From the IMG/VR virus record IMGVR_UViG_3300033153_004532, positions 1 through 34,401 of that record: DNA of 34,401 nucleotides. One strand, 5' to 3'. The first letter of the stretch is position 1. The number at the start of each line of letters is the position of its first letter. Below are positions 1 through 34,401 of this stretch, one piece after another. This stretch comes from a virus. The translations under genes were made by a program, and so were the position numbers. The notes under the pieces are model-generated. The model made no database searches. It worked only from the letters and a program-made list of their open reading frames with translations, and was not told where the DNA came from.

Positions 1-261
1 AAAGGCGATATTGTTATCCTTGCCGTTACCCGCGGCAGACGGGCAGAATTAGAAAGATGTAAAATAATAAATCTTGATCCTAAGAAATATTATTGGAGCA
101 ATAGTTATTTCGGCCGGATGAAAGTTGAATTATTAGATGAAAAGCCTAATCCAAAAACTGGAAAACTCAAACAAAGAACTTATGATCATCAAGAGCATAG
201 AATTATAGTAATTGAAGGAAAACTCCAAAAAATAATCGAAATATTAAAAAAGGATGAATAA
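1..261 (+). CDS. Hypothetical protein, 5'-truncated by window edge
   Basis: An open frame runs from base 1 (frame 1) to a TAA at 259-261, so about 86 C-terminal residues are visible and the start lies outside the window. It is basic and hydrophilic, and no domain is recognised. Its last residues (QKIIEILKKDE) loosely resemble the KIKEILK tail of many small proteins further downstream. The next gene starts immediately after the stop, so it is probably the end of the same transcription unit. Confidence 0.6.
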   Translation, partial: KGDIVILAVTRGRRAELERCKIINLDPKKYYWSNSYFGRMKVELLDEKPNPKTGKLKQRTYDHQEHRIIVIEGKLQKIIEILKKDE

Positions 262-1143
262 ATGATTAAAAAATATTTATGCCCAGATGGCAAAACAATT
301 AAATGTGAAGAATGTATTAAAAAATGTAGAATGAAATTAAGATGTTGCCCAGCTACTATGCCAGCACATGTTTTTTATTCACAAAGAGAATGGACAGGGA
401 AACTATCAGTAACTCAAGCATTAAATCCGCATGTAAGAAACTGGATGGCCATCAAACAAGATGGAATATCCAAGTTGGAAGACAATATTTATTCTATGAC
501 AGGAACGGTGAACCATTCATTACACGAAGACGCTGGTAAAAATGCTGTTGGTATTGAAACTGAAATTAAATTACAAGATGATTTGAACTATGGGTGCGCA
601 GATCAATTAGAAGAAGTAGATGGTAAATATTATCTACATGATATTAAAAATAAAAAAACAGCCCAGATGTATTATCTATTGGACTATGAACAAATTGGGG
701 AAAAGAAATTTGCTTCGCCCTCGTATAAACAAACAGGAAGTAAACTAAAAGATACTGATGACGTTGTATTGCAATTGAATCGTTACCGCATGCTATTAGA
801 AAAGGAACGAAATATAAAAATATCTGGACTATTTATGGATGTTGTATTAATAGATTATAGCCCAATGGCTAGCCCGAAAAGATATGGAATTAGATGGCAA
901 TATTTTTCTGTCCCAGTAAAGATATTGAATGATGATTTTGTTATGGATTATTATATCAAAGCTGATGCTAATATTCAAAATTTACTAGAATCGGATGGGC
1001 CTGATAAACCTTGCTATGAATGTGATGATTGGAAAGAATTTGGCGCCGAAGGCAGTTTTAATAGATGTAATTATTATTGCTCTTATAAGGAAACTTGTAA
1101 AAAATATTTTGCTAGTAAAGGCATAGAACATAAGGGGTTATAA
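262..1143 (+). CDS. Cas4/RecB-like PD-(D/E)XK exonuclease
   Basis: 293 aa. Predicted metal-dependent nuclease acting on DNA ends during replication or recombination. Visible RecB/Cas4-type motifs in order: GTVNH (81-85, motif-I histidine), a motif-II acid in GCADQ (D114), the core HDIKN (D127, K129) and QLNRY (171-175, the QxxxY motif). Cysteines at 15/18/22 and 251/254/269/273/279 are well placed for an Fe-S cluster of the Cas4/AddB type. No cas1 or cas2 is nearby, so a CRISPR role is not supported; phages often carry such stand-alone enzymes. The family is fairly certain, the substrate is not. Confidence 0.8.
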   Translation: MIKKYLCPDGKTIKCEECIKKCRMKLRCCPATMPAHVFYSQREWTGKLSVTQALNPHVRNWMAIKQDGISKLEDNIYSMTGTVNHSLHEDAGKNAVGIETEIKLQDDLNYGCADQLEEVDGKYYLHDIKNKKTAQMYYLLDYEQIGEKKFASPSYKQTGSKLKDTDDVVLQLNRYRMLLEKERNIKISGLFMDVVLIDYSPMASPKRYGIRWQYFSVPVKILNDDFVMDYYIKADANIQNLLESDGPDKPCYECDDWKEFGAEGSFNRCNYYCSYKETCKKYFASKGIEHKGL

Positions 1144-1144
1144 A

Positions 1145-1414
1145 ATGCCATATATAGAAAAAAAAGATAGAAAGCTTTACGATTATATGATCGATGAAAT
1201 CATGGATGATATAAAAGATGAAGGACTTAAAAAAGGGCATTTGAATTATTGCATAACAAAATTGATTTTAGAATACACAAAGAAAAAGGGTATTTGTTAT
1301 GATACATTATCCGATGTAACTGGTGTATTAAATGATGTTAAAACTGAGTACGAAAGAGAACTGGTTGCAAAATATGAAGATGATAAAATTAAAAAAAATG
1401 GGAAAATTTATTAA
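1145..1414 (+). CDS. Small conserved phage protein (DUF6899-like)
   Basis: 89 aa, starting two bases after the nuclease stop. The start MPYIEKKDR, the central LNYCITKLI and the end GVLNDVKTEYERELVAKYEDDKIKKNG follow a pattern I recall from a widespread phage family (DUF6899-type: MPYI..., NYxxTxL, GVLxxxKxEFYRRxxxxYEDxKxxxNGD). Function is unknown. The protein looks soluble and helical, with no membrane segment. The family name comes from memory of the pattern, not from a search. Confidence 0.65.
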   Translation: MPYIEKKDRKLYDYMIDEIMDDIKDEGLKKGHLNYCITKLILEYTKKKGICYDTLSDVTGVLNDVKTEYERELVAKYEDDKIKKNGKIY

Positions 1415-1441
1415 ATAGATTTATTATTGAAGGAGTAAATA

Positions 1442-1795
1442 ATGAAAAATATGAAAAAAATATATGTTGCAGGAAAATTAAATGACGATGATGCAGTAAA
1501 GTATCTCAATAATTGTAATTTAATGATAAGACATGCGGACAAATTAAGAAAGGCAGGCTATGCTGTTTTTATTCCATGTATTGATTTTATTATGGGCATG
1601 TCGACTGGAACATGGACATATGATGATTTTTTCGATAATAGCCAACCATGGTTGGCATCATCTGATGCTGTTTATGTATGCCCTAAATGGGAAACTAGTA
1701 AAGGAACCCAACGAGAAATCGATTTGGCAGAATCTTTAAACATACCAGTTGTTTATAATTTTGAAGATTTAGAAAAATTATTTAAGGATAAATAA
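1442..1795 (+). CDS. DUF4406-like / nucleoside deoxyribosyltransferase-fold protein
   Basis: 117 aa preceded by a good Shine-Dalgarno (GAAGGAG, 8 nt before the ATG). The pattern IYVAGK (7-12), AGYAVFIPC, SSDAVYVCPKWETSKGTQREIDLAESLNIPV matches the Rossmann-like fold shared by DUF4406 and nucleoside 2-deoxyribosyltransferases, where the SDAV...P.W..S.GT..E...A segment forms the nucleotide site. It may act in nucleotide salvage or base modification, but such phage proteins are mostly uncharacterised. It lies among nucleotide and DNA metabolism genes. Confidence 0.7.
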   Translation: MKNMKKIYVAGKLNDDDAVKYLNNCNLMIRHADKLRKAGYAVFIPCIDFIMGMSTGTWTYDDFFDNSQPWLASSDAVYVCPKWETSKGTQREIDLAESLNIPVVYNFEDLEKLFKDK

Positions 1796-1797
1796 AT

Positions 1798-2292
1798 ATG
1801 AAAAAAGAATTACAGGATAAAATATATAATAAATATCCAGATATTTTTATTGAGAAAGATTTGGATATGAGCAAGACTTGTATGTGTTGGGGACTAGATA
1901 TTGGTGATGGATGGTACGATTTAATAGATAAATTATGTCAGAAATTAACTCTTATTAAAAAAACAACTGGAATTCAAGTAAAAGCCACTCAGGTAAAAGA
2001 AAAATTTGGAACATTGAGGTTTTATTATTCATATAATACCGAAAATATAAAAAAATCTAAAAAAATAAATACTATTTTAGATAAGGATAATCCTTTTAAT
2101 GAAAAAGAAATAGAATTATGGGGAGACATGATATCTCAAATGGTATCATCTGCCGAGAATATATCGGCTAATACCTGCGAGGTAACTGGAGATTATGGGG
2201 TATTACATAGTAATGGCACATGGGTGAAAACAATTTCCCGCAAACTTGCGGAAACAGAAGAATATCAAGACTTTAAGGAGACAAAATTATGA
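1798..2292 (+). CDS. Conserved phage hypothetical protein
   Basis: 164 aa, two bases after the previous stop. The N-terminal YPDIF, the segment MCWGLDIGDGWYDLIDKLC (about 29-47) and QVKEKFGTLRFYYSY (about 66-80) form a pattern I recall in unannotated proteins of many tailed phages. No catalytic motif or membrane segment is evident. The stop overlaps the next start (ATGA), suggesting translational coupling. Confidence 0.6.
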   Translation: MKKELQDKIYNKYPDIFIEKDLDMSKTCMCWGLDIGDGWYDLIDKLCQKLTLIKKTTGIQVKATQVKEKFGTLRFYYSYNTENIKKSKKINTILDKDNPFNEKEIELWGDMISQMVSSAENISANTCEVTGDYGVLHSNGTWVKTISRKLAETEEYQDFKETKL

Positions 2293-2444
2293 GAAAGAAA
2301 ACAGCATTGTTGATTAGAAAATCAAGCAACGATAAGGACGGCAAACCAAACAGAAGATTATACAGGCTCAAGAAAAAAATGTATAACCAGTTCCCTAGAA
2401 ATATAAGATATTTTATTAAATTAAAAATGTCAGAAGGAAAATAA
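2289..2444 (+). CDS. Small basic hypothetical protein
   Basis: 51 aa, starting at the ATGA overlap with the preceding gene and ending at TAA 2442-2444, two bases before the next ATG. It is strongly basic (MRKKTALLIRK..., RRLYRLKKKM) with a tyrosine/lysine-rich centre, so nucleic-acid binding is possible but unproven. Support is mainly positional: it fills exactly the gap between two genes and has an AAGGAGACAA ribosome site upstream. Confidence 0.5.
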   Translation: MRKKTALLIRKSSNDKDGKPNRRLYRLKKKMYNQFPRNIRYFIKLKMSEGK

Positions 2445-2446
2445 TT

Positions 2447-2902
2447 ATGGGACTTAAATCTCCATTTTCATATGCGATGTATGAACAATTAATGATAAAA
2501 ACTTTTATTAATTTATTGGACGACTATTGTGGATCCTGTCATTCTAATTGTGATTGGAATGATGATTGTAATAAATGTCCAGTTGGAAATTTAATTAATG
2601 AATGTAGAGATTATATTATTGGTTATTACCCATCTCAATCAAATGATGAAATGAACAAAAAATATCATAATTTAATGAAAGACACTGCAAGAGAAGTTAA
2701 AAAAATAAAACAATGCCCACTATTCAATGTAACATGGGTATTACAAGATGAGCCATCCAAGGATAGATTGGATAAGATTAAAATGAATTTAAAAAAATTG
2801 GAACATTATAAAAGTAAAATGGATCATGCCATGTTTTTTGATAAAACCAAAAAGAAAAAAATAGCCAAGCAATTAAAAATACAAGCGATAACGGGGAAAT
2901 AA
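2447..2902 (+). CDS. Cysteine-rich small protein, loose KIKAI-type tail
   Basis: 151 aa. A cluster at residues 28-53 holds CGSC, NC, DC, NKCPVG and NEC; the C-x2-C-P part recurs in many small proteins of the 22.9-34.3 kb region and suggests a metal-binding knuckle. The C-terminus KQLKIQAITGK resembles a degenerate KIKAILK tail. Between them lies a helical lysine-rich stretch. Function is unknown. It may be an outlying, longer member of the tagged family. The stop overlaps the next start (TAATG). Confidence 0.6.
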   Translation: MGLKSPFSYAMYEQLMIKTFINLLDDYCGSCHSNCDWNDDCNKCPVGNLINECRDYIIGYYPSQSNDEMNKKYHNLMKDTAREVKKIKQCPLFNVTWVLQDEPSKDRLDKIKMNLKKLEHYKSKMDHAMFFDKTKKKKIAKQLKIQAITGK

Positions 2903-3255
2903 TGAAAAAAGAAATTTGCGGGAGTTGCAAAAAACCATTGTCCATTTGTAAATGCAAGGGCAAAGGTGGCGCAAAAGGAGATTTTGGAAAGCCAAGATGG
3001 TCATTGTTACCATGGGTAGAAACATCAGAGATAGTCGATATTTTGACATTTGGTGCGGCAAAGTATAACGATGATAATTGGAAAAATGTTAAAAACATGG
3101 ACGATAGATATTTCTCGGCAATGCAAAGACATATGGTCGCATGGCAGAACGGAGAACGATTTGATAAAGAAAGTGGTAAAAGCCATTTAGCCCATGCAGG
3201 ATGCTGTTTATTATTCTTAATGTGGGGAGATAATAATCCAAAAAAGAAAAAATGA
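2902..3255 (+). CDS. DUF5664 / MazZ-like dATP/dGTP pyrophosphohydrolase
   Basis: 117 aa. An N-terminal zinc ribbon (CGSC 6-9, CKC 16-18) precedes the segment KPRWSLLPW (30-38), TFGAAKYNDDNW (49-60), RYFSAMQRHMVAWQNGERFDKESGKSHLAHAGCC (69-102). This is the signature of the DUF5664 family, which includes MazZ, the dATP/dGTP diphosphohydrolase that supplies the diaminopurine (Z) pathway in some phages. Other members occur without that pathway, and no PurZ or DatZ is seen here, so general dNTP-pool control is equally likely. Start and stop overlap both neighbours, indicating an operon with the primase gene. Confidence 0.75.
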   Translation: MKKEICGSCKKPLSICKCKGKGGAKGDFGKPRWSLLPWVETSEIVDILTFGAAKYNDDNWKNVKNMDDRYFSAMQRHMVAWQNGERFDKESGKSHLAHAGCCLLFLMWGDNNPKKKK

Positions 3256-4283
3256 TACCAACGTACTTAATAGATAAATATGTCCATCTATGTAATTTTG
3301 ATAAAATGAAAAAGACTGGACAGAATTATAATTTTAGATGTGTTATATGTGGAGATAGCAAAAAATCAACTCGAAAAACGCGTGGTTGGATTTTAGTTAA
3401 ACCAGACATGGTAACATATTTTTGTCATAATTGCAATGTAGATTTATCATTTAAGAATTTCCTTAGACAATATAAACCAATCATATATAATGATTTCAAA
3501 AAAGAATATTATCTAGGTAATTTAAAGCGAAAAAATGTAACACCAGTTATAACAAATAGTAATTCCGCATTCAATAAATTAAAAAAGAGAATTAATAAAA
3601 ATAAGAATAAAGATATATTAAAAAAACTTAGTCCATTGTCACAAAAAGCTATAGAATTTTGTGACAAAAGAAAATTGCCTCAAAGCCTTATTAAAACATT
3701 ATATTATACAGATAATTATTCCAAGTTTTTAAAAGAAAACAAATTGGGCAATATCGATTATGAAGTAAAATCTGATAAGCGGATTGTAATTCCATTTTAT
3801 AACAAGGATAATAATCTAACTTATTTACAAGGTAGAGCATTATATAATACAGATTTAAGATACGTTACAACCAAAATTGATGAAAATGCTCCAAAAATTT
3901 GGGGCATAAATAATATAGATGACGGATTAGTTTATGTGTCGGAAGGAGTTTTAGATGCTTGTTTTATCAAAAATGGGATTGCAGTTGCGGGGGGCATGTC
4001 GGATATTGATATTATTATTGAAAAATTTACCCCTAATCGTTTGGTATGGTGTTTTGATAGGGATATTATCCACAATACGCATATTAAAAAATTGGCGGAA
4101 AAAGTAATAAATAAAAAAATTAAATTATTTTTTTGGGATGAAGTTAAAAATAATAAAATTAAAGATTTTAATGATTTGATCATGGATGGATGTTCGATAT
4201 CATCATTAAATAAAATGATAAATAGAAATATTTATTCTGGCTTAAAAGCAAAAATAAAATTAAAATTATTGAGAAGGAGATAA
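3252..4283 (+). CDS. DNA primase, T4 gp61-like (zinc finger + TOPRIM)
   Basis: 343 aa, about the length of T4 gp61. It makes RNA primers for lagging-strand synthesis with the replicative helicase. An N-terminal zinc finger is visible as CVIC (30-33) and CHNC (58-61). The TOPRIM core follows: VYVSEGVLDA (E231) and LVWCFDRD (D269, D271), with the DNA-binding segment LQGRAL (192-197) just before it. The start overlaps the stop of the DUF5664 gene (ATGA). The C-terminus is lysine-rich. Confidence 0.85.
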   Translation: MIPTYLIDKYVHLCNFDKMKKTGQNYNFRCVICGDSKKSTRKTRGWILVKPDMVTYFCHNCNVDLSFKNFLRQYKPIIYNDFKKEYYLGNLKRKNVTPVITNSNSAFNKLKKRINKNKNKDILKKLSPLSQKAIEFCDKRKLPQSLIKTLYYTDNYSKFLKENKLGNIDYEVKSDKRIVIPFYNKDNNLTYLQGRALYNTDLRYVTTKIDENAPKIWGINNIDDGLVYVSEGVLDACFIKNGIAVAGGMSDIDIIIEKFTPNRLVWCFDRDIIHNTHIKKLAEKVINKKIKLFFWDEVKNNKIKDFNDLIMDGCSISSLNKMINRNIYSGLKAKIKLKLLRRR

Positions 4284-4285
4284 TA

Positions 4286-4852
4286 ATGGGTACAGATACA
4301 AGAGATAATAAAACTATACGACAATGGTTATGTAATGGGGAATTTGATGATGCAATGTTAAGCGATTTCATGGAATTTTATTATGATTTAAAAAATAATA
4401 ATGAAAAAGAGGCTATTATTTTTATTAATAGTCAAGGAGGAGCGGTTAATATAGCAAATTCTATTATATCTGTTATTGAAGATAGCGGTATTAAATTCCA
4501 TACAGTTGTTATAGGTATAGCATATTCTGCTGGATTATTGTTATCTGCCGCGGGAGATGTACGATGGGCATCTGAAAGATCAGATTTTATGTTTCATGAT
4601 ATGGCTATATTTGATGCTGGAAAACTTGATGAAGTTCAAGAAAATCTGGAAAGAAATAAAGAATTATCGAAACACCTATTAACAAGGTTCTCCAAAAAAA
4701 CAAAGAAAAACTATGCATGGTGGGTAAAACAAACCAAAGAACGCGTCACCCGAGATTTTTTCTTTAACCAAAAAAATGCATTATCATATGGGGTAATAGA
4801 TAAATTGGGATTACCAGAACCTAAGATGACTAACAAAAAATTTGAAATATAA
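4286..4852 (+). CDS. ClpP-like serine protease
   Basis: 188 aa with a strong ribosome site (AGAAGGAGATAATA). ClpP/crotonase-fold motifs: INSQGGAVNIA (48-58, the oxyanion region), AYSAGLLLSAAGD (S81 nucleophile), FMFHD (H104) and TRDFFFNQKNALSYGVIDKLGL (D157 as the third catalytic residue, as in the TERDRF segment of ClpP). It is separate from the prohead protease gp21 found downstream, so it is probably not the capsid maturation protease; a role in processing phage or host proteins is an inference. No ClpX/ClpA partner is present here. Confidence 0.8.
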   Translation: MGTDTRDNKTIRQWLCNGEFDDAMLSDFMEFYYDLKNNNEKEAIIFINSQGGAVNIANSIISVIEDSGIKFHTVVIGIAYSAGLLLSAAGDVRWASERSDFMFHDMAIFDAGKLDEVQENLERNKELSKHLLTRFSKKTKKNYAWWVKQTKERVTRDFFFNQKNALSYGVIDKLGLPEPKMTNKKFEI

Positions 4853-4855
4853 ATA
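4848..4855 (+). promoter_or_regulatory. Possible T4-type late promoter (TATAAATA)
   Basis: TATAAATA followed by TTAATATAG, overlapping the stop of the ClpP-like gene and 21 bp before the next ATG. It matches the T4 late -10 box, but single 8-mers of this kind are expected by chance in such AT-rich DNA, so it is a weak call. Confidence 0.4.
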
Positions 4856-4875
4856 TTAATATAGAAGGAGCAATA

Positions 4876-5226
4876 ATGCCAACGTATAAAATAAATTGCA
4901 ATAAATGTGATCATACAGAAGAATGGGTGATAAGCGTTGCTCAATACACCAAAAAGATCAAAGGTAAATGTCCCAAATGTAATGAGAAAAAATTATATCA
5001 AGATATGTCTGGCGGAACTCCAGTACATTTTATCGGTCCAGGATGGACTGTTAGAAATGGTGGCGGATTCAAAGGCAGAGGCGGATATAAAACTGGCAGC
5101 AAAGAAGATATGGAAGATGCCGAAAAAGAACATGATTATTTAGAAGACACTGCCGCTAAAGATGATAAATGGCGCAAAGGCCGTGATATGGTAGATGAAG
5201 CCAGATATAAAACAGGACAAATGTAA
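4876..5226 (+). CDS. FmdB-type zinc-ribbon protein
   Basis: 116 aa. The start MPTYKINCNKCDHTEEW with CPKC at 33-36 is the zinc-ribbon pattern of the FmdB family (MPxYxYxCxxC...CPxC). The middle, HFIGPGWTVRNGGGFKGRGGYKTG, is glycine/arginine-rich as in many phage members; the C-terminal third is charged and helical. Phage members are common and of unknown function. A GAAGGAG ribosome site precedes the ATG, and the next gene begins directly after the stop. Confidence 0.65.
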   Translation: MPTYKINCNKCDHTEEWVISVAQYTKKIKGKCPKCNEKKLYQDMSGGTPVHFIGPGWTVRNGGGFKGRGGYKTGSKEDMEDAEKEHDYLEDTAAKDDKWRKGRDMVDEARYKTGQM

Positions 5227-5649
5227 ATGAAAATAGAAGTAAAAAAATTAAATGAAAATGCAACTGTCCCAACTAAGTCCCATAATACGGATGCGGGTTG
5301 GGATTTATATTCTAGTAATGAATGTGATGTTCCGCCCAATTTTAGAATATTGGTTGAAACTAACATATCAATGAAAATACCAGACGGATACTATGGACAA
5401 ATATTTGATAGAAGTGGTAATGCATTCAAAAAAGGATTGCATTGTATGGCTGGAGTGATAGACTCATCATATAGAGGTGAAATAAAAGTATTGATTAATA
5501 ATACTACAAAAGACCATCAATATATAGAGAAGGGCGATCGAATTGCTCAAATGATTATATTACCAGTACCATATGGTGTAATGGTTGAAGTAAAAGAATT
5601 GGATGAAACTAAAAGAGGCGCGGGTGGATTCGGATCAACTGACAAATAA
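5227..5649 (+). CDS. dut: Deoxyuridine triphosphatase (dUTPase)
   Basis: 140 aa, typical of the homotrimeric dUTPase family that hydrolyses dUTP to dUMP and PPi, keeping uracil out of DNA and feeding dTMP synthesis. All five motifs are visible: I DAGWDLYS (22-29), II DRSG (61-64), III GVIDSSYRGEIKVLINN (76-92), IV GDRIAQMIIL (103-112), V RGAGGFGSTDK (130-140). It starts one codon after the FmdB-like stop without a clear separate ribosome site, so translation is probably coupled. Confidence 0.92.
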   Translation: MKIEVKKLNENATVPTKSHNTDAGWDLYSSNECDVPPNFRILVETNISMKIPDGYYGQIFDRSGNAFKKGLHCMAGVIDSSYRGEIKVLINNTTKDHQYIEKGDRIAQMIILPVPYGVMVEVKELDETKRGAGGFGSTDK

Positions 5650-5854
5650 TACTACTCGTTTAGTCACAACAACAGATATAAAAGAATTTGTATATCACAA
5701 TTATAAAAAATATAAAAACAGAAAAGAAATGGAATGGGATATGCAATCCTATTTAATGGTTTCGATCACCGCAAAAGATCCTATGGTTAAAAATGTTATA
5801 GATAATGTTATTTTACAATTAAAGAGTGAAAAGATAAAAGCAATTTTGGAGTAA
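5603..5854 (+). CDS. Small tagged protein (C-terminus EKIKAILE)
   Basis: 83 aa if the ATG at 5603 is used, which overlaps the dUTPase gene by 47 bp; a GTG at 5624 with AGAGG upstream is an alternative start. No domain is recognised. The C-terminus EKIKAILE is the first clear copy in the window of the KIKAILK-type tail. Here the last codons (TTG GAG) supply the GGAG ribosome site for nrdJ, whose ATG lies 6 bases after it. Confidence 0.55.
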   Translation: MKLKEARVDSDQLTNNTTRLVTTTDIKEFVYHNYKKYKNRKEMEWDMQSYLMVSITAKDPMVKNVIDNVILQLKSEKIKAILE

Positions 5855-5857
5855 TGA

Positions 5858-7255
5858 ATGATTAACCATGTAAGAAAAATTAAAGATTCCGAGTTTATGT
5901 ACGATACTAATTATTTTCAATTAACAGAAAATTTTTTAGATGAATTTAAAGGCAAACAACCCAAATGGGGACCTGTTGGTTATATAACATATAAGAGAAC
6001 TTATGCTAGGACATTACCTCAAGGTGGTACAGAAGAGTTCTGGCAAACATTACAACGAGTAGTAAATGGAACGTTTACAATTCAAAAACAACATTGTATA
6101 GGACTTGGACTGCCATGGGAAAATAGAAAAGCCCAACGAACCGCACAAAAAATGTACCGTGCAATGTGGGAATTTAAATTTTTACCACCAGGCCGTGGAC
6201 TATGGATTATGGGAACTCCGTTTATTGAGAAACATGGTTCAGCCGCATTAAATAATTGTGCTTTTACCAGTACAGAAGATATTGATATTAAGGGAACCCG
6301 ATCTTTTGAATTCATGATGGACATGAGCATGTTAGGTGTTGGTGTAGGATTTGATACAAGAGGTGAAGATAAAATAATAATTAAAAACCCGTCCAAAGAA
6401 AATGGAGTTTATGAGATTCCAGATACCAGAGAAGGTTGGGTAGAAACATTAAGAATGCAACTCAATGCTTATTTATTTGGGGAAAAGAAATATATTTTTG
6501 ATTATTCTAAAATCCGTAAGGCCGGCGAACCAATAAAAGGATTTGGCGGCGTTTCCGCTGGGGCCAAACCTCTAAATAAATTAATGAATGAACTTGAAGA
6601 ATTATTGAAACCCAAAGATGGAAAATTTTTAAAATCCACAGATATAGTTGATATAATGAATTTAATAGGCAAATGTGTTATATCTGGAAATGTAAGACGT
6701 ACTGCAGAAATAGCATTGGGTAGAATAGACGATCAACCATATCTTACTATGAAGCAAGATAAAAATAAATTAGAATCTCATAGGTGGGCCAGTAATAATA
6801 GCGTGTTCGCATTAGTAGGGGACGACTATGATAAAATTATTGATAGTGTTGCTGTTAATGGGGAACCTGGAATTGTATGGTTGGAACAAGCTAGAAAGTT
6901 TGGCAGAATGAAAGATAAGATTAATTGGAAAGACAAACAGGCGAAGGGTGTAAATCCTTGTCTAACTGGCGATAGCATGATCATCACAGACAATGGAGAA
7001 ATACCAATTAAGGAATTAGTCGATAAGTATAAAGATGTAAAAGTATTAACATATAATATCAAAACTAAAGAAAAAGAATGGGAAAAAATAACAGATGCAT
7101 TTAAGACAAAAGAAAATGCTGATATTATAAAAGTTGAATTTGATGATGGGACTAATTTAGAATTAACCCCTGATCATAAAGTTTACACCGAAGAAAGAGG
7201 ATATATCAAGGCATCACAATTAACAAAAGATGATACCTTAATAGGAATTGAATAA
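5858..7255 (+). CDS. nrdJ: Class II ribonucleotide reductase NrdJ, N-terminal half fused to split-intein N part
   Basis: 465 aa: residues 1-367 are the N-extein and 368-465 an intein N-fragment. The extein matches adenosylcobalamin-dependent (class II, Lactobacillus RTPR-like) ribonucleotide reductase: PGRGLWIMGT (111-120), LNNCAFTST (131-139; C134 matches RTPR C119), GVGVGFDTRG (160-169), CVISGNVRRTAEIALG. It ends at GVNP. The missing active-site segment starts in the gene at 7737. After protein trans-splicing the product would be about 678 aa, near the 739 aa of L. leichmannii RTPR. It needs B12 and no NrdB partner. RBS GGAG at 5848-5851. Confidence 0.9.
   Translation: MINHVRKIKDSEFMYDTNYFQLTENFLDEFKGKQPKWGPVGYITYKRTYARTLPQGGTEEFWQTLQRVVNGTFTIQKQHCIGLGLPWENRKAQRTAQKMYRAMWEFKFLPPGRGLWIMGTPFIEKHGSAALNNCAFTSTEDIDIKGTRSFEFMMDMSMLGVGVGFDTRGEDKIIIKNPSKENGVYEIPDTREGWVETLRMQLNAYLFGEKKYIFDYSKIRKAGEPIKGFGGVSAGAKPLNKLMNELEELLKPKDGKFLKSTDIVDIMNLIGKCVISGNVRRTAEIALGRIDDQPYLTMKQDKNKLESHRWASNNSVFALVGDDYDKIIDSVAVNGEPGIVWLEQARKFGRMKDKINWKDKQAKGVNPCLTGDSMIITDNGEIPIKELVDKYKDVKVLTYNIKTKEKEWEKITDAFKTKENADIIKVEFDDGTNLELTPDHKVYTEERGYIKASQLTKDDTLIGIE
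6959..7252 (+). other. Split intein, N-terminal fragment (98 aa)
   Basis: The intein begins at a Cys codon (CLTGDSMIIT, block A) directly after the extein residues NP. Block B is GTNLELTPDHKVYT (about intein residues 64-77), with the conserved T-x2-H (TPDH). The fragment ends in a stop codon (DTLIGIE) rather than continuing into an endonuclease domain, so splicing has to occur in trans with the C-fragment encoded at 7737-7853. Confidence 0.9.
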
Positions 7256-7462
7256 ATGAAAAAAGAAAAAACTTGTTGGGAGTGCGCTCATACCCACATT
7301 TGTGATTTATATGGTGATATTACATTCGTGGCAAAAATTCAGAAAATGATACCGACAGATAAAACGGTTGGTAGTATCAATAATTTCATGGCAAGTAATT
7401 GTATGTATTATGAATATAAATTATGGGATAACGAATCAATGAAAAAGTTGTGCAAAAATTAA
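7256..7462 (+). CDS. Small Cys-containing ORF inside the split-nrdJ gap
   Basis: 68 aa, starting immediately after the nrdJ-N stop. Cysteines are in CWEC (7-10), HIC (16) and SNC, suggesting metal binding. After its TAA at 7460-7462 the same frame stays open for 23 more codons to a TAA at 7532-7534 and reads VDDITGYCHNYNKEVREW, which looks protein-like, so the gene may be shortened by a nonsense mutation or read through. It has no similarity that I recognise to a homing endonuclease. Confidence 0.5.
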   Translation: MKKEKTCWECAHTHICDLYGDITFVAKIQKMIPTDKTVGSINNFMASNCMYYEYKLWDNESMKKLCKN

Positions 7463-7512
7463 GTTGATGATATTACAGGTTATTGCCATAATTATAATAA
7501 AGAAGTAAGAGA

Positions 7513-7740
7513 ATGGAAAAAAGTAAAGAAATAATAAATCCTGTACGAAAAAGGAATTTGGATGCTATTAAACAGAATTTAAATTCCATATTATCTCATA
7601 TGCGCGGGTATACTTTTACCGATAATGAAATGAAAGATGTAAAACCTTTAATACAAGATATAAATTTTTATGCTACTGTTACAGTTGATTATCATAAAAG
7701 AGAAGATAAAAAAAGAAAAATAAAGGAAATTCTAAAATGA
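7513..7740 (+). CDS. Small tagged protein inside the split-nrdJ gap (C-terminus RKIKEILK)
   Basis: 75 aa, helical, no cysteines. It ends RKIKEILK, the same tail as the small proteins of the 22.9-34.3 kb region. Its stop overlaps the start of the nrdJ C-terminal gene (AAATGA), so it likely controls that gene's translation by coupling. It occupies the place where described fractured RNR genes carry a homing endonuclease gene. Confidence 0.65.
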   Translation: MEKSKEIINPVRKRNLDAIKQNLNSILSHMRGYTFTDNEMKDVKPLIQDINFYATVTVDYHKREDKKRKIKEILK

Positions 7741-7853
7741 AATTAATAAATAAGAAAATTAAAAGTATTACAGTTGAAAAAAATCAAGATGTATATGATA
7801 TTAGTACCGAACATAATCATAATTTCTTTGCTAATAAAACATTAGTCCATAAT
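7737..7853 (+). other. Split intein, C-terminal fragment (39 aa)
   Basis: Block F is VYDISTEHNHNFFAN and block G is TLVHN followed by Cys as the +1 extein residue. Together with the N-fragment at 6959-7252 this is a complete split intein of about 137 aa, of mini-intein size. The 484 bp between the fragments carries no recognisable endonuclease domain. Confidence 0.9.
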
Positions 7854-8789
7854 TGCGGTGAACAGACTTTAGAAAGTTTTGAGATGTGCTGTCTTGTAGA
7901 AACATTCCCATCAAGGCATGATACATTAGAAGATTTTTTTGATACATTAGAATTGTCATATCTCTATACAAAATCGGTTACACTGGTTAATACCCATTGG
8001 GCCGAAACAAATGCTGTCATGATGAAAAATAGACGTATGGGAATTTCACAATCTGGCATCATCGATGCGTTTTATAAACACGGACAACAGACCATGATAG
8101 ATTGGTGTGAACAAGGATATAATCATATTACAGATTTTGACGAACAATATTCTGATTGGTTGTGTGTTCCTAGAAGTAAAAAAAGAACAACAGTAAAACC
8201 GAGTGGTACAATTTCTCTTTTACCAGGCGTAAACCCAGGAATACATTATCCACATTCAAAATATTATATAAGAAGAATAAGATTTGATAAAGATAGCGAG
8301 TATGTTCCAATATTGAAAGATGCTGGACATAAAGTAGAGGATGATACATATAGTAAAACATCTGTATGTGTAGAATTTCCTATTCATGATAAGAATTTTA
8401 TTATTGGAAAAAATGATGTTACTGTTTGGGAACAATTAGAAAATGCTGCCCTATACCAGAATTATTGGAGTGATAATCAAGTCAGTATAACAGTATCATT
8501 CCATAAAGATGAAGTGGACGATCTTAAACGAGCACTAAAATATTATGATCATAGATTAAAAGCCGCATCATTTCTACCATTAAAAGATCATGGATATAAA
8601 CAAGCCCCGTATGAGGAAATAACAGAAGATCAATATATTGATATGTATTCCAAGTTAAAAAAATATAAGTTGAACAAAATAAAAACAAAAGGTGAAGGCG
8701 AAGCAGGATGCACAACAGATACTTGCGATATAAAAGCGTTCCAGAAAAATGCGAAGGAGAATGGAAATGATCAAAATAAGAAAGTTTAA
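7737..8789 (+). CDS. nrdJ: Class II ribonucleotide reductase NrdJ, split-intein C part fused to C-terminal half
   Basis: 350 aa: residues 1-39 are the intein C-fragment and 40-350 the C-extein. The C-extein begins CGEQTLESFEMCC. Joined to the N-extein it restores NPCGE, where Cys and Glu match the thiyl-radical C408 and E410 of L. leichmannii RTPR, and the Cys 11 residues later matches C419. KPSGTISLLPGVNPGIH is the conserved phosphate-binding loop. GCTTDTC near the C-terminus (C325, C330) is the C-x4-C redox pair that re-reduces the active site. The start overlaps the previous stop. Confidence 0.92.
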   Translation: MKLINKKIKSITVEKNQDVYDISTEHNHNFFANKTLVHNCGEQTLESFEMCCLVETFPSRHDTLEDFFDTLELSYLYTKSVTLVNTHWAETNAVMMKNRRMGISQSGIIDAFYKHGQQTMIDWCEQGYNHITDFDEQYSDWLCVPRSKKRTTVKPSGTISLLPGVNPGIHYPHSKYYIRRIRFDKDSEYVPILKDAGHKVEDDTYSKTSVCVEFPIHDKNFIIGKNDVTVWEQLENAALYQNYWSDNQVSITVSFHKDEVDDLKRALKYYDHRLKAASFLPLKDHGYKQAPYEEITEDQYIDMYSKLKKYKLNKIKTKGEGEAGCTTDTCDIKAFQKNAKENGNDQNKKV

Positions 8790-8943
8790 TGAGTCTATTA
8801 ATGAATGGACAAAAAAGCCCATATTCAAAATAGAAATAGAAGTGGACGCAGAAAAATTTATGGGCGCCAAAGCTTATTCTGTCATAAACGAACATATTGG
8901 GAAACCCATTGTAGATGAGATAAAAAGGCTCACAAAAACTTGA
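8767..8943 (+). CDS. Small hypothetical protein
   Basis: 58 aa from the ATG at 8767, which lies 8 nt after the AAGGAG at 8753-8758; ATGs at 8749 and 8761 are in frame but worse placed. It overlaps the end of nrdJ by 23 bp. The start MIKIRKFNESINEW resembles the short N-terminal segments of several late small proteins here; the middle (KPIFKIEIEVDAEKF) looks like a beta strand pair. Function is unknown. Confidence 0.55.
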   Translation: MIKIRKFNESINEWTKKPIFKIEIEVDAEKFMGAKAYSVINEHIGKPIVDEIKRLTKT

Positions 8944-8968
8944 TTTAAAATATAAAACATTATATAAT
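8940..8968 (+). promoter_or_regulatory. Sigma70-type promoter
   Basis: TTGATT (8940-8945), a 17-bp spacer and TATAAT (8963-8968), 19 bp before the ATG of the next gene. The spacer begins TAAAAT as in the 12.39 and 22.04 kb promoters. Spacing and -10 hexamer are consensus; probably an early or middle promoter read by host RNA polymerase. Confidence 0.75.
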
Positions 8969-8987
8969 ATAATAGAAGGAGTTAATA

Positions 8988-9332
8988 ATGTCAAATAGAG
9001 AACATAGATTAAATAATCGATTGAAGAAAGCATTTGAAAGACAAAAAGAAGAGAATGCTAAATTGAAAAAAGAAAAGAAAAAAGAAGATGCGAAAATGAT
9101 TGTGTCCAAAGGTGTATTGTCCCAATTAAAGGAAGATGCCCGAAGAAAATTAAACAAAGAAAAATCAAAAGTTCCCAATAGAACTAAAAATAAAGAATTG
9201 AGGAAAATCCTTAAACAAAAAGGATTTGAAAATATTAAAATTATCGGACAAAAAGCCATATCAGCCAAATTAGATGGCCAAGTTATTGAACAAAAAAAGC
9301 TTGCTAAAGCTTTAACAAAAAAGGATAAATAA
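8988..9332 (+). CDS. Lysine-rich coiled-coil hypothetical protein
   Basis: 114 aa with a strong ribosome site (AGAAGGAG) and its own sigma70-type promoter. Residues 5-40 are almost all Lys/Glu/Arg/Ala with a leucine spacing that suggests a coiled coil; the C-terminal half (GFENIKIIGQKAISAKLDGQVIEQKKLAKAL) is a short mixed domain. Strongly basic, so nucleic-acid binding is possible. No family is recognised. Confidence 0.6.
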   Translation: MSNREHRLNNRLKKAFERQKEENAKLKKEKKKEDAKMIVSKGVLSQLKEDARRKLNKEKSKVPNRTKNKELRKILKQKGFENIKIIGQKAISAKLDGQVIEQKKLAKALTKKDK

Positions 9333-9333
9333 A

Positions 9334-9510
9334 ATGTTTTATTGTGGTAAATGTAACAAAATAACAAAACCAGGCGAAAAAGAAGAAAAAGAAGTAATAG
9401 AAACTAGACACAAAAAATACTATGACGCAGAAGGACAAGAACAAGGGTCTGGTAATGAGATTGCAAAGGAAATAAAAGTTTGTCCAAGGTGTATGGATGC
9501 CAAAGAATAA
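9334..9510 (+). CDS. Small zinc-ribbon protein
   Basis: 58 aa, ATG two bases after the previous stop. Two cysteine pairs, CGKC (4-7) and CPRC (50-53), bracket a charged stretch (KEEKEVIETRHKKYYD), a typical phage zinc ribbon of unknown function. It overlaps the start of the gp62-like gene in another frame, consistent with translational coupling. Confidence 0.6.
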   Translation: MFYCGKCNKITKPGEKEEKEVIETRHKKYYDAEGQEQGSGNEIAKEIKVCPRCMDAKE

Positions 9511-9874
9511 AAAACCAGGACTATTTGATTTAATAACCCATCTCAACTCATCATCTGATGATAGGTGGTATGAATTTGAATCCGTTTATAACCCTTTTAT
9601 TATTAATAGGTTTATGAGCATGCATCCCGAAACAATTAATTTTGCAAATGAAATGAACAAGACTAATATGTCAAAAAAAGATCAATATTATTTTTATCTT
9701 TATGGCATTCCGAACAAAAGAAGATATGCAAAATATATCAAAGCTAGTAAGTCGGAAATGATAGATGATATATGCAATATATATCATGTTAATAGGGGAA
9801 TAGCAAAACAATATTCCCAATTATTATCCAAAGAACAAATCAAAAAACTAAAATCCAAATATATTCAAGACTGA
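9497..9874 (+). CDS. Clamp-loader small subunit, T4 gp62-like
   Basis: 125 aa versus 187 in T4, so clearly shorter. With gp44, gp62 loads the sliding clamp (gp45) at primer ends. The segment YYFYLYGIPNKRRYAKYIKASKSEMIDDICNIYHVNRGIAKQYSQLL (about 64-110) aligns by eye with T4 gp62 FNYLMAAVPRGKRYGKW...LAKRYQVNTNDAINYKSIL. The C-terminal extension of T4 gp62 is missing. regA lies about 1.6 kb downstream, as in the T4 44-62-regA order but with three genes inserted. Confidence 0.7.
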   Translation: MPKNKKPGLFDLITHLNSSSDDRWYEFESVYNPFIINRFMSMHPETINFANEMNKTNMSKKDQYYFYLYGIPNKRRYAKYIKASKSEMIDDICNIYHVNRGIAKQYSQLLSKEQIKKLKSKYIQD

Positions 9875-9881
9875 TTATCCA

Positions 9882-9889
9882 TATAAATA
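9882..9889 (+). promoter_or_regulatory. T4-type late promoter (TATAAATAATAATATA)
   Basis: TATAAATA with the extension ATAATATA also seen before gp20 and the gp67-like gene, 29 bp before the ATG at 9918. It is intergenic and upstream of a probable virion protein, which supports a real late promoter. Confidence 0.75.
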
Positions 9890-9917
9890 ATAATATACCA
9901 ATGATAGGAATATTATT

Positions 9918-10322
9918 ATGAAATTAAAAGAAGCGTTTGAATTAAATGAAGACCTTTTAGATATAGCTGGTGAAGGGCTAAAAAAATTAGCAGGCAAGGC
10001 CGGTGGCGCTATAAAAAAAGGTGCCGAAAAAGCTAAAGAATTAGCAAAGAGCAAATTAACAAAAGCTGGTAGAGCAAAAGCTAGAGAAAAAAAAGCTAAA
10101 GATATAGAAGATAGTGCCGAATCAAAAAAGAAATTAGCAATAGCAAAACTTAAAGAACATAAACAAAAATTAAAAGAGGCCATTGGTAGAATAACAGATG
10201 CATTGCACGCTGCTGAAGACGAAAATAATAAAGAAAAACAAGATGCTATGAAAAAACAAATAGAATCTGTTAAAAATGGTATTGAAAGGGTAGATGCTAA
10301 ATTAGAACAATTAAACAAATAA
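9918..10322 (+). CDS. Lys/Ala-rich helical protein, candidate internal head protein
   Basis: 134 aa, almost wholly helical and rich in Lys, Ala and Glu (ALAKSKLTKAGRAKAREKKAK type). The N-terminus MKLKEAFELNEDLL resembles the capsid-targeting leader of T4 internal proteins (MKTYQEFIAE), with an L-x-E site (LNE) of the kind cut by the gp21 protease. It is preceded by a late promoter and followed closely by another acidic protein. An internal or core head protein is an inference from composition, leader and timing. Confidence 0.55.
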   Translation: MKLKEAFELNEDLLDIAGEGLKKLAGKAGGAIKKGAEKAKELAKSKLTKAGRAKAREKKAKDIEDSAESKKKLAIAKLKEHKQKLKEAIGRITDALHAAEDENNKEKQDAMKKQIESVKNGIERVDAKLEQLNK

Positions 10323-10332
10323 GGAATGAAAT

Positions 10333-10923
10333 ATGAATGATAATTATATAATTGAAGCCGATGACGTAGATGCATTACTAAAAGATGTAAACTCTACATT
10401 GGATTCCACAGAAGGATCTGAAGATGGTACGGATAGTAAAAAATCTTCCGCGGATCCTAATCAGAAAGATTCGGGAACTGAAGAGAAATCACCTGAAGGA
10501 GAAGGTGGCGAAGTCGATCCTGAAAATCCTGAAGCAACAGATGAGGGAGATCCAGAGATAGAAGACTTTTCATTATTGCCGTATGCCGAAAAAATAAAAA
10601 TGGTAATTGATATGGTTAAAGAATTTGGCCATTCCGGATTGGATTATAAAATAAATAATGGAAAAAATACAGTAATTCTTAACGGAAAAGTAGACTCTGA
10701 ATTAAAAACTGGATTAAAAGAATTATCAAAAGAATTGGGATTAGGACTAGAAGTTGAAGAAGAACGGGTTGATTATGATAAAATGATAACAAAAGTATCT
10801 CTTAAAAATAAAATGGATTTTAAAAAATTTAAAGAGATTATGAAAATAACTAAGAAAAAAGAAAAAGATAAAGAAGATTTATTAGGCGGCGCTGGTGATA
10901 TTGGCGGAATGCCCGCTATTTAA
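10333..10923 (+). CDS. Acidic hypothetical protein
   Basis: 196 aa. Residues 8-80 are a low-complexity acidic region rich in Asp, Glu, Ser, Pro and Gly, likely disordered; residues 80-180 form a structured, lysine-rich domain (LLPYAEKIKMVIDMVKEFGHSGLDYKINNGKNTVILNGKV). It lies in the same late unit as the preceding Lys-rich protein, ten bases downstream. Possibly a head-core or virion protein; no family is recognised. Confidence 0.55.
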   Translation: MNDNYIIEADDVDALLKDVNSTLDSTEGSEDGTDSKKSSADPNQKDSGTEEKSPEGEGGEVDPENPEATDEGDPEIEDFSLLPYAEKIKMVIDMVKEFGHSGLDYKINNGKNTVILNGKVDSELKTGLKELSKELGLGLEVEEERVDYDKMITKVSLKNKMDFKKFKEIMKITKKKEKDKEDLLGGAGDIGGMPAI

Positions 10924-10925
10924 TA

Positions 10926-11528
10926 ATGGATAAAAAATATTATCCAAATAAAAATGAATTTTGTGATCTTTATAAAAATATGTCACAATTAGAATTAACA
11001 AAACATTATAAATGTAGTAAAAAAAGAATTAGGGAATTTATAATCTCTTTTAAATTAAATCTTAGAAAAAAAGGTGGTGGAAACAATAGAAAATATAAAT
11101 TTGATAAGAATGAGATAAAAAATTTGTTGGATTCTGGCTATAAAGACAAAGAAATAATGTCAATTTTAAAAATAAATTGTAAAAGTTCTTTATATAAGTG
11201 GTATCATAAATTTGATATAAAAAGAGTTAAAAAAGAATATCCAAAATATAACAAATATAAAAATAAAGTTAGATATTTAACAAACAGGATATACGAAAAA
11301 TATAAAACAGAACTTAATCCTAAAAATTTAAAAAGGACAAAATGTGGTGTATCTGGTGGGTACCAATTAGATCATATTATTTCTGTTTTTGAATGTTTTT
11401 ATAAAAATATATCCATAGAAGAATGCGTATCTAAAGAAAATTTACAGATGATTAGATGGGAAGATAATTTGAAAAAAAGAATTTTTAGGATAAAGGATAA
11501 TGATAAAGAATTATTATGTAGAGATTGA
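10926..11528 (+). CDS. HNH homing endonuclease
   Basis: 200 aa. The N-terminal half has two helix-turn-helix-like repeats (TKHYKCSKKRIREFI and YKDKEIMSILKINCKSSLYKWY). The C-terminal HNH core is YQLDHIISV (D149, H150), NLQMIRWEDNLKKR (N172, N181), with KYKNKVRYLTNR before it. The same C-terminal architecture occurs in the endonuclease at 22163. It sits between a late gene and regA, overlaps the regA start by 29 bp, and is likely a mobile insertion into the ancestral gp62-regA interval. Confidence 0.8.
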   Translation: MDKKYYPNKNEFCDLYKNMSQLELTKHYKCSKKRIREFIISFKLNLRKKGGGNNRKYKFDKNEIKNLLDSGYKDKEIMSILKINCKSSLYKWYHKFDIKRVKKEYPKYNKYKNKVRYLTNRIYEKYKTELNPKNLKRTKCGVSGGYQLDHIISVFECFYKNISIEECVSKENLQMIRWEDNLKKRIFRIKDNDKELLCRD

Positions 11529-11910
11529 ATTAATATCTGGGTTTAATGTGATAGTAGAAACGCTGACGCGGATAGGGATATTGAATGATAATGCCAAGGA
11601 ACTTTATCAAACATGTCATATATTTCATAACTCCGGCCGGTTTTTCCTTGTACATTTTAAAGAATTGTTTAGCATGTTTTCTTTTAAGAATGATAATAAG
11701 GTAGAAGAAGAAAAAATACATATGACGGAAGATGACTTTTATAGAAGAAACTCAATAATATTCTTATTATCAAATTGGAAATTAATTAAATTGATAGATG
11801 AACAATATATACTAGAAAATAAAGGCAATATAAAATTGTTTATAGTTCCTCATAAAGAAAAAAATAATTATAATTTAGTGAGTAAATTTACTTTGGGAAA
11901 TAAAAAATGA
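11500..11910 (+). CDS. regA: RegA translational repressor
   Basis: 136 aa (T4 RegA 122). RegA binds AU-rich translation start regions of early phage mRNAs and blocks ribosome entry. Conserved blocks: VETLTRIGI (19-27), LYQTCHIFHNSGRFFLVHFKEL (35-56), MTEDDFYRRNSIIFLLSNWKLI (74-95), LVSKFTLGN at the end, all parallel to T4 RegA (VKETLTRMGI, LYQSCHI..., MTEEDEVRRDSIAWLLEDWGLI, LVPKYTIGN). The ATG at 11500 lies inside the HNH gene, a few bases after AAAGGA. The stop overlaps the next start. Confidence 0.88.
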   Translation: MIKNYYVEIELISGFNVIVETLTRIGILNDNAKELYQTCHIFHNSGRFFLVHFKELFSMFSFKNDNKVEEEKIHMTEDDFYRRNSIIFLLSNWKLIKLIDEQYILENKGNIKLFIVPHKEKNNYNLVSKFTLGNKK

Positions 11911-12383
11911 CTGATGTATCAAATATAACATCCTTTTCAAATGCTTTTAATAGTCGGGCAAAATTAATATTAACCGATAGACCCAATGCAGAATTTTGGT
12001 TGAAAAATGTCCAATTACCAGACATAACACTTTCAACCGAATCAACAAAACATCAACCATATGATATAAAACATCCTGGGAATAATATAACATATGGTGA
12101 TTTATCACTTACAGTCTTTCTGGACGAGAATTTTCAAGTATATAAAGAACTTTATAACTGGTTATATTTGGGATTGCCTGGCGAAGACCACGTCGATCCT
12201 AAGTCAAACGGTATGGTATTAATATTTAATAATAGCCTAAAATCGGTTATAGCAAAATTTAATTTTGCTGGGCTATTTTTACCTAGCATTCCCAGTTTAT
12301 CATACGATAATTATGGTGCAGATCCTTTGGAATTGTCCCTAACATTACAATATGATAGTATGACTCCCGAGTTTGAAATATAA
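11907..12383 (+). CDS. Tail tube protein, gp19-like
   Basis: 158 aa, close to T4 gp19 (163). The pattern FSNAFNSRAKLILTDRPNAEFWLKNVQLPDI, YDIKHPGNNITYGDLSLTVFLDENFQVYKELYNWLYLGLP and the beta-rich end LELSLTLQYDSMTPEFE matches the tail-tube / gp19-like fold of T4-type myoviruses (P.I...G..l.Y..l.v.f..de....y.el..Wl). A related baseplate or tail-terminator protein of the same fold cannot be excluded. Stop and start overlap with regA (ATGA). Confidence 0.65.
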   Translation: MTDVSNITSFSNAFNSRAKLILTDRPNAEFWLKNVQLPDITLSTESTKHQPYDIKHPGNNITYGDLSLTVFLDENFQVYKELYNWLYLGLPGEDHVDPKSNGMVLIFNNSLKSVIAKFNFAGLFLPSIPSLSYDNYGADPLELSLTLQYDSMTPEFEI

Positions 12384-12386
12384 AAT

Positions 12387-12415
12387 TTGACTTAAAATAC
12401 AATTCATCATATAAT
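12387..12415 (+). promoter_or_regulatory. Sigma70-type promoter for gp32
   Basis: TTGACT (12387-12392), 17-bp spacer, TATAAT (12410-12415). The same TTGACTTAAAAT start occurs at 22035. It lies just upstream of a late-type box, so gp32 appears to have tandem early/middle and late promoters. Confidence 0.8.
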
Positions 12416-12420
12416 ATAAG

Positions 12421-12428
12421 TATAAATA
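12421..12428 (+). promoter_or_regulatory. T4-type late promoter before gp32
   Basis: TATAAATA extended to TATAAATAATAATGTA, 85 bp before the gp32 ATG. The leader between the box and the ATG is AT-rich and could hold a gp32 autoregulatory site; I see no clear pseudoknot. Confidence 0.7.
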
Positions 12429-12513
12429 ATAATGTACGAAACGGGTCATTGACCAAATTCATACAATATAATAAAAATAGTGTAAAATAATACAAAAATA
12501 CAAGGAGACAATT

Positions 12514-13380
12514 ATGACTACATTTAATGATTACAAAAAAAAGAGGAAAAACGTTGGGGATTTAATATCAAAGATTAAAGACGCTAATGAAAAAAAGAAA
12601 AAAGATTATACGGATGACCGTATATTCAAATATACCAAGGATAAAACTGGAAATGCTTTTGCAGTATTAAGGTTTTTACCATCCAAAAACGACCTCCCAC
12701 CAATCATTTCAACATTTCAACATTCATTTCAACATCGAGGCAGATGGTTTATTAATGAATGTCCAACTACCATCAAACAAAAGTGCCCAGTTTGTGAATC
12801 AAATAATCAATTCTGGGGAGAAGATTCTACCGAACAATTAAAAAATATTGGTAGACAACGATCCAGAAAAAAATTCTATTACTCAAACGTTTATGTCGTA
12901 AAAGATTCGGAAAATACGGACAATGAAGGCAAAGTTATGATTTTTAGATATGGACAAAAAGTTTATGAAAAAATTATGGCTAAATTACAACCAGAATTTG
13001 ATTCTGATGATGTAATTGATGTATTTGACTTATTTGCAGGAGCAAATTTCAAATTAAAAATCCGTACAGTTGCTGGGTATTCCAATTATGATAATTGTGA
13101 ATTCATGACTCCAGCACCCCTTTTTGATGATGATAAAAAATTGGAAAATGTTTTCAATGAAATTTATGATTTATCAGAATTTATTGATGCTAAAAAGTTT
13201 GGAGATTATGATAGAATAAAATCTAAACTTGAAAGGATTATAGGAGAAACTGTTGCCCCAGTAGCCACTTCAATAGAAGAAAAAGCTACAACTGAGCCAG
13301 AAAAAACTCCAGAAATCCAAAAAAAGGATGATTCTGAAGATGAGGATGAAACTGATGAATATTTTGAGGAATTAAAATAA
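12514..13380 (+). CDS. 32: Single-stranded DNA-binding protein, T4 gp32-like
   Basis: 288 aa (T4 gp32 301). It coats ssDNA in replication, recombination and repair. The basic N-terminus (KKKRKNVGDL) matches the cooperativity region. The zinc site is visible as H70, C83, C91 and C94 (H...NECPTTIKQKCPVC), like H64/C77/C87/C90 of T4. The OB-fold region continues with RQRSRKKFYYSNVYVV and MIFRYGQKVYEKI. The C-terminal 35 residues are strongly acidic (DDSEDEDETDEYFEEL), the partner-binding tail. RBS CAAGGAGACA. Confidence 0.9.
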   Translation: MTTFNDYKKKRKNVGDLISKIKDANEKKKKDYTDDRIFKYTKDKTGNAFAVLRFLPSKNDLPPIISTFQHSFQHRGRWFINECPTTIKQKCPVCESNNQFWGEDSTEQLKNIGRQRSRKKFYYSNVYVVKDSENTDNEGKVMIFRYGQKVYEKIMAKLQPEFDSDDVIDVFDLFAGANFKLKIRTVAGYSNYDNCEFMTPAPLFDDDKKLENVFNEIYDLSEFIDAKKFGDYDRIKSKLERIIGETVAPVATSIEEKATTEPEKTPEIQKKDDSEDEDETDEYFEELK

Positions 13381-13382
13381 AA

Positions 13383-13622
13383 ATGATTCCTTGGTCAGAA
13401 GAAACATCAAAAAATAATGAAAAAATCTTCCATAGATTATGTTATTTTCTAATGCATAGTATGCATGTCGATAAAGACAGTATATATCAAAAAGAAAAAA
13501 ATGACTGTATCAAAGATTATGGAAAAGAAAAAGTAGAAGAAGTTGAACAAAAAGTAATTAATTCTTCACTTTTTAATTCATTTTTAAGAAATAGAGGGGT
13601 TGAAGGTCGAATAGTTCGATAA
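13383..13622 (+). CDS. Hypothetical protein after gp32
   Basis: 79 aa, starting two bases after the gp32 stop and ending before the perfect inverted repeat at 13654. Charged and helical, with MHSMHVDKD in the middle and no recognised domain. It is co-transcribed with gp32, so a replication or late-transcription role is possible; I see no convincing match to T4 gp33 or gp59. Confidence 0.5.
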   Translation: MIPWSEETSKNNEKIFHRLCYFLMHSMHVDKDSIYQKEKNDCIKDYGKEKVEEVEQKVINSSLFNSFLRNRGVEGRIVR

Positions 13623-13653
13623 CCTTAACCTAACTATTTATACAAACATCACA

Positions 13654-13689
13654 TGAGAACGATGATCATAACTGATCATCGTTCTCATT
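13654..13689 (+). terminator. Perfect 16-bp inverted repeat (hairpin)
   Basis: Arms 13654-13669 and 13674-13689 are exactly complementary over 16 bp around the loop TAAC. No T-run follows, so it is not a classical intrinsic terminator on the + strand; it may stop readthrough less efficiently, be an RNase III processing site, or be a protein-binding palindrome. It separates the gp32 unit from the late promoter at 13706. Confidence 0.6.
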
Positions 13690-13705
13690 CACAACAACCC
13701 CACAT

Positions 13706-13713
13706 ATAAATAC
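13706..13713 (+). promoter_or_regulatory. T4-type late promoter before lysin gene
   Basis: TATAAATACAAAATATA, 20 bp before the ATG at 13733 and 16 bp after the long hairpin. Intergenic position and the preceding hairpin favour a real late promoter. Confidence 0.65.
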
Positions 13714-13732
13714 AAAATATACAGGAGAAAAT

Positions 13733-14482
13733 ATGATTAAACAAATTTTTTCACTATTGTTCGCTATTCTATTGTGGTCAATGACATCGTCATATACTAC
13801 AAATGTAACATATAAGATTCCATATATGAATAAGTATCATAAAGTTTCTGTGTCGGATTATAAATTTATATATAATCTGGCATCCAAATATGTAAAACCA
13901 AATATAGCTATCAGGTATACTGAAGTTATTTTGATTGAGTGTAAAATTCAAAATTTTCCTTTCCCTAGGAAAATAGCATTGCAAGTCGAAAAAGAGAGCA
14001 GATTCAAACACTCGGCAAAATCCAAAATAAATGGAGAATATTTTGCCCATGGATCTATGCAATTAACTAGATTCCAAATAGAGAGACTTTATTGGCTCGC
14101 TAAAGATAGGAAAGACAAAAAATTGCATGATGCTCTTATTAAAATTGAAAGGGAAACTAAATTTACACAAAAAAATAATGAATGTGTCTTTTATCTAAGA
14201 AATAAAAAAGATAAGACAGATAAACAAATTGTTAGATTGGAAAATTTATTAGAAAGAAGAAAAAAATATGTAAAACGGTGTACAGTATATTTCCGAAGAA
14301 TTGGATACTCAATTGCTTGTGGTGTCCGAACAATGAAGACGTTATATAAAACATATGACGATTACCCAATGGCATGTCTTGCTTATTGGGCTGGACAATA
14401 TAGTTCAGATTTTAGATATTGGTCTAAAAAGAAAAGGATAATGAAAAATCCGTATATTACACATATTACAAAAGAAATATAA
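13733..14482 (+). CDS. Secreted lytic transglycosylase-like endolysin
   Basis: 249 aa. Residues 1-20 (MIKQIFSLLFAILLWSMTSS) form an N-terminal hydrophobic signal or anchor segment. The segment IALQVEKESRFKHSAKSKINGEYFAHGSMQLT (81-112) carries the SLT pattern ES-x-F (E88 predicted catalytic acid) and G-x-MQL; near the C-terminus MACLAYWAGQYSSDFRYW resembles the AYxAG...F element of goose-type/SLT lysozymes. Predicted to cleave peptidoglycan in the periplasm for lysis. It has its own late promoter and terminator, so it is a single-gene unit; no holin is adjacent. Confidence 0.75.
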   Translation: MIKQIFSLLFAILLWSMTSSYTTNVTYKIPYMNKYHKVSVSDYKFIYNLASKYVKPNIAIRYTEVILIECKIQNFPFPRKIALQVEKESRFKHSAKSKINGEYFAHGSMQLTRFQIERLYWLAKDRKDKKLHDALIKIERETKFTQKNNECVFYLRNKKDKTDKQIVRLENLLERRKKYVKRCTVYFRRIGYSIACGVRTMKTLYKTYDDYPMACLAYWAGQYSSDFRYWSKKKRIMKNPYITHITKEI

Positions 14483-14506
14483 TAGTTTTTAAAAAATTAT
14501 TATTTG

Positions 14507-14545
14507 AAACCGCCAATTAGCATTTTGCCGATTGGCGGTTTTTTT
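14507..14545 (+). terminator. Rho-independent terminator after lysin gene
   Basis: AAACCGCCAAT (14507-14517) pairs perfectly with ATTGGCGGTTT (14531-14541) around a 13-nt loop and runs into a tract of seven T (14539-14545). The late promoter of the next unit follows within 10 bp. Confidence 0.9.
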
Positions 14546-14550
14546 ACGCC

Positions 14551-14558
14551 TATAAATA
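14551..14558 (+). promoter_or_regulatory. T4-type late promoter before gp4
   Basis: TATAAATATTAATACGA, immediately downstream of the terminator and 24 bp before the gp4 ATG. The clean terminator-promoter-gene arrangement makes this box convincing. Confidence 0.75.
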
Positions 14559-14574
14559 TTAATACGAGTTTAAT

Positions 14575-15045
14575 ATGGCAAAAAATAATTTTGTACAAGG
14601 TGTAATTTCTATAAATCAATTAAAATTCCCCGAAAAATATTGTGGTAGAATAAAAGATAAGATAGTTTTCCGAAGTTCTCTGGAAAAATGTTTTATGAAA
14701 TACTGTGATGAAAACCCAAATATATTACAATGGCGATCAGAGGAAGATATAATTTTTTATAAAAGCCCTGTTGATAACCGTAAACATAGATACTTTATGG
14801 ATTTTTATATTAAGTTTAAAAATCATAGAGGACAAGAAAAAGAATCTCTGATAGAAATTAAACCATATAATAGCACTTTAGATAAACCATATATTACTGA
14901 AGGCATGTCTCATAAATCAAAAACACATGCTATTTTGGAATGGACTATAAATCAAGCAAAATGGAAAGCGGCAGATATATATGCCAAAAAAAGAAATATG
15001 TTATTCAAAAAAATCACAGATCGTGATCTATACGGGCATAAATAA
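14575..15045 (+). CDS. 4: Head completion nuclease, T4 gp4-like
   Basis: 156 aa (T4 gp4 150). Needed to finish DNA-filled heads before tail joining; the fold is a TnsA-like PD-(D/E)XK nuclease. Motifs align with T4 gp4: VFRSSLEKCFMKYCDENPNILQW (E37), RKHRYFMDFYI (D76), SLIEIKPY (E94, K96), ILEWTINQAKWKAADIYAKKRNMLFKKITDRDL, matching T4 RSNWEKFFFEWLDKNPEIIAW, RRYFMD, FIEIKP and TWSVNTDKWKAAQSLAEKRG. Confidence 0.88.
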   Translation: MAKNNFVQGVISINQLKFPEKYCGRIKDKIVFRSSLEKCFMKYCDENPNILQWRSEEDIIFYKSPVDNRKHRYFMDFYIKFKNHRGQEKESLIEIKPYNSTLDKPYITEGMSHKSKTHAILEWTINQAKWKAADIYAKKRNMLFKKITDRDLYGHK

Positions 15046-15049
15046 TAAT

Positions 15050-15559
15050 ATGAAAAGAATTTCAAGATTATCAGAAAACCGACTCACCGATTGGGTCAAA
15101 AATCTAGTTAAAAAGGGAAAACAAAAAATAAATGTTCGGACAGGAATTAAGACTGGCCATTTTGTTACCATGAACTATGCATCTAAAATGTATGAAGAAG
15201 ATAAACTGGATTTTTATGATCAACAGCCATTGATATTAGTTCTCGGACAGAATAGCGGATATGTACAAGGATTAAATTTTCATTATGTAAAACGATCAGC
15301 AAGACTTAAAATAATTAATAAATTAAAAAAATTAAGAAAAAAAGCATTTAAGGAAAATAAGCCGTTACCAAATTTACAATGGTCCAGTATTGCTAGTGAA
15401 GTTAAATATGCAACATTTATGATAAAACTTTATATTAAAGATAGGATAATGAAACCACAATTAATTAAAAATACTGATATACACAAGGTTATACATTTAC
15501 CATCAGAAGATTTTATAGGAATCGACGCCGATAAATTATGGCGAAGCTTAGGAATGTAA
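15050..15559 (+). CDS. Structural-region protein, paralog of the next gene
   Basis: 169 aa from the ATG at 15050; the frame is open further upstream inside gp4, but this start fits the gene junction. The core, FVTMNYASKMYEEDKLDFYDQQPLILVLGQ and GLNFHYVKRSAR, is repeated in the next gene. The 'FYD..PL...GLN.HY' pattern occurs in myovirus proteins encoded near gp4 and gp20, sometimes labelled DNA end protector or structural protein; I cannot decide between these. N-terminal MKRISRLSENRL has an LSE site suitable for gp21-type cleavage. Confidence 0.6.
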   Translation: MKRISRLSENRLTDWVKNLVKKGKQKINVRTGIKTGHFVTMNYASKMYEEDKLDFYDQQPLILVLGQNSGYVQGLNFHYVKRSARLKIINKLKKLRKKAFKENKPLPNLQWSSIASEVKYATFMIKLYIKDRIMKPQLIKNTDIHKVIHLPSEDFIGIDADKLWRSLGM

Positions 15560-16201
15560 ATGGCAGTAAAACAAGGAAACTTAAAAAAATTTTTCGATTC
15601 GTCAATAAAAAAAATTAAAGATACTTTTATTGGGACTGCCGATGCCACATTTGAAAAAGGAAAACAAGCGGCTATACAATGGCTACGAGATCGTATTGAT
15701 GCTTTTAGAAAAGAACCAGATCCAAAAAAAGATATTAATGATTATGTAATGAGATATCCTGGAACTTTTTATATGTTCCAGTATGCTAGCAAATTGTACG
15801 AACAAGGCAAACTAAAATTTTATGACGGATACCCTTTGATACTCGTATTAGAATTGGACAAGATAGGTTTCTTAGGAATTAATTTCCATTATCTTATTCC
15901 AAAATATAGAGCATTATTATTAGATCGTATTATGAGAATGTACCCCAGACAATTTGTACAAAATGAAATTTTAAAACCTATGACATATGATATTTTTATA
16001 AGTAGATTGGCCGGATTTAAAAAATATATAAAACCTGCCATCAAAAGATATTTATGGTCTCATGTTTTAAAAATGCGCGGACTAACAGTAATGAGAATTA
16101 AAAATAATGATATGTTACAAACTCTCTTGTACAGAACTCCTGAATGGGTGGACACATCACAACATGATGTTGAAAAATGGATTAAAGATCGCATAAAGTA
16201 A
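15560..16201 (+). CDS. Structural-region protein, paralog of the preceding gene
   Basis: 213 aa, starting directly after the preceding stop. TFYMFQYASKLYEQGKLKFYDGYPLILVLELDKIGFLGINFHYLIPKYRALLLDRI (about 69-124) parallels the preceding gene, and the C-terminus also aligns in outline (KPAIKRYLWSHVLKMRG, then TPEWVDTSQHDVEKW). The pair looks like a tandem duplication that has diverged. Location between gp4 and the portal gene suggests a head-completion, neck or DNA-end role; the specific function is undetermined. Confidence 0.6.
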   Translation: MAVKQGNLKKFFDSSIKKIKDTFIGTADATFEKGKQAAIQWLRDRIDAFRKEPDPKKDINDYVMRYPGTFYMFQYASKLYEQGKLKFYDGYPLILVLELDKIGFLGINFHYLIPKYRALLLDRIMRMYPRQFVQNEILKPMTYDIFISRLAGFKKYIKPAIKRYLWSHVLKMRGLTVMRIKNNDMLQTLLYRTPEWVDTSQHDVEKWIKDRIK

Positions 16202-16212
16202 TACAATTAAGG

Positions 16213-16220
16213 TATAAATA
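16213..16220 (+). promoter_or_regulatory. T4-type late promoter before portal gene
   Basis: GGTATAAATAATAATATA, with the full extended form, 25 bp before the portal ATG. It is identical over 18 bp to the box at 17924. Confidence 0.85.
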
Positions 16221-16245
16221 ATAATATACTATAAAAGGAATAATA

Positions 16246-17799
16246 ATGGCATGGTACAATAGTTTAACAGAACAGATAAAATATTTTTTACAACCAGAAA
16301 TAGTTGATAAAATTCAAAAACCTGTTGAAGAATTTGATGAAGAAAAACAAAAAGAAAAAGGAAAGACCACTGAGTTCGGTAGTTTTGATGATGTAGATGC
16401 TCTCGACGTTGATACTGTATCGTCTACAAGCTATTCTACAGTTTTTCAATTAGATAAACCAGATGATAAAACATTAAATGACTTGATAAGAAGATATAGA
16501 TATGTAGGGCAAATGTCATATGTTAATGATGCTCTCGATGAGATTGTAAATGAGTCCATTTATAAATCGGAACTTCCAGATAATCCCGTTACCATTACAT
16601 ATAACGATCCCCAAAATAAATTAAAAGATACGGTAAAAGAAAGAATATCGGATGAATTCCAAAAATTATTAGATATTATGGATTTTGATGATATGGGTGA
16701 TAGCTATTTTAGACAATGGTATGTTGATGGTAGATTGTTATTACAGATTGTGTTGGACAAAAACCATTTAGAAAAAGGCATACAAAAGGTTAAAATGATG
16801 TCTCCTTTAAATCTAAAAAGAAATTGGGATCCTACAGAAAAAGTATTTACATATGTTTATGATTCTGAAAGTATTAAAATGGAAGACGGCCGTGATGCTG
16901 TATTAGTAGTTCCTGACGAATTAATGATTTTTGTTCCTAGTGGAATTTATGAAGGCGAGAAAAAAATTCCAATATCATATTTACAAACAGCACTAAAAGA
17001 TATTAATAGGTTGGACACTCTTGAAGATCACTTTTTAATTTATCGTATTGTTCGATCCCCTGAAAGACGAGTATTTTATATTGATGCTGGTAACTTGCCA
17101 CCTAAAAAAGCTGAACAATATTTAAAACAAGTTATCAATACTTATAAACAGAAAAAAGTTTATAATGAAACAACTGGAACATTGGTATCAAAAAATAAAC
17201 ACCCATCTATTTTGGAAGATTTTTTCTTATTAAGACGGAATGGTAAAGGAACTGAGATTGATACCCTTTCAAGTGTTGGTGATCTTGGTTCGATAGAAGA
17301 CTTATTATATTTCCAAAGAAAAGCTGCGAAAGCATTGCACGTACCTTTTGGTAGGTTGAACAGTGAAGATAGGCAAGGCTCTAATATTGTTATGCCAACT
17401 GGTAATGAAATAACCAGAGAAGAATTAAAATTTTCTAAATTTATTAGAAAGGTACAAGGTAAATTTAATAAATTGTTTTCTGAGATTTTAAAGAAACAAT
17501 TAATTTATAAAAAATTAATTAAAGCTGAAGAATGGATGTCTATAAAAAGAAAATTAGTATTTGTTTATAGAAGTGATACTCGATTTGCTCAAGCAAAAAG
17601 ACATTCAAATATGCAACAACAATTAGATATATTAAGTTCTGCAGATGATTATATCGGCAAATGGTTTTCAAGAGATGATGTTTATAAAAAAATATTAGGG
17701 AAAACCGATGATGAGATAAGAGAATTTGAACAACGATTAGCCGAAGAGCAGGCAAAATATGGAGACTCTGAAGACGATGCTTCGGAAGGAATGTTTTAA
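16246..17799 (+). CDS. 20: Portal vertex protein, T4 gp20-like
   Basis: 517 aa (T4 gp20 524). Forms the dodecameric portal through which DNA is packaged, and nucleates prohead assembly. Recognisable segments: SYVNDALDEIVNESIY (about 85-100), DSYFRQWYVDGRLLLQIVLD (about 146-165), YRIVRSPERRVFYIDAGNLPPKKAEQYL, and the highly conserved EDFFLLRRNGKGTEIDTL with LHVPFGRLNSEDRQG. The C-terminus is acidic. Genes for the gp67-like protein, gp21, gp22 and gp23 follow, the T4 head-gene order. Confidence 0.92.
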   Translation: MAWYNSLTEQIKYFLQPEIVDKIQKPVEEFDEEKQKEKGKTTEFGSFDDVDALDVDTVSSTSYSTVFQLDKPDDKTLNDLIRRYRYVGQMSYVNDALDEIVNESIYKSELPDNPVTITYNDPQNKLKDTVKERISDEFQKLLDIMDFDDMGDSYFRQWYVDGRLLLQIVLDKNHLEKGIQKVKMMSPLNLKRNWDPTEKVFTYVYDSESIKMEDGRDAVLVVPDELMIFVPSGIYEGEKKIPISYLQTALKDINRLDTLEDHFLIYRIVRSPERRVFYIDAGNLPPKKAEQYLKQVINTYKQKKVYNETTGTLVSKNKHPSILEDFFLLRRNGKGTEIDTLSSVGDLGSIEDLLYFQRKAAKALHVPFGRLNSEDRQGSNIVMPTGNEITREELKFSKFIRKVQGKFNKLFSEILKKQLIYKKLIKAEEWMSIKRKLVFVYRSDTRFAQAKRHSNMQQQLDILSSADDYIGKWFSRDDVYKKILGKTDDEIREFEQRLAEEQAKYGDSEDDASEGMF

Positions 17800-17809
17800 A
17801 GGATAACAA

Positions 17810-17911
17810 TTGGATAAGTTTAAAGAAATAATGGGCAAGATAGGAATGTTAATTCTCACTGTTACAGTTATAGGACTTATTAAGTATTGTATAAAGAAAA
17901 TAAGCACATAA
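17810..17911 (+). CDS. Tiny single-pass membrane protein (TTG start)
   Basis: 33 aa, starting with TTG at 17810, 6 nt after the strong site AAAGGA (17798-17803); an ATG at 17831 is an alternative. After MDKFKEIMGK a hydrophobic stretch (IGMLILTVTVIGLIKY) can span a membrane, followed by a basic end (CIKKIST). It lies between gp20 and the late promoter of the next unit. Short length and TTG start keep confidence moderate. Confidence 0.45.
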   Translation: MDKFKEIMGKIGMLILTVTVIGLIKYCIKKIST

Positions 17912-17923
17912 GTAGTTTTAAGG

Positions 17924-17931
17924 TATAAATA
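17924..17931 (+). promoter_or_regulatory. T4-type late promoter before gp67/gp21 unit
   Basis: GGTATAAATAATAATATA, identical over 18 bp to the portal promoter at 16213, 24 bp before the first ATG of the unit. One of the clearest late boxes in the window. Confidence 0.85.
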
Positions 17932-17954
17932 ATAATATATAAACAAAGGAGTTT

Positions 17955-18170
17955 ATGATGAGTAGTGTTCAAGGGAAGAAAATATTTAAGGCAGTATATA
18001 ACGATAGTCCATCAGATTTTAAAAAAGAATTTGAGGCTGGAGTAAAAGAAAAAATAATGGATAAGATTGCCGATAAAAAACAAGAAATAGTTGATAATAC
18101 AAACAAACCAAAAGTTGATGATGTTGATGATGATAAAGGTGAAAAAGAAGAAGATAATAAAGGAGAATAA
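17955..18170 (+). CDS. Prohead core protein, gp67-like by position
   Basis: 71 aa (or 70 from the second ATG at 17958, better spaced from GGAG). The N-terminal half is mixed charge; the C-terminal 25 residues are very acidic (VDDVDDDKGEKEEDNKGE). T4 gp67 is likewise a small acidic prohead core protein encoded between gp20 and gp21. The call rests on position, size and composition, since the sequence is too short and biased for a match by eye. Confidence 0.6.
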   Translation: MMSSVQGKKIFKAVYNDSPSDFKKEFEAGVKEKIMDKIADKKQEIVDNTNKPKVDDVDDDKGEKEEDNKGE

Positions 18171-18172
18171 TT

Positions 18173-18832
18173 ATGCGACTACTTAGAGAATTTCACTCAC
18201 CTCTTGATACAGAATCTTATATCAAAGAGGATGATAAAGGTAATAAAAATGTATTTATAAAAGGGATTTTTGCACAAGCAGAAACTAAAAACAAAAATGG
18301 TAGAATTTATCCAAACAGTATTCTGGAAAGAGAATGCTATAAACTTCAAAAGATGATAGCTGAAGATAAATTAACTGGCGACTTAGATCATCCAAAAGAA
18401 CCTGAAGTATTATTAAAAAATGCTGCAATCAAGATATTAAGTCTTAAAAAAGATGGTAGTAATTATGTTGGTGAAGCACGAATTATGAAAAGTGTACCTA
18501 ATGGTGCTATTGCTTATGGTCTTGCTAAAGAAGGTATTAAGTTCGGAACTTCCACAAGAGGTTTAGGAACATTGAAAGAGAAAGAAGGTACTAATTATGT
18601 TAATGAAGATTATAATTGGTTGACCAACGATGTTGTGGCAGACCCATCGGCGCCAGATGCGTGGGTAGATTGTATTATGGAAAAAACTGATTTCTATATA
18701 GAAAATGGTTATATTAAAGAAAATGTTGCCATCACTTATAAGAATAGAATTAGTAATTTGAATAAAGAAGAAGGCGTAACAATCAAAGAAAAACTTATTG
18801 GATTATATGATAATTTTTTAAAAGAAATTTAA
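18173..18832 (+). CDS. 21: Prohead protease, T4 gp21-like
   Basis: 219 aa (T4 212). It cleaves scaffold, internal proteins and the gp23 N-terminus during head maturation. Visible: VFIKGIFAQAETKNKNGRIYP (27-47), LTGDLDHP with catalytic H73, ARIMKSVPNGAIAYGLAKEGIKFGTSTRGLG with nucleophile S127, and VVADPSAPDA (D157) as candidate third residue. The GTSTRGLG and GDLDHP blocks correspond to GVSSRGLG and GELDHP of T4 gp21. Strong RBS (AAAGGAGAATA) two codons into the end of the preceding gene. Confidence 0.92.
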   Translation: MRLLREFHSPLDTESYIKEDDKGNKNVFIKGIFAQAETKNKNGRIYPNSILERECYKLQKMIAEDKLTGDLDHPKEPEVLLKNAAIKILSLKKDGSNYVGEARIMKSVPNGAIAYGLAKEGIKFGTSTRGLGTLKEKEGTNYVNEDYNWLTNDVVADPSAPDAWVDCIMEKTDFYIENGYIKENVAITYKNRISNLNKEEGVTIKEKLIGLYDNFLKEI

Positions 18833-18833
18833 A

Positions 18834-19064
18834 ATGAAATTTAAAGAATTAATATCTGAAGCAAAACTAGAAACAGGCCTGGCCAATGAAAAAATGCCTG
18901 GCAATCTTAAAAAGAAACTTATAGGTATTATAAACGATCATATGAAAAAAACTGATATGGCCATTACTGGTATAGCAATAGAGAATATAAAAATAAAAAA
19001 AGGCAAAGTTCTTTTTGCCGATGTTAAAATGGAAATGCAACCAGACTCAGATTTTACAGAATGA
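18834..19064 (+). CDS. Small head-region protein with capsid-targeting-like leader
   Basis: 76 aa, one base after the gp21 stop. The leader MKFKELISEAKLETG closely resembles the T4 internal-protein leader (MKTYQEFIAEA), with ISE as a candidate gp21 cleavage site at residues 7-9. The rest is a small mixed fold (MAITGIAIENIKIKKGKVLFADVKMEM). Position between gp21 and gp22 supports a prohead core or internal protein; T4 gp68 is a positional analogue. Its stop overlaps the next start. Confidence 0.6.
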   Translation: MKFKELISEAKLETGLANEKMPGNLKKKLIGIINDHMKKTDMAITGIAIENIKIKKGKVLFADVKMEMQPDSDFTE

Positions 19065-19207
19065 AATTCAAAGAATATTTGACCAAAATAAAAAAGAAAA
19101 AAGTAAAAGAAAAATCCAAAAAAGTAAAGCCCGTCGATGCTGATCATCCTGATATGTGGTATGCTAAAGATGTCACAAATAGACCAGATTTGACAAGAAA
19201 TTATTAA
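19061..19207 (+). CDS. Tiny basic head-region protein
   Basis: 48 aa, ATGA overlap with the preceding gene. It begins MKFKEYLTKIKKKKVKEK, repeating the MKFKE start of its neighbour, then a lysine-rich stretch and a hydrophilic end (DADHPDMWYAKDVTNRPDLTRNY). No domain is recognised. Likely a small head-core or DNA-associated protein, judged only by position and charge. Confidence 0.55.
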   Translation: MKFKEYLTKIKKKKVKEKSKKVKPVDADHPDMWYAKDVTNRPDLTRNY

Positions 19208-19208
19208 T

Positions 19209-19565
19209 ATGAATTTTAATGAAGCATTAGAAATATTAGACGAAGGTATTAGAATATTACCAGTAACAAAAAAATTTGTTAGATTGGCCAAACCAGGATT
19301 GGCTCCTAAAGGCGATATGCAAAAAACCTTACATGGCCTGCAATATAAACATCCTACAAAAGCTGGTAAGTTTTTATATATCAAGAAAAGGGAAGGAGCC
19401 ACTTTAGATCAACAAGTAGGTGGTGCAGGATTTATGGGGTTTGTATATGTTATTGACAAGGCTGCTGCTAGAAAAAGATCAAAGCGGATGAAGAAGATTC
19501 CAAAGAGTGTTAGAAAGAAAGCTGCCAGAAAAGCCGCGCGAACTAGGAAACTCAACAAGAGATAA
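19209..19565 (+). CDS. Basic candidate internal head protein
   Basis: 118 aa. The leader MNFNEALEILDEG contains an LDE site suited to gp21 cleavage. The middle has HPTKAGKFLYIKKREGATLDQQVGGAGFMGFVYVID. The last 35 residues are extremely basic (RKRSKRMKKIPKSVRKKAARKAARTRKLNKR in outline), a DNA-binding tail fitting a protein packaged with the genome. It lies between gp21 and gp22. Function is inferred from leader, charge and position. Confidence 0.55.
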   Translation: MNFNEALEILDEGIRILPVTKKFVRLAKPGLAPKGDMQKTLHGLQYKHPTKAGKFLYIKKREGATLDQQVGGAGFMGFVYVIDKAAARKRSKRMKKIPKSVRKKAARKAARTRKLNKR

Positions 19566-19590
19566 AATTTAATTCTATAAGAATTTTGGG

Positions 19591-19598
19591 TATAAATA
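19591..19598 (+). promoter_or_regulatory. T4-type late promoter before gp22-gp23
   Basis: GGTATAAATAATAACGTA, 75 bp before the gp22 ATG. It is the only late box ahead of gp22 and gp23; a small CCCC-AAAGT-GGGG hairpin (19631-19643) lies in the leader. Confidence 0.8.
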
Positions 19599-19672
19599 AT
19601 AACGTATAGAATAAAAGCGATTTACAAATACCCCAAAGTGGGGAATGTTTAAAAATTTAAAAGGAGAAAATA

Positions 19673-20437
19673 ATGGATATTGATAAAATTTTTGAAAACA
19701 TAGAATCAGAATTATTAACTGAAGATGTGAAGAAAAAAATATCTACACTTATCGAAGCTAAAATAACTGAGAAGTCTGAAGCTAAGACTAAAGAATTGGA
19801 AGGCCTTTTTGAAGAGTATAAGGAAAAAGAACTTAATAAACTTGAAGAAAAAGCTGTTGCATATGTAGACGAATATTTAGTTGATAAAATTGATGAATAC
19901 ATGGAATATGTATCTGATGAATACATGAAAGAAAATAAACTTGAAGTAGAAAGCGGGCTTAAGTCTGAAATGTACGACAAGATTATTTCTGGAGTAAAAG
20001 GTGTATTATCAGAAAATCAAATTAAAGAAGAAGATGTTCAAGAATCTGAAGAAGTTTTTGATGAAAATAAAAAACTTAAAGAAGATATCGACAAACAAAT
20101 GAAAGAAAACATTGCATTAAAGAAGAATGTAAAAGCTGGTAAAGCTTTAAGCATTTTTAATGAAGTCGTTTCTGATCTTTCATTAACTGAAAAAGAAAAA
20201 ATGAAAGAACTTGCTTCATCATACGATGTTGATGACGTTGAAGATTTTAAAGAAAAGTTAAACATTCTTAAAGAATCTATCAGCTCATTTAGCGAAGATG
20301 ATGATAGCAAAGATGATAGCGATGACGACGAAGAAAAAAAAGAATTAAATGAAAGTTTTAATTCAAAAACTAAACTCAAAGAACGAGATGCATCTGCAGC
20401 CTATGATGATTTTGGCGAAATGATGACATATCTATAA
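19673..20437 (+). CDS. 22: Prohead scaffold protein, T4 gp22-like
   Basis: 254 aa (T4 gp22 269). Major component of the prohead core, later degraded by gp21. The sequence is almost entirely charged helix (Glu/Lys/Asp) with coiled-coil character; the C-terminal part (KAGKALSIFNEVVSDLSLTEKEKMKELASSYDVDDVEDFKEKLNILKESI) carries the pattern of T4-type scaffold proteins, followed by an acidic stretch and SAAYDDFGEMMTYL. Position between gp21 and gp23 confirms it. Its ribosome-site region (AATTTAAAAGGAGAAAAT) is repeated before gp23. Confidence 0.88.
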   Translation: MDIDKIFENIESELLTEDVKKKISTLIEAKITEKSEAKTKELEGLFEEYKEKELNKLEEKAVAYVDEYLVDKIDEYMEYVSDEYMKENKLEVESGLKSEMYDKIISGVKGVLSENQIKEEDVQESEEVFDENKKLKEDIDKQMKENIALKKNVKAGKALSIFNEVVSDLSLTEKEKMKELASSYDVDDVEDFKEKLNILKESISSFSEDDDSKDDSDDDEEKKELNESFNSKTKLKERDASAAYDDFGEMMTYL

Positions 20438-20456
20438 AATTTAAAAGGAGAAAATT

Positions 20457-21947
20457 ATGGATAGAAACAAAGAATTAGCAGAACAATATAAAAAGATTGT
20501 TGACTCAAAAGCTGCACAAGCTATACCTGAAAACCAAAAAGCTCTTTTCGAGCGATTGATTGATAATGAAATGACTTATCTTAATGAAGCCACATTTAGT
20601 GGTGACATGGCAAGATTAGGTCAAATCCTTATTCCTGTATACCGAAGAGCTTTTCCCCAACTTATTGGTAAAGATATAGTAGGGGTACAACCTCTTAAAC
20701 AACCAACTGGTTATGCATTTGCATTAAGATATAGTTACTCAGGTAACTCTTCTCAAGCATCTGGACTTACTGGTGGTGTTGAGAAGTTTGTCGGTGGGCA
20801 AGCTACTAAAGCTGGTGGTAAAGCAGACGGCCATTTAAGTGGATCATGGAACTTTACTCCTCAAGATACAACTCGTAGCGCTGTAACATCATTATTAGTA
20901 ATTTATGCTAGTACTGCTGCTCGAACAAGCGATGCTGGAACTGTAGCGGCTAATGCAACTTCTTATGGTGCATTACCAACTGGTTCTGAAGTACTTGCTG
21001 CTGATAGTGGAGCACAAGTTATATATACTGAAGAAAACAAAGCTCTTATTAGCGTAACTACTGCTAATATCGCAGCTATTCAAGCACTTGGTGTAACAAC
21101 TGGTAATGATATTTCTGAAGTTGTAGATAACGAAGTTGCTTACTTAACAATTCTTAAAAATTATTCAGGCCCTGTTGCAACCCTAGCTGGTGAACAACTT
21201 GGTATGGATATTTCTGAACTTGGATTATCAATCGAGAAGATTGCTATCGAAGCTCAAACAAGAAAATTGAAAGCAAGATATACCATCGAAGCGGCTCAGG
21301 ATCTTAAAGCTGCTCATGGAAAAGATATGGCTGCCGAACTTATCGACATCCTTACTTTCGAGATCACTCAAGCTATTGACCGTCAAATCATTGATACTAT
21401 TAATGGTGCTGCTGTTGCAAGTTCATTTGACCTTGGTACAGTTGGTAGTGTAAATGGTAGTGCTGATGGTCGTTGGCAATTAGAAAAGTTCAGAACTGCG
21501 TATACCGAGATTATTAGAAAATCTAATGATATTGCTCGTACTACATTACGTGGACCTGGTAACTTTATAATTTGTCATCCTGACGTAGCTACTATGATGG
21601 AACAAATGCCTGGCTTTACTGGTATCGCACCAGTTGCTGGTACTGTTAATACTAATACTCCTGTTAACCAAACAGGTACAGCATTAATTGGTACATTAGG
21701 CGGACGTTTTAATGTCTATCTTGACATTTTTGCTAATAACAAAACTGCCACTATCGGATATAAAGGCGCAAGTTCTTATGATGCAGGCGTTATTTGGAGT
21801 CCGTATATTCCTATCAGTATGAAACAAACAACTGATCAGGAAAGTGCGAATCCGAACATAATATTTATGGAACGTTCAGCTATCTCGGAAAATATCTACA
21901 GTTCCGATTTATATTATCGTATCATAACTTTTAATAATTTATTTTAA
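20457..21947 (+). CDS. 23: Major capsid protein, T4 gp23-like
   Basis: 496 aa (T4 521), HK97 fold. Conserved segments: IPVYRRAFPQLIGKDIVGVQPLKQPTGYAFALRYSY (about 59-94), EQLGMDISELGLSIEKIAIEAQTRKLKARYTIEAAQDLKAAHGKDMAAEL (about 245-294), FIICHPDVATMMEQMPGF, GGRFNVYLDIFANN, YDAGVIWSPYIPI, and the end NIYSSDLYYRIITFNNLF. YLNEATFSGD near residue 40 holds an LNE|A site for gp21 cleavage. Codon choice is visibly less A-rich than its neighbours (many GCT, GGT, CGT), as expected for the most highly expressed phage protein. Confidence 0.95.
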   Translation: MDRNKELAEQYKKIVDSKAAQAIPENQKALFERLIDNEMTYLNEATFSGDMARLGQILIPVYRRAFPQLIGKDIVGVQPLKQPTGYAFALRYSYSGNSSQASGLTGGVEKFVGGQATKAGGKADGHLSGSWNFTPQDTTRSAVTSLLVIYASTAARTSDAGTVAANATSYGALPTGSEVLAADSGAQVIYTEENKALISVTTANIAAIQALGVTTGNDISEVVDNEVAYLTILKNYSGPVATLAGEQLGMDISELGLSIEKIAIEAQTRKLKARYTIEAAQDLKAAHGKDMAAELIDILTFEITQAIDRQIIDTINGAAVASSFDLGTVGSVNGSADGRWQLEKFRTAYTEIIRKSNDIARTTLRGPGNFIICHPDVATMMEQMPGFTGIAPVAGTVNTNTPVNQTGTALIGTLGGRFNVYLDIFANNKTATIGYKGASSYDAGVIWSPYIPISMKQTTDQESANPNIIFMERSAISENIYSSDLYYRIITFNNLF

Positions 21948-21988
21948 TAGGATAGATTAAAGAAAGTATATTACTTAATGTAATACCC

Positions 21989-22023
21989 AAAGGGAATCCA
22001 TAGCAATATGGATTCCCTTTTTT
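21989..22023 (+). terminator. Rho-independent terminator after gp23
   Basis: AAAGGGAATCCATA (21989-22002) and TATGGATTCCCTTT (22007-22020) form a perfect 14-bp stem with loop GCAA, followed by more T (22021-22023). A classical strong terminator for the head-gene transcript. Confidence 0.93.
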
Positions 22024-22034
22024 GTGTCCTAAAT

Positions 22035-22063
22035 TTGACTTAAAATCCATTCCATAGTATAAT
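22035..22063 (+). promoter_or_regulatory. Sigma70-type promoter before HNH gene
   Basis: TTGACT (22035-22040), 17-bp spacer, TATAAT (22058-22063). The first 12 bases (TTGACTTAAAAT) equal those of the gp32 promoter. Confidence 0.8.
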
Positions 22064-22066
22064 AGA

Positions 22067-22074
22067 TATAAATA
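22067..22074 (+). promoter_or_regulatory. T4-type late promoter before HNH gene
   Basis: TATAAATAATATAG directly after the sigma70-type -10 box, the same tandem arrangement as at gp32. Confidence 0.65.
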
Positions 22075-22112
22075 ATATAGAGGGACAGGGATTGATCATC
22101 CTTTTGTTGAAA

Positions 22113-22154
22113 CCTTGTTTTAGTAGACAATTACCTCTTATTTTTCTAACAAGG
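22113..22154 (+). promoter_or_regulatory. Possible hairpin masking the HNH ribosome site
   Basis: CCTTGTT (22113-22119) is complementary to AACAAGG (22148-22154), which includes the AAGG of the Shine-Dalgarno (AAGGAG) of the gene at 22163; an AG/CT pair extends it across a small bulge. T4 homing endonuclease mRNAs use ribosome-site hairpins, but here the arms lie in both the early and the late transcript. Folding is inferred by eye. Confidence 0.35.
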
Positions 22155-22162
22155 AGAAAATT

Positions 22163-22915
22163 ATGAAATGTAATATATGCAATAAAGAATTGAAGGACTA
22201 CAAAGGGCTTGCATGTCATTTAAGATATAAACATCCCAATCAAACTGGTAAAACTTACTACGATAAATTTCTAAAAAATCCCAATGAAGGATTTTGCCGA
22301 TTAGAAACCTGTAATAAAAAATGTACCTATATTGATTTAAGACTAGGATATTCTAAACATTGTTGTTCTAAGCATTCTGGTATTGATAAGAATACAAAAA
22401 ATGTAAGGGCTAAGACAAATAAGAAAAAGTTTGGTGTAAAGTTCCCCCAAAATCTTCCAGAATTTAGAAAGAAACAAGAAACGACTATGATGTCTAAATA
22501 TGGTTGTAAAACTCCTATGGGATCAAAAAAAATAAGGGAAACCCAAAAACAATCCATATTAAAAAAATATGGAGTTGATAATATATCACAATTGCCAGAA
22601 AACAGAAAAAAAGCAACTGATAAAATGAAAAAAACTATGATTAAAAAAGGCAGATGGATACCGAACAGTCAATTATCGGCATGGGATAAGTATAAAAGAA
22701 AAGTCAGACAATTAACTAATCATACCAAAAAATCCAAATTCTCCCTCAAACAATTATCTCGGACTGGTAGGTGCGGAGTTCCTAATGCTTTACAGGTTGA
22801 TCATATCTATTCAATAAAAGAAGGATTCCTTGATCAGAAAGAACCTGAATGGATATCTCGAATGGATAATCTACAATTAATTCCATGGGAAGATAACTTG
22901 GATAAACGATTATGA
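22163..22915 (+). CDS. HNH homing endonuclease with zinc finger and KYGV repeats
   Basis: 250 aa. An N-terminal C2H2 finger (C3, C6, H19, H24) is followed by a second Cys/His cluster (C45-H71). Residues 85-160 hold repeats of the type 'KxGVxxPQxLPEFRKKxxxTMxxKYG', probable DNA-contacting modules. The HNH core is at the end: QVDHIYSIKEGF (D213, H214), DNLQLIPWEDNLDKRL (N236, N245), with YKRKVRQLTNH before it, closely matching the endonuclease at 10926. Inserted just after the gp23 terminator; stop overlaps the next small gene. Confidence 0.82.
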   Translation: MKCNICNKELKDYKGLACHLRYKHPNQTGKTYYDKFLKNPNEGFCRLETCNKKCTYIDLRLGYSKHCCSKHSGIDKNTKNVRAKTNKKKFGVKFPQNLPEFRKKQETTMMSKYGCKTPMGSKKIRETQKQSILKKYGVDNISQLPENRKKATDKMKKTMIKKGRWIPNSQLSAWDKYKRKVRQLTNHTKKSKFSLKQLSRTGRCGVPNALQVDHIYSIKEGFLDQKEPEWISRMDNLQLIPWEDNLDKRL

Positions 22916-23088
22916 TTAAGCAATTTTCTATTGAATATTTAATAGAAAAGAAATCTTGTGTTTTTATAAGATGTGATAAATGCCCATTTGAACAATATGG
23001 TTTTGATATTAAGAATCCAACTGAATGTTATGATATTGGGATTAAAACATATATGAAACAACAAAAGATCAAGGCTATCCTAAAATGA
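22912..23088 (+). CDS. Tagged Cys-knuckle small protein (QQKIKAILK)
   Basis: 58 aa, coupled to the HNH gene by ATGA. Layout: SIEYLIEKKSC, then RCDKCPF (C21, C24), ECYDIGIKTYMKQ and the tail QKIKAILK. It is a close paralog of the proteins at 24130, 24947 and the first half of 32082, all with C-x2-C-P-F and a C-Y-x2-G-(I/V)-K-x-Y segment. No gene is coupled to its stop, yet the tail is intact, which argues the tail matters as protein. Function unknown. Confidence 0.75.
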   Translation: MIKQFSIEYLIEKKSCVFIRCDKCPFEQYGFDIKNPTECYDIGIKTYMKQQKIKAILK

Positions 23089-23105
23089 TGTCCCTTTTTT
23101 TGTGC

Positions 23106-23113
23106 TATAAATA
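23106..23113 (+). promoter_or_regulatory. T4-type late promoter
   Basis: TATAAATATTGCCTAG after a T-tract (CCCTTTTTTTGTG), 33 bp before the ATG at 23147, which also has a strong AGGAGG ribosome site. Confidence 0.6.
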
Positions 23114-23146
23114 TTGCCTAGATAGACAGACAGGAGGTACTATTAT

Positions 23147-23506
23147 ATGGTACTAAAAATAAGAAATAGCTATGATAATAGCTGGGATATTATAGATAAT
23201 ATAAAATCAATCAAAAAATATGATGAGGATAAATTTTATTTTAAAAATCTCAAAGAAATAACAAATAGTGAAGGAATTCCAGATTTATCAAATTTGATTA
23301 TAACCAGAAAGGGTTGCCCAGAAGGTAATTTTCAATATGATAATATATATTACCCAGATAAAGATAAATGTACTTATGAAAAATTAAATAAAATGTTTAT
23401 GAAAGTAATTTTTGTTTCTTTTATTAATGAAACATACAAATATATAATATTTTTTAATAATGCATTTGCTTGTAATGACTCGGGCAAAACAATAGAAAGA
23501 TTATAA
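23147..23506 (+). CDS. Hypothetical late protein
   Basis: 119 aa, strong ribosome site (CAGGAGGT) and a late promoter upstream; the next sigma70-type promoter starts directly after its stop, so it is a one-gene unit. The sequence is hydrophilic at first (KKYDEDKFYFKNLKEITNSEG) and more aromatic/hydrophobic later (MFMKVIFVSFINETYKYIIFFNNAF). No domain is recognised. Confidence 0.55.
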   Translation: MVLKIRNSYDNSWDIIDNIKSIKKYDEDKFYFKNLKEITNSEGIPDLSNLIITRKGCPEGNFQYDNIYYPDKDKCTYEKLNKMFMKVIFVSFINETYKYIIFFNNAFACNDSGKTIERL

Positions 23507-23513
23507 TTAAAAT

Positions 23514-23542
23514 TTGACTTAATATCCATTTCATTATATAAT
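23514..23542 (+). promoter_or_regulatory. Sigma70-type promoter of accessory region
   Basis: TTGACT (23514-23519), 17-bp spacer, TATAAT (23537-23542). It heads the long run of overlapping small ORFs to about 26.2 kb. Confidence 0.8.
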
Positions 23543-23572
23543 ATATCATAATAAAAATTGGAGGAAATATAT

Positions 23573-23755
23573 ATGGATATTTCAAATATAATAATAATAT
23601 GTATTTGGGTTTTTATAACCACTATAACATTACTTGATAAAAAATGCCCTAAATGGGTCAAGTTTAATATGGCAACGGCTAGTATAACAATAATACTTTC
23701 ACGGTTGCATATCATGAAACTGGGCGAAAAACTAGCAGAATTTGTTAGTAAATAA
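23573..23755 (+). CDS. Small membrane protein, two predicted segments
   Basis: 60 aa from the ATG at 23573, 9 nt after GGAGG; an in-frame TTG at 23558 is less likely. Residues 3-22 (ISNIIIICIWVFITTITLL) form a clear transmembrane helix and 35-48 (MATASITIILSRLH) a weaker one. First gene after the promoter at 23514. Function unknown; small early membrane proteins often act in superinfection exclusion or host inhibition, but nothing here proves it. Confidence 0.6.
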   Translation: MDISNIIIICIWVFITTITLLDKKCPKWVKFNMATASITIILSRLHIMKLGEKLAEFVSK

Positions 23756-23756
23756 A

Positions 23757-23939
23757 ATGAGTTTTAAATCAACAAGACCCTTCTGGGCATATTTTGGTGG
23801 AGCATGTGTTATATTTGCATTCTTTTTTGGTATTGGACAATGTGCAAAACTTATTGATTCTGGTATGAACCAAGTTAAGATTGAAAAAGAAAAAACAAAA
23901 CAATTAGAAATTAAACTAGAAATAGAAAAATTGAAGTAA
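23757..23939 (+). CDS. Small membrane-anchored coiled-coil protein
   Basis: 60 aa, ATG one base after the previous stop. Residues 9-27 (FWAYFGGACVIFAFFFGIG) form one transmembrane helix, followed by a charged amphipathic helix (MNQVKIEKEKTKQLEIKLEIEKLK) likely to be a coiled coil on one side of the membrane. Function unknown; it may pair with the preceding membrane protein. Confidence 0.6.
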   Translation: MSFKSTRPFWAYFGGACVIFAFFFGIGQCAKLIDSGMNQVKIEKEKTKQLEIKLEIEKLK

Positions 23940-23944
23940 TTAAA

Positions 23945-24133
23945 ATGAAAAAGAAAATATATAAAACAGAAATTTTGGCATTTGATGGCAGCCCTACTAA
24001 TACGGGTATGCAGGAAGAAATTAATGATTTTATAAAAGATAAAACTGAAGTCATCAATGTATCAACTTCCGTATCAAGCGGTGGAATGCTTGGCGGTGGT
24101 TGTGTTATAGCAACAATTTTATATAAAGAATGA
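23945..24133 (+). CDS. Small conserved protein, Cse60-like pattern
   Basis: 62 aa. The arrangement KTEILAF..., EEINDFIKDKTEVINVSTSVSSGG..., VIATILYKE (strand, helix with N-x2-F, strand, strand) is like a widespread small family found in phages and Firmicutes (Cse60-type), with E-x-x-(V/I)-N-x-F-(I/L). Function unknown. Its stop overlaps the start of the next gene. Confidence 0.55.
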   Translation: MKKKIYKTEILAFDGSPTNTGMQEEINDFIKDKTEVINVSTSVSSGGMLGGGCVIATILYKE

Positions 24134-24303
24134 AAAAACATAGCATAAAATATATGATGGGTAAAAAATCTTGTGTTTTAATAAAATGTAGCGAATGCCC
24201 ATTTAGAGAACTTCGTCGTGATTCCATCGGTCCTCATAATTGTTATAATATTGGAGTTAAAAAATATTTGAAACAAAAGAAGATCAAAGCTATCCTGAAA
24301 TGA
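24130..24303 (+). CDS. Tagged Cys-knuckle small protein (KQKKIKAILK)
   Basis: 57 aa, ATGA overlap with the preceding gene. Layout SIKYMMGKKSC, IKCSECPF (C20, C23), NCYNIGVKKYLKQ and the tail KKIKAILK. Very similar to the proteins at 22912, 24947 and the first half of 32082, so these four are close paralogs. Four cysteines (C15, C20, C23, C38) could bind one metal ion. Confidence 0.75.
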   Translation: MKKHSIKYMMGKKSCVLIKCSECPFRELRRDSIGPHNCYNIGVKKYLKQKKIKAILK

Positions 24304-24341
24304 AGAGATATAAAAAATGTCCCCAAATATTAAAGAAATAG
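24300..24341 (+). pseudogene. Micro-ORF resembling a deleted tagged cassette
   Basis: Thirteen codons, MKRYKKCPQILKK, starting at the ATGA of the preceding gene. It retains a KCP and an ILKK but nothing between, as if a Cys-knuckle gene had lost its middle. It overlaps the next gene in another frame. It may still be translated as a coupling peptide. Chance cannot be excluded for so short a frame. Confidence 0.35.
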
Positions 24342-24517
24342 CCCAAGATTATAAAATATGTACTAATGATTATAATCCCAAACAGTTTTTTGACTGTGAT
24401 AATTGCTCTGTTTATGCAATAAAAAAACAAGCAAAGAATGGTGTTTACTATACTAGATGTAAGGATATTTTCAAAAAAGCTATTAAACAATGGAAAATTG
24501 ACGAAATACTAAAATGA
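24317..24517 (+). CDS. Tagged Cys-knuckle small protein (KQWKIDEILK)
   Basis: 66 aa. Cysteines C15, C27, C30 (FDCDNCSV) and C48 (TRCKD) form a C-x2-C-S variant of the family knuckle; the tail is WKIDEILK, with A replaced by E as in several others. Start chosen at the ATG after AGAGATATAAAAA; the ribosome site is poor, so coupling through the micro-ORF at 24300 may help. The stop overlaps the next start. Confidence 0.65.
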   Translation: MSPNIKEIAQDYKICTNDYNPKQFFDCDNCSVYAIKKQAKNGVYYTRCKDIFKKAIKQWKIDEILK

Positions 24518-24771
24518 AAGGATTATCAAAACAAGAATCATTAGAAATGTATATTAGAACAGATGGTAAATGTTATGATAAGATGAGTAAACATTTGGCC
24601 GAAAAATGTTATTGTGATATATGTTATTTTTGTGACAAAAATAACATATGTAAATTTTATAGATCAATTAATATTTTTGGGAAAGGTAGTGATAGAAACT
24701 CACGCAATAAAAAAATAGTAACAGCAAAAAGGTATTTGAAACGAATAAAGATCAAGGCTATATTAAAATGA
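24514..24771 (+). CDS. Tagged Cys-rich small protein (KRIKIKAILK)
   Basis: 85 aa, ATGA overlap. Cysteines cluster as KCYDKM, KCYCDICYFCDKNNIC, so more than one metal site is possible. A basic linker (KGSDRNSRNKKIVTAKRYLK) leads to the tail RIKIKAILK. Largest of the simple knuckle proteins in this cluster. Function unknown. Confidence 0.65.
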   Translation: MKGLSKQESLEMYIRTDGKCYDKMSKHLAEKCYCDICYFCDKNNICKFYRSINIFGKGSDRNSRNKKIVTAKRYLKRIKIKAILK

Positions 24772-24950
24772 AAAACAATTGTCCATATTTTAAAAAAGAT
24801 GGAAATTTGACTGGATGCATTGCACAATTATCTAGCAAACCTAAGCTTTTATATCCTTGTTGGTCTAATGATTTTCTAAGCGCAAGACATAAAGAATGCC
24901 CAGATTATATAAAAATGAAACATATTAAGATCAAGGCAATATTAAAATGA
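24768..24950 (+). CDS. Tagged Cys-containing small protein (KHIKIKAILK)
   Basis: 60 aa, ATGA overlaps on both sides. NCPYFKK at the start, GC, PCW and ECPDY follow; the C-P-Y-F element recurs at 34037 and 25801. Tail HIKIKAILK. Likely a divergent subgroup of the family in which the CP precedes rather than follows the other cysteines. Confidence 0.65.
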   Translation: MKNNCPYFKKDGNLTGCIAQLSSKPKLLYPCWSNDFLSARHKECPDYIKMKHIKIKAILK

Positions 24951-25135
24951 AATATACTATGAAATTTATGATTGACCGGGGCGATTGTGTTTGTCATCAT
25001 GATAATGATTTTTCAATAGTATGCAATAATTGTCCTTTTGAAGATAAGGTATCAACTGAAGTAGGAAAATGCTATGATAGGGGCATCAAAAAATATAAAG
25101 AAAAACAAAAGAAGATCAAGGCTATATTAAAATGA
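24947..25135 (+). CDS. Tagged Cys-knuckle small protein (KQKKIKAILK)
   Basis: 62 aa. MKFMIDRGDCVC, VCNNCPFED (C-x2-C-P-F), KCYDRGIKKYKEKQ and tail KKIKAILK: the canonical layout, close to 22912, 24130 and the N-terminal half of 32082. The lysine codons of the tail include AAGG, the probable ribosome site for the next ATGA. Confidence 0.75.
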   Translation: MKYTMKFMIDRGDCVCHHDNDFSIVCNNCPFEDKVSTEVGKCYDRGIKKYKEKQKKIKAILK

Positions 25136-25362
25136 AAAAACAACCCAAATCCTTTTATTTAATAAGAGATAAAAAAACTAAAAAATATGTAACATCAAAA
25201 GGATGGACAAACCCAGGCCATATAAGAAACTCAGGCTGGTCAAATTTGAATTGTGAAGTTGTCGAGTTTGAATTACTAGAAAAAGAATCGACTCCAATGA
25301 ATATTTTTAAAAATAAAAAGGTTTATGAAAAGAATAAAAAGATTAAAGCTATATTAAAATGA
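25132..25362 (+). CDS. Tagged small protein without cysteine knuckle (KNKKIKAILK)
   Basis: 76 aa, ATGA overlap. The body (SFYLIRDKKTKKYVTSKGWTN, WSNLNCEVVEFELLEKE) looks like a small beta-rich domain of a type seen in other phage hypotheticals; only one cysteine is present. It still ends KKIKAILK. This combination shows that the tail is shared by unrelated bodies. Confidence 0.65.
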   Translation: MKKQPKSFYLIRDKKTKKYVTSKGWTNPGHIRNSGWSNLNCEVVEFELLEKESTPMNIFKNKKVYEKNKKIKAILK

Positions 25363-25592
25363 CCCTCCACGAAGAAATGCAAATATTAAATTTAATGATA
25401 AAAGGATTTAGTTGTTGGTATATACAAAACAAACTATTTACAAATTTTGGATGTGGGGAAAAAATATGTCCAGTCTATAAAGAATGTAAATTTGATGATA
25501 ATGCAAATTATCATACAGGTCATCATGCAAAGCCCATGGCAAAGAAAATATTGAATCGAATTAAAATAAAAGAGATATTAAAAAATGAATAA
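25359..25592 (+). CDS. Tagged Cys-containing small protein (NRIKIKEILKNE)
   Basis: 77 aa, ATGA overlap. Cysteines SCWY, GCGEKICPVYKEC provide C-x3-4-C-P; histidines in YHTGHHAKP could also bind metal. The tail RIKIKEILK is followed by two extra residues (NE), because the reading frame runs past the ATG of the next gene. Confidence 0.65.
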   Translation: MTLHEEMQILNLMIKGFSCWYIQNKLFTNFGCGEKICPVYKECKFDDNANYHTGHHAKPMAKKILNRIKIKEILKNE

Positions 25593-25785
25593 AAAACTAT
25601 CCCCAGCAATGTCAGGAATTGTCGCATTATTAAGAGCCCTTATTGGGTTTGGATTAATATCATTATCATTATTTAAAATGAATATGATTTATGGATTATG
25701 GTTGAACGATTTTTGGTGGCTTGTATCATCATTGTGTTTAATATATAGTGGATGGTTCTTCAGAAGTATTAAAGATTATTCCTAA
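25585..25785 (+). CDS. Small membrane protein
   Basis: 66 aa overlapping the preceding gene by 8 bp. Two hydrophobic segments (about 9-30, MSGIVALLRALIGFGLISLSLF, and 40-58, FWWLVSSLCLIYSGWFF) predict two membrane passes with both ends on the same side. No tail and no knuckle. Function unknown. Confidence 0.6.
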   Translation: MNKKLSPAMSGIVALLRALIGFGLISLSLFKMNMIYGLWLNDFWWLVSSLCLIYSGWFFRSIKDYS

Positions 25786-25793
25786 GACTCATA

Positions 25794-25801
25794 TATAAAT
25801 A
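25794..25801 (+). promoter_or_regulatory. TATAAATA box, doubtful late promoter
   Basis: TATAAATATGGGC overlaps the ATG at 25801, leaving no room for a leader unless the ATG at 25810 is the start. Possibly a chance match. Confidence 0.25.
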
Positions 25802-26016
25802 TGGGCATGAGTTATGAGAAATGCCCTTATATAAAAGAGTGTAAGAATTATGAAAAAAATAATATTTATATATTAACCGATGAAGAAATATGTGATATAT
25901 CATCAAGGCATAATAAGACAAATGAAAACGGAAGTATATGTAGAATTTTCTTAAAAATCCAAAGAGACAAGCTGGAAAAGAAAAAGAAAATTCTATCTAT
26001 ATTATTGGATGACTAG
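25801..26016 (+). CDS. Small Cys-containing protein, divergent tail (KKILSILLDD)
   Basis: 71 aa; the ATG at 25810 (MSYEKCPY...) may be the real start. KCPYIKECKN near the N-terminus, then EEICDISSRHN and ICRIFLKIQ, end in KKKKILSILLDD, a divergent form of the family tail. It overlaps the next gene by 8 bp. Probably a distant member of the tagged family. Confidence 0.55.
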   Translation: MGMSYEKCPYIKECKNYEKNNIYILTDEEICDISSRHNKTNENGSICRIFLKIQRDKLEKKKKILSILLDD

Positions 26017-26212
26017 ATTACAAAAACTAAAACATTTATTATCAATAGATTTTGATTGTGGGCCATATACATTTGATTGTGATGTTTGCCCAATGCAAGA
26101 TCCATGTTTTATCCCATTTGGCAAGTATGTTAAGAATTCGGTACAAAATCGTTTAAAAGATTTAACCCATAACGAAATCAAAAAAATCAAAATTGCCCAT
26201 ATATTAAAGTAA
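26009..26212 (+). CDS. Tagged Cys-knuckle small protein (KKIKIAHILK)
   Basis: 67 aa. TRLQKLKHLLSIDFDCGPYTFDCDVCPMQDPC gives a four-cysteine knuckle with C-x2-C-P-M; the tail is IKIAHILK. Last gene of the first small-ORF run: the stop TAA is followed by 244 bp without a supported gene, so here the tail cannot serve a coupled start. Confidence 0.65.
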   Translation: MTRLQKLKHLLSIDFDCGPYTFDCDVCPMQDPCFIPFGKYVKNSVQNRLKDLTHNEIKKIKIAHILK

Positions 26213-26400
26213 CAGTTCTAATGCGGTGTTTTATTAAAAGGCCTGTGCGCCATTCCAAAAAGATTACCCCGCATTTAACACCGCTACTACATCATGAGCT
26301 TCGTATCCACAAAAAGTTACACCGTATCAAAATAGGGGTCGATCCGTTTTCCGGCGGCTTCTCTGGGTGTTAAATCCGTATTAAAAAAATTCAATAAAAA
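26213..26400. other. GC-rich noncoding island with internal repeats (possible structured RNA or gene remnant)
   Basis: Bases 26221-26380 have 72 G/C in 160 (45%), against roughly 25% in neighbouring coding DNA. GCGGTGTT (26223-26230) pairs with AACACCGC (26277-26284); AATGCGG (26220-26226) could pair instead with CCGCATT (26269-26275). CAAAAAGATTACCCCGCAT and CAAAAAGTTACACCGTAT are imperfect direct repeats. A 50-codon frame (26221-26373) exists but has no ribosome site and odd codon use. Strand and nature are undecided. Confidence 0.4.
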
Positions 26401-26402
26401 GC

Positions 26403-26431
26403 TTGATCTGGATCGGTTCTAATGATATAAT
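26403..26431 (+). promoter_or_regulatory. Sigma70-type promoter, twin of 29961
   Basis: TTGATC (26403-26408), 17-bp spacer beginning TGG(A)TCGGTTC, TATAAT (26426-26431). The promoter at 29961 has the same hexamers and nearly the same spacer, and both transcripts begin with a CCCAAA(A)TTGAAGGA leader. Confidence 0.8.
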
Positions 26432-26483
26432 ATAGTAATGAAAAAAAGCATTATAAATGCCCAAATTGAAGGAGTTGCCCAAA

Positions 26484-26723
26484 ATGAGAAGTTTTGTGAG
26501 ACATACAAAAAATTTAAAATATCATAATGGAATCGTATTTTCATATGATACCCCAGTTGCCCGAATTGTAGACAAACGATATTTAGTTTACTACCCAAAA
26601 TATGTAAAATATTCCCATACCACTAGCGAACATGTAAATTATGCCGCTGGCCAATTAGGGCTAGAATTAGTATTGGATATAAAGAAATTAAAATCCTCAA
26701 AAATTAAGGCGATTTTAAAATGA
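26484..26723 (+). CDS. Tagged protein, DUF8033-like pattern (KSSKIKAILK)
   Basis: 79 aa from the ATG at 26484, 9 nt after GAAGGAG; an ATG at 26457 lies upstream of that site and is unlikely. The body (GIVFSYDTPVARIVDKRYLVYYPKYVKYSHTTSEHVNYAA) matches a small beta-rich phage and archaeal virus pattern: SY-x-T-x-VA, then YS-x-TT-x2-H-x-N. The tail is SKIKAILK. The stop overlaps the next start. Confidence 0.65.
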   Translation: MRSFVRHTKNLKYHNGIVFSYDTPVARIVDKRYLVYYPKYVKYSHTTSEHVNYAAGQLGLELVLDIKKLKSSKIKAILK

Positions 26724-27124
26724 AAAAATTACATGATAAAGGTATAATTGATACTTATAAAATGTACCAATTAGAATACTACAAAAATGATTGGTCAGGA
26801 CGTATGATGTCCAATTATAACGGATATATTTTAATTCCCAAAGGACATAAATGGGAAAATAAAATTTTTTATGAAATGGATTATGAACAAAAAGGTTATA
26901 TAGAATTAAATATCCATGGTGGTTGTACTTTTGAGCAAACCAAAGACGGTAACCATTGGATAGGATTTGATACCTCACATTATGGGGATACTGCTATTAC
27001 AAAATCATTGGATTTTGTGAAAAAAGAATGTAGAAGGATAGTGGACGAATTAGGCACTCATCCAAAAAAATTAAAAATAAATAAAATATTAATGGTTTGT
27101 TTAAGAACCATATTAGGAGATTAA
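26720..27124 (+). CDS. Conserved phage protein with HGG...GFDTSHYGD motif
   Basis: 134 aa, ATGA overlap. The sequence NGYILIPKGHKWENK, ELNIHGGCTFEQTKDGNHWIGFDTSHYGD and FVKKECRRIVDEL is a pattern common in unannotated phage proteins (NGYV.IP..HP, HGGxT, GFDxxHxGD, YVxxEC). The His/Asp-rich motif suggests a metal or active site, but no activity is known to me. The end LKINKILMVCLRTILGD contains a tail-like KINKIL followed by extra residues. Confidence 0.65.
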   Translation: MKKLHDKGIIDTYKMYQLEYYKNDWSGRMMSNYNGYILIPKGHKWENKIFYEMDYEQKGYIELNIHGGCTFEQTKDGNHWIGFDTSHYGDTAITKSLDFVKKECRRIVDELGTHPKKLKINKILMVCLRTILGD

Positions 27125-27126
27125 AA

Positions 27127-27513
27127 ATGGATATAATATTAGGATTAACAATATTTGTAGGAATAATAATGTTTATTGCTGGTTGTGCCGAAACAGATTA
27201 TAGGTCATTAGTTCCCATTGGTGGAGCAATGACTAGTTTATTGATGATATGGATGATAGTAGGATGCAATAATGTAGATAAAATTTCTAATAAAGTAAAT
27301 CATGATATAATTGAATTGAAAAACGGTGATATAAAACAGCAGATATTTTTTGATTCCGATGACGATGTTAGGACAGTTAAAGATGCCGATGTAAAAGGAA
27401 TTTTAATCAATCCAAATAAACATCAAGTCGTTGAGATATTATCAAGTGGAGTATGGTCTTATGGAATATATTTTATAACAACTGATAATAGTTTTTATAT
27501 AACAAATAAATAA
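27127..27513 (+). CDS. Membrane protein with N-terminal hydrophobic hairpin
   Basis: 128 aa from the ATG at 27127, preceded by TTAGGAGATTAAAA. Residues 3-21 (IILGLTIFVGIIMFIAGCA) and 33-51 (IGGAMTSLLMIWMIVGCN) are hydrophobic; the first ends in AGC and might be a lipoprotein signal, though the lack of an N-terminal Lys/Arg argues against it. The C-terminal 75 residues form a soluble domain (VKGILINPNKHQVVEIL). Function unknown. Confidence 0.55.
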   Translation: MDIILGLTIFVGIIMFIAGCAETDYRSLVPIGGAMTSLLMIWMIVGCNNVDKISNKVNHDIIELKNGDIKQQIFFDSDDDVRTVKDADVKGILINPNKHQVVEILSSGVWSYGIYFITTDNSFYITNK

Positions 27514-27514
27514 A

Positions 27515-27913
27515 ATGAAAAGAAAATATACCGAAAAACAGATAGAAAAGTATTTTATGAAACATAAAAAGAGATGGATGGATGATGATAAAAGTAAAAA
27601 ATGTCAAAAAACATTTGATAAACTTTTTTATATATTCCCAACTATTGTAGTTTTATTATCAGTTGGTAATATATGGATACAAAATTTTACAGTCTCGTCG
27701 ATGCTGTATTTTTTTGTAGTAGCAATTAATGGATTTAATATTTATAATTTGATTATAAAAGGTAAAATTTCACAAATGAAGTGCGATATTACTATGATAG
27801 ATTATCAGAATATGCAAATTGCCCATGCAAAAAAAGAAAGTCCAAAAAGATTTATTGATTTATTAAAAGAAAAGATTAATAAAAAGGACAAAATAAAAGC
27901 TATTATAGGTTAA
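27515..27913 (+). CDS. Tagged membrane protein (KKDKIKAIIG)
   Basis: 132 aa. A basic N-terminus (KRKYTEKQIEKYFMKHKKRW) leads to two hydrophobic segments (about 37-55, LFYIFPTIVVLLSVGNIW, and 62-82, SMLYFFVVAINGFNIYNLII); the rest is cytosolic-type helix ending KINKKDKIKAIIG. The presence of the tail on a membrane protein shows it is not limited to Cys-knuckle bodies. No gene is coupled to its stop. Confidence 0.6.
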   Translation: MKRKYTEKQIEKYFMKHKKRWMDDDKSKKCQKTFDKLFYIFPTIVVLLSVGNIWIQNFTVSSMLYFFVVAINGFNIYNLIIKGKISQMKCDITMIDYQNMQIAHAKKESPKRFIDLLKEKINKKDKIKAIIG

Positions 27914-27919
27914 ATAACC

Positions 27920-27927
27920 TATAAATA
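27920..27927 (+). promoter_or_regulatory. Late-type box inside overlapping palindromes
   Basis: TATAAATA within ACCTAT-AA-ATAGGT, itself overlapping AGGTTA-AA-TAACCT; 18 bp before the ATG at 27945. Weak as a promoter because of the short leader, but the symmetry is notable. Confidence 0.45.
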
Positions 27928-27944
27928 GGTATAAGGAGAACGAT

Positions 27945-28241
27945 ATGCATTTCAGCGATATATTGTTGGAACTGGTTGAAAATCGTTTAAATATGATGAT
28001 GACTGAAATTTTCCAATTAAAAGGAAAAATAGATTTTAGCGATCATCATAAATTAGTTATGATAATTTTGAAGGAAATATCAAACGGACATATTAAGTCT
28101 GATCATATTAATGAACAAGAGGCTAAAAATATTTTATTAATGTATGAAGCTTTTTGTGGAGATAATACCCATGTACATTTTAGGAAATTAAAACAAAAAG
28201 ATTTTGAATATGATTATTGTGAATTTAGACATTATCATTAA
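27945..28241 (+). CDS. Hypothetical protein
   Basis: 98 aa with a good ribosome site (AAGGAGAACG). Helical N-terminal half (FSDILLELVENRLNMMMTEIFQLKG), then a C-terminal part rich in His, Tyr and Phe (THVHFRKLKQKDFEYDYCEFRHYH). No family is recognised. It is the first gene after the late-type box at 27920. Confidence 0.5.
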   Translation: MHFSDILLELVENRLNMMMTEIFQLKGKIDFSDHHKLVMIILKEISNGHIKSDHINEQEAKNILLMYEAFCGDNTHVHFRKLKQKDFEYDYCEFRHYH

Positions 28242-28261
28242 AAATAGTAGAAGGATAAAAA

Positions 28262-28462
28262 ATGAGTGTAAATTATATAGGCGAGAACCCAGAGAATTAT
28301 TGGATCTTGCATTTTGATGAAAAAATAAGATATTTTTTCGATGATATTGAAGATGCCAATCTGGCATTAAAAGAATCTGAACAGAATAGTGATCTCCCTT
28401 GGATATTAACTAGGCTAACAGATTTTGGAATTTGGTGTAAAGATTATGAACCAGAATATTAA
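28262..28462 (+). CDS. Small acidic hypothetical protein
   Basis: 66 aa, aromatic and acidic (NYWILHFDEKIRYFFDDIEDANLALKESEQNSDLPWILTRL). RBS AGAAGGATA. It overlaps the start of the next gene by 17 bp in another frame. No domain is recognised. Confidence 0.5.
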   Translation: MSVNYIGENPENYWILHFDEKIRYFFDDIEDANLALKESEQNSDLPWILTRLTDFGIWCKDYEPEY

Positions 28463-29093
28463 GAAGTTTTTGGGACATGTTACATCAATTTGTTTGGAAC
28501 ATAATGTGTCTTTAAGATTAGAATATGATGATCAACTAGTTGATGGAGATCCTGATGAAAAAAATCCCTGTATGGTCAGTGGTTATTTTTCAGAAATAAC
28601 AGGACAAAGAGAATTAGCTGTTGCCACTAAAAAACAAACTGAAAGGTGGTTGGGAGTTTTGGTACATGAGTTTTCTCATATGGAACAATGGTTAGAAAAA
28701 GCCAAACCGTGGGCGAGATTAAAATCTTTATATAGTAAGAAAGGAGATGCTTGTCAGACTTATTTTAAATGGGTCGAAGGAAAAAGAGTTGAGAAGAGCA
28801 TTGCTATAAGGTCTGGAAAATTGGTAAGAGATATGGAATTAGATTGTGAAAAAAGAGCAGTTAAAAATATTAAAAAATGGAAATTACCAATTCCCATTAA
28901 TGAATATATCAAAAATGCTAATGCTTATATATTGTTTTATGCCCATACTTTTAAACATAGAAAATGGTGCAATATTAAATCTCCATACAATATCAAGAGA
29001 ATTATAAATATAATGCCAGAAGAATTTTTAGATAATTATGATGTATTAGAACCAAAATATGAGGAACTAGTAAATTTATATTGCGTGATATAA
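28446..29093 (+). CDS. Putative zinc metallopeptidase (HEFSH)
   Basis: 215 aa from the ATG at 28446. WLGVLVHEFSHMEQWLE places an HExxH zinc motif at residues 74-78; MELDCEKRAV further on (about 139-148) could give the third ligand or be structural, as in the HExxH...E families. Mostly soluble and helical. Such phage proteins are annotated as putative metallopeptidases without known substrate. An earlier TTG at 28425 is in frame but overlaps more. Confidence 0.65.
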   Translation: MNQNIKKFLGHVTSICLEHNVSLRLEYDDQLVDGDPDEKNPCMVSGYFSEITGQRELAVATKKQTERWLGVLVHEFSHMEQWLEKAKPWARLKSLYSKKGDACQTYFKWVEGKRVEKSIAIRSGKLVRDMELDCEKRAVKNIKKWKLPIPINEYIKNANAYILFYAHTFKHRKWCNIKSPYNIKRIINIMPEEFLDNYDVLEPKYEELVNLYCVI

Positions 29094-29094
29094 G

Positions 29095-29829
29095 ATGAAA
29101 ATATTATTAACAACTGATTCCCATATGGGATTCTCACAAAAAACATACCAAATCCTTGAGAAAAAATTAAAGGAAATAGATCATAATAGTTATGATATAG
29201 TTGTGCATTGCGGAGATTGGATATCACATAAACAATCACAATGGAAAACTGTACTTAAATTATTCAGAAATTATATCGACAAGCCTATTTTGGGAGTAAC
29301 TGGAAACCATGATTTATGGGACGCAGAACAACAGTTTTTATCATTGGAAGACGTACAGAAATATCATCTTGAAATGTTCAAAAAATACGATATACATTAT
29401 TTAGAAAGAAATCCATATATTAAAGATAACATATCATTTTACGGGTTCAACGGATGGTATTCAAATACTAATCCACCATCAAATGACTGGATGAGAATAC
29501 CAAATAATCCCCCTAGAGATTTAAACAAAATACTAAGGAATAATGCTCATAGAAGGTTGCAAGAAATTTTGATACAATCAGAAAAAGATACAAACCAAAA
29601 AATTTGTATTACCCATGTTTCTTCTTTGCCTTATAGAAATTCGTATATAAAAGATGATTATTCTATGGCAGCCAATCCAAAATATAAAAATATGATTGCT
29701 GATGTTTTTGATTTTTATTTTATGGGACATTCCCATCTCGTAGTACAGGAACTTCATCCTTCAGGATGTGGTATGATAAATGCTGGATCTGATTATGATC
29801 AGCCAAAATTCATGATAATTGAATTATAA
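29095..29829 (+). CDS. Calcineurin-like metallophosphoesterase
   Basis: 244 aa. All motifs of the family are present in order: D-x-H (TDSH, D8/H10), GDW (40-42), GNHD (70-73), a later TH (CITHVS) and GHSH near residue 215. These residues bind two metal ions and hydrolyse phosphomono- or diesters. Substrate unknown; phage members may act on nucleotides, DNA ends or RNA. It follows the metallopeptidase-like gene by one base and ends the unit before the palindrome-rich region. Confidence 0.85.
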   Translation: MKILLTTDSHMGFSQKTYQILEKKLKEIDHNSYDIVVHCGDWISHKQSQWKTVLKLFRNYIDKPILGVTGNHDLWDAEQQFLSLEDVQKYHLEMFKKYDIHYLERNPYIKDNISFYGFNGWYSNTNPPSNDWMRIPNNPPRDLNKILRNNAHRRLQEILIQSEKDTNQKICITHVSSLPYRNSYIKDDYSMAANPKYKNMIADVFDFYFMGHSHLVVQELHPSGCGMINAGSDYDQPKFMIIEL

Positions 29830-29874
29830 GAAATATGGGAAATTCAAGGAATTTAGTGAAATATACGAAATTTA

Positions 29875-29917
29875 GTCAAATTTGACCGAATTCGGACATA
29901 TGTGTCAAAATGACACA
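29875..29917 (+). promoter_or_regulatory. Cluster of three inverted repeats upstream of a promoter
   Basis: GTCAAATTTGAC (29875-29886), CCGAATTCGG (29886-29895) and the hairpin TGTGTCA-AAA-TGACACA (29901-29917) lie end to end. Just upstream, AATTTAGTGAAAT and AATTTAGTCAAAT form a direct repeat. Candidate operators, or a weak terminator through the third repeat with the T-run at 29926-29932. Confidence 0.5.
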
Positions 29918-29960
29918 AATTTCACTTTTTTTGAAAAAATGAAAAAAAGTCGAATTTTCC

Positions 29961-29989
29961 TTGATCTGGGTCGGTTCACATGATATAAT
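29961..29989 (+). promoter_or_regulatory. Sigma70-type promoter, twin of 26403
   Basis: TTGATC (29961-29966), 17-bp spacer TGGGTCGGTTCACATGA, TATAAT (29984-29989). Shares hexamers and most of the spacer with 26403, and is preceded by the palindrome cluster. Confidence 0.8.
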
Positions 29990-30027
29990 ATGTCATAGAA
30001 AATAACCCAAAATTGAAGGAAATATTG

Positions 30028-30246
30028 TTGAAAATAAAGATAAAATCCCATAAAAGTAAAATTGATTTTTGGTACAAAGATCACGTCGGAAAAATTTTAG
30101 AAGTGTATAAAAGTGCTAGCAGTCTGGGGTTATTTTTTCTTACAAAAAAATCAATCAAAAAAATGAGATTAAATTCTTCTCTTTTTTATCCAATAAAAAG
30201 AGATGATTGTAATTCTCTAAAATTACTAAAATTAAGGATATTTTAA
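30028..30246 (+). CDS. Small basic hypothetical protein (TTG start)
   Basis: 72 aa with TTG at 30028 as the likely start, 7 nt after AAGGA; a TTG at 30025 or 30013 is possible. The body (SHKSKIDFWYKDHVGKILEVYKSA) resembles small phage proteins with a WYKD-x2-G-x2-(F/L)-x-V element. It ends SLKLLKLRIF, only faintly like the tail. First gene after the 29961 promoter. Confidence 0.5.
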   Translation: MKIKIKSHKSKIDFWYKDHVGKILEVYKSASSLGLFFLTKKSIKKMRLNSSLFYPIKRDDCNSLKLLKLRIF

Positions 30247-30247
30247 T

Positions 30248-30718
30248 ATGATAACATCAGAATTTATTAAAGCTGGGAAAGCAGTTTTTACTATTAACAA
30301 CCCACAAGGTAAATATTTTACCTACAAAATAAACAAAAAAGTTTTTAAAGAGAATGGGAAAGAAACTACTCTCTTTTTCGCTATGGTTAAAAAAGGCCAA
30401 AATTGGTTTGATTATAAATACATTGGAATTTATAATCCTGAAAAAAACAAAGTCTTTACTGGAATAAAATCAAATTTTCAGTATAATAGTATTGAATATA
30501 AAGTCCTTGATTGGGCTCTCAAAACTATTGATAGAGCGACCGATATTCCTAAAGGATATGAAATTCGACATGAAGGAAAATGTGGAAAATGTGGCAAAAG
30601 ATTGACTACTCCAGAAAGTCTGGAATATGGCATCGGCCCAGAATGTATCAAACGTCTTCACGGCGATCTCAAAAAGAAAGTCCAAAGAATTAAAAAAATT
30701 AAAGCGATATTAAGATAG
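30248..30718 (+). CDS. DUF6011-type zinc protein with tag (RIKKIKAILR)
   Basis: 156 aa. The N-terminal 100 residues form a beta-rich domain. RHEGKCGKCGKRLTTPESLEYGIGPECIKRL (107-137) is the DUF6011 pattern (H108, C112, C115, C133 as likely zinc ligands) found in many phage proteins. The C-terminus KVQRIKKIKAILR carries the KIKAILK-type tail appended to this unrelated domain, with no coupled downstream start (the next ATG is 8 bp after the stop). Confidence 0.75.
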   Translation: MITSEFIKAGKAVFTINNPQGKYFTYKINKKVFKENGKETTLFFAMVKKGQNWFDYKYIGIYNPEKNKVFTGIKSNFQYNSIEYKVLDWALKTIDRATDIPKGYEIRHEGKCGKCGKRLTTPESLEYGIGPECIKRLHGDLKKKVQRIKKIKAILR

Positions 30719-30726
30719 GAAACAAA

Positions 30727-30912
30727 ATGAAATTAGACGAAAAACTTTTAAAAAAAATTGACAAATTTGTCAATAGACTTAAGATCGAAACTGTAAGAAG
30801 TTGGATGGTGAACGGAAAACATGTCAAAATTATTAAAGATAAATTTGGTATGAGTGTTCCTGATTTTAAAAAATATACCAAAGAAATAACCGATAGAATG
30901 CTATCAAATTAG
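30727..30912 (+). CDS. Small helical hypothetical protein
   Basis: 61 aa, charged and helical (LDEKLLKKIDKFVNRLKIETVRSWM, VPDFKKYTKEITDRM). VRSWMVNGKHVKIIKDKFGMSVPDFKKY could be a helix-turn-helix-like segment, but this is only suggestive. Its coding DNA contains the perfect 16-bp palindrome TTGACAAATTTGTCAA at 30758-30773. Confidence 0.5.
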   Translation: MKLDEKLLKKIDKFVNRLKIETVRSWMVNGKHVKIIKDKFGMSVPDFKKYTKEITDRMLSN

Positions 30913-30939
30913 AATTATATTAAAAAGGAGAAAATTAAT

Positions 30940-31434
30940 ATGAGTACATTATCAAGAGTAATTGACGAAATTACCAAATTAAATGTTGGGGAGAAAACCT
31001 CTTACAAAATCATCAGTACCAATTTAGGTTGGAAAACTCATTGTGGACGTTTAATCCATAAGGAAATTAAACCTCATTGGGACGGAATAATTGAAGAAAA
31101 ACGCGAAGGACGTAAAGTCTTTATGCACGTTATCGGCGATCCTACTCCGTTAAAAAGTTTGATTGCGGATGAAGTCGCAACAAAATCTAAAATTAAGGCT
31201 GAGAATAAAGCTTTAAAAGATCAGATTAAAAAAGAGCAAAAAGAATCGGGTGAGCCGATCAAAAAAGCTGCTAAAAAATCTGGTGGCGCTTCAAAACCTA
31301 AGGCTAAAAAGTCCAAAAAGAAAATATCTGTAAAAGATATTATGGACGATACTCCCGTGGTTGAGGAAGAACAAGAACCAGCTAAAACCATTGACGATCA
31401 GTTCGATGATTTTATGTCAGACGTTAAAGAGTAA
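30940..31434 (+). CDS. Hypothetical protein with Lys/Ala-rich linker and acidic tail
   Basis: 164 aa, strong ribosome site (AAAAGGAGAAAATTA). Residues 1-70 (SRVIDEITKLNVGEKTSYKIISTNLGWKTHCGRLIHKEI) look like a small folded domain; 80-125 are Lys/Ala-rich and flexible (AAKKSGGASKPKAKKSKKK); the end is acidic (EEEQEPAKTIDDQFDDFMSDVKE). Codon choice is less A-rich than the neighbours, which may indicate high expression. A DNA-binding or virion role is possible; no family is recognised. Confidence 0.55.
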   Translation: MSTLSRVIDEITKLNVGEKTSYKIISTNLGWKTHCGRLIHKEIKPHWDGIIEEKREGRKVFMHVIGDPTPLKSLIADEVATKSKIKAENKALKDQIKKEQKESGEPIKKAAKKSGGASKPKAKKSKKKISVKDIMDDTPVVEEEQEPAKTIDDQFDDFMSDVKE

Positions 31435-31456
31435 ACTTTAACCCAAAATTAAATCA

Positions 31457-31488
31457 GTATTGGTTGGGTTCGACTCCCATCCAATACA
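31457..31488 (+). ncRNA. tRNA-like minihelix (acceptor stem + T arm only)
   Basis: GTATTGG (31457-31463) pairs with CCAATAC (31481-31487). Inside lies TTGGG-TTCGACT-CCCAT, a T-arm-like hairpin with four of five pairs and the complete T-loop consensus TTCRANY, closing G-C included; A follows as discriminator but no CCA. D and anticodon arms are absent, so this is not a functional tRNA gene. It lies in a 63-bp gap, 10 bp before an ATG lacking a ribosome site. Confidence 0.45.
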
Positions 31489-31497
31489 AATACAAAA

Positions 31498-31680
31498 ATG
31501 ATAAAATACATAATACATACTATTGGATCGGGAATAACATCCTTCATCTCATGGGCGATATTTAAGATATTTTTATATCAAGAATTTTTAACATGGGAAT
31601 CCATTATAATTGTATCTATTATTATGGGAATTCTTAAAGGAATTTCAAAATATATAATGGACAAACGAAATGTTAAATAG
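31498..31680 (+). CDS. Small membrane protein
   Basis: 60 aa. Two hydrophobic segments (about 4-25, YIIHTIGSGITSFISWAIFKIF, and 34-52, ESIIIVSIIMGILKGISKY) predict two membrane passes; the end is basic (MDKRNVK). No Shine-Dalgarno is visible before the ATG; the tRNA-like hairpin ends 10 nt upstream and might influence initiation. It overlaps the next start. Confidence 0.55.
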   Translation: MIKYIIHTIGSGITSFISWAIFKIFLYQEFLTWESIIIVSIIMGILKGISKYIMDKRNVK

Positions 31681-31882
31681 AAAAGAATTTTTTAAACTAC
31701 TTGATAAAAGCCATGAAAGTTTTTATTATTGCGACAATATAATGTGCTATCAATGCCGATATAATGGGAACAATAATAAAATTTTGAAAAGTAACTGTAA
31801 TAGGTCATGGGGAGCAAAAGAAGTAAACAAATATTTATTACAAAAAGAAAAAGAATATAAAGTGGACTTAATTTTAAGATGA
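31670..31882 (+). CDS. Tagged Cys-containing small protein (EYKVDLILR)
   Basis: 70 aa, overlapping the preceding gene by 11 bp. YYCDNIMCYQCRYN gives C-x4-C-x2-C, with SNC further on; the tail KEYKVDLILR is a divergent form (K-V-D-L-I-L-R). First gene of the second run of coupled small ORFs. Stop overlaps the next start (ATGA). Confidence 0.6.
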   Translation: MLNRKEFFKLLDKSHESFYYCDNIMCYQCRYNGNNNKILKSNCNRSWGAKEVNKYLLQKEKEYKVDLILR

Positions 31883-32085
31883 ATAAAATAGAAAAATTAA
31901 AAGCTTTACTCTCTGCTGGCGGTAGTTGTTTCAACGTGCCTTTTCAGTGTCGTGAATGCCCATTAAGGCTTGATGATTTATGTAATGATAACATGTGGGT
32001 ACCAACTGATAAAGTTTTTGAAATGTCCACTAATTTACTAAACAGAATTAAAAAGAAAAAAAAAATAAAAGAGATATTAAAATGA
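31879..32085 (+). CDS. Tagged Cys-knuckle small protein (KKKKIKEILK)
   Basis: 68 aa, ATGA overlap. NKIEKLKALLSAGGSC, FQCRECPLRLDDLC gives a four-cysteine C...C-x2-C-P-L...C knuckle; the tail is KKKKIKEILK. Layout and the helical N-terminus match the protein at 26009. Confidence 0.7.
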   Translation: MNKIEKLKALLSAGGSCFNVPFQCRECPLRLDDLCNDNMWVPTDKVFEMSTNLLNRIKKKKKIKEILK

Positions 32086-32492
32086 AAAAATTGACAAAGG
32101 CTTTTATGATCGAGCGGAAACATTGTATGGCAATATTTAATGAAAGCGTGTCATGTGATAAGTGTCCTTTTTCGAGTAAAACTAATTGGGACGCAGAAAA
32201 TGATGATATTCCAGATTTAGTTCCCGCTAATATTTGTTATGCTATCGGTGTGAAAAAATATCGGGATAAACAAGAAAAAATTAAAGCAATACTAACCCCG
32301 ATATTGAAAAAAGAAGTAATATATAACGATATTTGTTTTGGGTACTGTAAAGATTTAAAACAATGGGATTGTCCTAATATCAATAAAACTGAAAATCATT
32401 GCGTTATTTGCCCAATAGCAGATGAATGTAATACTGATTTCCTAGATAAAAAATTGGATAAATTATATAAAATTAAGGAAATATTAAATTGA
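32082..32492 (+). CDS. Two-module fusion of tagged Cys-knuckle proteins
   Basis: 136 aa. Residues 1-73 are a full canonical member (MIERKHC, SCDKCPF, ICYAIGVKKYRDKQEKIKAIL), then, where a stop would stand, the frame continues TPILKKEVIYNDICFGYC into a second module (DCPNINKTENHCVICPIADEC) that ends with its own tail YKIKEILN. The first tail is thus preserved internally. Reads as a fusion of two adjacent genes by loss of the intervening stop/start. The next gene begins with TTG in a TTGA overlap. Confidence 0.75.
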   Translation: MKKLTKAFMIERKHCMAIFNESVSCDKCPFSSKTNWDAENDDIPDLVPANICYAIGVKKYRDKQEKIKAILTPILKKEVIYNDICFGYCKDLKQWDCPNINKTENHCVICPIADECNTDFLDKKLDKLYKIKEILN

Positions 32493-32677
32493 AAAATCCA
32501 AAATTAAATTATTTATTATATGCCATGCTCGCTAATATACTTTTCATATTATTTTTAGTTAGTATATGGGAACATAATATATTATTAATTGTCTTGACTG
32601 CTATTGGTACTTATTTTGCTACGAATAAAAGTGGTAAATTACAAAAAGAATTAAAAACGGATATTCAGAATGGATAA
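32489..32677 (+). CDS. Small membrane protein (TTG start)
   Basis: 62 aa, TTG start overlapping the previous TGA (TTGA), with AAGGAAATATTAAA as ribosome-site region supplied by the tail codons of the preceding gene. Two hydrophobic segments (about 9-26, LYAMLANILFILFLVSIW, and 29-44, NILLIVLTAIGTYFA). C-terminus charged. Function unknown. Confidence 0.55.
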   Translation: MKNPKLNYLLYAMLANILFILFLVSIWEHNILLIVLTAIGTYFATNKSGKLQKELKTDIQNG

Positions 32678-32705
32678 ATGTCCCGCCAAGGAAATATTAA
32701 AATGA
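32670..32705 (+). pseudogene. Micro-ORF MDKCPAKEILK, likely cassette relic
   Basis: Eleven codons and a stop, overlapping the end of the preceding gene and coupled by ATGA to the next gene. It contains the family CP and the tail KEILK with nothing between, as expected from an internal deletion of a tagged gene that kept the coupling signal (AAGGAAATATTAAAATGA). Confidence 0.45.
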
Positions 32706-32878
32706 ATAAGATTTATACCAAAGAACAAATGTATGAAAAAATTGCAAAAGATGAGCATTGCCGATGGATGAATTGCTCGATTTGTCCCTTTGACAGCTGT
32801 CATGGGTTCGGCGATTTTGAAAATGTATTGAAACGATCTAAAAAGTATGTTAAAATTAAGGCAATATTAAATGATTAA
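32702..32878 (+). CDS. Tagged Cys-knuckle small protein (KYVKIKAILND)
   Basis: 58 aa from the ATG at 32702, which sits in the ATGA of the micro-ORF and after AAGGAA; an upstream in-frame ATG at 32678 lacks a ribosome site. HCRWMNCSICPFDSCHG gives a four-cysteine knuckle; the tail is KYVKIKAILND, extended by two residues because the frame runs past the next ATG. Confidence 0.68.
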   Translation: MNKIYTKEQMYEKIAKDEHCRWMNCSICPFDSCHGFGDFENVLKRSKKYVKIKAILND

Positions 32879-33071
32879 ACTGAGATATAAAAATATAGAT
32901 TGGGCTTGTACCTCAAGTGGTTACTGGCAATGTAAATCGCTTGGCGACAATTGTAATGATTGTCCTTTACAATCTAAAGGAGATAAAGATTGTTCGAGGA
33001 CAATACCAGACAGTATGTTGCTCAAGATATACAACAATCGAATAAAAATTAAGGCGATAATGAATGGATGA
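32871..33071 (+). CDS. Tagged Cys-knuckle small protein (NRIKIKAIMNG)
   Basis: 66 aa, overlapping the preceding gene by 8 bp. WACTSSGYWQC, NCNDCPLQSKGDKDC gives C-x2-C-P-L with flanking cysteines; the tail is NRIKIKAIMNG, in which L is replaced by M because the ATG of the next gene overlaps it. Confidence 0.68.
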   Translation: MIKLRYKNIDWACTSSGYWQCKSLGDNCNDCPLQSKGDKDCSRTIPDSMLLKIYNNRIKIKAIMNG

Positions 33072-33297
33072 AATTAAATTAAATTCCAAAGGTAGAGAGA
33101 TATTAAAAACAATTATCCATAATGAAGGATCATGTCATATAAGATGTTCTGATTGCCCCATAAGGGGGATGGATTTAACTATTTGTAATCCAATTATAGA
33201 TCCAACTATAAAAATTCCATCAATAAAAAATTTATTAAAACTGGATAGGGAAGAAAGGCTGGTTAGATATAATAAAATAAAGGCGATACTAAAATGA
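33064..33297 (+). CDS. Tagged Cys-knuckle small protein (RYNKIKAILK)
   Basis: 77 aa, 8-bp overlap with the preceding gene. SCHIRCSDCPIRGMDLTIC forms the knuckle; a helical middle (IPSIKNLLKLDREERLVRYN) leads to the tail NKIKAILK. The stop overlaps the radical SAM start (ATGA), with AAGGCGATACTAAA as coupling signal. Confidence 0.7.
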   Translation: MDEIKLNSKGREILKTIIHNEGSCHIRCSDCPIRGMDLTICNPIIDPTIKIPSIKNLLKLDREERLVRYNKIKAILK

Positions 33298-33818
33298 AAT
33301 TAAGATTATTATTATTTAAAAAATGTAATAGAAAATGTATAAAATGTTGTAATAAAGGATGGGATCTTGATACTCTTGAAACTAATAATAGTTATAAAGG
33401 ATATTCTGAGATTTTATTAACTGGCGGCGAGCCATTGTTAGAACCCGATTTGATACAACAAATTGCAATTAGAATTCGGGTAGAAAATAAAGATGCTCCC
33501 ATCTATGTTTATACCGCAAAGGGTGATAATATTGATGATATGATAAAAGTTATGTCATGCGTGGACGGTATAACATTTACTTTACACGAACAAAAAGATG
33601 TTAAACCTTTTATAAAATTAAATGATTTCATGGAAAAATTCCTTCACCTTTTTGATTATCTCGGTAAACGTAAAAAACAATTGCGTCTTAATATTTTTGA
33701 AGGGGTGGATGTTGGAGATATTGATCTAAAATTATGGAAAGTTAAACCAAATATGAAATGGATTAAAAATTGTCCACTTCCAAAAGATGAAGTATTTAAA
33801 AAATTACAAAGGATTTAA
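33294..33818 (+). CDS. Small radical SAM protein
   Basis: 174 aa. KKCNRKCIKCCNK gives the C-x3-C-x2-C cluster motif (C11, C15, C18) that binds a [4Fe-4S] cluster and S-adenosylmethionine; ILLTGGEPLLE (40-50) is the GGEP SAM-amino-group motif. About the length of NrdG-type activases (T4 NrdG 156 aa), but the class II NrdJ here needs no activase, so the role is open: peptide or nucleotide modification are alternatives. It is coupled to the tagged gene upstream and lacks a clear tail (FKKLQRI). Confidence 0.8.
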   Translation: MKLRLLLFKKCNRKCIKCCNKGWDLDTLETNNSYKGYSEILLTGGEPLLEPDLIQQIAIRIRVENKDAPIYVYTAKGDNIDDMIKVMSCVDGITFTLHEQKDVKPFIKLNDFMEKFLHLFDYLGKRKKQLRLNIFEGVDVGDIDLKLWKVKPNMKWIKNCPLPKDEVFKKLQRI

Positions 33819-33819
33819 A

Positions 33820-34035
33820 ATGACAAAACAATTAACATTTGCAAAAGCTAGTTCTATTTTACGGAAAGAATATTTCTGTAAAGTTGAAAGAGTGGAACAA
33901 AATAGATATAAATTATCGTTTGAATATGAACCAGATAATAAAAATCAGGAATATATTGTTACCAAGAAAGGAGTGGCCGAAATTGTCCACAATTTTATTG
34001 ATATATTTGACGAAGAATTAATGTTGGAAAAATAA
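33820..34035 (+). CDS. Small hypothetical protein
   Basis: 71 aa from the ATG at 33820, preceded by AAAGGATTTAAA; an upstream in-frame ATG at 33787 lies inside the radical SAM gene and is unlikely. The body (LTFAKASSILRKEYFCKVERVEQNRYKLSFEYEPDNK, IVTKKGVAEIVHNFI) looks like a small alpha/beta fold. No family is recognised. Confidence 0.55.
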   Translation: MTKQLTFAKASSILRKEYFCKVERVEQNRYKLSFEYEPDNKNQEYIVTKKGVAEIVHNFIDIFDEELMLEK

Positions 34036-34036
34036 A

Positions 34037-34264
34037 ATGTGGACTAGAGATTATGATTGTCATGATATTGAAGAAATTAAAAAAGATATTAAACAATATG
34101 AAAAATGTTATACTTTTAATTGTCCATATTTTAATTGTTGTAAAAATGGAGACCCCAATTTAAAAGGTGGGGACTTCAACTTCATGGGATATAAGAATAA
34201 AAATATATGTAAAGATTATTTACAATTAAATAAACATAAAAAAATTGAGGCAATATTAAAATGA
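34037..34264 (+). CDS. Tagged Cys-containing small protein (KHKKIEAILK)
   Basis: 75 aa. CYTFNCPYFNCCKNGD and ICKDYLQLN place five cysteines with a C-P-Y-F element, similar to 24768. The tail is HKKIEAILK. The stop overlaps the next start (ATGA) with GAGGCAATATTAAA as coupling signal. Confidence 0.68.
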   Translation: MWTRDYDCHDIEEIKKDIKQYEKCYTFNCPYFNCCKNGDPNLKGGDFNFMGYKNKNICKDYLQLNKHKKIEAILK

Positions 34265-34401
34265 GATTTAAAATAAAACAAAAAACAATAAAGAAAGACC
34301 CAAAGGTTGGAGATATAAGAATAAAAAAAGCATTTTTATTATTCCCAAAAAAACTTCAAAATGAAAGGCGATGGTTAGAATATGCCGCATGGGAACAAAG
34401 A
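34261..34401 (+). CDS. Hypothetical protein, 3'-truncated by window edge
   Basis: 47 residues are visible from the ATG at 34261 (ATGA overlap). RFKIKQKTIKKDPKVGDIRIKKAFLLFPKKL and RRWLEYAAWEQR follow a pattern seen in small phage proteins (GD-x-R-x5-F-x2-(L/F)P...W...Y). The end is outside the window. Function unknown. Confidence 0.55.
   Translation, partial: MRFKIKQKTIKKDPKVGDIRIKKAFLLFPKKLQNERRWLEYAAWEQR

Follow-up and report, generated by a model that had tools for sequence, protein, structure and literature searches.

Among C-terminal degrons and adaptor tails, the SsrA and MuA-type ClpX signals are short C-terminal peptides recognised on many proteins, and the C-terminal cargo-loading peptides of encapsulins, which occur on diverse cargo, dock to one shell. 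Poxvirus ankyrin/PRANC (F-box-like) proteins combine variable target-binding bodies with a shared C-terminal element which leads to a common machine. In phage T4, the capsid-targeting sequence (CTS) is a short terminal peptide sorting many unrelated phage proteins to one place. Phage-nucleus import by Imp1/PicA, a phage factor selecting many phage proteins, is described as independent of terminal signals (PMC13282480). Jumbo phages have many small genes that are uncharacterised, and a 2026 review names their function as an open question (PMC13282480).

The tail analysed here, which ends numerous small proteins of a T4-like phage, shares features with each of these systems. Unlike the SsrA and MuA-type signals, it shows a ten-residue helix-face pattern, allows one to five extra residues, and lacks an Ala-Ala or RRKKAI end. 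Encapsulin peptides are of the extended GSL type, whereas the tail is a basic amphipathic helix. The likeness to the poxvirus proteins is by analogy only, as theirs is a eukaryotic-virus system with a ubiquitin ligase and a longer domain. The T4 CTS is located at the N-terminus, where it marks virion proteins; the tail is found at the C-terminus. In contrast to the tail, Imp1/PicA import is described as using no terminal signals (PMC13282480). In open-access papers, no description of such a tail was found.

The window, i.e. the whole stretch of 34,401 nucleotides that was analysed, had been described in the first-pass annotation as containing 21 ORFs ending in KIKAILK or a close variant. All 21 stops are present and the ORF ends match the peptides given; at least two weaker cases (25801-26016 and 26720-27124) had been missed. 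The features are:

5603..5854, + strand: tail ORF, 83 aa, KIKAILE end
7513..7740, + strand: tail ORF, 75 aa, KIKEILK end, between two RNR gene halves
22912..23088, + strand: tail ORF, CxxCP knuckle, KIKAILK end, predicted C-terminal helix (residues 36-57)
24130..24303, + strand: tail ORF, CxxCP, KIKAILK end
24317..24517, + strand: tail ORF, KIDEILK end
24514..24771, + strand: tail ORF, KIKAILK end
24768..24950, + strand: tail ORF, KIKAILK end
24947..25135, + strand: tail ORF, CxxCP, KIKAILK end
25132..25362, + strand: tail ORF, single cysteine, KIKAILK end
25359..25592, + strand: tail ORF, KIKEILK-NE end
25801..26016, + strand: weak tail ORF, KILSILL-DD end
26009..26212, + strand: tail ORF, KIAHILK end
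26403..26431, + strand: sigma70-like promoter TTGATCTGGATCGGTTCTAATGATATAAT, recurring in tail-gene regions
26457..26723, + strand: tail ORF, phrog_5643 body (8e-8), without cysteine, KIKAILK end
26720..27124, + strand: ORF with tail-like KLKINKIL 11 residues short of the C-terminus
27515..27913, + strand: tail ORF, hydrophobic hairpin (membrane protein by inspection), KIKAIIG end
29961..29989, + strand: sigma70-like promoter, copy 2 of the repeat, preceding the DUF6011 tail gene
30248..30718, + strand: DUF6011 protein with appended tail KKIKAILR
31670..31882, + strand: tail ORF, KVDLILR end
31879..32085, + strand: tail ORF, CxxCP, KIKEILK end
32082..32492, + strand: two-domain tail ORF, internal KIKAIL ending domain 1, terminal KIKEILN ending domain 2
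32678..32878, + strand: tail ORF, CxxCP, KIKAILN-D end
32871..33071, + strand: tail ORF, CxxCP, KIKAIMN-G end
33064..33297, + strand: tail ORF, CxxCP, KIKAILK end
34037..34264, + strand: tail ORF, KIEAILK end; the array goes on into record G001

A huge-phage homologue (L178) of ORF 26720..27124 ends in RYNKISQII. The ORF at 118-261, with a KIIEILK-KDE end, may be a third weak case that was missed.

The array extends beyond the window: together with two virus records of the same phage, G001 and G002, which overlap the window end to end, about 62 small ORFs carry a C-terminal [KR]xxKIxxIL(K), and these represent 43 different bodies. Motif sets were collected by regular expression, and in the counted set the tail lies 0-5 residues from the C-terminus; judged by the internal rate, chance members are few, about one being expected per 75. 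The core motif occurs 52 times C-terminally and never internally in 23,554 residues. Similar C-terminal 7-mers form 1029 pairs, far beyond chance: shuffling the 20 terminal residues leaves 5-8, and Campylobacter phage CPX has 9.

The bodies preceding the tail are diverse. The complete set of 387 tail proteins forms 284 body clusters, among them riboflavin kinase, BRCT, DUF6011, SH3-like, BtpA-like and membrane proteins and many orphans; in other phages, the same tail was found on further unrelated domains. It is placed after complete domains in the BRCT, DUF6011 and riboflavin kinase cases. The DUF6011 identity given in the first-pass annotation was confirmed by a match at 4e-12, whereas no DUF8033 match was found for the protein called DUF8033-like; the C-x2-C-P knuckle, ascribed to about 15 ORFs, is present, and its strict form occurs in only nine window ORFs. 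Homologues of the DUF6011 protein stop before the tail in Sinorhizobium, Caulobacter and Agrobacterium phages and possess it in huge phages. A fold search of the DUF6011 model against the PDB gave no significant match, and the SH3-like tail protein and the phrog_5643 body had no matches among annotated phages. Several real paralogue groups (9, 6, 4 and 3 members), as well as three or more cysteines in 52 of the 62 own tail proteins (17 of 22 window ORFs), would fit descent from one small zinc-knuckle ancestor, the tail being its slowest-changing relic with no shared partner. Such an origin is nevertheless very improbable: 240 of the 284 bodies are singletons, the BRCT, DUF6011, riboflavin kinase, BtpA-like and membrane bodies have outside homologues of their own, and the BRCT and DUF6011 cases already put unrelated folds before the same tail. 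Single-family descent was rejected on the basis of the number of body clusters and of the BRCT, DUF6011 and riboflavin kinase bodies.

Tails of this kind are also found in three huge phages (635-642 kb), where the consensus depends on the lineage. In LR756502 (642 kb), it is found on 123 of 968 genes; there and in LR745206 it reads R[DEN]xK[IL]xxIL(x) or R[DN]xKLxxLGI, and the related but distinct consensus of LR756504 is RKxIIxELL or RKxRIxNLNL. Further IMG/VR contigs also have such tails. No tail was found in what was sampled of Sphingomonas phage PAU, Tenacibaculum phages pT24 and PTm1 and the huge phages of 735 kb and 462 kb, or in 50 kb of Lak-C1; Phosso, CcrColossus and Atu_ph07 showed no enrichment of the R..K pattern. 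Scans of IMG/VR for the own tail returned only records of the same phage and scattered single matches, a search of IMG/VR with a paralogue alignment returned the same phage only, and a scan of genome contigs gave no more than one match per stretch. Searching for relatives via the major capsid protein reached only Campylobacter phages, including the T4-like one that is the best database match, and all of these are without tails.

As these searches found no close relatives of the T4-like phage, the orthologue comparison rests on the huge phages. Here, 30 of 32 orthologue pairs have retained the tail on their homologous bodies, and the IL and LGI types interchange between orthologues. Codon changes in the tail core are mostly synonymous (non/syn 0.57, versus 3.63 in the bodies). 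The tail is maintained by selection as protein. In both groups, positions 0, 3, 4, 7 and 8 have the lowest entropy, and these five lie on one helix face, covering about 140 degrees of the helical wheel. AlphaFold2 predicts a continuous C-terminal helix (pLDDT about 83); the tail helix of the DUF6011 protein is a low-confidence model (pLDDT about 60). A short, C-terminal, basic and aliphatic segment could also be an amphipathic helix which puts proteins on the inner membrane, like the C-terminal helices of MinD and FtsA. We consider this highly improbable: at positions 0 and 3, basic residues form part of the conserved face instead of flanking it, aromatics are almost absent while Ile and Leu are specifically retained, and position 1 is Asp, Asn or Glu in many huge-phage tails.

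The codons of the tail carry a further signal in this phage, which the first-pass annotation had not foreseen: they also supply the Shine-Dalgarno site for the gene that follows. The stop overlaps the next start as ATGA in 38 of 62 tails, AAG encodes K3 in 53% of cases against a background of 17%, and GAG encodes E4 in 47% against 14%, yielding AAGG or AAGGAG 8-10 bases upstream of the next start. Because wobble positions 3 and 4 are thus biased, DNA-level selection contributes. That the peptide is a mere by-product of a ribosome-binding site for a translationally coupled gene is, however, extremely improbable. The overlap is missing in 24 of the 62 tails, and 18 of 56 ATGA junctions lack a tail; I2, I5 and L6 are unnecessary for a Shine-Dalgarno site; core changes are chiefly synonymous. 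Moreover, tails remain in huge phages despite a different residue make-up, with codons near background at most core positions and a shift to A-ending codons nearer the C-terminus. On this codon, junction and synonymous-change evidence, the ribosome-binding site was rejected as main cause: it is largely refuted in that role, and is an overlaid function in this phage only that cannot explain the tail.

The first-pass annotation had interpreted the peptide as a shared docking, localisation or degradation signal, and the shared signal as such is supported by these results: neither of the two outcomes named there as refuting, loss of the tail from most homologous bodies or equal rates of synonymous and nonsynonymous change in its codons, was borne out. 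The signal may also serve localisation. Degradation would mean that the tail marks early proteins for a AAA+ protease, of either the host or the phage, allowing brief action and then clearance. The tail is flush with the stop codon in 52 of the 62 own cases (84%) and in 75 of 123 huge-phage cases; it is small and basic-hydrophobic, and it sits on accessory proteins of early type, whose promoters are sigma70-like. Strict C-degrons are, however, intolerant of additions, and 1-5 residues follow about 16% of the own and about 33% of the huge-phage tails; conservation tracks the helix face across ten residues and not the final ones, and a riboflavin kinase and likely membrane proteins also bear tails. 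A degradation role is less favoured, and we regard it as unlikely.

Taken from the sequence patterns, the tail probably acts as a C-terminal docking helix, transplantable between bodies, for one shared, putative cytoplasmic partner; both the docking itself and the notion that one protein is the partner are what we infer. About ten final residues, [KR]-x-x-K-[IL]-x-x-[IL]-[LG], would terminate a C-terminal helix, one face of which (two basic side chains and three aliphatic ones) may fit a groove on that partner, so that many fast-changing, small, non-virion accessory proteins would be gathered at one place or machine. A CTS-like array (MKFxEYIxE) exists in G001 and G002, i.e. in the same phages as the tail; a CTS-like N-terminus occurs on none of the 123 huge-phage tail proteins versus 128 of 845 others, and the two are mutually exclusive. 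Since the consensus differs from one phage lineage to the next, a phage-encoded partner would be the likelier case, and the distinct consensus of LR756504 suggests co-evolution of tail and partner. An adaptor use is plausible, in which the variable bodies would recognise different host targets, with the tail delivering them to one shared enzyme or hub. More tentatively, some T4-like and huge phages might use modular recruitment, with small effectors (up to hundreds) sharing one C-terminal docking helix for a single, phage-encoded and co-evolving hub; if so, gaining ten residues would suffice to enlist any new small protein in the takeover machinery. One testable feature unites a large share of the small orphans in the 642 kb phage and in this T4-like phage, and finding the partner would give hundreds of orphan proteins a common function; it would also provide a computed criterion for recognising effectors of phages and a ten-residue tag that is portable.

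The sigma70-like promoters of the tail-gene regions are of the TTGATCTGGRTCGGTT type. The RNR gene around 7513..7740 looks split by a split intein.

The 34.4 kb window is a low-G+C (29.6%) fragment of a T4-like phage, for whose major capsid protein the nearest matches, about 33% identical, are Campylobacter Fletchervirus proteins. All 21 stops at which the first-pass annotation had placed a common C-terminal peptide were confirmed by an ORF check in the window. The last bases of the window are also present in virus record G001, which overlaps a second record of the same phage, G002, across 17.6 kb; the three sequences combined contain 62 tail-bearing ORFs, the tail being a C-terminal [KR]xxKIxxIL(K). 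The seven core positions are occupied by K (59 of 62), I (58), K (45), E or A (32 and 21), I (62), L (56), and K (49), and K or R stands three residues upstream of the core in 58 tails. Within 23,554 residues, the core expression was found 52 times C-terminally and never internally. Pairs of similar tails numbered 1029, compared with 5-8 in shuffles and nine in Campylobacter phage CPX.

Without their tails, the 62 proteins fall into 43 body clusters. Small Cys-rich proteins predominate (at least three cysteines in 52), and some tail proteins have none. In one, the tail directly follows a BRCT domain (residues 12-87); another is a DUF6011 protein. DUF6011 homologues of Sinorhizobium, Caulobacter and Agrobacterium phages and of a spring-water podovirus lack the tail, ending just past the zinc knuckle; those of our phage and of at least four huge-phage contigs run on into it, so that tail addition is directly visible on comparing the sequences. 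Within the tail array, a tail-less Radical-SAM-like small protein (window 33294-33818) narrowly misses the Pfam cut-off (Fer4_12, 5.5e-4).

Comparing DUF6011 proteins pointed us to LR756502, a phage of 642 kb; for Mahaphage-clade genomes, Bacteroidetes are the predicted replication hosts (PMC7162821). In LR756502, 75 ORFs carry R..[KR][ILV]..[IVL][LI] at most five residues from the end, against about one predicted by the internal rate, and a KLxxLGI-type ending is found on 36 ORFs; the count for both types combined is 123 of 968 genes. LR745206 (635 kb) shares these tails. In LR756504 (636 kb) the tail takes a form of its own: 33 bodies end in RKxIIxELL and 11 in RKxRIxNLNL. Since the LR756504 clusters were grouped by likeness of the last seven residues, a few members are there by chance. 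When IMG/VR was scanned for the LGI type, many other contigs matched, often several times per contig. The tail is not universal, being absent, as far as sampled, from CPX and several Bacteroidetes and huge phages. Pooling all phages, 387 distinct tail proteins gave 284 body clusters, with a single member in 240. In other phages the tail recurs on further unrelated domains: bodies include a riboflavin kinase, whose kinase domain stops 86 residues short of the protein end, a BtpA-like protein, whose homologue from another huge phage lacks the tail, and DUF1660 and SH3-like proteins.

The tail is under selection at the protein level. In huge-phage orthologue pairs it is kept by 30 of 32 partners (26 strictly, four loosely), and core substitutions are chiefly synonymous, with a nonsynonymous/synonymous ratio of 0.57 (only 39 core codons being comparable) versus 3.63 in bodies; at the other tail positions it is 7.33. 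Orthologues also exchange the two endings, IL and LGI, pointing to a single partner that reads both. As an explanation of the tail, a ribosome-binding site holds only as an overlaid function in our phage, where tail codons double as Shine-Dalgarno site for the overlapping next gene and wobble positions are biased: among the 62 tails, core residue K3 is encoded by AAG in 53% (background 17%) and E4 by GAG in 47% (background 14%). However, no next gene overlaps at 24 of the 62 tails, the tail is missing at 18 of 56 ATGA junctions, the capsid-targeted array included, and core codons of the huge phage LR756502 are mostly near background, with A-ending codons gaining towards the C-terminal end.

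Numbering the tail [KR]-x-x-K-[IL]-x-x-[IL]-[LG] from 0 to 8, entropies are lowest at positions 0, 3, 4, 7 and 8 in both phage groups; these span at most 140 degrees of the helical wheel. In AlphaFold2 models, the tail of the 22912-23088 protein closes an unbroken helix that runs from residue 36 to 57 (pLDDT about 83), and that of the DUF6011 protein is also helical, at low confidence. Because the tail terminates right at the stop codon in 52 of 62 cases, we kept a C-terminal degron as a rival explanation, which we consider improbable. The reading with the best support is that of a docking helix: the tail would dock onto a single partner common to all tails, and this partner may be phage-encoded, since the tail consensus is lineage-specific. 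Our search of the open-access literature found nothing of such a form described; a 2026 jumbo-phage review regards the role of small genes as an open question and states that terminal signals are not used for nucleus import (PMC13282480).

An N-terminus resembling the T4 capsid-targeting sequence (CTS) occurs on none of the 123 tail proteins of LR756502 versus 128 of its 845 others; the phage thus appears to use two mutually exclusive address labels. About 20 small array proteins of our phage begin with MKFxEYIxE, like the T4 CTS (G001/G002 stretches L015 and L011; window 9918, 18834, 19061, 19209), and the 128 N-termini in LR756502 are similar. Two different C-terminal tails are shared in LR756501 (L334, L336, L341) and LR756500 (L356): five unrelated proteins end in DPYGEE[EN]W[SD][DE], and five that bear a CTS end in NADDFGF[FL]DN. 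The scaffold-like window ORF 19673-20437 ends in YDDFGEMMTYL.

Promoters and further features of the window
26403, 29961 (also in G001 and G002): long repeated sigma70-like promoter
4848, 9882, 12421, 13705, 16213, 17924, 19591: T4-like late promoters TATAAATA, often with ATAATATA after them, before structural genes
5858-7255, 7737-8789: two pieces of a ribonucleotide reductase gene, from sequence reading alone
10926-11528, 22163-22915: HNH-type homing endonuclease-like ORFs, found by inspection

The sigma70-like promoter, TTGATCTGGRTCGGTTnnnATGATATAAT and variants, occurs in six copies in tail-gene regions, and TATAAATA late-type boxes lie upstream of mostly structural genes; together, these few sites suggest that tail genes are expressed early. 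Base conservation of the long promoter reaches far outside the -35 and -10 boxes, and a phage regulator may act there. The two reductase pieces look as if each carried one half, N- or C-terminal, of a split intein; between them lie two ORFs, one of them tail-bearing (7513-7740). One HNH-type ORF directly follows the major capsid gene. In LR756500 (13607-14634), AGAGATAGGAAATTTAACGAAAT recurs in tandem at multiples of 69 bases, probably encoding a repeat protein.
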